From Orobanche coerulescens (Eukaryota; Streptophyta; Magnoliopsida; Lamiales; Orobanchaceae), in assembly GCA_033398695.1 (NCBI GenBank), contig CM065802.1, positions 82,756,096 through 82,820,095 of the forward strand: 64,000 bases of DNA. The letters run 5' to 3'. The translations under genes were made by a program, and so were the position numbers. A model generated the notes under the pieces. That model searched no databases and was not told the origin of the DNA. It saw nothing but the letters and a program-made list of their open reading frames with translations. Position 1 is the first letter of the stretch, and the number at the start of each line of letters is the position of its first letter. Below, piece after piece: positions 1-64,000 of this stretch.

Positions 1-1247
1 GCATATTCTCTTCGTGCATCTCTCTCTCTCTCTCAAAAAATCTCGTCTCAAAAGCATCAAAATCTGGAGCTCTCATCTGAAAACTAGTACCTCCACCGGT
101 GGGAATCTCGTCACGGCTACCCCCCTCGGGTATATCATCCATCTCCTCCTCGGCTCCCTCTAAGAACGGCTCATCAATGGTCACCTCCCGGCGTTGCCTC
201 TTACGAGGCGCATCTAACGGTCGGATAAGTGCCACATGAGCCGCGGAGCTCATACTCCACCTCGCATATACATCGGGCGCGTCTCCCATCACAGTGGTCA
301 AGGTCGGAGAGGGGAGTCGGAAGAGGGACACGGTTTTGTTCCGACTGCAATTTCCGGTCGAACCCCTCTGTGAAGTCAAGCATCTCTTTCCTATGTAGTG
401 TCTGTTTATCCAAATAGATGTCTCGGGACACCGGCTCTCCGCTAATGCGCACCCGAGATGCTCCGCAATAGGGGTCACGAACGCCCCAATACCAATCCTC
501 TGCTTCCCGGTCGGCCACCGGCTTGTTTCTCCATGTGCTCGATCAGAAAACATCGGCGTGCTTAGTGTACCGTTCAAGGCCGACCATAAAAGATGAAGAT
601 CGGTGGACAAGCACGTCCCCAGTCGGTGCGGCTCAAAATCGTCGATGTGAACGGGCGGTGGACATAGCAGAACCGGGTTCTGATCGAGGAGGCTTTGGCA
701 TATGTCGGATTATAAATAAGAAGCGTCTCCTCCTGCAATCAATCATCTTGGACCACGGCTCTAAGTTTTCTTTGGCATGATCGCCTGCTGAATGATCCGT
801 CCTCGGCCCGTTGATAATGGCATTAACTTCATCGGCCGAGAGCTCCCTTTCTATGTTGTCGAGATTGAAGCGAATAGACGCGGAGTCCCGTTCTCCCTAA
901 AACCTCAAGTGTGGACGAAACTCCACGGTGAGCACGTGGTAAGCGAGGTAGTTAGCCGAAAGATTTGCTCAAACCCGCCTTTGCCTCGCTAGTAGCACAA
1001 TATCATCGTAAACACCCATACCCGAGCCGTCTCCTCATGCGAAATCGGCAATGCTTGTGTGACATGCCGATAAGGTGCGACCACCTTCTTTTAGACTCGC
1101 CCGGTCAATCTCGGCTTGAACTTCTTCGGTCGAGTGCGGTAGGATCGGAATAGCCGGCACTACCTTCATCGGAGCCTTTTCCTTTTCTGTGGTTGCCTTA
1201 GATTTTCCGGCCGTACTCGGATTCGACTTCTTGCTTTGCTTTCCCAT
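1..1247 (-). pseudogene. Third ORF (env-position gene) of the Athila-like element, partial and broken
   Basis: It starts with ATG at 1247-1245 and encodes a lysine/serine-rich N-terminus (MGKQSKKSNPSTAGKSK). The frame is lost after about 70 codons; further downstream, conserved-looking pieces appear in other frames (around 780-950 and 201-518). At 1-200 an acidic stretch rich in Glu/Asp leads into an Arg/Glu-rich segment. Athila-group elements carry an env-like ORF here, between integrase and the 3' LTR. I see no signal peptide or transmembrane segment in the readable pieces, so the env label rests on position only. The start is supported by a predicted splice acceptor ten bases upstream. Confidence 0.6.
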
Positions 1248-1257
1248 TTCAACGTTC

Positions 1258-1850
1258 CTACAAAACAACCATCCAATTAAAATCCAATAAACACTCATAA
1301 TACAAACATTCAACGAGCATCGACATAATCCCATAATCCCACAATATCAAGAGCCCTCTATAAATCACACAATCTCCCCCAACTTAGACTCCCCCATTTC
1401 ATATTCAAAGGATCAAAATCACCACCCATAATAACAAAACAACACACTACAATCGTATTAGGGCAAACTCTCTCCAATCCAATCTAATTCATCAACAATT
1501 CAACTCCTATCAATCCCAATTAACAATTCAATTCAACAAATCCACCCAATTTCAACAAAATGCGAAATTAGGGTTCTTCAAATTTGGGGTTTTTTCAAAA
1601 TTCGTTCAATTTCATCAAATAATCCCCCAATTCGAAGTACCCATGAACAATCAAGCCTAGATAACATGTTTCCCTCAAGATTCTATCAACAATCGGGCAT
1701 AAAATTCAAAGAACATCAAAGTTTAGCAAAAGCCCCAAAAAGTGGATCCCCAATTCGATTTTCATCAAAACTCCAAAAAGAATCCGTCAAAGTGCTTGAA
1801 AACATGTATAGAATTGAAAAACAAGAGGATTAAGCGTCGAAATTACGTAC
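1258..1850 (-). other. Predicted 5'-UTR intron upstream of the third ORF
   Basis: Read on the minus strand, the sequence CAAG|GTACGTAA (donor GT at 1850-1849) is followed 593 nt later by TTTTGTAG|GAACG (acceptor AG at 1259-1258). Ten bases after the acceptor comes the ATG of the third ORF. The interval is T-rich on the minus strand, as plant introns are, and contains no gene. Spliced env-region messages have been reported for related plant elements; here splicing is predicted from sequence only. Confidence 0.6.
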
Positions 1851-1929
1851 CTTGATCGAGTTTGAAGGAAGAAAAGTAGAAAAAATTCGCCCCTTTCGTT
1901 CTTGTGTTCTATCGGGAGAGTTGTGTAAG

Positions 1930-2185
1930 TGTGTGAGAAAATCGGGTGTGAAGTGTTTAAAAGGGGTATAAAATAACCGGTCGAAGTGGATCTTGGGCGG
2001 GTATGTTCTATCGGCCGAACTATCGGCCGATAAGTCGGGTCGATAGAGCTTGTCTCTTACATACCTTATATCGGGTGGGATATCGGTCGATAGGCATACC
2101 TATCGACCACCGCTTGTAATCAATAAAAATTTGTTTATTTTTCTCGGCTATCGGCCGGGCCTATCGGCCGATAGGCTCGCCCGAT
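1930..2185 (-). promoter_or_regulatory. Candidate internal promoter with palindrome repeats
   Basis: On the minus strand, copies of the TATCGGCCGATA palindrome (about 2010-2180) precede a TATA-like AT-rich box (CCTTTTAAAC, about 1955-1964), then a CA-rich leader of about 100 nt that ends at the donor at 1850. The element's LTR has the same order (palindromes near 9073-9176, TATA at 8954-8961). This suggests that the third ORF has its own promoter. The TATA match is imperfect. Confidence 0.45.
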
Positions 2186-2189
2186 AGGA

Positions 2190-2862
2190 TTTTACGCCTC
2201 AAAAATTTTTCACTTCGTTCTTCTTCACATACTTGGTCCGTTTTTGCTTGGATATGGCGATGAAAGACTGCAGTATTCAAAACTCGGCATGCATGGATTA
2301 GAACTTAACAAAAACTAACAAAGCTACTACGAAATTAGAAACTACAAAAATCACGCAAACGAAAAATCGAAAATAAATGAATAAAACGAACTAATATACA
2401 TACATACGTTGGGTTACCTCCCAACAAGTGCTACGTTAACGTCTTTAGCTAGACGATACCTCATTCATTCCGGTCTTCGAGGTAAGTAACATACTTCTCT
2501 TCGTGGTGCAAGGGCTTGAAATAGTGCTTCAACCGATGTCCATTCACAATGAACTTGTTCCCATCTTCCGTCATCACGACACATGATCCATTTTGATTTA
2601 CTTGAAAGACGGTGTATGGACCACCACTTTGACATCAACTTCCCGGAAATAGACGAAGCCGTGAATTAAAAGCGAGCACTTCATCTCCGGGACGAAGTCC
2701 TTCTTCCGAATGCGATCATCGTGAAACTTTTCGCTCTTTCCTTGTAAATCCTTGCATTTTGAAAGCCTCGTTTCTCCATTCGTCGATTTCAGTGACTTCT
2801 CTCTTCTCGATCCACTAGCCTCAAGAAATTCGAAATTAATCCGTCTAGTGGCCCAATACGCT
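2190..2862 (-). other. Non-coding link between integrase and internal promoter
   Basis: No convincing coding frame is seen in the lower half. It contains the block TTGGGTTACCTCCCAAC (about 2408-2424), a sequence often found just after pol in Athila-group elements. The upper part (2440-2862) probably holds degraded codons of the integrase C-terminus. Confidence 0.4.
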
Positions 2863-3714
2863 TTAACTTCCCGGCTCTAGGTAAATGACAGATTTCCCAA
2901 AGACGAGTGGTATGGAGACATTCAATTGGAGTCTTATACGTGTCCGATAAGCCCAAAGTGCATCATCTAGATATTTAGCTTGATCCTTCTTGTTCGTGAC
3001 CGTCTTCTCTAAAATTTGTTTGATCTCCCGATTGGCGAGCTCGGCTTGTCCATTAGCTTGCGGATGATAGGCGGACGTAATCTTATGTTTAACTCCATAT
3101 TTTGCAAGAAGGGTTCCTAACCACCTATTATTAAAGTGGCTCCCCCCGTCACTCAACAAAGCTCGTGGAGTCCCGAAACGAGTCAAAATGTTCTTATTAA
3201 GGAATTTAATCACCACTTTCGAATCGTTCGTAATCGTCGGCATTGCCTCAACCCATCTCGATACGTAGTCGACCGCAAGTAGAATATACGAATAGCCTCG
3301 TGATTTTGCAAACGGACCCATAAAATCGATACCCCATACGTCAAACAACTCTACTTCCATAATAGTGTGCTGCGGCATCTCGTCTCTTTTTGCTATGTTC
3401 CCCAATCGTTGGCATCTATCGCAATGTTTCACAAAAGCTTGGCAATCTTTATGAATAGAAGGCCAATAGAAGCCACATTGGTACACCTTCATGGCCGTTC
3501 GATTCGCTGCAAAATGACCCCCACTCGGTGCACTATGGCATTCTTCAATTATCCTTTGCCATTCGCTTTGTCGAACACACATGCGAATAATCCCGTCTGC
3601 GCACCTCCGATAAAGAATAGGCCCAATAGTAGAATTTAACGTCATGGAAGAATTTCTTTCTTTGATGAGAAGAAAGACCCGTTGGAACATGCTTGATAGC
3701 AAGGAAATTAACAT
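2863..3714 (-). pseudogene. Athila-like integrase
   Basis: Inserts element cDNA into chromosomal DNA. The 283-codon frame shows the zinc-binding His/Cys region (EECHSAPSGGHF then CDRCQ) and the DDE core: Asp in VWGIDFMGP, Asp in LLSDGGSHF and Glu in NREIKQ. The spacing between the last two is normal for gypsy integrases. The C-terminus changes frame near 2870-2900 (QLNVSIPLVFGKS). The frame overlaps the RNase H frame at 3545-3714, as expected for a broken polyprotein. Confidence 0.85.
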
Positions 3715-3789
3715 AGTCCGCGTACCATGGTGTAACGTCGGCCAAGGCTAGGATATGCTCGTCTGGAAAGTTCTCCTTTATTTCGATCC

Positions 3790-4345
3790 TCGAATCTTCT
3801 CCCTCAACCGGCTTCTCGAGACGGGAAAGGTGATCGGCAACAACATTCTCGCACCCCTTCCTATCCCGGATCTCCATGTCGAACTCTTGTAGAAGAAGTA
3901 TCCATCTCACTAATCTCGGCTTCAATCCTTCTTGGCAAATAGATAGCGAATCGCCGCATGATCGGTATGAACAATAGTGTGAGTGCCCACTAGGTAAGGT
4001 CGGAATTTGTCGAATGCATAGACCACAATGAGCAACTCTTTTCCGTCGTGGTGTAGTTCATTTGGGCTGAATCCATCGTCTTACTCGCATAATAAATTAC
4101 CGGAAAAGCTTATCCGTTTCGACCCAAAACGCCCCAACGCCCAATCGCTCGCGTCGCACATCAACTCGAATGGTGCACCCCAATCCGGAGTGATCAAGAC
4201 CGGCGTCGAAATTAAGGCTTGTTTCAATGTCTCAAACGCCCTCAAGCAATCATCATCAAACTCAAATTTTGTGTCTTTCTCGAGCAAGGAACATAACGGC
4301 TTCGTGATTTTTGAGAAATCCTTAATGAACCGTCTATAGAACCCC
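3790..4345 (-). pseudogene. Athila-like RNase H domain
   Basis: Degrades RNA in the RNA:DNA hybrid during reverse transcription. A frame at 4081-4287 holds the N-terminal part with LMCDASDWALG. A second frame (3545-3925) holds the C-terminal end, [10 protein letters not shown], which carries the last catalytic Asp. The two are in different frames, so at least one frameshift lies near 3925-4081. Confidence 0.75.
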
Positions 4346-4352
4346 GCATGGC

Positions 4353-5318
4353 CTAGGACGCTTCGTGCGATTTAACATTGGTTGGAGGCGGTAATTTCTC
4401 GATAGCAACCACCTTCGCTCGATCAACCTCCAATCCTTCCGAAGATACTTTATGCCCCAGCACTACTCCCTCTTGCACCATGAAGTGACATTTCTCCCAA
4501 TTTAGAACAAGGTTCGTCTCCTCACACCGGGCAAGTACCAAAGATAAATTTTTCAAGAAATGGTCGAAAGATGACCCAAAAACTGAAAAATCATCCATAA
4601 AGACCTCCATTATGTTCTCGACTAATCCGTGAAAGATGGCCATCATGCACCTTTGAAAAGTTGCGGGTGCGTTGCACAAGCCAAACGGCATCCTCCGGTA
4701 AGCGAATACCCCATAAGGGCACGTGAAAGCGGTCTTGTGCTGGTCTTCCGGAGCGATAGCAATTTGATTGTACCCCGAATACCCGTCCAAAAAGCAATAA
4801 TACTCGTATCCGGCCAAACGATCTAGCATTTGATCAATAAATGGAAGTGGAAAATGATCCTTCCTCGTCGCCGCATTAAGTAGCCGGTAGTCGATACAAA
4901 CTCTCCATCCCGTGACTAGCCTTGTCGCGATTAATTCATCTTTTCCCGTCCTTGATCACGGTCATACCCCCTTTCTTAGAGACGACTTGAGTAGGACTCA
5001 CCCACTCACTATCGGAAATCGCATATATCATCCCGGCATCTAACAATTTAAGCACCTCTTTTCTCACAACCTCTTGCATTGCGGATTTAATCTTCGTTGC
5101 TGCACCCTCGGCTTATGATCGTCTTCTAGCAAAATCCTGTGCATACAAATAGAAGGGCTTATTCCCTTAATGTCTGAGATCGTCCATCCAATCGCCCCTT
5201 TGTGTTTTCGCAGCACCCGTAATAGCTTCTCCAAGTTAGTAGGTCCGAGAGAAGAAGAAACTATCACGGGATAGGACTCGTTCTCGCCCAAGAAGCAATA
5301 TTGTAAGTGATCCGGCAA
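4353..5318 (-). pseudogene. Athila-like reverse transcriptase
   Basis: Copies element RNA into cDNA. The N-terminal part (5064-5318) reads PDHLQYCFLGENESYPVIVS and then KGISPSICMHRILLEDD. The palm and fingers (4353-4829) contain CFLDGYSGYNQI, FGLCNAPATFQR and the catalytic FMDDFSVFG. The stretch between the two frames, about 4830-5063, is shifted. The motif set is typical of the Athila/Tat branch. Confidence 0.85.
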
Positions 5319-5774
5319 AGGCTTAAGTTCGACTTCGGCACCTCGATCGCTCGGTCCTCGGCGACAACTCCCCCTTGAACGGGTTTGTTGACATCAAGAT
5401 AGCATACATCTCTCTCATTAGATCGAGACTCGTTCGCCTCCAACATTCGAACATACTCGCAATTCCTCGTAAATTCCTTCAACCTCAGAATGTGAGTAAA
5501 TGGATTGTGAAATGCAATGCTCCAACAAGTCGGTCGGGGGCGGCACCATAGACTCAATTGCATAACATTCCACGGGCGCACCCTCGGGCTTCTTCATCGA
5601 GTCATAGATGGAAATTTTCAGATTTTGGTCATTAACCGGAAGGTAAGATCACCCTCTTGAACGTCGATAAGTGCTCTCCCGTCGCTAGAAATGGTCTCCC
5701 AAAGATCGGTGGTTGATTCTCGTCCTCGGGCATATCAAGAACTACAAAATCGTAGGAAGACTAAGTGTTGGACT

Positions 5775-5966
5775 CTAACTAACACATTCTCCACAACTCC
5801 CCTCGGATAAGAGATCGACCAGGTCCGCCATGAGTAGAGAAATGGTAGTCGGCTTCATCTCCCCAATCTTCAACCTCTTAAAGATGGATAGAGGCATAAG
5901 ATTTATGCTTGCCCCATGATCACACAACACATTACGGAGCGTTTGGTCGCCAATGATGCATGTCAA
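5775..5966 (-). pseudogene. Athila-like aspartic protease
   Basis: Processes the polyprotein. The active-site loop reads CDHGASINLMPLSIF, in the place where relatives have D-L/T/S-G-A-S; the Leu/Thr-to-His change is unusual. Only about 63 codons are open before a frame break near 5770, so the flap region is lost or shifted. Confidence 0.75.
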
Positions 5967-6254
5967 AGTAAAACGTCCGGATCCTTACGCTTGAGCGGGA
6001 GCTTGTTTTGAATGATAGCGCTACACTCCTCTGTCAAATTTATTGTTTCAAATTTCCCCAACTTCCTCTTGCTTGCCAGCGTCTTTCAAGAATTTCACGT
6101 ACCCGGCATGTCTCTCAAAGCGTCTAGAAGTGGAATGTTGATATTCACCTTCGAAACATGTCGATAAATCGTAGAAGCTTTTCATCATGTCTCGACTTGG
6201 CCAATCAGTGGAAATGGAGCTTTTACCTCAAAATCATTCACTTTCGAACCTCCG

Positions 6255-6350
6255 GGGACCTTTCGGCCGATAGGGGTCGATAGGATCCCCTCCCGGCATT
6301 TTGTGCAGGTATCGACCACCTTTATCGGCCGATAAAGGCCCGATAGGTTC
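6255..6350 (-). repeat. TATCGGCCGATA palindromes inside the gag-pro linker
   Basis: Two or three copies of the Athila U3 palindrome (for example TTATCGGCCGATAA near 6322-6335) lie between the gag and protease domains, in what should be coding sequence. The same motif marks the LTR promoter (9073-9176) and the internal promoter (2010-2180). Confidence 0.65.
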
Positions 6351-6734
6351 TCGCGTGTTCCATCTTCTTTCGTTTTACGCTCCGTTTCTAATACCTCCTC
6401 GTTTCCAGATTCCTTAACTCCAGCCTCATGATTATTGTACTTTGTCCCACTCCGAAGCTCGATTGCGTTGCATTGTTGAGTCTTGGGTTGGTCTCAGTCT
6501 TTGCTCGGAAAATGGCCCGGCTTATGAAATCCGGCAGGCGTTCGCCATTTGACTCATTTGGGTCTCCACCATCGACATCGCTTTGTCAAGGCTATCCGAG
6601 TTTCGATAGATGTCACACTATGCTCGAGAGCCCGAACCTCTTATGCCTTTGTAGATAAAATCTTTTGGCTCGCCTCTAATCGTTCCAACATCTCTTCCAT
6701 TGGTGTCTTAGCAATCGGCTCTTGAATAACCCCG

Positions 6735-7834
6735 TTTTCACGTTAAATCCGGTGGTGGTGGAGAGCATTGTTCGGGTTGGCATATGAGAAATTAGGGTGG
6801 TTTCGATTGTTCGGATAATAGTTTCCCTATTTCCCCCTTGCCTAAGTTTCCTCCTTGCAAGTAATTCACATCCTCCTCAATTGCAATAGGCTCGTTTAGC
6901 TCTTCAAAAACTGCATTGACTCCCAAAGTCTTCTTTTTTAGCATCTCAAGCTCTTTTTGTTGTTTTTCAAATTTCGCCTTCAAATCACCGTAGGCGTCCT
7001 CGTCACCGGATGGGACCTTTCTTCTTGTCATCTTCCTATCGGTCACCTCCTCATAATCATTGTTTACCGCTAGCTCAATGAGATTTTTGGCCTCTTCATA
7101 ATCGTTAGCTAGAAATCCCCCTTTCGATGAATAGTCCAACTCTCTTCTAGCCTTCCTCGTCAAACCCCGATAAAACCGAATATAGATCTCCTCTTTGTCA
7201 ATTCCATGCTGTGGGCATTTGCGAAGTAGCTTCTTGAATCGGATCCATGCCTCGTATAAATATTCATCCTCATATTGCTCGAATTGCAAGATATCGTTGA
7301 TTTGTTTTTGCACCTTCGAGGGAGGATAGAACGTCTTAAGAACAATCGGGTCATCTCTCTCCAAGTACCAATTTCCTTCCGATCTAGGCTCTTGTACCAA
7401 TCTAGCGCATCGTCTTCTAAAGAAAATCGGAATAGGCGGAGCTTAATGACATCCGGAGGCACTCCGTTTTGCTTGATAGTGGCACATATGTCCAAAAACG
7501 ACTCAAGGTGAGCGTTTGGATCTTCATTAACTCCCCCTCCGTATGTTTGAGACTTCACTGTAGCAATGAGGGACGGCTTAAGCTCGAAGTTGTTGGCATC
7601 AATCTTTCCCCAAACTCCTTCTTGATAATCGTCCAGCTTAGGTCGAAAGCGGGCATTCAAAGGGATCTTCTCGGGACGAGCGAGTTCTCGTGGTTGGTCA
7701 ATAATGCCGGCCATGGTATCAACGAAAGGTATAGTAATAGTCTCGGTTCTCGCTTCTTGCTTCTTCCTCCTCAAAGACTTCTCGATTTCCGGGTCCAAAG
7801 GAAATAAGTTCTTTCCTTGGGATCTCGTGATCAT
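6735..7834 (-). pseudogene. Athila-like gag
   Basis: Capsid/nucleocapsid precursor. I place the start at ATG 7834-7832 (MITRSQGKNLFPLDPEIEKS), seven bases after a polypyrimidine-TAG acceptor-like site at 7844-7842. The capsid domain spans two frames (7160-7834 and 6792-7400) that overlap, so there is one frameshift near 7390. Recognisable blocks are LDWYKSLD, YEDEYLYEAWIRFKKLLRKC and, near 6790-6830, an Asn/Tyr-rich tail (YYPNNRNHPNF) typical of Athila gag. Confidence 0.8.
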
Positions 7835-7956
7835 GCACCGCCTACAAGGAAAAGAAAACAAGATGTGAGGAAACGAGATCGAATATTAATAATAAAAGTA
7901 AACTACCTAAAGTAACAATCTCTTCTTTTTCGAATTATTCCCTTAAATTTTCTATC

Positions 7957-7973
7957 AATTCCCGACGGCGCCA
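7957..7973 (-). other. Primer-binding site, tRNA-Asp type
   Basis: The minus strand reads TGGCGCCGTCGGGAATT five bases after the LTR end. The TGGCGCCG core is the usual Athila/Tat PBS, complementary to the 3' end of a tRNA. Confidence 0.85.
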
Positions 7974-7978
7974 AAAAT

Positions 7979-9411
7979 TGATCGCTTGGATTCGCGTAGT
8001 ATGGTTTTCAAATCCGATCAATTTTAAAATTTGTAAAACCTCGGAGTATTTCCAAGGTGTCGAACCCAAGGAATTGATGTGTCGAAAATAAAGGAATTAA
8101 CTCTACTCAAAATTTGACTTGCTATTTAGGAATCCGAAAAATTGTTTTGATTCTAATTATCTAATTTTAAAAATCGAAGAACAAAAATTAAATAAAAGAT
8201 GAAATATCTAAATTAAGCAAATAAAGCAAATTAGGAAGATAAAATCACAAGTCGAAAGGTAATTGATCCTAGGGTAGTATCATCTAATTGAGTTCACACA
8301 ATTCGTTCACTTGATTCCTTCTCCCCAAAATTTAATTCAATCCTAGAAATAATCACTCGGTCGATCTAGAATTCTGTCAAGGCAACCTAGAAAGATAGTT
8401 AATTAAAACCCTTTTCCCGTCAGAATCAAAGAATTAAAATCACTTAAAAGCACCAACTTATTTATCTATGATTTATCTTTCTCCGCTAGGTCTCAAGATA
8501 AAATCATATTGTGTATCAAGTATTTCCACTAATCAATTACTCCTTAGGACAAAATCAATTAGCTAACATGCATCGATTAAGGGCCCTTTAATCTAACATG
8601 AGATTTAACACAACTTGAACACGAGCCTAGGATGAAAGGTCAAAAGGTAATCAAAAGAACATCATGTGAACATCAATTAAAATTACTAACCCTAGAATCA
8701 ATCAATGAATTAGCCAGACATACTTGAAATTAAACAAGAAATAGATGGAGAATGCATATTATTAATATGAAAAGAGAGATTACAACCCGTTCGTATGAAC
8801 TCCGAGTCTTCAATAATAATTCTCCTCCAAAAAGTTCTTGAATCAAAGGAAAAAATCTTGCTAAAAAGTGTAAAAATCTGCTTAATATGATAAAAGAGTG
8901 ATAAAGGCTGATGGAAGATGATCCAAGATGATCAAACTAGGTCTAAAAACAGGTTTATATAGCCTAAGGGGTTAAAAATCCCGATTAGCCCTAATCTAGG
9001 AAATAAATAATATCCAAAAGAGTCAAAATCCGTCCAAAAACGAGAGCCCGCTGGGAAGCCTTTCGGCCTGGCCTATCGGCCGATAGGCTGGCCGATAGGT
9101 GGTTCGTCGATTTCTTCACTCGTTAGGCAGGAGCTCCTTTCGGACGGCCCTATCGGCCGATAGGCTGGCCGATAGGGTCTTCTGTTTGGCGCAAAAATCC
9201 GTTTCTTCGTCCGTTTGACTCGACTCTCGGTCCTTTGTCTCGTTTTGGGTCCTTTTGGCTCTAAAAACCTGCAAACACACTAAAACCAACCCAAACGCGT
9301 AATACGGCTCGACTAATCATAAATAAGCCCAATACGAGCACATTAATCACGAAACGAGATAAAAACCTAGTATAAAATCCTAGAAATAAGTGGTAAAATT
9401 ACCACTTATCA
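7979..9411 (-). repeat. 5' LTR of the Athila-like element
   Basis: 1433 bp, bounded by TG and CA in both orientations (plus strand TGATCGC...CTTATCA). The minus-strand start carries a near-perfect inverted repeat around ATAAGTGGTAATTTTACCAC (9388-9411). U3 holds the palindrome array and a TATA box at 8954-8961. No gene lies within it. Confidence 0.85.
8954..9176 (-). promoter_or_regulatory. Athila LTR promoter: palindromes plus TATA
   Basis: Perfect CTATCGGCCGATAG copies at 9073-9086 and 9150-9164, each followed by a half-matching CTGGCCGATAG about 12 bp on, lie about 100 bp upstream of TATATAAA (8961-8954, minus strand). Confidence 0.6.
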
Positions 9412-10299
9412 ACAGCCAAGGGTCACGGAAGCATCTACTCAGGAATACTCCGGACAATATCACATAAACTCCCAAGGCAGCAGCCGAGGGTCACAGAAGC
9501 ATCTACTCAGGAATACCCCGGACAATATCACATAAACTCCCAAGGCAGCAGCCGAGGGTCACAGAAGCATCTACTCAGGAATTCTCCGGACATAGGTGCC
9601 ATTTAGGTCTTATCCCCTAACACATTTCCATTCGGGTACCATATAGGTTTTATCCCCAACACATCGGCCCCACAGATTACGTCTCAAAGAAAGAGCACAT
9701 CACAAAACGTAACAAACAACGGTGCACATTCACCGCATAAAATATCAACACACACATGTAATAATGCAACATGATGATTATCATAATCTAACAATATTAA
9801 TTTACCTCAAGCTGGAGACGCTAACCTTTCCACGACCAACCGCCCTGAACGAATACACGGTTTATCTCACAATCCAAAATGATGTATAGTCCATAACTAA
9901 TACCCAACCACCATCCCGAGTTCAACATAGACACGATAACTAACCTTGATATACAACTTCTCATGCAATAGACCAAATTATAATTCACATTCCCATTTCC
10001 ACTAGACATCCTTAAAATCATATACATTATGATTTATCTTAGTCCAAAAATACCATACATACCACCATTCCGACAATTCATATATTCCATAATACCATTG
10101 CTATATGAATCATAAATGAAATGAAAGAAAATCATTTATTAACATTATGAATTGAGCAAGCATAACTTGCCTTGATACCAATTCGACGAAGCCACTATCA
10201 ATCCCGCCGTCTCCGTCTACAAGCTCCGCAGCACAACGGTTAACTTCAACAATCACTAAACGCAACCTAATGCAATAATTAATTAACGATACGTTCAAT
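9412..10299 (-). repeat. V LTR fragment (duplicate of 47071-47958)
   Basis: Matches the V LTR at a constant offset of 37659 to its end. It begins with three copies of a 68-bp tandem unit (CCCAAGG...CTACTCAGG...) up to about 9600. It is cut on the left by the Athila insertion and on the right by U at 10300, at the same base as in the second copy. No coding potential. Confidence 0.85.
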
Positions 10300-10621
10300 T
10301 GTAACACCCCCAATCCACTCAGGGATATTACACGCCGTAGGCCCTCTCCTCGAGGATCTACCAGGCTGATAACTAAAATCAAACATCTAAACATCGCCTT
10401 TAAGGCTAAAATGACTCAGTAGACCGACTTGGTCTTTCAATAATAACATACAACTCAATTCCAAACACATACCCACGCATGGGTCAAAATACAATAAACT
10501 CCCGTACAATGGGAAAAAGATACCGCAGCGGAAAAGAAAATACAACTGGACCAATACGACATCAACGGAACCTCGTGTGATTAGTATCGTTCATCTTTCA
10601 TCATCCTTCGTGCCGACCCTG
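10300..10621 (-). repeat. U LTR terminal fragment
   Basis: Starts TGTAACACCCCC after TTCAAT, exactly as at 47959, and is cut at CCCTG (10617-10621) by the Z1 LTR. It is the 3' terminal 322 bp of a U LTR in minus orientation and contains the GCAGCGGAA motif. Confidence 0.85.
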
Positions 10622-12745
10622 TGTAATACCCGGTTGTAATTCAGTCATTATCATTCAGTAATTTCATTCGGTGATTGTCACTCAGTGGATTTTCACTCAT
10701 TTATAATCATTCATCAATCATGTTCGTTCACCGTGTTCACCGTTCGGAAAAACTTCGAGTTGTGTATCGTTATTGTTCATTGTTTCAACTTTCCTCATAT
10801 GAGTTCGACTTTGTTAGATCACCATTAATTTTTGGTGACTTCAAAAATTCTAAATCTTTGCAATATTATAGAAGATCGAGTTAGCTTTCCAATGGTTCAA
10901 ACGGTGAGTCAATCGGAGTCCGGACGAGAGAGTTATGGTCGTTTTAGCTCACCCGCTCATTTTTCAGTTATTGGCCGATCACTGCCGACCGAACTCGGCC
11001 GTGTCGTCCGACACGGCCCGTGCCGTACTCGTCCGGAAATGCCGAAGTCTCTGCCCACAGGACTCGACCGTGTCGTTTGGCACGACCGAGTCGAACTCTT
11101 CCGGATAAGCCAGAACCGACTGCCGACACGCCCGACCGTGTTCCAGGACACGGTCGAGTCATGCCGAGTCGCTGTCGGACGGGTCACTATCGGAAGGCCC
11201 TCCACGCCACGACCGTGTCAAGCAGGACACGGTCGAGTCCCTGTCGGCCAGCTGTGCGACACGACCGTGCCGATCGGCACGGGCCGTGTCGATCGGCACG
11301 GGCCGTGTCCGGCAGGGCAGTCAACCCCTATAAATTCATTTTTTGAGCATTTCAGCTCATTTCTTTCCCTTTTCTTCACCTACAACCGAGAGAGAGAGCT
11401 TTAGGGAGGGTTTTTCCTTCACAAATCATTTGAGTGTTTGATTTTATTCATCTCCTTTCGATCGTGAAGCCCGGACAATCAATCCAACGCGTGTTCTACG
11501 GACCTTAGTACTTGAATCTCCGAAGGTAACATCTCTAGAACCCTACTTTCGAATAATTGGGTATTTTGGGGTTTTTGTCCGATTCTTTCCGTTTTGTTGA
11601 TAGATTCTTGATGAATATGATTAATCTTGTTGCTATCATAAATTTTCCTACGGATTCAGAGTATATTTTCATAGTTTTGCAGAATCGAGAGGGTTTGGTT
11701 GTGGTCCGCCCTCGTTATTATTTTGTGCGAATATACACGAATCGTAGGCGGGTTTTCGGGTGTATTCCATTTCCGTATTCGACTAGAGTTGGTTGTAATT
11801 ATGTTCTTCGAATCGTTAGGTTTGGTTCCGTTGATTCCTAGTGTTCGTCGGTGATTATCCTTTCCGTTCGTTGCGTCATCAAAATATTCAAGGCAAGTAA
11901 TTCTTGGAAACCTTTATGCTTAATGTGAAATGGTAATGTATATTGTGTGTGCTTTACTCACCTCGGGAGGGTCCGACGGGGCCTCGAGGGAATCTATGGC
12001 TTCGTCCTGGATTCATGAGTTTAATTCGCTAGCCAGCTCGGGAGGGTCCTTAGAGACCTCGAGTGGGATTCGTGGCTTCGTCCCGGTCCTAGGTGACGTG
12101 TGGTGCTTGACTTGTTTTATGAATGTGGCCAGCTCGGGAGGGTCCTTAGAGGCCTCGAGTGGGATTCGTGGCTTCGTCCCGGTCCTAGGCAAATTAATTG
12201 TGACTGTTTGTTTTCGGAAAAGACATGTCTTATTTTGGTCTTCGAAATGATATTGGTGCATGTACTATGAAATGTGTAAGCGATTGGTTTGCCTTGATTA
12301 CTTGTACTAGCGTAATTGCTAACCCCTCTGGGGACCCGTTTTGGGGAAATTCTTGTTATGGATTTCACGTTATGATCATCCGGACGGCGGGCACAGACAA
12401 GACGAGGACGTTGGCCAGGGTCGTTGACATGTGCATTTGGGTCTTTCTATTTCCTTGTCCATTTTGAATTGATTGTTCTAATAATTATAAACTTATAGAG
12501 TGTACTCGCGAGTACTTAGGCTTTTCAAATTTAAACTCCGTGTTGTACTACTTTTAAATTGTTACATTGTTGGTTGATGATCATTTCGCCGGTTGCTCAG
12601 GCGTAACTTTATGTCTTATAATCAAATGTATGTCCTCGCTAACCGGGATGGTTAGTCGAGTGGAGTTTTCTTGTTTGTAGCCTGATGGGTCCCATGTGGG
12701 GGTCCACGGCGCTGTAATATACTCTGAATATCTTGGGGTGTTACA
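10622..12745 (+). repeat. 5' LTR of Z1
   Basis: 2124 bp from TGTAATACCCGG to GGGGTGTTACA. It contains the GACCGTGTC dyad array (about 10990-11320), TATAAAT at 11329-11335, a GA-rich leader, a donor AAG|GTAAC at 11525/11526, and three irregular copies of a CTCGGGAGGGTCC block (11962, 12037, 12133). It is nearly identical to the 5' LTR of Z2. Confidence 0.9.
10990..11335 (+). promoter_or_regulatory. Z1 U3: inverted-repeat array and TATA box
   Basis: About twelve dyad units built from GACCGTGTC / GACACGGTC and relatives, spaced roughly 18-21 bp within groups. They include an 18-bp perfect palindrome CCGTGCCGATCGGCACGG (11265-11282). The last unit lies about 25 bp before TATAAAT (11329-11335). 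Compared with Z2, one 19-bp unit is duplicated. Confidence 0.6.
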
Positions 12746-12749
12746 GAAA

Positions 12750-12761
12750 TGGTATCGGAGC
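12750..12761 (+). other. PBS of Z1, initiator-tRNA-Met type
   Basis: TGGTATCGGAGC four bases after the LTR, one mismatch from the common plant PBS TGGTATCAGAGC. Confidence 0.85.
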
Positions 12762-12976
12762 TCTAGGTTTATGGATACCTAGGCTTGTTGGTTATTTGGG
12801 TCTAGTCGTATTTGTTTTGCACATTGTCACACCGGCCAAAGATCCCAGTACTTCCAGTGCTCGTAAGTTTTCTTATTCGGCTCTTTTGTTTCTTGCATTG
12901 TATTTCCACTTTTGAATCGTAGTTGCTTTTCCTCCCTTACTCATCATCGATATACTTCGCTATCTCTCAACTTCGT

Positions 12977-14130
12977 ATGGATGCGGAGAAACCGTGGTCG
13001 TGGTCGTGGACGCGGCCGAGGACGTGGGGCGGCCGGTGGGGCGGCCACGTCGCATTCTTCGGGAGCCGGCGATGCGGTGACCGTCACGATCATGCTTCTT
13101 CTCAGGAGCGCGCCGATCTTGGTATTGCGGCTGTTATGCAGCAAATGGTTAACCAGATGGCGGCTATAGCTCAGGTGGTCCAGAACCCCGATCAGGCCCA
13201 TTCTAGTCGGGGCGGAACGGATCGTTGGCTTCAGGATGTCATCAAGATGCATCCTTCCCAGTTTTCAGGAGCTTCGGACCCGATCGGCTGGGAAGGGTGG
13301 ATCAAGGAGATATCCAAAGTATTCACTGCTACCAAGCGCCCAGGGACCGTAAGGTCCCTATTGCTCAATACTTTCTCACGGGAGATGCTACAGATTGGTG
13401 GGAGGCCGTTGGTCCCAAAGATCATGTTGCTTCGTGGGCCGAGTTTCAGGAGTTGATGGAGACCGAGTATTGTCCATGGCCGGTCAGACAGGCTCGAGTG
13501 CATGCTTTCTTTGATGCTCAACCACGGGATATCCTCGTATCCCAAGCTATTGCCGATTTTAACAAGGAGTTGGGTTATGTGAAGACCCAAGTTGTCGAAG
13601 AGAGCGACAAGATTTTCCATTTTTCCAGAGAATGAAATTGTCCATTCGGGACTATATGCAGGCTCGTCTGTACTACCTTGAAGGATTATCGAGTCGAGCT
13701 CTTGCTTATGATATGTCGGTGACCGCTAGCGATTTGGCTCGCGAGAGCAAGAAGCAGTCGGTCGGAAATTTTTGGTCCCAGTGGAGGCCGGCGAAATCTC
13801 AGGCGCAAATATTTCTACGGGCGGTTCGGCTCGTTTTTAAGGAGCTTTGAGTGCCTCCGAACCGTCGTCAGGACCCCGAGATGCTTTAAGCGTGGCAAGC
13901 CGTGCCACGTGAACCGGGATTGTCCTCGTCCACCTTTGACTTGTCATACTTGTGGTCGATCGGGCCACAAAGCTTCTTTGCGAAGCTCGAGACGGTTTGC
14001 GGCGCCGTTGCACTTATGGAGCCGAGTGTGAACCGGGGCTCATTTGCTCCACCGCCTCCACCGAGTGCCGGCCGAGGTAGGGGTCGGGTCAACCCGCTAG
14101 AGGAGGAGCTTCCGGTGTCGGCTCCGCCCG
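12977..14130 (+). pseudogene. Z1 gag, frame-broken
   Basis: The ATG at 12977 corresponds to the Z2 start at 50620, but the Arg/Gly-rich N-terminus is out of frame after a few codons. Capsid blocks (PSQFSGASDPIGWEGWIKEI near 13250-13310, TDWWEAVGPKDH near 13390) and traces of two CCHC knuckles (13880-13990) are spread over all three frames. Many indels relative to Z2 fall at CAG or CTG. Capsid/nucleocapsid function is inferred by homology. Confidence 0.8.
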
Positions 14131-14142
14131 CGTATATACGAT

Positions 14143-15010
14143 ATGAGGAGGGCCGATGACCCAGGCGGCTCTTGTGGCGGCAGTGCCGTTCATATCCATT
14201 CTCATCCTGTCGGTGTGCTTTTTGATTCGGGTGCTACGCATTCATTCATTTCTCTAGAGTGTGTACGCCGTTTGAGTCTCGACTGCTTGTCACCTTGCGA
14301 GCCTTTCATCGTTAAACTTCCTAGCGGTGATAGAATTGTCGGTGATCGAGAAGTCCGGGACTGTTATGTGATTATTTGTGAGAGGGCTTGGCTCTCTAAT
14401 ATTATTGTCGTGGGTATCGAGGGTGAGGATTTGATTCTCGGGGATGATTGGCTCGAGCGGCATGGCGCGATCATGAACTACGCACGAGAATCATCACTAT
14501 GTTAGCCGAGGACGGCACCGAACACTCTTTCGCAGGGCGAAAGAGAAACCAGAAGTTTGTTATTAACGCCTTGAAGGCGATGAAACTCCTGCGAAAAGCG
14601 TGTACTGGTTACTGGTGCTACGCCTTGAAGGCGGAGAATGGTGGAGTCGAGCTTTCATCGATTCCAGTCGTTAGTGAGTTTCCTGATGTATTTCCTGACG
14701 AGTTGCCGGGATTGCCACCAGATCGTGAGGTTGAGTTTGTTATAGAGTTAGAGCCGGGTGCGGCTCCGATTTCGAAGGCTCCATATCGCATGGCACCTTC
14801 AGAGATGTCAGAGTTGAAGAAACAGTTGAGTGAACTTCTTGAGTCGGGGTATGTTCGACCGAGCGCCTCGCCTTGGGGCGCACCGGTCTTGTTTGTGCGT
14901 AAGAAGGATGGTTCACTACGTTTGTGTATCGACTATCGTGAACTGAACAAGGTGACCATCAAGAACAAGTATCCTTTGCCGAGGATTGACGACTTGTTTG
15001 ATCAGGAGTC
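14143..15010 (+). pseudogene. Z1 protease and N-terminal RT, ending at a fusion point
   Basis: The protease reads VGVLFDSGATHSFISLE (about 14206-14260). The RT N-terminus follows with [36 protein letters not shown] and [14 protein letters not shown]. Homology to Z stops at about 15010, inside the first RT palm segment; the rest of RT, RNase H and most of integrase are absent and W-type integrase follows. Confidence 0.85.
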
Positions 15011-15493
15011 GTTTGTTGACAGCTCAGAGTCGACAGAAATCATATGCGGATAACCGTCGTCGACCATTAGAGTTCGAGGCTGGCGATGGTCAAGGTATCC
15101 CCGAGTCGTGGTATCTTCCGTTTTGGGAAGAGGGGAAAGTTGAGTCCGAGATTCATTGGACCGTTTGAGATTTTGGATCGAGTAGGCGAGTTAGCTTATA
15201 GATTGGCTTTACCTCCGGCGTTGAGCCGAATTCATAATGTGTTTCACGTCTCTCAGTTGCGGAAGTATGTTGCCGACCCGAGTCACATACTTCAGTTCGA
15301 CGAAATCGAGATCGCCGACGATCATTCCTATGAGGAGCGTCCTATACGAGTTTTAGAGCGGCGAATCAAGCAGTTGAGGAATAAGACGATTCCTTTGGTT
15401 AAAATTCAGTGGTCTAGAAACGGAGTCGAAGAGGCTACTTGGGAAACCGAGGATAGTATGCGGGAGAGTTATCCCGAATTGTTTGACCCTTAG
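15011..15493 (+). pseudogene. W1 integrase C-terminus with chromodomain
   Basis: It matches the W3 integrase, not Z2: [39 protein letters not shown], then the chromodomain ([19 protein letters not shown]). Chromodomains of this group are thought to direct insertion into heterochromatin. A frame change at about 15085 splits the segment. The stop is followed by the PPT and a W LTR. Confidence 0.85.
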
Positions 15494-15510
15494 TTTCGGG
15501 GACGGAACTC

Positions 15511-15527
15511 TTTTAAGGGGGGGTGTA
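15511..15527 (+). other. Polypurine tract of W1
   Basis: TTTTAAGGGGGGGTGTA lies directly before the LTR start at 15528. It primes plus-strand cDNA synthesis. Confidence 0.75.
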
Positions 15528-15756
15528 TGTAATACCCGGTTGTAATTCAGTAATTATCATTTAGTATTTATCATTCAGTCATTATCACTCAGTAATTTCA
15601 TTCATTATTGATCATTTGTCACTCATATTCAGTCTTGGTATTCATCATTCAGAGTAATTGTATCGTGTATCAATCGTCATTCATCACTAATTTGATTGGA
15701 GTTTCGTGCCGTGTTTATCATCATTGTCATTTTCGTTGCGAGCTGTGCGTGAGGAG

Positions 15757-16316
15757 TAGCGCACGCTACATACTCCTTTTAGCGTACGCTAATTGGGTAT
15801 AGGTAGCGCACGCTACCACTCAGCTTTAGCGCACGCTAAGGTTGCCCTGGCCGCACCGTAAGGTACCGGACTGCAGTGAGATTATTTGTAGCGCACGCTA
15901 CGAGTGGTAAGTAGCGCGCGCTAACGGGTTGTAGTAGCGCACGCTATATGTGTGTAAGCGCGCGCTAGGGCGGATCGAGGTTGAGTCCGGTGGCTCTTTT
16001 GCCTTTGAATTAATTCATAGCGCACGCTATGTGTTGTTGTTAGCGTACGCAACCGATATATTAGCGCACGCTAAACAATGGTTGTAGCGCACGCTATCGG
16101 GTCGAATCGAGGTCGTGCGGTTTTACGGACTCGATCTTTGGGCATCAATATTTCGTTAGCGCACGCTAATAATGGGTCTTAGCGCACGCTAGTAGTATGG
16201 CCGTAGCGCACGCTACAAGAAGGTACGTAGCGCGCGCTACCGTATTCGGACAGTGGGTACTGGACTACCCAAATTACTCGTTAGCGCACGCTACGCACAA
16301 GGGCTAGCGCACGCTA
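15757..16316 (+). promoter_or_regulatory. W1 phased palindrome array, TAGCGCACGCTA x18
   Basis: Site starts are 15757, 15780, 15804, 15827; 15889, 15912, 15935, 15956; 16018, 16041, 16062, 16085; 16157, 16180, 16204, 16228; 16282, 16305. Within groups the spacing is 21-24 bp; groups of four recur every 125-139 bp. The TATA box (16329) lies 24 bp after the last site, in step with the array. Most sites have centre CA, some CG or TA. Confidence 0.8.
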
Positions 16317-16328
16317 ACCTGGACTGAC

Positions 16329-16511
16329 TATAAATTGGACAGTTTAGTCAGAGTTCGTCATTATTCATCTCATTTCATTCCTTCGGTAGTTTTGGGCGAA
16401 TTCGAAAGATTCGGAGAGGATTCTTCGAGGTGTAATCGTCAATCAACATCTTCAAGCTCATCTTTCGGATTAATTATCATTTCATCATCTTCATCGCATA
16501 GAATCAAAGGT
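16329..16511 (+). promoter_or_regulatory. W1 TATA box and leader splice donor
   Basis: TATAAAT (16329-16335) is followed about 175 nt later by ATCAAAG|GTATTAATC (donor GT 16510-16511). The same pair occurs in W2, W3, V, U and Z LTRs. Confidence 0.55.
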
Positions 16512-17959
16512 ATTAATCTCTTGGATCTAAAATTTCGGATTTTTGGGTTTTCCTTCCGATTTCTTCGTGTAAGCTTGGATTATCATTGGAATATGTTAGT
16601 TATGGATTATCTAACTTGGATAAATATATTCCTACGGATTTAATGGTTATTTTCGGAATTATTCCAAGAACCCTTGGGGTTGACTTTGGTTATTTTGGGG
16701 ATTTCCGATTGTCGTTATTATAAACATGGATTGTGGATTTCTATGAGATTATTGATGTCATTGATAATGTTTTGCTGGTTTGAATCAATCATGTTGGAGT
16801 TGGTTCGATTATTTGGGTTTGGTTTTAACCAACGGGTATCTCAACGTTTTCGTTAGAGTACATCTACGAGTTCGGATATTGTTGTATCGACGTTTGGGTC
16901 GGTTATGATCATATTTGAGTCGTGTATTGATCGGTTGTTGGTAACTATTGATGTTCAAGGTTGTTCGAGCGACCGACTTTTCATTTAGGACGTTGTTCGT
17001 GGAAGGACATTCTTCATCGGTATTGTGTAAGTTAATTCTCACTCGGTTAAAAGGATATTCATTCCTTTTGTTGTTGTTCATTCATAATCGTAACTCATTC
17101 ATCATTGTATTAACCGTATCAAAACTCGTCATTGTCAATTAATCACTTCAGTCATAAGGAACGACGGTTCCGATCATTTCATTGAGCTATCATTCATTTC
17201 ACCATCATTTAATCTTGGTGAGTCATTATTCATTTACGTAGTCACATTTGACATAAAGTGACATTCCGGGTCATCTTGGCGTGCGGTTGGAATGTGTAGG
17301 ATTTTCATGTCGGGCACAATTATGTCGTGTGATGGTTGTTGGCCTCACATTGGACTGTGCACACGAGTCGATTGCTTCGTGAGATCGATTAGGCACAAGA
17401 CCACGTGTGATGGTGGCTTGTGCACGGACACATTTCCATCCCGGACGTTGTGTGGCGCCATTCCTTTGAGCCGTTCTGATTGTCGTTTCTTATTGCATGT
17501 TTGATTGCATATGTTTCGACGGGTTAATTCATAATTTCAGATATCTCATGATTGTGTATTTTCAACCCTTGAGGATTGTTGTTACGTATGGCGGCCCGTT
17601 GGGGATCTTGTTTAGTCATGGCAAGGCTAAGGCACGGGAGAGCACGGTGACGGCGAGGAGTCCTGATGATACTAGTAGGGGGCCCCTCTTTTCGATCATT
17701 TTGTTTCTTTTATTTATTCAGCTGAGACATTCCGTTTGAATATTCATTTCACTCATTGTTGTATATTTTATCTCCATATAAAATATACTTGTATTGATAT
17801 CATCCTGGGTGTGTTGTATAAAACTCCTCATCGGAGTAATTGATGTTGTAATGTGGTTCGGTACTACATTTACCATGTAATTCATTCATTTTCATTCGCA
17901 CAGTGGGTCCCGATGGGGTCCACAAAGACCGTAATATCCGCCTAGTTTGGGGTGTTACA

Positions 17960-18157
17960 TTATCTTCATATAAAATATATATGTATTCTGTATTATCTTG
18001 GGTGTGTTATACTTGAAACTCCTCATCGGAGTAATTGATGATATAATGTGGTTCGGTACTATAATTATATTATTTAAGTCATTAATTTTTATTTGCCTGG
18101 TGGGTCCCAGTTGGGGGTCCACGACACTGTAATATCCGCCTAGTTTTGGGTGTTGCA
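17960..18157 (+). repeat. Older W-like LTR tail
   Basis: A second copy of the LTR 3' end (ACTCCTCATCGGAGTAATTG, then GGTGGGTCCCAG, ending GGGTGTTGCA) directly follows the W1 LTR. It is more diverged, which fits W1 having inserted into it. Confidence 0.75.
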
Positions 18158-19107
18158 TTCAAAGTAGTATTTAATGCTGATAGGACAACGTTTTTTACGG
18201 CCGAAAAGACTGTGGACTAAATAACATTTAATGTTTATCATAAAGAATGGCTGAAAGTATTAAATGTAAAATATCTTTAATTCAAACATTCTACATCCGC
18301 CAATATGATCTGTCTAAATCTCACCAACCGGACAATAGCTATATTTATAATAGATCTATATCCAAGGGTATGAATAACCCAAGCAATAGGGCATTGCTTA
18401 CTTAGTCATTGATCAAGAATACGAATCATTTCACTATATAAGAGTAATTTGTTTCTTCAGGCATACAACATATATCTTGAATGAATAAATACTAAGTTCT
18501 CAACAGAGAATAGCACAACTATAGTAAAGACTTACAAAGCCTACAACTGCTATTCCAACTCATGTGACTTCAAACCTTACTCTTGAGACCATTAGACCTG
18601 TGTGGACTAAGTTGAACTACTCCGACCTGTGTTCCGATCTATGTGGGAAGCAGAGAGTTCAAATGCTAAGCTTCAATCTATGTGAGAAGAAGAAAGTCAA
18701 AGAAACCTACAGCTAATCGGTGTGAACGACTCAAACTACAGTCGGCTGTATCAATCTCTGTGAACGATACAGCGATAGGTTTAGTTAAAATTGTACAGTT
18801 GTGTACGTCTTGATTTAATAAACTTTTTACTCATGTGTGGAGGATCTGTGGATGTAGAGGGTTTTACCTCGAACCACATTAAAATTCTGTGTTATCATTT
18901 CCTGTACTTACTGTTTTCATATTGTCTGTGATTAATAGTATATACTTACTCTGAAAACCCTGTAAGCACCAAGCTACATGAGACTGTCTAGTTGTTGTAC
19001 TTGGAGCAACTTGGTTTAAGACTTTCGCTACGCAAAACTAACTTTGAAAAAGAGCACAACTTATTCACCCCCCTCTTATATGTAATATAGTATACTATGA
19101 CCAACAA
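18158..19107 (+). repeat. Probable 5' LTR remnant of a Ty1/copia element
   Basis: AT-rich, no gene. It has a TATA box (TATATAA, 18435-18441) and near 19060-19075 the ATTCACCCCCCTC-type block common at the end of long copia LTRs. The 3' end (ACCAACA, about 19107) is followed by copia pol remnants in the same orientation. The start is not defined. Confidence 0.45.
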
Positions 19108-19299
19108 TACCTTATTTGGAACACATGTCGTGAATCCGGAAAAGTTTTAGGAACTGCTACATATTTTACTCAACTCCCACATATGTCTCAAAGATATTGG
19201 GTTCGGTGAAATAAACTATGATATCAATCTATCCGAAATCTATCAAGTCATTCTTTTATAAAATAATGAACCGAGCACCTACAAAGAAGCTGAGGTGAG

Positions 19300-20430
19300 C
19301 CCTGACCTAGAAATGGTGAGAATCTATGAAATTTGAAATGGACTCCATGTATGAAAATCAAGTGTAGATCTTGGTTGATTTGCCTGCTGGGGTAAAGATC
19401 CATAAAAATTAATGGGTTTTTGAGATAAAGCCGATATATATAGAAAAAATAAAGTTTTCAAATCTAGATTGGTAGAAAGATTTTACAAGCATGTTATGGG
19501 AGGGATTATGATACCACCTTATCTCCAGTCGCTATGCTTAAATCCATAAGGATATCCTCGATGTTGCGATTATCCTAGATATTACAAATTATTATGATTA
19601 TGAGACTTGACAAATAGATGTCAAGACCGCCTTCTTAAATGGATGTCAAAAATATGCTGGGAATATTTAATAAGATTCAAAAATCCATTTATGAATGGAA
19701 GCAAGCATCTCAGAGTTGGAATCTTTGTTTTGATGAAGCAATTTAGAAAATTAATTTCCTAAGAAACAAATAGGAATCTCAATGTGTATATAAGAAGGTC
19801 AATCTGAGTGATGTTATATTTTTAGTCCTTTATGTCGATGACATCTCTTATTGAAAATGACATTCCTATGCCAGAGTCCATGAAGGTTGGACTTAGTAAG
19901 TATTTCTCAATAAAGGACTGAGGAGAGGCCCTTGTACATTTTGGGCATCAGGATCTATAGAGATAGATCTAGGAGGATGATTGGACTTAGTCAAAGCACT
20001 TACGATGATAAAGTGCTTGATAAGTTAAATATAAAAGACTACAAACAAGGCTTTCTATCGATGTCTCATGGTATGTCTCTAAGCAAGACTTAATGAGTAT
20101 GGATTTGTATGAATCCGCGTTAGGATATATGGCATGATATGTACACGACTAGACGTATCGTATGCTTTGAGCATGATGAGCATGTACCAGTCAAACCCAT
20201 GTGATGCACATTGGAGTGCGGCCAGGATTATTCTTAAGTACCTAAAAAGGACCAAATATAAATTATTGGTTCATAGTGGGCAGGATGAGTTGGTTGTTAC
20301 TGGCTACGCTAATGCGAGCTCGATATAGAGAAAGATGATTTCTGATCTCAGTCTGGATGCATCTTTTGTCTAAATTTAAAGCGCCAAGCAAATCACTACC
20401 ACTGATTCTAAAACTGAGGCCGAGTATGTT
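19300..20430 (+). pseudogene. Ty1/copia reverse transcriptase-RNase H remnant
   Basis: Decayed but ordered copia motifs on the plus strand: MDSMYENQV near 19335, DVKTAFLNG near 19620, LVLYVDDI near 19830, GLSQSTY near 19985, MICTRLDVSYALSMMSMYQS (20134 on), YLKRTK, and EAEYV near 20420. Many stops and frameshifts are present; gag and integrase are absent. Only 20134-20328 is open. Assignment to copia is firm; the lineage is not. Confidence 0.8.
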
Positions 20431-20432
20431 AA

Positions 20433-21540
20433 TGTTAGAAATAAAACGCAGCGGAAGCAAAGTTGGGAAAAGTTTGATAAAAGTGTTTTACGCATCCACG
20501 AGCACAAAACCTATTTAGGCATGCTAATTAATTAACTACTAAGATTAATAAGCAATTTAAATATTATTTATTATTTATTAAATAAATATGTTGGTAAATA
20601 GAATATCCTAATATAGGTCAAGGATCATAGGATATTTACCTTTGAAGTGTACTGGTTGCTTGCTCCTTGATTTTCTTGTACTTCTGCATTTAGATCTTTT
20701 TGAGTATGATTCACCTTAATCCGGACGTTTTGTGGGAAACGATCTACCGAATCTTGCTTGGACAAAAGTGGATCGGCCGAAATCTTGTCTCTCACAACAC
20801 TCCTATTTATAGGCTTTTGGACTACTCTAGGGATCTTAAGGTGGATTAGAAAAGAACTCCTAATAGACCTCAAATTTCCATATTAGGCTCTTTCCTAATA
20901 TATTGAGTCTATTAAATATAAACTGAGTCCACTAAAGAGTTAATATTGCAGTTCCTACCCAAATTCCAATTTATAAAATCGGACTCCTTATTTAGATATA
21001 TTATTTCCCGTGTTTAGATATCGAATATCCATTAATTAATTAATTTAAGCTACTGACAGCTTTAATTAATTAATATCTTATCCAAGAGTAGTACCACTCG
21101 AACCTTATTATTATATCAGAATTAAATCCACCTGCAGGATTTAATATAATAATCATTATTGAGCTCATCAAGGGGACATCAACCAGCACAAGTCGGGACA
21201 CGATTTCTAGTAATAATAATAATTTTCATACAAATAATATTGTTGCCCAAGATACAAAGCTTATTGAGTCAATCACTTTGACTCTCACATCCAATATGGG
21301 GGAATACCCTGATATCAAGGCGCATGCTAATTACTTCAAAATTTAAATTAATTATGGGGGCCAATTTGATTTTATTCTAAAAAATAAATCAATTTAAACA
21401 CTTAGTTATTTTAGCCTTAAGGGTTTTAATTTTATCGTCATAACATGCAAGAAACATATCACGCATACATTCATACATGACATACATCTAAAACAGTAAA
21501 ATCAAAATAAAACATGGATAATTAAATTATTCAATTATCA
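20433..21540 (-). repeat. Probable copia LTR (minus orientation) inside the copia remnant
   Basis: 1108 bp, AT-rich, TGTTAG...TTATCA. It interrupts the plus-strand copia RNase H remnant directly after EAEYV. On the minus strand the sequence before its start carries CTTGATCCAGTGGGAGAAAT (about 21580-21605), a block typical of the 3' end of copia internal regions, so it is probably a 3' LTR. No duplicate target site could be confirmed. Confidence 0.5.
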
Positions 21541-21782
21541 TGGTCTTCTTCCTTGAGTTGAATCCGAGAAAATATTCGACTCGATTTCTCCCACTGGATC
21601 AAGCATCTCGTCACTCCTCCCCGGACGGGCCATGGATTTCCAAAATTAAAGTTTCACTATTATGCAAAATTAATTACATAAAAAGAAATTTAATTTTAAA
21701 TCCTGACTGTCCAGCAGACGCAACGAACGGCGGCGAAATGGATCGGATCAAAAACTAGACGACCCGACCCGAACCAACGAAC
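21541..21782 (-). repeat. 3' internal remnant of the minus-strand copia element
   Basis: Short non-coding stretch between the copia LTR and the Y element, with the DPVGE-like GATCCAGTGGGAG block on the minus strand. It is cut at 21782 by the Y LTR terminus. Confidence 0.4.
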
Positions 21783-21970
21783 CTGTAACAGCCCTAAAAG
21801 GCGGCTATCACAGTGGCGTGGACCCACACTGGGACCCACCAGGTGATACCAAAATATAGATTAATCATGACATATTTTGTGATACCGAACAACAAAACAA
21901 TAATCGTTACTCCGATCGGGAGTTTACAAATAGTACAACTATTAGGCTTAAAATACACAGGATCTAAATA

Positions 21971-22744
21971 CTAGTATAGACCATGTGAAGATGGAATATA
22001 CTTAAATAATCGTCTATAATAGCCTGCAAGATGAAGGAAACTACGAATTTCCTTCACATTCTTCGGAGGTAACCAATCCTGGATAGCCTCTGTCTTCTGT
22101 GGGTCCACACTAACCCCTTCAACCGATATAACATGTCTAAGAAAAGTAACCTTAGCTATCAAGAACTCGCATTTGGAAAAGTTTCCATAGAGTTGTTCTC
22201 GTCTCATCACATCGAGAGCCTGGCAGAGATGGTACTCGTGTTCTTCACGGCTAAGGGAGTAAATCAAGATGTCGTCGATGAACACGACCACGAAACGATC
22301 CAAAAAATTAATGAAAATTCGATTCATCAATTCCATGAATACCGCTGGTGTGTTAGTCAGCACAAACGGCATTACTACGAATTCATAATGCCCATATCGA
22401 GTCTGAAAAGTTGTCTTCGAGATATCGGACTCCCGAATTCTCAATTGATGATATCCCGATCTCAAGTCGATCTTAGAAAACACAGCAGCGCCTTGTAGTT
22501 GATCCAACAAATCATCAATACGATGCAATGGATATTTATTCTTGATTGTTACTCTGTTTAGCTCACGGTAGTCAATACATAAACGTAAGGATCCGTGTTT
22601 CTTCCATACAAATAATACTGGTGCCCCCCAAGGGGACGCACTAGGTCGAACATAAACCTTTTCAGTCAAATCCTCAAGTTGATTCTTTAACTCTTGCATC
22701 TCAGTTGCAGACATGCGATACGGTGCTTTTGAAAGCGGGGACAT
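21971..22744 (-). pseudogene. Y reverse transcriptase
   Basis: A single open frame of 257 codons covers RT from [15 protein letters not shown] through [14 protein letters not shown], the catalytic [12 protein letters not shown] and GHY/FxVMPF-type blocks to [11 protein letters not shown]. Substitutions such as [10 protein letters not shown] and FLRHVIS at conserved sites suggest an old copy. It ends at the deletion junction with the LTR fragment. Confidence 0.85.
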
Positions 22745-22788
22745 ACCTGGATCTAACTCAATGGTAAATTCTACCTCACGATCTGGAG

Positions 22789-23320
22789 TTAAACCCGGTA
22801 ACTCATCTGGAAAAACATCTGCGTAGTCTCGACTACCGGAATATTGGCCAATTTAATTGATCGACCCACTGTCTTGGTCATGTAGCACCAATAACCAATA
22901 GATCCCTGATTAAGCAGTTGCACTGCTTTCACAGCACTGATGATTCTCCCGGAACGGCTGGGATTATCACCCTGAAAAATACACTCGAAGCCATCGTCAG
23001 CAGTGACGGTCACCATCAGCTTGCGGACGCTAAGTATGGCATCATGACGATCCATCTAATCGATACCCAAGATTACATCATCTTTTGGTAAATCGACCAC
23101 AATTAAATCTGACAACCACTCACGGTCGTTCATATGAATCGGACAGTTATGAACGATTCCCAACAATTCTTCTACCATCGGGTAGACTAATTACATAAGG
23201 CTCACAATCGATAACATGATCTAATTGCAAACGACTCAAACATGAAGCAGATATAAAGGAATGTGAAGCACCAGTATCAAAAAGAACACATACGGGTTTA
23301 GAGGGAATCTCGAGGGTACC
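22789..23320 (-). pseudogene. Y aspartic protease and linker
   Basis: Active site VLFDTGASHSFISASCLSRL (about 23225-23290) keeps the normal D-T-G-A-S. The C-terminal part (22789-23055) continues in another frame with DRHDAILSV; the stretch between them includes a stop at 23056 where WMDRHD is expected. Confidence 0.8.
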
Positions 23321-23737
23321 TGCAATCATGCTGGCTTCGGGATCATCGACCTTCTTCATCTCATAGACTCTGGGTTTCGCAGTCCCGGTACCAAATGTAC
23401 CAGCTTGATTTCCACGGCCATCCCTCTGTTCGCCCGGTAGTCTGATAGGAAGCGGACGGAGGCACACGGTCCTGAACATAAGACTGAACTGGAGCATGAG
23501 AGGCTACTGGAGTACGCCCTGGTCCACCCCTGCAATAACGAGCACGATGCCCCGCAATTCCACAAGCATGGCATGCAACGACCGGTTTCGGGCACTTGGA
23601 GCTGATGTGCCCCTGATCTCCACAATTATAACACAAAATCGACGAGCTGACCGCTCGAGGATGTGATCCTTTCGATTTTGATGCCGCAGAAGGCTGCTCA
23701 GAAGGATTCTGCACAGACTGGGGTTTCTTGAATGTCC
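23321..23737 (-). pseudogene. Y gag C-terminus (two zinc knuckles)
   Basis: Two CCHC knuckles, CYNCGDQGHISSKC and CHACGIAGHRARYC, in the nucleocapsid part. Upstream gag is cut by W2 after TGTCC (23733-23737), the likely target site. Confidence 0.8.
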
Positions 23738-25169
23738 TGTAACACCCCAAACTGGGCGACTATTACGGTCTGTGGACCCCAGTAGGACACACCAGGCGAA
23801 TGAAAATTAATGACTTAGATAACATAATCGCAGTACCGAACCACATTATATCATCCATTAATCCGATAAGGAGTTTCAAGTACAACATACCCAAGATAAT
23901 ACAGAATACATGTATATTTTATATGAAGATAAAATATCCAACACTGAATGAAACGGAGTATCCAAATGGAAATGTGTAGCGGAAAATAAATGACGACAAC
24001 ATGAATGACTGAAAGGATTGGGGCCCCCTACTAGTATCACTGGGACTCCTCGCCGTCAACGTTCTCTTCCCGTGCTTTTGCCTTGCCATGACCTGAAAAC
24101 AATATCCCCCAACGGGGTCAGTTACACAGAACAACAATCCTCAAGGGTTGAATATACACAATCATGATATATCTCAATTATGATATTAAGCTGAAGAGGG
24201 GCATCGTAGTACGCCCGTAATGGTATGTGCATGTGCACAAGATGAGTGACCGGACACACCCGTCTTTGTACCTAATTAGTCTCATGGAGGTACGCTACCT
24301 TGTGCACAGTCCATTGTGTCGGTGAACCTGAACACATGACCATCATGTGCCCGACTAAAAATCCCACACATCACCACCCGACCATGCAATACGAACCCAG
24401 AAGGTCATATGAACGAGAATGACCATGATGAAAATTAATGAATAATAATTCGACAAAGTCAAGAATGACTCACCGAGATGAAATAATAGTGAAGTGAATG
24501 ATAGCTCAATGAAATGATTGGAACCGTCGTTCCTCGTGAATGAAGTGATTATTCGACAATTACAAGTCTCAATACGGTTAATACATTATGAATGAGTTAT
24601 GATTATGAATGAACAACAACGAAAGGAATGAATATCCTTTTAATCGAGTAAGAATTAACTTACACAACACCGGTGAAAAATGTCCTTCCATGAACAAACG
24701 TCCTAAATGGGATGTCGCTCACTCGAACAATCTTGAATAACACAATTACCAACAATCCATTCAACATACGAATCAAACACGATTATAACTGACTCAAAAC
24801 GTCGATACGACTAAACCAAGTTCATTGGGGCATTATATCAAACACGTTGTAACCAATCTTCGATTGTTTACAACCAATCCTTAACTATACCAATATCAAA
24901 TCCCCAAAGAGCATTCCAAACTGACAAAATATCTTCAATACAATCAGTAATCCAATATGAATATCTAAATTCGTGATTACAACAACAACTAATCGAAAAC
25001 CCCCAAATCCAACTCAATATTCAAGGTGTTCTTGAATAACCCTTCAATAATCCAATGAATATTCATACACACTCAAAATCATACGTATATCTCTTCATAC
25101 AACATGATTATAATGTCCAAAACATCATATCTCAACACAACATCGAAATCCAAGATGTTGAAGAATATT

Positions 25170-25366
25170 ACCTTTGAAGATCCAAATACTTTGATCTAGT
25201 GAAATCGTGTTAAATCGACTATCCGAGCTTCACAAACGAATGAAGATGATGAAAACCGAACACCCAAGTGATTGATGATGAAAAATCTCTCCCTCAAGCT
25301 CTCTCTCGGAACAAGGTGAAGAAATGATAGAAATGAGCTCAAAGTCCCATCCAAGTCCTTTAAATA
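25170..25366 (-). promoter_or_regulatory. W2 TATA-like box and leader splice donor
   Basis: On the minus strand, TATTTAAA (25366-25359), then a GAGAGAGAGC leader, then TTCAAAG|GTAATATTC (donor GT 25171-25170). Confidence 0.5.
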
Positions 25367-25375
25367 CAACCATGG

Positions 25376-25839
25376 TTACGGCCGTAACTCGGCCCACTTA
25401 TGGCCGTAACATCCCAAGTCAACGGCCTTACGGCCGTAACCAGCCACTTCATACGGGCGTAACTCACCCTCTTCCAAACACCTGCCGACAGTCATACGGC
25501 CATACCGCGCATGCCTTACGGGCGTAACTAGCCTGTTACGGCCGTACTCGACAAGGCTTACGGGCGTACGACACCTTCGTCGAAACTGACCAGGCACCCA
25601 GATCGTAATGTACGACCGTATCCAGCCAAACCTTACAACCGTACCTGCCTCATCTTACGGCCGTATGCCGCAACCCTTACAACCGTAGGCCCTCCTCGTC
25701 CGACAATTCCTGAAAATCACGAACACCTCTTACGGCCGTAGCCTGCCTACCTTACGGCCGTATCTCGTCTTCGGCCAAAACAACCATAAGCCGACGAATG
25801 CATGTTACGGCCGTAATTTATGATTAGTTACGGCCGTAA
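25376..25839 (-). promoter_or_regulatory. W2 phased palindrome array, TTACGGCCGTAA x16
   Basis: Site starts: 25376, 25398, 25428, 25451; 25494, 25516, 25536, 25558; 25610, 25633, 25655, 25677; 25730, 25752; 25805, 25828. Spacing is mostly 20-23 bp in groups (one gap of 30), with 43-53 bp between groups. The nearest site is about 10 bp from a TATTTAAA box (25366-25359, minus strand). Confidence 0.8.
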
Positions 25840-26224
25840 CTCGTTGCTGGAAGTGACGAAAAGCGACAACTCCGTCTACTCGCTACAAACGGTGAATGAT
25901 CCGACAACAAAACTTGTATGAATGTAATTAAGTCCAATAACACATGATAGATGATACTTCCAATCGCAAGACTACCATTAACGATAATTATGATAATACT
26001 CTCGTCTCGATCCTCAAACGGAGATGAATGACGATCGGTAACTGATACACGGTTACAAATTGCCAATGATGAACACAAATGAATGAATCATGAATGATGA
26101 GTGATTATTAATGAGTGAAAATTACTGAGTGGCAATTACTGACTGATAATTACTGAATGATAATGAATGAATTACAATCGGGTATTACATACTCCCTCCC
26201 TTAAAAAGAGTTTCGTCCTCGAAA

Positions 26225-27688
26225 CTAAGGGTTAAACAACTCGGGATAACTCTCCCGCATGCTATCCTCGGTTTCCCAAGTAGCCTCTTCGACTCCGTGT
26301 CTAGACCACTGAATCTTGACCAAAGGAATCGTCTTGTTCCTCAACTGTTTGATTCGCCACTCTAAAACTCGTATAGGACATTCCTCATATGAATGATCAT
26401 CCGCGATCTCAATTTCATCGAACTGAAGTATGTGACTCGGGACGGCAACATACTTCCGCAACTGAGAGACATGAAACACACTATGAATTCGGCTCAACGC
26501 CGGAGGTAAAGCCAATCGATAAGCCAGACTGCCTACTCGATCCAAAATCTCAAATGGCCCAATGAATCTCGGACTCAAATTCCCCCGTTTTCGGAATCGG
26601 AAAATACCTCGAGTCGGGGATACCTTGACCAACACGTGGTCACCTGTCTCGAACTCTAGTGGTCGACGACGATTATCTACATATGATTTCTGTCGACTCT
26701 GAGCGGTCAACAAACGACTCCTGATCAAAGCTACCTTCTCACGAGCGGCTATGAGCATATCGGTCTCGGTACCGATTGATTCTGATAAATCATCCCAACA
26801 CAAAGGAGATCGACAACGACGACCGTACAAGGCCTCGTAAGGTGCCATCTTAATTGAAGCATGTAAACTATTACTGTACGTGAACTCAATCAGCGGTAGT
26901 TGGGCTTCCCAATCGTCTTTCCAATCGAGGACGCATGCCCTAAACATGTCCTCCAATGTCTGAATAGTCCTCTCTGATTGTCCGTCGGACTGAGGATGAA
27001 AAGCGGTGCTGAGATTAAGCTGAGTTCCCATAGCACGATGAATTGATTTCCAAAAATGTGACACGAATCATCCGTCACGATCGGAAACGATACTCTTAGG
27101 AGTACCATGCAATCTCACTATCTCTTTGATGAACAACTGGGCAAGTGTCTCGGGACCCCACGTATCCTTAATCTCGAGGAAATGAGCTGACTTAGTTAAA
27201 CGGTCCACAACTACCCAAATTGTATTCATGCCACGACGACTCGTCAGCAAACTCGTGATGAAGTCCATAGAAATATCTTCCCACTTCCACTCTGGAATAG
27301 GGAGCGGTTTGACATACTGCGGTCGATGTTCTATCTTGACTTGCTGACAGGTTAAACATCTCGAAACAAATTCTGCGACTTCTCGCTTCATATTACTCCA
27401 CCAGTAATTTTGTTTCAAGTCCTTGTACATCTTTCTAGACCCCGGATAAATGGAGTAAAGGGTAGCATGAGCTTCTCTCAAAATTGAGTTTTTCAACTCG
27501 TTATTCGCCGGTACGCATAACCGATTCTTAAATCGCAGTAGTCCATCCTCGTGGAGCACAAATCCAGGGGCTTTCCCCTGAGCCACATCCTCACGGATGC
27601 ACAACAATGATGGGTCTGAACCCTGATTCACTCTGATCGCCTCCTTAAGTGGCGATGTAATCTCTAATATGCAAAGTTGTCCTTGCAC
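26225..27688 (-). pseudogene. W2 integrase with chromodomain
   Basis: One frame with a single stop at about 27066 (TGA in place of the Arg of SDRDGRF, consistent with CGA deamination). It has the zinc region (CLTCQQVK), DDE core (MDFITS, SDRDG, GQSERTIQ), the [10 protein letters not shown] linker and a complete chromodomain ending YPELFNP. Length is normal for the group. The PPT (CTTTTTAAGGGAGGGAGTA) follows before the LTR at 26189. Confidence 0.88.
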
Positions 27689-27699
27689 TCACTGAAGCC

Positions 27700-29057
27700 A
27701 GACCTCGATCTCGGGTCTAAGAAATTCCTGCTGAAGCTTCTTCTGAACTGTTAAACGAGCAAGCATTTGCTCCTGAACGGACTTACGACTCAAGGCATCG
27801 GCAACCACGTTTGCCTTACCCGGGTGATATAGGATCTCGATATCATAATCTTTGATTAGTTCCAACCACCGCCTCTATCGCATATTTAACTCCTTCTGAG
27901 TAAATATATACTTCAAACTCTTATGATCGGTGAATATGTGACAGCTGACGCCATAAAGGTAATGATGCCAAATCTTCAATGCGAAAACCACGGCTGCTAG
28001 CTCCAGGTCGTGGGTCGGATAATTAACCTCGTAAGGTCTCAATTGCCGTGAAGCATAGGCAATAACCTTCCCATTCTGCATTAATACACAACCCAGACCG
28101 TATCCGGATGCGTCACTATAAACCACAAATCCTTCCGTCCCTTGTGGCAAGGAAAGGACAGGTGCTGAAATTAACCGGCTCTTGAGTTCCTCAAAACTCC
28201 GTTGATACGTGTCGGACCACGTGTATTTCTTATCCTTTCGCAAAAGGTTCGTCATTGGATGAGCGATTTTAGAAAATCCTTCCACAAACTGCCGATAATA
28301 ACCGGCTAATCCGAGAAAGCTTCGGATTTCCTTAACATTCTTTGGAGGTAACCAATCTCGGATAGCCTCCGTCTTCTGAGGATCAACACGCACAGCGTCT
28401 GATGAAATTACATGCCCGAGAAACGTCACTTCGGACATCCAGAACTCACATTTGGAAAACTTTCCATAAAGTTGCTCTCGTCTCAACACGTCGAGCACCT
28501 GATGAAGGTGAAACGCGTGCTCCTCCCGGTCACGAGAATAAATTAAAATGTCATCAATGAAGACAACCTGGCCCGATCCAAAAAGTCGATGAAAACCCGA
28601 TTCATTAACTCCATGAATACCGCAGGTGCATTAGTTAACCCAAACGGCATTACCACGAACTCATAATGACCATAGCGTGTACGAAATGATGTCCTTGCGA
28701 TATCCGACTCTCGAATTCGCAACTGATGATATCCAGATCTTAAGTCGATCTTGGAAAATACTGAAGCTCCCTGAAGTTGATCTAAGAGATCATCAATACG
28801 GGGTAGAGGATACTTATTCTTGATCGTCACCTGTTCAACTCCCGATGATCAATACACAAGCGAAACGAACCATCCTTCTTCTTGAGAAACAACACTGGTG
28901 CTCCCCACGGGGACGCACTCGGTCGGATATAACCTTTCTCGAATAATTCCTCAAGTTGATTCTTCAACTCCTACATTTCGATCGGGGCCATCCGATACAG
29001 TGCCTTCGATATTGGAGACGTGCCGGGCTCCAACTCAATCGTGAATTCCACATCTCT
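27700..29057 (-). pseudogene. W2 reverse transcriptase-RNase H
   Basis: RT fingers and palm (28543-28830) and palm-thumb plus RNase H (27875-28498) lie in different frames; the break falls in the VVFIDD catalytic segment near 28560. RNase H shows [25 protein letters not shown] and TDHKSLKYI. The 27689-27874 stretch has further stops. Confidence 0.82.
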
Positions 29058-29576
29058 CTATGAAGGTAAACCAGGTAACTCGTTTGGAAACACATCGGCA
29101 TATTCTCTCACTACCGGAATATCCGCCAACATTATTGATGATTTCTCGGTTTTGGTCATAAAGCACCAATAACCAACACACCACTGACTAAGTAATTTCA
29201 CTGCTTTCATCAAATTAATGACTTTACCAGAACAGCCGGGATTACCTCCATGAAAAACACATTCGACCCCATCGTCTGAAATGATAGTGACCATACGCTT
29301 ATGGACACTAATGATGGCATCGTGATGATCCATCCAATCAATACCCAAAATGACGTCGTCTCTCGGTAAATCTACCACGATTAGGTCTGCTAACCTATCA
29401 CGGCCATGCAGTTGAATCGGACAATTCTTAATCTCACGATTTCTGATAATTCGTCTACCATCAGGTAGACCAATGACATACGGCTCACAACTAGTAGCAC
29501 TACCCAGACGTAGTCTACTCAAACATGATTCGGAAATGAATGAATGTGATGCACCAATATCAAAAAGGGTACACAC
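29058..29576 (-). pseudogene. W2 aspartic protease
   Basis: 172-codon frame with TLFDIGASHSFISES: the catalytic Asp is kept but the usual Thr/Ser is Ile, which may impair activity. VILGIDWMDHHDA and the pol linker to ADVFPNELPGL follow. Confidence 0.82.
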
Positions 29577-29774
29577 AGGTTGAAATAAAATATCGAGTGT
29601 ACCTCAGATCATCCGGGCCTCCGTATCATCGGTCTTCTTCATCTCATAAATTTGGGGCTTGCCGGACCCCGAACCGGATGCTCCCGTCTGATAGATCTTG
29701 GCTCCGCCTTTGTTTGCTCCCGTCGTCTTGAATGACGCAGACTGAGTGGCCTATTACAGTGCCGATACCGACTC
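29577..29774 (-). pseudogene. W2 gag tail joined to PBS remnant
   Basis: Gag is reduced to its last codons before protease, then homology to W3 stops near 29750 and a degenerate PBS (minus CGGTATCGGC, 29770-29761) appears four bases before the LTR. Most of gag and the leader are therefore deleted. Confidence 0.65.
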
Positions 29775-30069
29775 TGTAACACCCCAAACTAGGTGACTAT
29801 TACAGTGCCATGGACCCCCGACTGGGACCCACCAGGCGAATGAAAATTAATGACTTAGATAACATAATCGCAGTACCGAACCACATTATATCATCCATTA
29901 CTCCGATAAGGAGTTCAAGTATAACATACCCAAGATAATACAGAATACATGTATATTTTATATGAAGATAAAATATACAACACTGAATGAAACGGAGTAT
30001 CCAAATGGAAATCTGCAGCGGAAAATAAATGACGTCAACATGAATGACTGAAAGGATTGGGGCCCCCTA
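29775..30069 (-). repeat. W2 5' LTR, terminal fragment
   Basis: First 295 bp (plus-strand order) match 23738 onward. It is interrupted by V after CCCTA (30065-30069); the uninterrupted site is visible in the W2 3' LTR at 24026-24030. Confidence 0.85.
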
Positions 30070-30919
30070 TGTAACACCCCCAAAACCATACAGGAATATT
30101 ACAGTGCCGTGGGCCCAGTATTGGAATCCACAAGGCTAAAATCATTTTCGCAAACATTTAAAAATGCAAAAAGGCCCTTTTGAAAGTACATGCACACACA
30201 GTGGATAAAAACACAGTTCAAAGAATACCGAAAAGCCATTTAGAAACATACACACACAGCGGATAAAAACATAATTAAATACATTTGCAGCAGAATTAGA
30301 AAAACCAAAAAAGAATACACAAGCCCAACAATCACACCATAGCCACTATCACCGGAAAGCTCATCCCTTCACGACCGTTACTAGCTCGAACTCCGAGTAC
30401 CTAAAAGATAAAGCCCACGAAGGGGTCACCCATAATACTCAACAATGATAACGATCACATCACAAAAACAATACATATCAATATAATTACGAGGTAAGAA
30501 TAATCCAGTGTAACCTTACTCATCCATCACTATCCATATCAAATCAGTTCTTACCATAATCCACGTCCCGCGTCCTTAAGTAATGAACGAATTCAAAAGT
30601 AATCACCTGTACTGTATCCGAAACACTACCAAGATTTTCAAACATAAACATATCTCGAGTATAGAATAATCTGGTCAAGTTCGATTCTGCCGGCTGGGTC
30701 GCACAATCGGATCCCAACACTGATAGAAACTGATATCACACGATACATCTGCAAATCAACCGTTCCGAAACAATGGCAAGTCCCGGATATCAATACAAAG
30801 CATGAATGCTCACACAATCAATAATGATAAACAATCGATGTATCACAACGGAAATATCAATGACATGATATTTCCACACAAGATCGACAAAGGATCAACC
30901 ACGGACGAGAATACCATGA

Positions 30920-31170
30920 TCTGGTAACTCCAACAAGATCAACGAAGAATCAATATCCGAGAATACCGACGACACGGTAAGGATCAACGAAGAATCAATA
31001 ACCAGGAATACCGACGACACGGTAAGGATCAACGAAGAATCAATAACCGAGAATACCGATGACACGGTAATGATCAATGAAGAATCAAGAATCGAGAATA
31101 CCGACGACACGGTAAGGATCAATGAAGAATCAATAACCGAGAATACCGACGATACGGTAAACTCCAACAA
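30920..31170. repeat. 45-bp minisatellite in V LTR
   Basis: Five to six copies of a 45-bp unit (AAGGATCAACGAAGAATCAA...GACACGGT). The unit length is a multiple of three, so one strand reads as a 15-residue repeat without stops; no protein is implied. The second copy of the array is at about 45900-46130. Confidence 0.85.
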
Positions 31171-32084
31171 GACTAATAAGAGTCGACAACCAGAAATACC
31201 AACGATACGATAAACTTCAATAAGATCAATAAAGGGTCAACAACCGAGAATACTGACGACACAGTAAACTCTAGCAAGATCAATAAGGACCAACAACCAG
31301 GAATACCAACGATACGGTAAACTCCAACAAGAACAATAAGGAATCGACAACCGAGAGTACCAACAACACGGTAAACTCCAACAACATCAATCAAGGACAA
31401 ATAACCAAGAATACCAACGGTGGGACAACTCCTAAACGGAATCAATAAGGATCAATAACGAACGAGATTACCAATGACAGGGTGAACTCCAAACGAGATT
31501 TATAAAGGATCAATATCAATGAGTTGACCATCGATATGGTAACTCCGAATGAGATTAGTAAAGGTTCAATGGAGACAGATACACGAGAGAATAAAATCGT
31601 CAACCATATACAAATCATATATACGGGATTTCAAAGACAATCTGAATATTGAACAGATCCAATTATACATGGACTGTGAACGACCAATCAATAAGACTCA
31701 AGATGGACGTCACGATACGCTCGATCCAGACATGTGTCCGTGTACAATCCAACCACGGGTATTGATCAATACACATGTGGTCTCGTACCTAATCAGCCTC
31801 ACGAAGTACGTCTCGTGTGCACGGTTCAATATGAGGTCGAAACCAACATATGCTACACGTGTCCGTCCCGAAAATCCTACACATGAACGATCAGAACGTA
31901 TCTGACTCCAGATATGCCACAATACAACATGACAACAGATCTCGAAGAAACGCATATCCAACAAGGATCAGAAGATTTTCCAAGAGGGCAATAATAACTC
32001 GATCATGAAAGACCGACACGATCACAATGTCGTATTCCGTCAGATAATAGTTCACATCATGCTCAACAATACACATAATAATAG

Positions 32085-32275
32085 CACATAAACTCCCAAG
32101 GGACAACCAAGGGTCACGGAAGCATCTACTCAGGAATACTCCGGACAATATCACATAAACTCCCAAGGCGGCGTAGAGGTCACGTAAGCATCTACTCGGG
32201 AATACTCTGACAATATCACATAAACTCCCAAGGCGGCCGAGGTCACTAAGCATCTACTCAGGAATACTCTGGACA
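32085..32275. repeat. 68-bp tandem repeat in V LTR
   Basis: Three units of about 68 bp (ACATAAACTCCCAAGG...), the last two shortened. The same repeat occurs at 9412-9600 and about 47050-47250. Confidence 0.8.
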
Positions 32276-32524
32276 TAGGTGCCATTTAGGTCTTATCTCC
32301 TAACACATTTCCATTCGCGTACCATACAGGTTTTATCCCCAACACATCGCCCGCACAGATTACGGCTCAAAGAAAGAGCACACCACAAAACGTAACAAAC
32401 AATGGTGCACATTCACCGCATAAAATATCAACACACACATGCAATAATGCAACATGATGATTATCATAATCTAACAATATTAATTTACCTCAAGCTGGAG
32501 ATGCTAACCTTTCCACGACCAACC

Positions 32525-34945
32525 TGTAACACCCCAAACTAGGCGGATATTACAGTGCCGTGGACCCCCGACTGGGACCCACCAGGCGAATGAAAATGAA
32601 TGAATTATACAGGTAAATGTAGTACCGAACCACATTACAACATCAATTACTCCGATGAGGAGTTTTATACAACACACCTGTGATGATATCAATACCAGTA
32701 TATTTTATATGGAGATAAAATATACAACAATGAGTGAGATGAATACTCAAACGGAATGTCTGCAGCGGAATAAAATAAAAGAAACATAATGACTGAAAAG
32801 ACTGGGGCCCCCTACTAGTATCACTGGGACTCCTCGCCGTCACCGTGCTCTCCCCGTGCCTTAGCCTTGCCATGACTAAAACAAGATCCCCAATGGGGTC
32901 GGATTACGTAACAACAATCCTCAAGGGTTGAAAATACACAATCATGATATGTCTGGAATTATGAATTATCCTGTCGAAACATACGCAATCAAACATGCTA
33001 TATAAATCGACTATCAGTACGGCTCAAAGGAATGGCGCCACACAACGTCTGGGATGGAAATGTGTCCGTACACAAGCCACCATCACACGTGGTCTTGTGC
33101 CTAATCAGTCTCACGAAGCAATCGACTCGTGTGCACAGTCCAATGTGAGGCCAACAACCACCACACGACATAATTGTGCCCGACATGAAAATCCTACACA
33201 TTCCAACCGGCACGCCAGTATGACCCGGAATGTCACAATATGGCAAAAGTGACAACGAAAATGAATAATGACTTACCAAGGTTAAATGATGGTGAAATGA
33301 ATGATAGCTCAATGGAATGATCGGAACCGTCGTTCCTTATGACTGAGGTGATTAATTGACAATGACAAGTTTTGATACGGTTAATACAATGATGAATGAG
33401 TTACGATTATGAATGAACAACAACAAAAGGAATGAATATCCTTTTAACCGAGTAAGAATTAACTTACACAATACCGATGAAGAATGTCCTTCCACGAACA
33501 ACGTCCTAAATGAAAAGTCGGTCGCTCGAACAACCTTGAACATCAATAGTTACCAACAACCGATCAATACACGACTCAAATACGATCATAACCGACCCAA
33601 ACGTCGATACAACAATATCCGAACTCGTAGATGTACTCTAACGAAAACGTTGAGATACCCGTTGGTTAAAACCAAACCCAAATGATCGAACCAACTCCAA
33701 CATGATTGATTCAAACCAGCAAAACATTATCAATGATATCAATAATCTCATAGAAATCCACAATCCAAGTTTATAGTAACGACAATCGGAAATCCCCAAA
33801 ATAACCGAAGTCAACCCCAAGGGTTCTTGGAATAATTCCGAAAATAACCATTAAATCCGTAGGAATATATTTATCCAAGTTAGATAATCCATAACTAACA
33901 TATTCCAATGATAATCCAAGCTTACACGAAGAAATCGGAAGGAAAACCCAAAAATCCGAAATTCTAGATCCAAGAGATTAATACCTTTGATTCGATGTGA
34001 TGAAGATGATGAAATGATGATCAATCCGAAAGATGAGCTTGAAGATGATGATTGATGATTACGACTCGAAGAATCCTCTCCGAATCGCTCGAAATCGCCC
34101 AAAATTACCGAAGGAATGAAATGAGATGAATAAATGACGAACTCTGACTAAACTGTCCAATTTATAGTCAGTCCAGGTTAGCGTGCGCTAGCCCTTGTGC
34201 GTAGCGTGCGCTAACGAGTAATTTGGGTAGTCCAGTACCCACTGTCCGAACACGGTAGCGCGCGCTACGTACCTTCTTGTAGCGTGCGCTACGGCCATAC
34301 TACTAGCGTGCGCTATCGAAATATTGATGCCCAGTACTGGAGTCCAGAAAACTGTCTGACCTCTGATCTGACCCCGATAGCGTGCGCTACAACCATTGTT
34401 TAGCGTGCGCTAATATATCGGTTGCGTACGCTAACAACAATACATAGCGTGCGCTATGAATAAATCCAGTGCAGTCCAGTAGCCACTGGACTCAACCTGA
34501 TCCGTCCCTAGCGCGCTACTCCACACATATAGCGTGCGCTACTACAACCCGTTAGCGCGCTACTTACCACTCGTAGCGTGCGCTACCTATAACCCACTGC
34601 GGTCGGTACCTTCCGGATCGCAATGAGGTAACCTTAGCGTGCGCTAAAGCTGAGTGGTAGCGTGCGCTACCTATACCCAAATAACGTACGCTAAAAGGAG
34701 TATGTAGCGTGCGCTACTCCTCATGCACAGCTCGCAACGAAAATGACAATGATGATAAACACGGCACGAAACTCCAATCAGATTAGTGATGAATGACGAT
34801 TGATACACGATACAATTACTCTGAATGATGAATACCATGACTGAATATGAGTGACAAATGATCAATAATGAATGAAATTACTGAGTATCAATTACTGAAT
34901 GATAAATACTGAATGATAATTACTGAATTACAACCGGGTATTACA
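32525..34945 (-). repeat. W3 3' LTR
   Basis: 2421 bp. Palindrome array TAGCGTGCGCTA at 34179-34716; TATAAAT at 34166-34160 (minus strand); donor CAAAG|GTAT at 33985/33984. Relative to the 5' LTR it lacks one 23-bp palindrome unit near 34316. Confidence 0.92.
34179..34716 (-). promoter_or_regulatory. W3 3' LTR phased palindrome array
   Basis: Same array as W1, read from the other strand. First sites at 34179, 34202, 34256, 34280 and 34304 give spacings of 23, 54, 24 and 24. The CTGGACT-containing dyads lie in the spacers between groups. Confidence 0.75.
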
Positions 34946-34979
34946 TACACCCCCCCTTAAAAGAGTTTCGTCCCCGAAA

Positions 34980-36089
34980 CTAAGGGTCAAACAACTCGGG
35001 ATAACTCTCCCGCATACTATCCTCGGTTTCCCAAGTAGCCTCTTCGACTCCGTGTCTAGACCACTGAATTTTAACCAAAGGAATCGTCTTATTCCTCAAC
35101 TGTTTGATTCGCCGCTCTAAAACTCGTATAGGACGTTCCTCATATGAATGATCGTCGACGATCTCGATTTCGTCGAACTGAAGTATGTGACTCGGGTCGG
35201 CAACATACTTCCGCAACTGAGAGACGTGAAATACATTATGAATTCGGCTCAACGCCGGAGGTAAAGCCAATCGATAGGCTAACTCGCCTACTCGATCCAA
35301 AATCTCAAACGGCCCAATGAATCTCGGACTCAACTTTCCCCTCTTCCCAAAACGGAAGATACCACGACTCGGGGATACCTTGACCAACACGTGGTCACCT
35401 GCCTCGAACTCTAATGGTCGACGATGGTTATCCGCATACGATTTCTGTCGACTCTGAGCTGTCAACAAACGACTCCTGATCAAAGCTACCTTCTCACGGG
35501 CGGCTATAAGCATATCGGGCTCGGTGTCCAATGATTCTGATAGGTCATCCCAACACAATGGAGATCGACAACGATGACCATACAAGGCCTCGTAAGGTGC
35601 CATCTTGATCGAAGCATGCCAACTGTTATTATACGTGAACTCGATTAATGGTAGTTGGGCTTCCCAATCGTCTTTCCAATCGAGGACGCATGCCCTCAAT
35701 ATGTCCTCTAAGGTCTGAATAGTCCTCTCTGATTGTCCGTCGGACTGAGGATGAAAAGCAGTCGAGATTAAGCCGAGTTCCCATAGCACGATGAATCGAT
35801 TTCCAAAATGCGACACAAACCGTCCGTCACGATCGGAAACGATACTTTTAGGAGTACCGTGCAGTCTGACTATCTCTTTGATGAACAGTTGAGCAAGTCT
35901 CTCGGGACCCCACGTTTCCTTGATCTCAAGGAAATGAGCTGATTTAGTTAAGGGGTCCACGATCACCCAGATCGTATTCATGCCACGACGACTCGTCGGC
36001 AAACTCGTGATGAAATCCATAGAAATGTCTTCCCACTTCCACTCGGGAATAGGAAGGGGTTTCAGCATACCCGCGGTGCCGATGTTCAA
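34980..36089 (-). pseudogene. W3 integrase with chromodomain
   Basis: 369-codon frame: DDE core (MDFITSLP, VSDRDGRFVSHF, GQSERTIQTL), [10 protein letters not shown] linker and a complete C-terminal chromodomain ([19 protein letters not shown]). After VSHF about 13 residues differ from W2 and then the match resumes. This is a compensated double frameshift caused by one lost A and a lost T in GCTGAG. The zinc region lies upstream in another frame. Confidence 0.88.
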
Positions 36090-36091
36090 TC

Positions 36092-37735
36092 TTAACTTGT
36101 TGAGTTAAGCATCTCGAAACAAATTGCGACTTCTCGCTTCATATTACTCCACCGGTAATTTTGTTTCAAGTCCTTGTACATCTTGCTAGACCCCGGATGC
36201 ACAGAATAAGGGGTAGCATGAGCTTCTTTCAAAATCGAGTCTTTCAACTCGTCATTCGCCGGTACGCACAACCGATTCTTAAACCTCAAAAGTCCATCCT
36301 CGTGGACCACAAATCCAGGGGCTTTCCCCTGAGCCACATCCTCTCGGATGCGCAACAATGATGGGTCCGAACCCTGATTCTCTCGGATTTCCTCCTCGAG
36401 TGACGATGAAATCTCTAACATACAAAGCCGCCCGAACTCGCCGAAGCGACCTCGATCTCGGATCTAAGGAATTCTACTGAAGCTCCTTCTAAACCGTTAA
36501 ACGGGCAAGCATATGCTCTGAACGGACTTACGACTCAAGGCGTCGCGACAACGTTCGCCTTGCCCGGTGGTAGAGGATCTCGATATCATAATATTTGATT
36601 AATTCCAACCACTGTCTCGACGCATATTTAACTCCTTCGAGTAAATATATACTTTAAGCTCTTATGATCGGTGAATATCTCGAGTAACGCCATAAAGATA
36701 ATGACGCCAAATTTTCAGCGAACACCACGATCGCTAGCTCCAGGTCGTGGGTCGGATAATTAACCTCGTAAGGTCTCAATTGCCGTGAAGCATAGGCAAT
36801 AACCTTCCTGCTTACGCATGAGTACACATCCGAGACCCGTCCGGATGCATCACTATAAACCACAAATCCTTCCGTCCCTGCGGCAAGGAGAGTACAGTCT
36901 TGACATTAAGCGGCTCTTGAGTTCCTCAAAACTCCGTTGACACGCGTCGGACCACGTGTATTTCTTATCCTTCCGCAAAAGGTTCGTTAAGGGTTGAGCG
37001 ATTCTAGAAAATCCTTCCACAAACCGCCGATAATAACCCGCTAATCCGAGAAAACTTCGGATTTCCTTAACGTTCTTCGGAGGTAGCCAATCCCGAATAG
37101 CCCCCGTCTTCTGAGGATCGACACGAACTCCGTCTGATGAAATTACATGTCCGAGAAAAGTCACTTCGGACATCCAGAACTCACATTTGGAAAACTTCCC
37201 AAAAAGTTGTTCTCGTCTCAACACGTCGAGCACTTGATGAAGGTGAAACTCGTGTTCCTCCCGGTCACGAGAATAAATCAAAATGTCATCGATGAAGACA
37301 ACAACAAACCGATCCAAAAAGTCATTGAAGACCCGATTCATTAACTCCATAAATACCGCAGGTGCATTAGTCAAACCGAACGGCATAACCACAAACTCAT
37401 AATGACCATAGCGTGTTTGAAACGCCGTCCTCGCGATATCCGACTCTCGAATCCGCAACTGATGATATCCAGATCTTAAGTCGATCTTGGAAAATACTGA
37501 AGCTCCCTGAAGTTGATCTAAGAGATCATCAATACGGGGTAAGGGATACTTATTCTTGATTGTTACCCTGTTCAACTCCCGATAATCAATACATAAGCGG
37601 AATGAACCATCCTTCTTCTTGACAAACAACACTGGTGCTCCCCACGGGGGCACTTTTCGGTCGGATATAACCTTTCTCGAACAACTCCTCAAGTTGGTTC
37701 TTTAATTCCTGCATTTCGGTCGGGGCCATCCGCAC
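36092..37735 (-). pseudogene. W3 RT, RNase H and integrase N-terminus
   Basis: RT is open at 36853-37692 with [26 protein letters not shown] and [14 protein letters not shown]. RNase H is frame-broken (36654-36863 retains [20 protein letters not shown]). The start of integrase lies at 36092-36421 ([20 protein letters not shown]). Several breaks fall where W2 has CAG/CTG. Confidence 0.82.
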
Positions 37736-38330
37736 GGTGCCTTCGATATCGGGGACGTACTGTGCTCCAACTCAATCGTGAATTCCACATCCCTCTGTGG
37801 AGGCAAACCGTAACTCGCTCGGAAAAACATCGGCATATTCCCTCACCACCGGAATATCCGTTAACATTATCGATGATTTCTCGGTTTTGGCCATATAGCA
37901 CCAATAACCGACACATCCTGATTGAGTAATCTTACCGCTTTCATCAAATTAATGACTTTACTGAGCAGTAGGGATTACCTCCTGAAACACACATTCGACT
38001 CCATCGATCAAATGATAGTGACCAAACGCTTTCGGACACTAATGATGGCATCATGACGATCCATCCAATCTATACCCAAGATGACGCCGTCCCTCGGCAA
38101 ATCTACTACGATTAGGTCCACGGCCATACACGACCATGGCCCAGATCGGACAATTCAATCTCACGGTTACGATAATTCGTCTACCATCGGGTAGGCCAAT
38201 GACATAAGGCTCGCAACTAGTAGCACTACCCGCACGTAGTCTACTCAAACATGACTCGGAAATGAATGAATGAGATGCACCAGTATCAAAAAGGGTACAC
38301 ACAGGTTGAGATAGGATATCGAGTGTACCT
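37736..38330 (-). pseudogene. W3 aspartic protease
   Basis: TLFDTGASHSFISESCLSRL (about 38230-38300) has an intact active-site triad. The frame shifts after the DGRRII block near 38165, so the second half and the linker to RT are broken. Confidence 0.8.
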
Positions 38331-39656
38331 GAGATCATCCGGGCCTCCGGATCGTCGGTCTTCTTCATCTCATAAATTCGGGGCTTTCCGGCCCCCGAAC
38401 CGGACGCTCCCGTCTGATAGCTCTTGGCTCCGCCTTTAGCTCCTGTCGTCTTGAACGACGCTGACTGAGTGGCCTGATTCTGCACCGCTGAATGACCTGG
38501 GGCTTGAGATGACGCCGGAGTGGGTTTAGAGTCCCTACGGCAAAAACGGGTCCTATGCCCAGCAATCCCACAGTTATGGCACGTGACAGTCTGCTTCGGA
38601 CATTTTGTGCTGAAATGACCCTGTTCTTCACAGTTGAAACAGGTGACGGCTGAACTGGCCGCTCGAGATTGAGATTCCGCGGGTTTAGACGCCAGGAGGT
38701 CGCTCGAAAAGTAGAGCCCGCCCGCGGTTTCTTGAAGGTGGCACGACTTCCGCCGACCGATCACGGTTCTTAGACTTCTTGCCACAGATGAAGGTTGCCG
38801 CTTAGAAATCTCCTTAACAAGAAGCTCGTAAGTGAGAGCTTTCTCAATGAACTCGGCAGTGGTACAGCTTATGATTAAGCAATCAAGTCTCATACGGGGT
38901 TTCACCTCTTCTTTGAAATACTTGATCTTGTCCGCTTCGAGTGAATGATAGATGAGGCGACGGAAGAAGTTCTGAAATTTCTCGGCCTTTGGCGAGAACA
39001 TCCGCGTCTGACGAAGGGTCGGGAGTGAGTAACTCTGACAGCTTGGCCTCTATGAGTGGGGCCGGATAATACCTCTCCATCATGAGAGTCTTGAACTGAT
39101 CCCAAGTACATGATCCGTCTGTGGGCTTCAATGATAACCACCATGAATGAGCGCTCTTACCGAGATAGTAAGCCGCAACTGAAACTTTATGCCCTTCAGG
39201 GCAATCCACCATAGCAAATAACTTCTCAAAATGCTCAAGCCAATGAACAATATCTGCCGGCTCAGATGAGCCCTCAAAGGTAGGTGGTCGCTGGCGAGAG
39301 ATATCGCTAATGATATTGCTTACACCCCTCTCTTGCCTCTGAGGCGGCGGCGGAGGAGCCTGTTGATTTTGAGTAGTGGAGTTATGCATCGCCTCCATTA
39401 GTTGTGCCATCTGAGTCATTTGGGCGATCATGCCCTGCATAAATGCGAGTGGGTCCACCCGGACACCCTCTGACTGAGCCGTGTCCCGGGTACGACTCCC
39501 CGACAGTGAATGATCGCGTCCAGGTGAATGAGTGGCAGCGTCACTGCTCGATGAGTTAGCATTATTCCTGGCATTTGCACGTGTATTCGCACGAGTTCTC
39601 GGGATTCGGCCCGCTCCACGGCCTCGTCCTCCTCGTCCTCTGCCAGCCCTTTCCAT
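38331..39656 (-). pseudogene. W3 gag
   Basis: Capsid/nucleocapsid precursor. Start ATG 39656-39654, preceded by a CAG acceptor one base upstream. Order: Gly/Arg-rich N-terminus, Pro-rich stretch, capsid domain (IVHWLEHFEKLFAMVDCPEG, SAHSWWLSLK), two CCHC knuckles (CFNCEEQGHFSTKC, CHNCGIAGHRTRFC). There is one frameshift near 38950, where the frames 38883-39656 and 38051-39001 overlap. Confidence 0.85.
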
Positions 39657-39657
39657 A

Positions 39658-41593
39658 CTGAAGTGGAAAGTCATATGATGATTATATATCTCGCATGAGT
39701 ATCACATTATGATTATATTATGAAATGATGAAAATGAGCATACGCGCTCAAATACAGCGATTGCATGAATGATTAGTTGACGTGACATGATTATCTGATG
39801 AAGTTACTGAAATGATTATCTTGAATGAGTTAACAAGATTAATGATTCGATCTTCCTGATCAACAACTGAACAATGAAATGAATTGACTGATTAATGAGT
39901 TAACCTGACCGTCCGGTCAAAATGACAATGATGATTGAGGATTGTTAATCGATGAATTATGAATGAATGATTAATGCCGAAATTATACCATGGCATTAGA
40001 AATCTTACGATTCTTGGTCGATTGGCTCGGCATTTGCACAGTCACACGTGACGCGAAAGTCCAATGATACTAGTCGATGACGATGATTTCAAATGAGACA
40101 TGACTTGGAGGGTAGTATTCAAAACCACGCTCCGATACCAACTCGTAACACCCCAAACTAGGCGGATATTACGGTCCGTGGACCCCATCGGGACCCACCA
40201 GCGAATGAAAATGAATGAATTATACAGTAAATGTAGTACCGAACCACATTACAACATCAATTACTCCGATGAGGAGTTTTATACAACACACCTGTGATGA
40301 TATCAATACCGGTATATTTTATATGGAGATAAAATATACAACAATGAGTGAGATGAATATTCAAACGGAATGTCTGCAGCGGAATAAAATAAAAGAAACA
40401 TAATGATCGAAAAGACTGGGCCCCTACTAGTATCACTGACTCCTCGCCGTCACCGTGCTCTCCCGTGCCTTAGCCTTGCCATGACTCGAAACAGCAGATC
40501 CCCAACGGTCGATTACGTAACAACAATCCTCAAGGGTTGAAAATACACAATCATGATATGTCTGGAATTATGAATTATCCTGTCGAAACATACGCAATCA
40601 AACATGCTATATAAATCGACTATCAGTACGGCTCAAAGGAATGGCGCCACACAACGTCCGGGATGGAAATGTGTCCGTACACAAGCCACCATCACACGTG
40701 GTCTTGTGCCTAATCAGTCTCACGAAGCAATCGACTCGTGTGCACAGTACAATGTGAGGCCAACAACCACCACACGACATAATTGTGCCCGACATGAAAA
40801 TCCTACACATTCCAACCGGCACGCCAGTATGACCCGGAATGTCACAATATGGCAAAAGTGACAACGAAAATGAATAATGACTTACCAAGGTTAAATGATG
40901 GTAAAATGAATGATAGCTCAATGGAATGATCGGAACCGTCGTTCCTTATGACTGAGGTGATTAATTGACAATGACAAGTTTTGATACGGTTAATACAATG
41001 ATGAATGAGTTACGATTATGAATGAACAACAACAAAAGGAATGAATATCCTTTTAACCGAGTAAGAATTAACTTACACAATACCGATGAAGAATGTCCTT
41101 CCACGAACAACGTCCTAAATGAAAAGTCGGTCGCTCGAACAACCTTGAACATCAATAGTTACCAACAACCGATCAATACACGACTCAAATACGATCATAA
41201 CCGACCCAAACGTCGATACAACAATATCCGAACTCGTAGATGTACTCTAACGAAAACGTTGAGATACCCGTTGGTTAAAACCAAACCCAAATGATCGAAC
41301 CAACTCCAACATGATTGATTCAAACCAGCAAAACGTTATCAATGATATCAATAATCTCATAGAAATCCACAATCCAAGTTTATAATAACGACAATCGGAA
41401 ATCCCCAAAATAACCGAAGTCAACCCCAAGGGTTCTTGGAATAATTCCGAAAATAACCATTAAATCCGTAGGAATATATTTATCCAAGTTAGATAATCCA
41501 TAACTAACATATTCCAATGATAATCCAAGCTTACACGAAGAAATCGGAAGGAAAACCCAAAAATCCGAAATTCTAGATCCAAGAGATTAATAC
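39658..41593 (-). other. Predicted leader intron of W3
   Basis: Minus-strand donor CAAAG|GTATT (GT 41593-41592, in the 5' LTR) and acceptor CCACTTCAG|T (AG 39659-39658). Exon 2 starts T-ATG of gag. The interval includes U5 and the PBS. The acceptor context is the same as in Z2. Predicted, not observed. Confidence 0.55.
40129..40140 (-). other. PBS of W3
   Basis: Minus strand TGGTATCGGAGC, next to the 5' LTR. The 39661-40128 stretch between it and gag is an untranslated leader without genes. Confidence 0.85.
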
Positions 41594-42579
41594 CTTTGAT
41601 TCGATGTGATGAAGATGATGAAATGATGATCAATCCGAAAGATGAGCTTGAAGATGATGATTGATGATTACGCCTCGAAGAATCCTCTCCAAATCGCTCG
41701 AAATCGCCCAAAATTACCGAAGGAATGAAATGAGATGAATAAATGACGAACTCTAACTAAACCGTCCAATTTGTAGTCAGTCCATGTTAGCGTGCGCTAG
41801 CCCTTGTGCGTAGCGTGCGCTAACGAGTAATTTGGGTAGTCCAGTACCCACTGTCCGAACACGGTAGCGCGCGCTACGTACCTTCTTGTAGCGTGCGCTA
41901 CGGCCATACTACTAGCGTGCGCTAAGATCCATTATTAGCGTGCGCTATCGAAATATTGATGCCCGATCTTCGAGTCCGTAAAACTGTCGACCTCGATCGG
42001 CCCGATAGCGTGCGCTACAACCATTGTTTAGCGTGCGCTAATATATCGGTTGCGTACGCTAACAACAATACATAGCGTGCGCTATGAATAAATCCAGTGC
42101 AGTCCAGTAGCCACTGGACTCAACCTGATCCGTCCCTAGCGCGCGCTACTCCACACATATAGCGTGCGCTACTACAACCCGTTAGCGCGCGCTACTTACC
42201 ACTCGTAGCGTGCGCTACCTATAACCCACCTGCAGTCCAGTACCTTCTGGACTGCAGCCGAGGTAACCTTAGCGTGCGCTAAAGCTGAGTGGTAGCGTGC
42301 GCTACCTATACCCAAATAACATATGCTAAAAGGAGTATGTAGCGTGCGCTACTCCTCATGCACAGCTCGCAACGAAAATGACAATGATGATAAAACGGCA
42401 CGAAACTCCAATCAGATTAGTGATGAATGACGATTGATACACGATACGATTACTCTGAATGATGAATACCATGACTGAATATGAGTGACAAATGATCAAT
42501 AATGAATGAAATTACTGAGTATCAATTACTGAATGATAAATACTGAATGATAATTACTGAATTACAACTGGGTATTACA
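40145..42579 (-). repeat. W3 5' LTR
   Basis: About 2435 bp. The terminus reads ACTCGTAACACC where W2 has ACTCTGTAACACC, so the first T of the LTR is missing in a CTG context. Palindrome array 41788-42351. The TATA position reads TACAAAT (41775-41769) rather than TATAAAT, so this copy's promoter may be weakened. Confidence 0.9.
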
Positions 42580-43615
42580 CAACCGCCCTGAACGAATACA
42601 CGGTTTATCTGACAATCCAAAATGATGTACAATCCATAACTAATACCCAACCACCATCCCGAGTTCAACAACGACACGATAACTAACCTTGATATCCAAC
42701 TTCTCATGCAATAGACCAAATTATAATTCACATTCCCATTTCCACTAGACATCTTTAAAATCATATACATTATGATTTATCTTAGTCCAAAAATACCATA
42801 CATACCACCATTCCGACAATTCATATATTCCATAATACCATTGCTATATGAATCATAAATGAAACGAAAGAGAAATCATTTATTAACATTATGAACTGAG
42901 CAAGCATAACTTGCCTTGTTACCAATTCGACGAAGCCACTATTAATCCCGTCGTCTCCATCTACAAGCTCCGCAGCACAATGGTTAACTTCAACAATCAC
43001 TAAACGCAACCTAATGCAATAATTAATTAACGATACGTTCAATAACAATCAACAACCGAAATAACCAACTAATCAAACTCGATGGTTCAACGACATCTCG
43101 ATCATACGAAACCAAACCGTATCAACTCTTAACAATACGAACACAAGCCGAAATTCGGTGTTCAATGGTCCTAACAATGTCTTCAACATATATACTTCTC
43201 ATAACATCATGAATCGCAACAAACTACCAAGAACATCGAGAATACTACAATTCCATAATCATAACAACATAATCGAATCATTTGATCACCAATTCATTAT
43301 CTTCCCCTAACAAAATTCTCGTAAATACCAAGAATCATCACAACAATATCAATTCAACCATCATTCATACGAAAACGTGTAGAATTTTCCAAGTTCTACT
43401 CATTGAGACATTTCATCGAACACTTTGAAGGCATAGTCCAATTCAATCGATTATTCAAAGAAATACTCGAATTCGTTGCACAAAACTTCAAGAGTATTGA
43501 ATGATTACGAGTATACAATCAAGTTCTATCAATAATCTGAATCAAAACGAAGCAAATCGGCCAAAACACCAAGAAACCTCAAGAACATCCAAAAACCAAA
43601 AGCTCATGTGTTCTT

Positions 43616-43779
43616 ACCTTCGATCCGGGTGGAGGATGATGTTAATCCATGATTCCAACTTCCAAAACATGTTGTTATAAGTTGATTCTACTCAAAACCA
43701 TCATCTTTGCCGAAGAAATCACGGAAAGAACGAAGAAAAATGAAAAATGGCAAGGATGACTCGGTCTAGGCCTTATATA
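43616..43779 (-). promoter_or_regulatory. V TATA box and splice donor
   Basis: Minus strand TATATAAG (43779-43772), and about 155 nt downstream GATCGAAG|GTAAGAAC, a near-consensus plant donor (GT 43617-43616). It is present although V encodes no gag. Confidence 0.55.
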
Positions 43780-43799
43780 GGCCGAGACCTGCCGGCACC

Positions 43800-44336
43800 T
43801 TACGTACGTAACCGGCGGGTCCTTACGTACGTAGCCGGCCGTGGCCTACCTTACTGTCCAGTTCGTTCGGCACCCTTACGTACGTAACCGGTAGCTCCCT
43901 TATGTACGTAATCGGCCATTACGGCCGTAACCGGCCATTGCCTCCGTACGTAATCGGCCAGTCCTAGCCCCCAGCGAGTCACTGCCGACCATGGTCGGCC
44001 ATCCCAGCGAGTCACTGCCGACCATGCTCGGCCACTACAGGTCCTCTCGGCCACGACTCGGCCAGTCGCCCCGTAACGTACGTAACACTTATTCCGTTGC
44101 GTACATAATATGTACATTGACTTGCTACAGTACTATACTCGTATTACGTATGTAATACACCCTGTATAACATACGTAACTCCATCTGTTGACTCACCTGT
44201 CCACATCCGCACCGAAAGGTGCCGACATCGGGCCCAACTGTCCGATTCCTCTTGTTACGTACGTAATACCTTACGCATAACGTACGTAACACGTACCACT
44301 TAGCGTACGTTATCTCAAAGTCTTAACGTACGTTAA
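43800..44336 (-). promoter_or_regulatory. V phased palindrome array, TTACGTACGTAA
   Basis: Sites at 43800, 43823; 43876, 43900, 43919 (TTACGGCCGTAA variant), 43943; 44073, 44097; 44144, 44167; 44255, 44278, 44301, 44324. Spacing within groups is 19-24 bp, and exactly 23 in the last group of four. Spacers hold GCCGACCATGGTCGGC (43984-43999), a perfect palindrome. Confidence 0.75.
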
Positions 44337-44704
44337 CAGATCCATACTTAGCCATTTCCAGCAATTCCTGTCCAACGTCTCGACATAACAAATGTGAACA
44401 TACGACAATACTGAACACGTATACGAAATCCCAAAAATATTCTCATACGATACGTCTGATGCACAATACCCTCAATTACAACTGTCGACCAAGTACGGAA
44501 ATCATACAAATACTCATACGGTATATCCGACATCGAAAACACACCGAGCATGTAATATCCTAGAATCAACAATCTCAATAGACATACTGGCACGACTGTC
44601 ACGGTTTCCAAGATTATCCACTCATATCGTGTCGGTCCCACTCTGTACAGTGCAACTTAGATAAAATAATGCGAAAATTCATAGTGAAATTCTAGGATAT
44701 TACA

Positions 44705-45095
44705 TATATACCCACTTAAATAAGTTTCGTCCTCGAAACTCAACACCTGTTATAATCAGTATCTCAATCCCGAAACATCTCAAAATCACGACACCATACT
44801 CAAATAATCATCATCAAAACTGAAATAAGTGAAAGAACATACTTATAGGTCCGTGAAGTCGATGATCTTCCGTGATACCAGCATACGACTCCCATACAAA
44901 GTCTCAACACACTAACAACACACCGGCATCACAAATACAGTAATTTGAAAATATTTCAAAAATTTTGAAACCTCCAAAATCGGTTTGACTCAAAAGTCAG
45001 AAATCATTTTCAAAAGTCACGCTACTACCGCACCGGTAGAGCCACATAACACACACGCCCGAGTTTTATGAAACCCAAGCTCCGATACCATCTTC
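44705..45095 (-). other. V internal region, 391 bp, non-coding
   Basis: Minus-strand order: PBS TGGTATCGGAGC (45090-45079), about 340 bp without an open frame, then a PPT-like GACGAAACTTATTTAAGTGGG (ends near 44708) next to the 3' LTR. This is all that separates the LTRs. Confidence 0.8.
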
Positions 45096-47958
45096 TGTAA
45101 CACCCCCAAAACCATACGGGAATATTACAGCACCGTGGGCCCCATATTGGGACCCACAAGGCTAAAATCATTTTCGCAAACATTTAAAATGCCAAAAGGC
45201 CCTTTTGAAAGTACACGCACACACAGCGGATAAAAATATAATTAAATATATTTGCAGCGGAATTAGAAAAACCAGAAAAGAATACACAAGCCCAACAATC
45301 ACGCCATAGCCAGTATCACCGGAAAGCTCATCCCTTCACGACCGCTACTAGCTCGAACTCCGAGTACCTAAAAGATAAAGCCCACGATGGGGTCAGCCAT
45401 AATACTCAACAATGATAACGATCACATCACAAAAACAATACATATCAATATAATTACGAGGTAAGAATAATCCAGTGTAACCTTACTGATCCATCACAAT
45501 CCATATCAAATCAGTTCTTACCATAATCCACGTTCCGCCTCCTTAAGTAATGAACGAATTCAAAAGTAATCACCTGTACTGTATCCGAAACACTACCAAG
45601 ATTTCTAAACATAAACATATCTCGAGTATAGAATAATCTAGTTAAGTTCGATTCTGCCGGCTGGGTCGCACAATCGGATCCCAACACTGATAGAAACTGA
45701 TATCACATGATACATCTGCAAATCAACCGTTCCGAAACAATGGCAAGTCCCGGATATCAATACAAAGCATGAATGCTCACACAATCAATAATGATAAACA
45801 ATCAATGCATCACAATGGAAATATCAATGACATGATATTTCCACACAAGATCGACAAACGATCAACCACGGACGAGAATACCATGATCTGGTAACTCCAA
45901 CAAGATCAACGAAGAATCAATATCCGAGAATACCAACGACACGGTAAGGATCAACGAAGAATCAATAACCGAGAATACCGACGACACGGTAAGGATCAAC
46001 GAAGAATCAATAACCGAGAATACCGACGACACGGTAAGGATCAATGAAGAATCAATAATCGAGAATACCGACGACACGGTAAGGATCAACGAAGAATCAA
46101 TAACCGAGAATACCGACTATACGGTAAACTCCAACAAGACTAATAAGAGTCGACAACCAGAAATACCAACGATACGATAAACTTCAATAAGATCAATAAA
46201 GGGTCAACAACCGAGAATACTGACGACAGAGTAAACTCTAGCAAGATCAATAAGGACCAACAACCAGGAATACCAACGATACGGTAAACTCCAACAAGAA
46301 CAATAAGGAAACGACAACCGAGAGTACCGATGACACGGTAAACTCCAATAACATCAATCAAGGACAAATAACCAAGAATACCAATGGTGGGACAACTCCC
46401 AAACGGAATCAATAAGGATCAATAACGAACGAGATTATCAATGACAAGGTGAACTCCAAACGAGATTTATAAAGGATCAATATCAATGAGTTGACCATCG
46501 ATATGGTAACTCCGAATGAGATTAGTAAAGGTTCAATGGAGACAGATACACGAGAGAATAAAATCGTCAACCATATACAAATCATATATACGGGATTTCA
46601 AAGACAATCCGAATATTGAACAGATCCAATTATATATGGACTGTGAACGACCAATCAATAAGACTCAAGATGGACGTCACGATACCCTCGATCCGGACAT
46701 GTGTCCGTGTACAAGCCAACCACGGGTATTGATCAATACACGTCTGGTCTCGTACCTAATCAGGCTCATGAAGTACGTCTCGTGTGCATGGTTCAATATG
46801 AGGTCGAAACCAACATATGCTACACGTGTCCGTCCCGAAAATCCTACACATGAACGATCAGAACGTATCTGACTCCAGATATGCCACGATACAACATGAC
46901 AACAGATCTCGAAGAAACGCATATCCAATAAGGATCAGAAGATTTTCCAAGAGGGCAACAATAACTCGATCATGAAAGACCGACACGATCACAATGTCGT
47001 ATTCCATCAGATAACAGTTCACAGCATGCTCAACAATGCATATAATAATAGCACATAAACTCCCAAGGCAACAACCAAGGGTCACGAAAGCATCTACTCA
47101 GGAATACTCCGGACAATATCACATAAACTCCCAAGGCAGCAGCCGAGGGTCACAGAAGCATCTACTCAGGAATACCCCGGACAATATCACATAAACTCCC
47201 AAGGCAGCAGCCGAGGGTCACAGAAGCATCTACTCAGGAATTCTCCGGACATAGGTGCCATTTAGGTCTTATCCCCTAACACATTTCCATTCGGGTACCA
47301 TATAGGTTTTATCCCCAACACATCGGCCCCACAGATTACGTCTCAAAGAAAGAGCACATCACAAAACGTAACAAACAACGGTGCACATTCACCGCATAAA
47401 ATATCAACACACACATGCAATAATGCAACATGATGATTATCATAATCTAACAATATTAATTTACCTCAAGCTGGAGACGCTAACCTTTCCACGACCAACC
47501 GCCCTGAACGAATACACGGTTTATCTCACAATCCAAAATGATGTATAGTCCATAACTAATACCCAACCACCATCCCGAGTTCAACATAGACACGATAACT
47601 AACCTTGATATACAACTTCTCATGCAATAGACCAAATTATAATTCACATTCCCATTTCCACTAGACATACTTAAAATCATATACATTATGATTTATCTTA
47701 GTCCAAAAATACCATACATACCACCATTCCGACAATTCATATATTCCATAATACCATTGCTATATGAATCATAAATGAAATGAAAGAAAATCATTTATTA
47801 ACATTATGAATTGAGCAAGCATAACTTGCCTTGATACCAATTTGACGAAGCCACTATCAATCCCGCCGTCTCCGTCTACAAGCTCCGCAGCACAACGGTT
47901 AACTTCAACAATCACTAAACGCAACCTAATGCAATAATTAATTAACGATACGTTCAAT
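45096..47958 (-). repeat. V 5' LTR, visible part
   Basis: Begins TGTAACACCCCC; contains the 45-bp minisatellite (45900-46130), the 68-bp repeat (about 47050-47250) and the empty W3 site (47496-47500). It is cut by U after TCAAT (47954-47958); the uncut site is at 43039-43043. No gene. Confidence 0.88.
45900..46130. repeat. 45-bp minisatellite, second copy
   Basis: About five units of the repeat described at 30920, more uniform here, with degenerate units to about 46400. Confidence 0.85.
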
Positions 47959-48280
47959 TGTAACACCCCCAATCCACTCAGGGATATTACACGCCGTAGG
48001 CCCTCTCCTCGAGTATCTACCAGGCTGATAACTAAAATCAAACATCTAAACATCGCCTTTAAGGCTAAAATGACTCAGTAGACCGACTTGGTCTTTCAAT
48101 AATAACATACAACTCAATTCCAAACACATACCCACGCATGGGTCAAAATACAATAAACTCCCGTACAATGGGGAAAAGATACCGCAGCGGAAAAGAAAAT
48201 ACAACTGGACCAATACGACATCAACGGAACCTCGTGTGATTAGTATCGTTCATCTTTCATCATCCTTCGTGCCGACCCTG
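47959..48280 (-). repeat. U 3' LTR, part 1
   Basis: TGTAACACCCCC to the Z2 target CCCTG (48276-48280). Identical in layout to 10300-10621 and to 62299-62612, where the Z site is empty. Confidence 0.88.
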
Positions 48281-50385
48281 TGTAATACCCGGTTGTAATT
48301 CAGTCATTATCATTCAGTAATTTCATTCGGTGATTGTCACTCAGTGGATTTTCACTCATTTATAATCATTCATCAATCATGTTCGTTCACCGTACCGTTC
48401 GGAAAAACTTCGAGTTGTGTATCGTTATTGTTCATTGTTTCAACTTTCCTCATATGAGTTCGACTTTGTTAGATCACCATTAATTTTTGGTGACTTCAAA
48501 AATTCTAAATCTTTGCAATATTATATAACATCGAGTTAGCTTTCCAATGGTTCAAACGGTGAGTCAATCGGAGTCCGGACGAGAGAGTTATGGTCGTTTT
48601 AGCTCACCCGCTCATTTTTCAGTTATTGGCCGATCACTGCCGACCGAACTCGGCCGTGTCGTCCGACACGGCCCGTGCCGTACTCGTCCGGAAATGCCGA
48701 AGTCTCTGCCCACAGGACTCGACCGTGTCGTTTGGCATGGCCGAGTCGAACTCTTCCGGATAAGCGAGCCGATCGCTGACACGCCCGACCGTGTTCCAGG
48801 ACACGGTCGAGTCATGCCGAGTCGCTGTCGGACGGGTCACTATCGGAAGGCCCTCTGCGCCGCGACCGTGTCAAGCAGGACACGGTCGAGTCCCTGTCGG
48901 CCAGCTGTGCGACACGACCGTGCCGATCGGCACGGGCCGTGTCCGGCAGGGCAGTCAACCCCTATAAATTCATTTTTTGAGCATTTCAGCTCATTTCTTT
49001 CCCTTTTCTTCACCTACAACCGAGAGAGAGAGCTTGAGGGAGGGTTTTTCCTTCACAAATCATTTGAGTGTTTGATTTTCTTCATCTCCTTTCGATCGTG
49101 AAGCCCGGACAATCAATCCAACGCGTGTTCTACGGACCTTAGTACTTGAATCTCCGAAGGTAACATCTCTAGAACCCTACTTTCGAATAATTGGGGATTT
49201 TGGGGTTTTTGTCCGATTATTTCCGTTTTGTTGATAGATTCTTGATGAATATGATTAATCTTGTTGCTATCATAAATTTTCCTACGGATTCAGAGTATAT
49301 TTTCATAGTTTTGCGGAATCGAGAGGGTTTGGTTGTGGTCCGCCCTCGTTATTATTTTGTGCGAATATACACGAATCGTAGGCGGGTTTTCGGGTGTATT
49401 CCATTTCCGTATTCGACTAGAGTTGGTTGTAATTATGTTCTTCGAATCGTTAGGTTTGGTTCCGTTGATTCCTAGTGTTCGTCGGTGATTATCCTTTCCG
49501 TTCGTTGCGTCATCAAAATATTCAAGGCAAGTAATTCTTGGAAACCTTTATGCTTAATGTGAAATGGTAATGTATATTGTGTGTGCTTTACTCACCTCGG
49601 GAGGGTCCGACGGGGCCTCGAGGGAATCTATGGCTTCGTCCTGGATTCATGAGTTTGATTCGCTAGCCAGCTCGGGAGGGTCCTTAGAGGCCTCGAGTGG
49701 GATTCGTGGCTTCGTCCCGGTCCTAGGTGACGTGTGGTGCTTGACTTGTTTTATGAATGTGGCCAGCTCGGGAGGGTCCTTAGAGGCCTCGAGTGGGATT
49801 CGTGGCTTCGTCCCGGTCCTAGGCAAATTAATTGTGACTGTTTGTTTCCGGAAAAGACATGTCTTATTTTGGTCTTCGAAATGATATTGGTGCATGTACT
49901 ATGAAATGTGTAAGCGATTGGTTTGCCTTGATTACTTGTACTAGCGTAATTGCTAACCCCTCTGGGGACCCGTTTTGGGGAAATTCTTGTTATGGATTTC
50001 ACGTTATGATCATCCGGACGAGCGGGCACCTGGACAGTACGAGGACGTTGGCCAGGGTCGTTGACATGTGCATTTGGGTCTTTCTATTTCCTTGTCCATT
50101 TTGAATTGATTGTTCTAATAATTATAAACTTATAGAGTGTACTCGCGAGTACTTAGGCTTTTCAAATTTAAACTCCGTGTTGTACTACTTTTAAATTGTT
50201 ACATTGTTGGTTGATGATCATTTCGCCGGTTGCTCCGGGCGTAACTTTTTATGTCTTATAATCAAATGTATGTCCTCGCTAACCGGGATGGTTAGTCGAG
50301 TGGAGTTTTCTTGTTTGTAGCCTGGTGGGTCCCATGTGGGGGTCCACGGCGCTGTAATATACTCTGAATATCTTGGGGTGTTACA
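48281..50385 (+). repeat. Z2 5' LTR
   Basis: TGTAATACCCGG to GGGGTGTTACA. TATAAAT 48963-48969; donor CCGAAG|GTAAC at 49159/49160; the CTCGGGAGGG block is repeated three times in 49580-49825. Matches 10622-12745 closely. Confidence 0.92.
48640..48969 (+). promoter_or_regulatory. Z2 U3 dyad array and TATA
   Basis: GACCGTGTC/GACACGGTC inverted repeats, for example CGACCGTGTC-AAGCAG-GACACGGTCG near 48870, end about 15-20 bp before TATAAAT (48963). One 19-bp unit fewer than Z1. Confidence 0.6.
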
Positions 50386-50618
50386 GAAATGGTATCGGAG
50401 CTCTAGGTTTATGGATACCTAGGCTTGTTGGTTATTTGGGTCTAGTCGCATTTGTTTTGCACATTGTCACACCGCTGCCAGCATCCCAGTACTTCCAGTG
50501 CTCGTAAGTTTTCTTATTCGGCTCTTTTGTTTCTTGCATTGTATTTCCACTTTTGAATCGTAGTTGCTTTTCCTCCCTTACTCATCATCGATATACTTCT
50601 GTTATCTCTCAACTTCAG
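49160..50618 (+). other. Predicted leader intron of Z2
   Basis: Donor AAG|GTAACATC in the LTR leader and a pyrimidine-rich acceptor CTCTCAACTTCAG|T (AG 50617-50618), one base before the gag ATG. Removal would delete U5 and PBS (50390-50401). The Z1 acceptor reads CTTCG, without the AG. Confidence 0.55.
50390..50401 (+). other. PBS of Z2
   Basis: TGGTATCGGAGC, initiator tRNA-Met type, four bases after the LTR. Confidence 0.88.
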
Positions 50619-50619
50619 T

Positions 50620-51830
50620 ATGGATGCCGGAGGAAACCGTGGTCGTGGTCGTGGACGCGGCCGAGGACGTGGGGCAGCCGGTGGGGCGACCACGTCGCAT
50701 TCTTCGAGGCCGGCGTGCGGTGACCGTCACAGTCATGCTTCTTCTCAGGAGCGCGCCGATCTTGGTATTGCGGCTGTTATGCAGCAAATGGTTAACCAGA
50801 TGGCAGCTATAGCTCAGGTGGTCCAAAACCCCGATCAGGCCCATGCTAGTCGGGGCGGAACGGATCGTTGGCTTCAGGATGTCATCAAGATGCATCCTCC
50901 CCAGTTTTCAGGAGCTTCGGACCCGATCGGCTGGGAAGGGTGGATCAAGGAGATATCCAAAGTATTCACTGCTACCAACTGCCCCGAGGACCGTAAGGTC
51001 CCTATTGCTCAATACTTTCTCACGGGAGATGCTACAGATTGGTGGGAGGCCGTTGGTCCCAAAGATCATGTTGCTTCGTGGGCCGAGTTTCAGGAGTTGA
51101 TGGAGACCGAGTATTGTCCATGGCCGGTCAGACAGGCTCGAGTGCATGCTTTCTTTGATGCTCAACCACGGGATATCCCCGTATCCCAAGCTATTGCCGA
51201 TTTTAACAAGGAGTTGGGTTATGTGAAGACCCAAGTTGTCGAAGAGAGCGACAAGATTTTCCATTTTTCCAGGAGAATGAAATTGTCCATTCGGGACTAT
51301 ATGTTTGGGCTCGTCTGTACTACCTTGAAGGATTATCAGAGTCGAGCTCTTGCTTATGATATGTCGGTGACCGCTAGCGATTTGGCTTGCGAGAGCAAGA
51401 AACAGAAGTCGGTCGGAAATTTTTCTGGTCCCAAGAGTGGAGGCCAGCAGAAATCTCAGACTGCAAATATTTCTACGGGCGGTTCGGCTCGTTTTTCTGG
51501 GAGCTTTCAGAGTGCCTCCAGAACCGTCGTCCGGGACCCCAGATGCTTTAACTGTGGCAAGCCAGGCCACGTGAACCGGGATTGTCCTCGTCCACCTTTG
51601 ACTTGTCATACTTGTGGTCAGTCGGGCCACAAAGCTTCTTTTTGCGAGAAGCTCAGACAGTTTCGCGGCGCCCGTTCTGCACTTATGGAGCCGAGTGTGA
51701 ACCAGGGCTCATTTGCTCCGCCGCCTCCACCGAGTGCCGGCCGAGGTAGGGGTTGGGGTCGACCCGCTAGAGGAGGAGCTTCCAGTGTCGGCTCCGCCCA
51801 GCCGCGTATATACGATATGAGGAGGCCGAT
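50620..51830 (+). CDS. Z2 gag
   Basis: Open from ATG 50620 through the whole gag (436 codons to 51930, the last ones shifted). Residues 5-20 are Gly/Arg repeats. The capsid domain at about 75-215 has GWEGWIKEISKVFTATNCPE and TDWWEAVGP. Two CCHC knuckles lie near residues 309-342: CFNCGKPGHVNRDC and CHTCGQSGHKASFC. Packages element RNA in virus-like particles. The start is supported by the acceptor at 50618. The frame breaks near 51840 just before protease. Confidence 0.88.
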
Positions 51831-51845
51831 GACCCAGCAGCTACT

Positions 51846-52364
51846 GTGGCGACAGGTACCGTTCATATCCATTCTCATCCTGTCGGTGTGCTTTTTGATT
51901 CGGGTGCTACGCATTCATTCATTTCTCTAGAGTGTGTACGCCGTTTGAGTCTCGACTGCTTGTCACCTTGCGAGCCTTTCATCGTTAAACTTCCTAGCGG
52001 TGATAGAATTGTCGGTGATCGAGAAGTCTGGGACTGTTATGTGATTATTTGTGAGAGGGCTTGGCTCTCTAATCTTATTGTTGTGGGTATCGAGGGTGAG
52101 GATTTGATTCTCGGGGATGATTGGCTCGAGCGGCATGGCGCGATCATGAACTACCGCACGAGAATCATCACTATGTTAGCCGAGGACGGCACCGAACACT
52201 CTTTCGCAGGGCGAAAGAGAAACCAGTTTGTTATTAACGCCTTGAAGGCGATGAAACTCTGCGAAAAGGGTGTACTGTTATCGGTGCTCGCCTTGAAGGC
52301 GGAGAATGGTGGAGTCGAGCTTTCATCGATTCCGGTCGTTAGTGAGTTTCTGATGTATTTCTGA
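51846..52364 (+). pseudogene. Z2 aspartic protease and linker
   Basis: VGVLFDSGATHSFISLECVR carries the D-S-G-A-T site; [19 protein letters not shown] follows. The open frame starts after a frameshift relative to gag. It ends at VVSEFLMYF, where Z1 keeps the frame ([15 protein letters not shown]): Z2 has lost a C in CCTGA twice. Confidence 0.85.
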
Positions 52365-53720
52365 CGAGTTGCCGGGATTGCCACCGCATCGTGAGGTTGA
52401 TTTTGATATAGATTTAGATCCGGGTTCATCTCCGATTTCGAAGGCGCCGTATCGCATGGCACCTTGAGAGATGTCGAGTTGAAGAAGCAGTTGAGTGAAC
52501 TTCTTGAGTCGGGGTATGTTCGACCGAGCGCCTCGCCTTGGGGCGCACCGGTCTTGTTTGTGCGTAAGAAGGATGGTTCACTACGTTTGTGTATCGACTA
52601 TCGTGAATGAACAAGGTGACCATCAAGAACAAGTATCCTTTGCCGAGGATTGGCGACTTGTTCGATCGGTGCGAGGAGCGCGGTATTCTCAAAGATTGAT
52701 TTGAGATCGGGTACTATCGGCTCCGGGTGAGGGAGTCACGTGCAGCGGCTTTTCGGACGAGATACGGACATTATGAGTTTGTAGTTATGCCTTTCGGGTT
52801 AACTAACGCGCCGGCGGTGTTCATGCAATTGATGAACAAAGTCTTTATCGAGTATTTGGATAAGTGTGTCGTCATCTTCATTGACGATATTCTTATTTAT
52901 TCGAGGAACGAGGAAGAGCATGCCCATCATTTGCGGGTAGTGTTAGACATTTTGAGGACCGAGCAACTCTATGCGAAGTTCTCGAAATGTGAGTTCTGGC
53001 TAAAGGAAGTGATGTTTTTGGGTCACGTGATTTCATCCGAGGGAGTTCGAGTGGATCCGCAGAAAATTGAGGCAGTGTTGGATTGGGCATTGCCCACAAA
53101 TGTGAAGGAGGTCCGTAGTTTCTTGGGTTTGGCTGGCTACTACCGTAGGTTCGTCGAGGGTTTCTCAAAACTAGCTCGACCACTTACACAGTTGCTCCAG
53201 AAATCCGAGAAGTTCGTTTGGACCGATGAGAGGCAGTCGAGTTTTGAGGAGCTGAAGAAGCGTTTGACTTCAGCCCCGGTTTTGGCATTGCCATGTGGCA
53301 ATGAGGGTTTCGCCGTTTTTAGCGATGCTTCGGGTCAGGGTCTTGGGTGCGTATTGATGCAGCACGGCAAGACCATTGCCTATGCGTCGAGACAGTTGAG
53401 GCCGTATGAGCTTAACTACCGTACTCACGATTTGGAGTTAGCGGCGGTTGTCTTTGCACTCAAGATTTGGCGTCACTATCTTTTCGGCTCTGCATGTCAG
53501 ATTTTTACCGATCATAAAAGTCTGAAATACATATTTACTCAGCGAGAGTTGAATATGAGGCAGAGGAGGTGGTTAGAGTTGATTAAGGATTATGACCTAG
53601 AAATCCTTTATCATCCGGGTAAGGCGAATGTCGTGGCCGACGCCTTGAGTCGGAAACCAATTGCGTTGCGAACGCTTGAGGTCCTTACGCCTCAGTCTGA
53701 GCTTCGGCGGGCTTTGATCG
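52365..53720 (+). pseudogene. Z2 reverse transcriptase-RNase H
   Basis: The N-terminal third (52365-52720) is shifted several times, though [20 protein letters not shown] is readable. From 52727 the frame is open: [16 protein letters not shown], catalytic [32 protein letters not shown]. RNase H then shows [39 protein letters not shown] and VVADALSRK, so all four catalytic acids are present. Confidence 0.88.
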
Positions 53721-55209
53721 GGTTAGATGTTGAGGTTTTGCTGCCTGGATCTGTCGGGCAACTTTGTGCCTTAGAAATTTCGTCGTCTTTGATCGATGAA
53801 ATTAAACTGAAGCAATTAGAGGATCCGATGATTACTCAAATCCGAGAGAACGTTCTTAAAGGAAAGTCTCCTGGGTTTGTGATTCACGAGGATGGTGTTT
53901 TGAGATTCGAGTTGGCTTTGTGTGCCGAGCGATCCAGGTTGCGGCAGGTATTTTTGCGTGAGGCCCATTCCACACCCTATTCCGTTCATCCTGGCTCGAG
54001 TAAGATGTACAAGGACACGAGGAGGAACTTCACGGTGGAATGATATGAAGGAGGAGGTCGCACGGTTGTGGCGAGATGTTTGACTTGCCCGAGTCAAAAT
54101 CGAGCATCGGCCACCTGGGTTATTGCGATCACTTCCGTTAGGAATGGAAATGGGAAGATATATCGATGGATTTCATTACGAGTTTGCCGAGATCGAGATC
54201 GGGCATGAATATGGTTTGGGTGATTGTTGATCGTCTGACCAAGTCGGCACATTTTCTGGGCATCAAGGACACTTGGGGCCCGGAGAAGTTGGCCCGTATA
54301 TTTATCGCACAGATTGTGAGGCTTCACGGTACTCCGAAGTCTATCGTTTCAGATCGTGATGGCCGTTTCGTATCACACTTTTGGCAGGCGGTGCATAAGG
54401 CGTTGGGTACCCGTTTGCATTTGAGTACCTCTTTCCATCCTCAGTCAGATGGACAGTCGGAACGCACTATCCAGACGTTCGAGGATATGTTGCGTGCGTG
54501 CGCTCTCGATTGGAGCAGCGACTGGGAGGAGCATTTGCCATTGATCGAATTCACGTACAACAATAGTTGGCACACGTCGATTCGGATGGCACCGTACGAG
54601 GCACTTTATGGGCGGCGATTTCGGTCACCGATTTGTTGGAATGAGGCGTCCGATTTAGTCGGGACCGAGCCGGATGTCGTTTTAGAGACGAGGCGGAAGA
54701 TAGAATTAATTCGAGAACGGATGTTGACGGCCCAGAGTGGACAGAAGTCATATGCCGATGTCCGTCGTAGACCTTTAGAATTCGAGGTGGGAGACCACGT
54801 TTTGCTGAAGGTGTCGCCAACGAGAGGAGTTTTCCGTTTCGAGAAGAAGGGGAAGTTGAGTCCGAGATTTATTGGACCCTTCGAGATTCTCGAGCGAGTC
54901 GGTGGGTTAGCATACCGTTTGGCGTTACCCCCGGCCTTGAGTCATGTTCATAGCGTTTTTCATGTTTCCCAGCTGAGGAAATATGTTCCGGATCCTAGTC
55001 ACGTCATCGATTATGGCGAGATTGATATTGCTGAAGATATTACTTTTGAGGAGCGTCCTTTGAAGATTTTGGAGCATCGTGAGAAACGACTGAGGCATAA
55101 GACCATCCCTTTGGTCAAAGTGCAGTGGGCAAGACACGGAGTCGAAGAGGCTACTTGGGAAACCGAGGATAGTATGCGGGAGAGTTATCCCGAGTTGTTT
55201 GACCCTTAG
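53721..55209 (+). pseudogene. Z2 integrase with chromodomain
   Basis: The N-terminus follows RNase H in the same frame up to [13 protein letters not shown] (54043), then the His/Cys zinc region is frame-broken. The core and C-terminus are open at 54166-55209: MDFITSLPRSRSG, VSDRDGRFVSHFW, DGQSERTIQTF, GPFEILERVGG, and a full chromodomain ([19 protein letters not shown]) ending YPELFDP. The chromodomain probably favours insertion in marked heterochromatin, which matches this locus. Confidence 0.88.
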
Positions 55210-55226
55210 TTTCGGGGACGAAACTC

Positions 55227-55243
55227 TTTTAAGGGGGGGTGTA
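55227..55243 (+). other. Polypurine tract of Z2
   Basis: TTTTAAGGGGGGGTGTA directly before the 3' LTR. Confidence 0.8.
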
Positions 55244-57338
55244 TGTAATACCCGGTTGTAATTCAGTCATTATCATTCAGTAATTTCATTCGGTGATTGT
55301 CACTCAGTGGATTTTCACTCATTTATAATCATTCATCAATCATGTTCGTTCACCGTGTTCACCGTTCGGAAAAACTTCGAGTTGTGTATCGTTATTGTTC
55401 ATTGTTTCAACTTTCCTCATATGAGTTCGACTTTGTTAGATCACCATTAATTTTTGGTGACTTCAAAAATTCTAAATCTTTGCAATATTATAGAACATCG
55501 AGTTAGCTTTCCAATGGTTCAAACGGTGAGTCAATCGGAGTCCGGACGAGAGAGTTATGGTCGTTTTAGCTCACCCGCTCATTTTTCAGTTATTGGCCGA
55601 TCACTGCCGACCGAACTCGGCCGTGTCGTCCGACACGGACCGTGCCATACTCGTCCGGAAATGCCGAAGTCTCTGCCCACAGGACTCGACCGTGTCGTTT
55701 GGCATGGCCGAGTCGAACTCTTCCGGATAAGCCAGAACCGACTGCCGACACGCCCGACCGTGTTCCAGGACACGGTCGAGTCATGCCGAGTCGCTGTCGG
55801 ACGGGTCACTATCGGAAGGCCCTCCGCGCCGCGACCGTGTCAAGCAGGACACGGTCGAGTCCCTGTCGGCCAGCTGTGCGACACGACCGTGCTGATCGGC
55901 ACGGGCCGTGTCCGGCAGGGCAGTCAACCCCTATAAATTCATTTTTTGAGCATTTCAGCTCATTTCTTTCCCTTTTCTTCACCTACAACCGAGAGAGAGA
56001 GCTTGAGGGAGGGTTTTTCCTTCACAAATCATTTGAGTGTTTGATTTTCTTCATCTCCTTTCGATCGTGAAGCCCGGACAATCAATCCAACGCGTGTTCT
56101 ACGGACCTTAGTACTTGAATCTCCGAAGGTAACATCTCTAGAACCCTACTTTCGAATAATTGGGGATTTTGGGGTTTTTGTCCGATTCTTTCCGTTTTGT
56201 TGATAGATTCTTGATGAATATGATTAATCTTGTTGCTATCATAAATTTTCCTACGGATTCGAGTATATTTTCATAGTTTTGCGGAATCGAGAGGGTTTGG
56301 TTGTGGTCCGCCCTCGTTATTATTTTGTGCGAATATACACGAATCGTAGGCGGGTTTTCGGGTGTATTCCATTTCCGTATTCGACTAGAGTTGGTTGTAA
56401 TTATGTTCTTCGAATCGTTAGGTTTGGTTAGTTGATTCCTAGTGTTCGTCGGTGATTATCCTTTCCGTTCGTTGCGTCATCAAAATATTCAAGGCAAGTA
56501 ATTCTTGGAAACCTTTATGCTTAATGTGAAATGGTAATGTATATTGTGTGTGCTTTACTCACCTCGGGAGGGTACGACGGGCCTCGAGGGAATCTATGGC
56601 CGTCACGGATTCAGGAGTTTGATTCGCTAGCTGCTCGAGAGGGTCCTTAGAGGCCTCGAGTGGGATTCGTGGCTTCGTCCCGGTCTAGGTGACGTGTGGT
56701 GCTTGACTTGTTTTATGAATGTGGCCGGCTCGGGAGGGTCCTTAGAGGCCTCGAGTGGGATTCGTGGCTTCATCCGGTCTAGGCAAATTAATTGTATTGT
56801 TTGTTTAGGAAAAGACATGTCTTATTTTGGTCTTGAAATGATATTGGTGCATGTACTATGAAATGTGTAGCGATTGGTTTGCCTTGATTACTTGTACTAG
56901 CGTAATTGCTAACCCCTCTGGGGACCCGTTTTGGGAAATTCTTGTTATGGATTTCACGTTATGATCATCCCGGACGGCGGGCACAGACAAGATGCGAGGG
57001 CGTTGGCGAGTCCTTGACATGTGCATTTGGGTCTTTCTATTTCCTTGTCCATTTTGAATTGATTGTTCTAATAATTATAAACTTATAGAGTGTACTCGCA
57101 AGTACTTAGGCTTTTCAAATTTAAACTCCGTGTTGTACTACTTTTAAATTGTTACATTGTTGGTTGATGATCATTTCGCCGGTTGCTCCGGGCGTAACTT
57201 TTTATGTCTTATAATCAAATGTATGTCCTCGCTAACCGGGATGGTTAGTCGAGTGGAGTTTTCTTGTTTGTAGCCTGGTGGGTCCCATGTGGGGGTCCAC
57301 GGCGCTGTAATATACTCTGAATATCTCGGGGTGTTACA
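55244..57338 (+). repeat. Z2 3' LTR
   Basis: 2095 bp, same layout as the 5' LTR: TATAAAT 55932-55938, donor at 56128/56129, CTCGGGAGGG blocks 56565-56785. The part from 56430 to 57020 has many small deletions relative to the 5' LTR, largely at CAG, CTG and CCTAGG. Confidence 0.9.
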
Positions 57339-57900
57339 CCCTGTGCTATGCTCCAAAACCTGAATGCAAAAATAGACATCCACCCCCCGAATACTCGGGG
57401 GTTAGCAAAACTCCACTGTTTTGCTAGTGCAAGTATAAATACGAAAACAAGCCATACATATCATACTCCACAAAAACAGAATAATCGCGAATATACTTCC
57501 CGAGAAAATTCACTTGATCAAACCATTCAAAACGTGAAAGGTAGGAAATAACCCAATGTCCATATTACAAAACATTTGATGATCTCGGGAGTTTAGAAAA
57601 CATTTGGGATTTAAGAATTCTAAAACCTTTCGAAAACATTTAGGGACACAGCCCAAAAGTCATTTTCCAAAATTCAAGTTCCGGTAACAATACGCAGGGT
57701 CCACAACCCATTTCACAAAACACGGGGTCCGTGACCCAAATCACAAATCACATGTTCCTAAGGATTATTCGTGTCCCGTGCTAACAAGCCACGAACCTCA
57801 GATGCTCCCGAAGAACAAACCCGAGTGAATAACCCAATAGGAAAAACATATCAAATCACATGTCTCCACGACACGAATATCACAACCAAACCACAACCAT

Positions 57901-58045
57901 AAGTTATCCCGGCATCGCGCTAACAAGCCACGAACCTCGGAGTCCCCGCAAGACATACCCGATGATAACCCCACAAGTTATCCCGGCATCGGGCTAGCAA
58001 GCCCCGAACCTCGGAGTCCCATGAAGACATACCCGTATTGGATAA
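57901..58045. repeat. 74-bp tandem repeat in U LTR
   Basis: Two units beginning AAGTTATCCCGGCATCG at 57901 and 57975, with a third, diverged unit near 57770. The counterpart in the U 5' LTR is at about 63163-63305. Confidence 0.75.
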
Positions 58046-59042
58046 CCCTACGGTTTCGCCCGACCCATACTAGCAAGTATGGATCCCGGAGATTCAACAA
58101 TCCTACCCGGAGGCACATCACATACAACAAGCACACAACAATAGTCGATTATCAAGACAAGCAACATTAAGCATCACAACCTCCTTTCAAAGGAGTAACG
58201 ACTAACATCACATCATGTCGAATACCCACCGAACAAACATACAATTCAATACACAATCCTCGGCAAACAATTATGGTCTATTATATTCACTCAATGCGAT
58301 TTTAACATCTCTCAACGTATGAAACTAACACACATATTCCGAGAACATATCCATTCACGAAGTATTCGAATTATCGTTGAAAGACAATATTTATCGAGGA
58401 CATACCGATCCTTTTTAATGTTCATTAAACATTAGATTTCGCATAAAATCATTTATTAATAATTATGCCGATGAAATATGAAATGTATGGGCAAGATACT
58501 TGCCTCGAATAATCGCAACACGGAGAATCGACCGAAGTAGGTTGACACGAACCGACTACGAACCCACCGACTCCACCGATCGCCAACTCGCGGTCATAAA
58601 ATACGAAGGACAAGAACAACAATGAAATGAATTCCATAACACGACTCAAAGCCGTTGAATTCAAAGAACAAATGACGAACGTTCAAGCGTTTCCCCCAAA
58701 ACGGCCAAGAACACGATTCGTTCCGTCAAAACCCGAAAATGGAATTCAAAGTTGAAATATGGATATACAATCCATAGAATATGTTTAACAACATCATTTA
58801 ACCTCAATAGATCCATCAAAAACGGATGAAAAACGAGATCGAGAACAAATCCCCTAAAAAGTCAATTTGAAGGAAATCAAGAAATATACTTCGATTCGAC
58901 GAACAATGGATTAAATGATGTTAAACACAATAATACTACCAAGATTAATCATATCCATCATGAATTAATCAACAACACGGAACGAATCGGACAAAAATGC
59001 AAAAACCCCTAAATTCACGAAATTAGGGTTCTAAGGAAGATT

Positions 59043-59323
59043 ACCTTGATTCGCTGGATCAAAGGATGATAACGGATGATTGATTGATGATATAACCTCA
59101 ATAACTTCGAGGATTTGTTGTCAAACAACATGGCTCCATGATGAACATACTCCCAGCCGCGGAAGAGAAGGAGAAGGAGGAGAAAAATGGCCAAAAACCC
59201 GTGTGCAGGGCCATAAATAGGCTGCACAGTGTGCCGCGGCCCAGCGGGAGTGTGCCGCGGCACAGGCCCAAAATGGCTCCCGGTGGTGGCGGTGTGCGGC
59301 TCGGCCGGAGTGTGCCGCGGCAC
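59043..59323 (-). promoter_or_regulatory. U promoter: GTGCCGCGGCAC palindromes, TATA, splice donor
   Basis: Palindromes or near-copies at 59231, 59252, 59292 and 59312 (pair spacing 20-21 bp). The minus-strand TATTTATG box is at 59219-59212 and the donor AATCAAG|GTAATC is at 59045/59044. GCCGTGACTCGGCGA-like repeats continue to about 59520. Confidence 0.6.
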
Positions 59324-60007
59324 CGTCTGATCAGTTTGGCGAAAAATGCCCACGAGTGTCTGCAGCCTGCCCGGCTGTCTGCGCGGCCCGAGGCCTTTCG
59401 GCGAAGCTGCCGATCGCTGCCGTGCCGTGACTCGGCGAGAAGCTGCCGAGCACTACCGGCCGTGACTCGGCGATCTGGCTGAGCCCAGTTGCCAGCCATG
59501 ACTCGGCCGGGGCCAACTCCGACGGCCCGAACGACCCCGAAATCCGAACCTGAATACGAATCGATGATACGGTTACGACGTACTCGCAAAGACGAATCTA
59601 AGAGCTAAGAGAACACACAATTCCGACCACCCGAAGGCTCGGAATTCAACAACGGAAGTAATTACCCTAAACTTTGGAAAATTACGAAAATGGCCCAAAA
59701 CGTCCGAAAATCACGATACGCGATCCAAACACCAAACCAAAGCTTGCAACATGAATAATAATATTAAATAAACTTACGAGAAACTCGAAACAACAGTTTC
59801 GGACGAGATTCGCAAGAATCGAACTCAAGTGCGGAAAAGTCGCTAAAAAGCTCGGAACTCAACAAAACGATACCGAAAAGAACTCGGATGACAAAAAGTG
59901 CAGAATTAATCATTCTCGAAATGACGAAACGGTCATGATCGAGTCATCAAAACGGACTTCGGCCGAAAAAAGAAATTTACCGAAAATCGAAAATTGCGGA
60001 TATTACA

Positions 60008-62298
60008 TTCTACCCTCCTTAAAAGAAGTTTCGTCCCGAAACTTAAAATAAGTAGGGAGAAGCAATATCCCCTGCCAGGAGAACTCGACGAGATACGCAA
60101 AAACCGAAAACTCGCGCCCGTAAGCGGCTGCAAGAAACGCAAGGAGACATACGGCGTGAAAACACGCTCCGCGACGACCAACACAACGTTGCCGTTAGGA
60201 ATATAATAAAACCAACAAATGACAAGCGTCATCAAACGGATAATATAGTCAAGTCAATTATCCGAACAATCACAAAACACAACGAACGAAAATCAATATG
60301 ATTGATCGACCCAACGGTACATCAATCATAACGCAAGCCAATCGCTGAACAAATACGGAATTCCACCGCCCAAGGCTTGGAAGATCGAAAACGAGACTAA
60401 TTTCCCGAACTTAAGGAAATTAGGAAGGAGCCTGAATGCTCAACAATCACGAAACGAGGACAAAAACCGAACAAACAAACGATCGAGACAACAAAAATCG
60501 AACAATCATGTCCGAACCACGAAGGATAATAAAATTCAAACAACAACTCCCAGGATAATCTGGTGGGAACTACAAGACATGCATTCCCATAAGATCCACC
60601 GGAAAGGGAATAGCGATTGAAAAGTCACAACGACAAACGAGTTATTCCGAAACAATACCACACTTGTTCGATCAACAAAAGCAAGGGGCAGGACAAGCTC
60701 AGAAATGCCAACAAACATAATGAGTCGACAAAGTCGAAAACACAGGAGTTCCAAATCCGATCCACTTCGAATAAAGGAACTAATAGATCCATATGATGTC
60801 ACTTAGAACAAGGTTCACAAGAATCGAACCGAACTCGAAAAAATCACAGCGATAACCAGATCAACCCACAACAAGATCACAGTTCGTTCGGACGATGAAA
60901 CCGAAATACAGAACAAGTTCGAAAGTATCAACAAATACGAGCGAGTCGAAAGAATGGAGAAAGAGAAAATACGAAGTCAAAATAGTACGGGTATTACCTC
61001 CGACCTCATCCACGAAACTCACAAAAACAGGAGCAAGGTAACAAGACATTAAACAACCGACACATAGCAGACGATCACCGATGCACACGGCCATACCAAC
61101 CAAGCTCTAACGGCTCGCACATGCGCGCAAACGCAATCACCACGGGCGATAATATTCAACACCAACATCCCGCCTCTCACAAGGGGCTAACACAACAAAT
61201 GTGTGGAAAAGCGACTCAACGCTCACACCGCCAATTCGGTCATACTCGGAGCAAACATCAAAATGACAACGCGAACATCATACATACATACCCGGCCCCC
61301 AAACGGAATGGATAGGTTTTAAAACGAAAACCTCATTTTGAAAATAATTTAGAAGAACAGGTTGATCTTGAGTATCACCTTTCAAAAGAACAAACGTGAA
61401 ACATTGTTATCGAGACTTTGAAAACCATCATGCACTTGGTAAAAATGAGGACATCTTCTTTTAGCGAAAGACTTTCAGAAATATTCGACCCTCGGGTTTA
61501 AGTATAAGTGCTTCTAAACATCGAAAATATCTCAAAATACTTTTGGTCCTCAATTGGAATTTTTTTTTTTGAAATATATTGCGGCACGAAAGCACCTCGA
61601 AAACACCGCAAGAAAATAATTCGTTTTAAAAATACGTCTCGAAATTTAATTTTCTAAGATACTCAAGGTTTTCAAAATCGATAGGCTAGAATGCCCAAAA
61701 CTCACACATATCGACGTTCACTAAAACAACTCCTAGTACACGCATCAAAGCGTTTAAAACCAAGACAATACATATCTTTAAACGAAATAAACGAAAAAAA
61801 TACCACATTCGAACAAACCAATGACCTCATTCGAGGCCTCTAAGGACCCTCCCATGGCTGGCTAGTGAACAAGTCGAACGCGTATAAGCACAAAGCCTCC
61901 ACAAGAGAACTTGTAAGGCGTGCAAATCGATTCGAAAATCATCGAGAACGGACAAAAACAACAATAAAAAGACATCACAAGCGACGACACTCCTCGTATA
62001 AATCAAATACGAGAGTCGACTAAATACATATCATGAAATCAAAATCCACATAAGGATTCCATCTCTTAACAAATAATCATAAAAATAGCTCGTGTCACAC
62101 GAGGCACAACACAAAGAAGGAGACTTACTTCCACAGTCGCACGAAGATGATGATCGCCCCACGATACTAATCACGACCAACAAACTCAAATGACGCGTCG
62201 CGACACATTTCGATCGGACAAAATCGACAATACAAGACTCAACAACACATAACTCGACCCGGCCTAGGTTTCCTCAACCTAAGTTACGATACCATTTA
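60008..62298 (-). other. U internal region without recognised genes
   Basis: 2.29 kb. The left end next to the LTR reads, on the minus strand, GTTTCGGGACGAAACTTCTT and an AAGGAGGGTAGAA purine tract (PPT). Minus-strand open frames of 80-100 codons (60536-60802, 60861-61103) are hydrophobic and unlike gag or pol. A segment at about 61830-61875 resembles the CTCGGGAGGGTCC block of the Z LTR in reverse. I cannot assign a function. Confidence 0.55.
62281..62294 (-). other. PBS-like site of U
   Basis: Minus strand TGGTATCGTAACTT starts five bases from the LTR. The first eight bases match the iMet PBS and the rest diverge. Confidence 0.55.
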
Positions 62299-64000
62299 TG
62301 TAACACCCCGATCCACTCGGGGATATTACACGCCGTAGGCCTCTCCTCGAGGATCTACCGGTGATAACTAAAATCAAACATCTAAACATCGCCTTTAAGG
62401 CTAAAATGACTCGATGACCGACTTGGTCTTTCAATAATAACATACAACTCAATTCCAAACACATACCCACGCGGGGTCAAAATACAATAAACTCCCGTAC
62501 AATGGGAAAAGATACATGCGGAAAAGAAAATACAACTAGACCAATACGACATCAACGGAACCTCGTGTGATTAGTATCGTTCATCTTTCATCATCCTTCG
62601 TGCCGACCATGTGCTATGCTCCAAAACCAGAATGCAAAATAGACATCCACCCCGAATACTCGGGGTTAGCAAACTCCACTGTTTTGCTAGTGCAAGTATA
62701 AATACGAAAACAAGCCATACATATCATACTCCACAAAAACAGAATAATCGCGAATATACTTCCCGAGAAAATTCACTTGATCAAACCATTCAAAACGTGA
62801 AAGGTAGGAAATAACCCAATGTCCATATTACAAAACATTTGATGATCTCGGGAGTTTAGAAAACATTTGGGATTTAAGAATTCTAAAACCTTTCGAAAAC
62901 ATTTAGGGACACAGCCCAAAAGTCATTTTCCAAAATTCAAGTTCTGGTAACAATACGCAGGGTCCACAACCCATTTCACAAAACACGGGGTCCGTGACCC
63001 AAATCACAAATCACATGTTCCTAAGGATTATTCGTGTCCCGTGCTAACAAGCCACGAACCTCAGATGCTCCCGAAGAACAAACCCGAGTGAATAACCCAA
63101 TAGGAAAAACATATCAAATCACATGTCTCCACGACACGAATATCACAACCAAACCACAACCATAAGTTATCCCGGCATCGCGCTAACAAGCCACGAACCT
63201 CGGAGTCCCCGCAAGACATACCCGATGATAACCCACAAGTTATCCCGGCATCGGGCTAGCAAGCCCCGAACCTCGGAGTCCCCGCAAGACATACCCGTAT
63301 TGGATAACCCTACAGTTTCGCCCGACCCATACTAGCAAGTATGGATCCCGGAGATTCAACAATCCTACCCGGAGGCACATCACATACAACAAGCACACAA
63401 CAATAGTCAATTATCAAGACAAGCAACATTAAGCATCACAACCTCCTTTCAAAGGAGTAACGACTAACATCACATCATGTCGAATACCCACCGAACAAAC
63501 ATACAATTCAATACACAATCCTCGGCAAACAATTATGGTCTATTATATTCACTCAATGCGATTTTAACGTCTCCCAACGTATGAAACTAACACACATATT
63601 CCGAGAACATATCCATTCACGAAGTATTCGAATTATCGTTGAAAGACAATATTTATCGAGGACATACCGATCCTTTTTAACGTTCATTAAACATTGGATT
63701 TCGCATAAAATCATTTATCAATAATTATGCCGATGAAATATGAAATGTATGGGCAAGATACTTGCCTCGAATAATCGCAACACGGAATCGACCGAAGTAG
63801 GTTGACACGAACCGACTACGAACCCACCGACTCCACCGATCGCCAACTCGCGGTCATAAACTACGAAGGACAAGAACAACAATGAAATGAATTCCATAAC
63901 ATGACTCAAAGCCGTTGAATTCAAAGAACAAATGACGAACGTTCAAGCGTTTCCCCCAAAACGGCCAAGAACACGATTCGTTCCGTCAAAACCCGAAAAT
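62299..64000 (-). repeat. U 5' LTR, cut by window end
   Basis: TGTAACACCCCG onward; matches 47959-48280 plus 57344 onward. It carries the uninterrupted Z2 insertion site near 62608. No gene seen. Confidence 0.88.

Follow-up and report, generated by a model that had tools for sequence, protein, structure and literature searches.

In a 64,000-nucleotide stretch of the Orobanche coerulescens genome (hereafter the window), several families of LTR retrotransposons carry arrays of palindromes in the U3 region of their LTRs. The question is what these arrays are and which role would keep them there. The preliminary description saw six unrelated families, each with private CG-rich palindromes close to the TATA box. 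Palindromes are indeed arrayed in these U3 regions, far beyond the chance level, but the framing needs mending. The novelty is the geometry of the dyads: their spacing, their grouping in even numbers, their helical phase and their register to TATA.

Palindromic arrays of the window

An exact detector, set to find 3 or more identical dyads within 600 bp, picked out 9 arrays in the window, and 6 of these have 4 or more. The controls gave 0 arrays in 20 model shuffles of the window and 1 among mirror repeats. Palindromes of 10 bp lacking CpG are also in excess (505 vs 183.5 expected), so the palindrome excess alone is weak evidence. The CpG observed/expected ratio was 1.59 for W1, 1.43 for W2, 1.53 for V, 1.32 for Z, 1.15 for Athila and 0.90 for U, the window as a whole giving 1.16.

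The W1 LTR (15528..17959, plus strand, ends TGTAATACCC...GGGGTGTTACA) contains 18 TAGCG-NN-CGCTA dyads at 15757..16316 in clusters of 4, 4, 4, 4 and 2, and its TATA at 16329 is 24 bp past the start of the last dyad. The W3 element (32525..42579, minus strand) sits inside the V LTR with the target duplication CAACC. In its 3' LTR array (34179..34716, minus strand) 15 TAGCG dyads were detected, the TATA again 24 bp past the start of the last, and in its 5' LTR array (41788..42351, minus strand) 17 were detected; there the TATA detector was silent because the TATA is altered to TACAAATT. The W2 LTR (23738..26189, minus strand) carries 16 TTACG-NN-CGTAA dyads, mostly with GC at the centre, at 25376..25839 (minus strand). 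They form clusters of 2, 2, 4, 4, 2 and 2, provided that a 30-bp step counts as a gap, and the TATA TATTTAAA (25366-25359, minus strand) lies 21 bp past the start of the last dyad. The V 3' LTR (minus strand) is divided by W3 into a left part (30070-32524) and a right part (42580..44704). Its array (43800..44335, minus strand) has 14 TTACG/TAACG-TA dyads, one of them GC-centred, in clusters of 4, 2, 2, 4 and 2, with the TATA TATATAAG (43779-43772, minus strand) at 32 bp past the start of the last dyad, outside the usual register.

The remaining arrays are of other kinds. The Z array (10999..11309, plus strand) is built of CCGTGTC/GACACGG half-sites with 4-6 bp between arms, the last dyads being 19 bp apart and the TATA at 11329. 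Another Z element (48281..57338, plus strand, 3' LTR from 55244) sits inside the U LTR with the target duplication CCCTG and splits it, the right part of this U 3' LTR being at 57339..60007 (minus strand). The U dyads GTGCCGCGGCAC occupy 59231..59323 (minus strand), at 59312, 59252 and 59231 with steps of 60 and 21, and the TATA-like TATTTATGG (59219-59211, minus strand) is 23 bp past the start of the last. The Athila-like U3 contains two CTATCGG-CCGATAG dyads (9071..9176, minus strand), each with an extra half-site 12 bp further, and TATATAAA (8961-8954, minus strand) in the TATA position; half-sites also occur within the element outside the LTR, at 1909..2187 and 6267-6346 (minus strand). 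The U and Athila-like U3 dyads number fewer than 3 by the exact detector, and full dyads are few (3-4 in U, 2 in Athila-like).

In all six families the dyads lie upstream of TATA, as had been claimed. The range given earlier, 10-100 bp, holds only for the near ends of the arrays in W1, W2, V and Z, which are 10-20 bp from TATA while the far ends are at 330-570 bp, and it fails for the Athila-like dyads at 110-215 bp. Likewise the form xCG-NN-CGx' suits W1, W2, V and Athila but not Z (CCGTGTC-N4-GACACGG) or U (CCGCGG core).

Relationships among the elements

The six families are not all unrelated. The coding DNA of Z, W1/W3 and W2 aligns (about 70-88%), and these elements have LTR starts in common. 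In V and U, where the coding DNA open to testing is scant or absent, the LTR ends are of the same kind (TGTAATA...GGTGTTACA), and the U LTR start is like that of L030/L037 (72-76%). Pfam searches identified Ty3-type domains in W and Z (RT, RNaseH and integrase with SH3_Tf2-1). The Z frames at 50557-55209 comprise gag, protease, RT/RNaseH, integrase and SH3_Tf2-1 in the Ty3 gene order, with integrase last. Judged on these sequences, Z, W1/W3, W2, V and U look like one Ty3-type lineage, apparently of the Tekay/Del-like chromovirus type; the chromodomain PF00385 was matched with E 0.0011 in W3 and 0.00036 in Z, both falling short of the curated cut-off. Different dyad units are present inside one well-supported clade.

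The coding content bears on the idea that silencing is lifted by a VANC-like protein, encoded by these or other elements and bound to the arrays, the motifs tracking the protein. The fast change of dense non-coding motifs between kin does resemble VANC targets as these are described in PMC5735166 and PMC10398659, whereas the Z open frames scanned, a part of the total, contain gag-pol domains, end near the 3' LTR and matched nothing else in Pfam, and VANC motifs stand in one orientation in tandem repeats where dyads are found here. Such an anti-silencing or trans-acting factor is an unlikely explanation.

Spacing, grouping and TATA register

The dyads of W1/W3, W2 and V type are 22-24 bp apart, mainly in groups of 2 or 4. 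Of 381 short steps, 320 measure 22-24 bp, and clusters are even in 181 of 226 and odd in 45; with one array per sequence cluster, 70 of 82 are even. Some odd clusters are an effect of missed degenerate units. The longer gaps prefer whole helical turns, the best period being 10.3-10.5 bp (for the linkers 10.3 bp, with an R of 0.43 where the 99% null reaches 0.22; 10.5 with one array per sequence cluster), although the arrays are kin by descent, so P values are too strong. The distance from the start of the last dyad to TATA is 21-26 bp in 38 of the 44 arrays having a TATA; by the pattern used a TATA is absent in 14 of 58 arrays, including L060 and L063. Among the first 100 pairs listed genome-wide, 82 are at 23-24 bp, and among the dyad-TATA pairs listed, 46 of 100 are at 23-24 bp, with reversed-pattern controls near zero for the genome-wide dyad-TATA counts. 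U-type dyads pair at 21 bp. A 23-bp lattice was looked for in Z and the Athila-like element and not found, their dyads being otherwise arranged.

The preliminary description had missed all four regularities, in step length, grouping, helical phase and register to TATA. No report of a phased dyad lattice of this kind was found in the literature searched, subscription papers being mostly outside its reach.

Palindrome pairs at a fixed rhythm before the promoters of many mobile elements look suited to a protein gripping the DNA. The palindromes could instead act as hairpins once transcribed, near the RNA's 3' end, feeding small-RNA silencing (as has been proposed in maize Sireviruses) or serving packaging or strand transfer, with the spacing as a by-product. 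Four arrays were folded and each was more stable than 100 shuffles (z -4.5, -6.9, -6.0 and -6.3), and maize Sirevirus palindromes are described, in PMC5311732 and PMC10760457, as hotspots of small-RNA mapping. Good folding is however expected of any array of like dyads, the linker period is that of B-DNA with the TATA often in register, and the half-site sequence itself, beyond complementarity, is held across families. A role at the RNA level or in host recognition is accordingly rated as improbable, though ahead of the other alternatives.

Shared motifs and array-free families

The sequences are mostly not private to each family, as had been proposed, but belong to a small dyad vocabulary common to many. 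Genome-wide there are 499,704 TAGCG-YR-CGCTA pairs (0 for the reversed-pattern control) and 120,425 TTACG-NN-CGTAA pairs (3 for the control). When contig C1 was sampled at even intervals in 20 stretches of 10 kb, 7 of them contained TAGCG-NN-CGCTA arrays. In a sample of 40 3' LTRs this motif was the best one in 23, the TTACG/TAACG types following with 10, and 7 of the 40 were without such an array. The U dyad GTGCCGCGGCAC is arrayed also in L015 and in L070, a Ty1/copia LTR by its RVT_2 match; one dyad type is therefore common to a Ty3 and a Ty1 element.

Families without arrays, which the preliminary description had named as counter-evidence, do exist in part. Several LTR types are array-free: no array above null was identified in the L034/L053/L059 and L039 types or in the LTR pair of L008. 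Among Ty1/copia 3' ends, 5 of 6 had no array above null with a tolerant detector. The sixth is L070, whose array is passed over when exact arms are required (0 of 6).

Conservation and turnover of the units

The array unit is a two-fold dyad, with 5-bp half-sites flanking a loosely specified, flexible centre. The centre is YR in 349 of 353 TAGCG units and often GC, not YR, in the TTACG type. In diverged LTRs the units differ by 5-6% against 22-42% outside the array, and unit divergence is below linker divergence in 54 of 54 pairs; in the three closest LTR pairs unit and flank divergence are about equal. Sister families whose upstream flanks are 82-91% identical have different dyads on similar lattices, and in L026 the unit was changed in place. 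Masked linkers used as queries gave no matches across families. The change of unit sequence may reflect either module exchange or in-place change.

Among the causes proposed earlier, recruitment of different regulators fits the change of motif on a retained lattice. Escape from a silencing factor fits poorly with TAGCG-YR-CGCTA held across diverged LTRs and could apply to families that changed. A self-propagating repeat in the sense of plain tandem duplication is not supported, since the spacers within clusters look unlike each other by eye. The common architecture stands and, for W1/W3, W2 and V, goes beyond what was claimed.

Under a wider neutral process, slippage, conversion or template switching would create and multiply the arrays with no protein binding them, and their conservation would be the mark of recent spread. 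Arrays do differ between close kin and the motif vocabulary reappears in different backbones, but units are uniform while spacers look unlike, phasing and TATA register are unexpected, and unit divergence equals flank divergence in the closest pairs only, which leaves this process with little probability.

An assembly artefact, the CG-rich dyads being miscalled CAG/CTG palindromes, is the least probable explanation. Where copies differ at several adjacent bases, 35 of the 104 differences are CAG/CTG-versus-CG blocks (6 for a control class of like composition), and in one Z copy such blocks coincide with disrupted reading frames. However, CAG/CTG counterparts of the tested dyads number 0 in the window and L001-L044, save two half-matches of the Athila type (TACTGGCC/GGCCAGTA), and copies with intact CAG/CTG linkers still show TAGCG dyads; for the strings tested the miscall was rejected. 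Hypervariability of the linkers as biology was dropped on seeing the same signature. Repeats in this assembly do carry miscall-like CAG/CTG-versus-CG differences, and the tested dyads seem unaffected.

Proposed function

The arrays on the lattice (those of W1/W3, W2, V and kin) probably serve as promoter-proximal enhancers. A sequence-specific homodimer, most likely a host factor, would recognise them in the DNA double strand; from the geometry and conservation of the units this reading is given a probability of about 0.6. Two dimers would bind each pair of about 35 bp cooperatively and help to bring the basal machinery to the in-register TATA. Selection for transcription would keep the units in lineages. 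Their sequence would turn over either in place and in concert or through array modules passed from one family to another, the recognition sequence changing and the spacing staying. U-type dyads (21-bp pairs, Ty3 and Ty1 elements) may represent a second factor with the same usage, and their occurrence in both superfamilies is what a host factor would produce. Against the enhancer reading stand the odd clusters, the frequent GC centre of TTACG-type units, the V TATA at 32 bp, the dyad-TATA pairs listed at other distances than 23-24 bp, the arrays in which no TATA was detected, the strong RNA folding of the arrays and the off-lattice arrangement of Z and the Athila-like element.

A broader proposal, held tentatively and with more doubt than belief, is one promoter 'operator code' across the retrotransposon lineage and partly across superfamilies. 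Predicted dimer-of-dimers proteins would read dyad pairs whose lattice follows the helical phase and leaves its next position to TATA, and all half-sites of an array would be repeatedly rewritten together, the geometry being held. If true, the DNA would be a record of successive shifts in protein specificity or in the paralogue used, and the TAGCG pairs, half a million in number, would form one of the largest collections of sites that a single factor has in any genome. The arrays bear on how plant LTR retrotransposons stay transcribed under silencing. Fixed geometry with interchangeable half-sites makes them approachable, with a 35-bp pair as bait and with predictions for both the footprint and the dependence on phase. 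Such a geometry would also show motifs turning over in concert while their scaffold is conserved, legible from very many insertions in one genome.

Comparison with known systems

Tnt1-type elements (Ty1/copia) carry repeated, partly symmetric U3 boxes that are bound by host factors and vary between subfamilies; these boxes are few, unlike the arrays here, and we know of no phased lattice in them. The symmetry of the Tnt1 boxes is noted in PMC2829016.

The VANC targets of VANDAL transposons are, as far as described in PMC5735166 and PMC10398659, dense non-coding motifs that vary with the family and change together between kin. VANDALs differ in being DNA transposons with their own VANC protein and in having motifs of one orientation in tandem repeats, whereas dyads with spacers unlike each other by eye are present here. 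No VANC protein (DUF1985-type) was identified in the 20 window frames scanned.

The nearest known kind is the Sirevirus 'RM boxes' (Bousios et al. 2010, PMC2829016). In the accessible text of that work these are high-copy CpG-rich palindromic motifs of dyad symmetry, varying in sequence between elements and clustered upstream of TATA in the LTR of Ty1/copia Sireviruses, with a CGG-CCG core in nearly all; additional clusters lie inside envelope-carrying elements and no binder is named there. The arrays of the window share the high-copy palindromic motif upstream of TATA and its variation between elements, and the Athila-like half-sites inside the element resemble the extra internal clusters. 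They differ in belonging mainly to a Ty3 lineage, W and Z carrying Ty3-type domains, and in that TAGCG-YR-CGCTA and TTACG-TA-CGTAA have no CGG-CCG core, although W2 and Athila-like dyads contain CGGCCG. They also differ from the RM boxes, as described in the portion available, in the 22-24 bp step, even grouping, helical phasing and TATA register. The 2016 work on maize Sireviruses, as cited in PMC5311732 and PMC10760457, describes a palindrome-rich, fast-changing U3 and lays stress on small RNAs and hairpins, whereas the evidence here is geometric and points towards DNA binding. Unlike the RM boxes, sister families here retain the same geometry with changed half-sites.

Elements in the window and their kinship

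The window is made up of nested LTR retrotransposons, in a genome of 3.65 Gb, whose limits were taken from self-comparison of the window and from end sequences. They comprise an Athila-like element (minus strand, 5' LTR at about 7985-9411), the W1 LTR (15528-17959), the W2 LTR (23738-26189, minus strand), the long-LTR element V (minus strand), split by W3 (32525-42579, target duplication CAACC), and Z (48281-57338, target duplication CCCTG), which splits the LTR of U. Scanning of 20 of the 27 frames with Pfam identified Ty3-type gag, protease, RT, RNaseH, integrase and SH3_Tf2-1 in Z and W. For the Athila-like element the domains identified were gag, RT and integrase. The lineage is presumably Tekay/Del; this label and "Athila", which comes from the preliminary description, are both provisional.

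Six unrelated families had been proposed. Z, W1/W3 and W2 can be aligned in their coding DNA and have LTR starts in common, which rules against unrelated families. LTR ends link V and U to this group; the LTR start of U is also similar to L030 and L037 (L labels denote stretches fetched from elsewhere in the genome), a second tie, and L018, with V-type dyads, contains RNaseH, integrase and SH3_Tf2-1. Nested DNA comprising a V LTR, the end of a U LTR and Z, 5.6 kb in length, is present twice, at 9410-15003 and 47069-52667, with 96.7% identity, as if duplicated after nesting. The V copy has only about 390 bp of internal DNA between its LTRs (44704-45096), and the long V LTR carries a 45-bp tandem repeat (30892-31205 and 45859-46217).

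Occurrence of the arrays

The palindromic arrays are real, as first described: the window contains 9 arrays with at least three identical dyads per 600 bp, against none in 20 shuffles and one mirror-repeat array. Among 20 evenly spaced 10-kb stretches of one sampled contig, C1, TAGCG-NN-CGCTA arrays were identified in 7 and mirror arrays in none; TAGCG..CGCTA was observed 89 times against 0.034 expected. Palindromes of 10 bp without CpG are also in excess (505 against 183.5), so that palindrome excess as such says little; what informs is which dyads occur and how they are spaced. Genome-wide, TAGCGYRCGCTA pairs with 2-32 bp between them numbered 499,704 (reversed-pattern control 0), the spacing being 23-24 bp in 82 of the first 100 listed where 14-44 was permitted; TTACGNNCGTAA pairs numbered 120,425 (control 3) and the Athila dyad CTATCGGCCGATAG 15,405 (control 0). 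A TAGCG dyad followed by TATAWA within 2-32 bp was found 77,695 times on one strand and 88,545 times on the other (controls 5 and 2), at 23-24 bp in 46 of the first 100 listed. Seven C1 stretches contain long direct repeats that were treated as LTR pairs: five have lattice arrays of regularly stepped dyads (L005, L007, L009, L010 and L018), L013 is of the Athila type, and no array was found in L008.

Geometry of the arrays

Dyads in W1, W2 and V follow each other at 19-24 bp and form even clusters (4,4,4,4,2 in W1; 2,2,4,4,2,2 in W2; 4,2,2,4,2 in V). The sample beyond the window was the DNA downstream of 40 SH3_Tf2-1 matches, hand-picked across the score range and biased because they were drawn from the best 150 of 118,857 first-look candidates. 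Lattice arrays were present in 33 of these 40 stretches, against 0 in 200 shuffles, in keeping with the common architecture of the preliminary description; the other seven had none. By our reading of the sequences, L034, L053 and L059 share a different LTR type and L039 has yet another, L035 enters a reversed LTR end, and in L040 and L061 the U3 breaks off early.

Over 58 arrays, short steps were 22-24 bp in 320 of 381 and clusters were even in 181 of 226 (0.41 expected under independent steps). The best period of 168 linkers of 30-150 bp was 10.3 bp (R 0.43, 99% null 0.22) with a mean phase of 0.4 bp, i.e. whole helical turns. A TATA pattern was found in 44 arrays and not in the other 14; in 38 of the 44 the start of the last dyad lies 21-26 bp upstream of it, and in 20 the distance is 24 bp. 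The arrays share descent. When each cluster of motif-masked sequence was represented by a single array, 70 of 82 groups were even; when linkers were counted once per cluster, 91 were left, with a period of 10.5 bp (R 0.39, 95% null 0.28). Of 353 TAGCG units, 349 have a pyrimidine-purine step at the centre; centres of the TTACG type (n=94) are mainly TA (45) or GC (37). Whole-turn spacing and a kinkable centre fit a dimeric protein on one DNA face.

In L025, L027, L036, L038 and L042, a second, small TAGCG/TAACG dyad cluster lies past TATA, some 700 bp beyond the main array. Linkers, e.g. in the W3 5' LTR and the first array of L009, contain another dyad of CAG/CTG type (TCCAG-N6-CTGGA; GTCCA-N8-TGGAC), each enriched in the C1 sample (6 against about 0.1 expected).

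Other dyad types

The dyads of U are GTGCCGCGGCAC; the final two start 21 bp apart, and a TATA-like box follows 23 bp past the start of the last one. Nine-unit GTGCCGCGGCAC arrays containing 21-bp pairs were identified in L015 (6265-6543; steps 21,43,67,21,24,21,49,21) and, outside the Ty3 lineage, in L070, a Ty1/copia 3' end (steps 21,50,70,75,21,51,44,21; at most 3 units in 20 shuffles). Their groups are not all even and no in-register TATA was seen in either. Motifs had been held to be private to each family; this dyad is common to U, L015 and a Ty1/copia element. Five of six copia 3' ends had nothing above the null, the LTR start being recognised in only some. In Z, CCGTGTC half-sites are inverted and lie 11-13 bp from each other, the dyad steps being 19 bp; the Athila-like element combines a dyad with a half-site at a distance of 12 bp. 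L013 (Ty3, gag-carrying) has three ATCGGCCGAT dyads (steps 13 and 77), a count not above the null. A CG-rich palindrome array of a different kind (CACGATCGTG, CGTGGCCACG) lies at L023:190-475.

Turnover and conservation of the units

In a tree built from 225-bp segments spanning the start of the LTR, W2, Z and W1/W3/L044 form one clade (100/100, end branches 0.01-0.06), and their units are TTACG-GC-CGTAA, CCGTGTC-N4-GACACGG and TAGCG-YR-CGCTA, respectively. L030, L037, L060, L062, L063 and L064 share 82-91% identity across about 500-650 bp preceding the array, with units TAGCG, TTACG-TA (L060) or TTACG-GC (L063); L060 and L063 have only a TATA-like sequence. The layout of L026 (23,23,23,125,23,45,51,23,18,23, TATA-like at +24) is close to the layouts of the related L031 and L041 despite its TAACG units, probably an in-place unit change. 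Unit types are mixed in V and in one listed place among the TTACGNNCGTAA pairs. Masked linkers gave no alignment across families, and module exchange and in-place rewriting are therefore indistinguishable.

Copies were compared pairwise within three families. Unit sites differ by 5-6%; beyond the array the figures are 22% for non-CpG and 42% for CpG sites. Units diverge less than linkers in 54 of 54 pairs. A site counted as unit if either copy was within two mismatches, which pulls the unit figure down somewhat; we judge that this rule does not explain the four- to seven-fold gap. Since units resemble flanks in the closest pairs, including the two W3 LTRs (0.012 vs 0.014, 0.028 vs 0.012, 0.020 vs 0.026), and are kept in diverged ones, the constraint appears to be on the replicating lineage rather than on inserted copies.

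Among 104 multi-base blocks that differ between copies, 35 have CAG/CTG in one copy and CG in the other, against 6 in a control class of like composition, GWC/GC. Such blocks were seen at 12746-15003 vs 50386-52667, in the W3 LTRs and in L009; in Z coding copies the CG form accompanies a broken frame. We infer probable uncorrected basecalling miscalls at methylated CHG sites in repeats, and linker divergence is inflated because array linkers are CAG/CTG-rich. The dyads as products of such miscalls were considered and rejected: the tested dyads had 0 full-length CAG/CTG counterparts (the Athila type had two half-matches), and TAGCG is still read in copies whose CAG/CTG linkers are intact. As far as tested, the dyads thus seem free of the effect.

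Proposed function and comparison with known systems

The lattice may be a promoter-proximal enhancer, bound as DNA by a putative dimeric factor that would take up one pair of dyads after another, TATA occupying the slot that follows. Strong folding of the arrays was also seen at the RNA level (z -4.5 to -6.9), and a small-RNA role like the one suggested for Sirevirus palindromes may therefore operate alongside DNA binding. From the B-DNA period, the TATA register and the constancy of the half-site sequence we argue that selection would act mainly on DNA. The binding factor could be encoded by the elements, but one dyad is used by both Ty3 and Ty1 elements, which points to a probable host factor.

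The VANC targets of VANDAL transposons (PMC5735166; PMC10398659) serve as a parallel for the co-evolution of motif and protein and not as a family in which to place the lattice arrays. The closer system is that of the Sirevirus RM boxes, described as palindromes upstream of TATA in Ty1/copia, varying between elements and with an unknown binder (PMC2829016). The lattice arrays are the same kind of thing; relative to that account, they differ in belonging to a Ty3 lineage, in having non-CGG units, in the phased lattice with its stepped, mostly even dyads and its TATA register, and in the turnover of half-sites.
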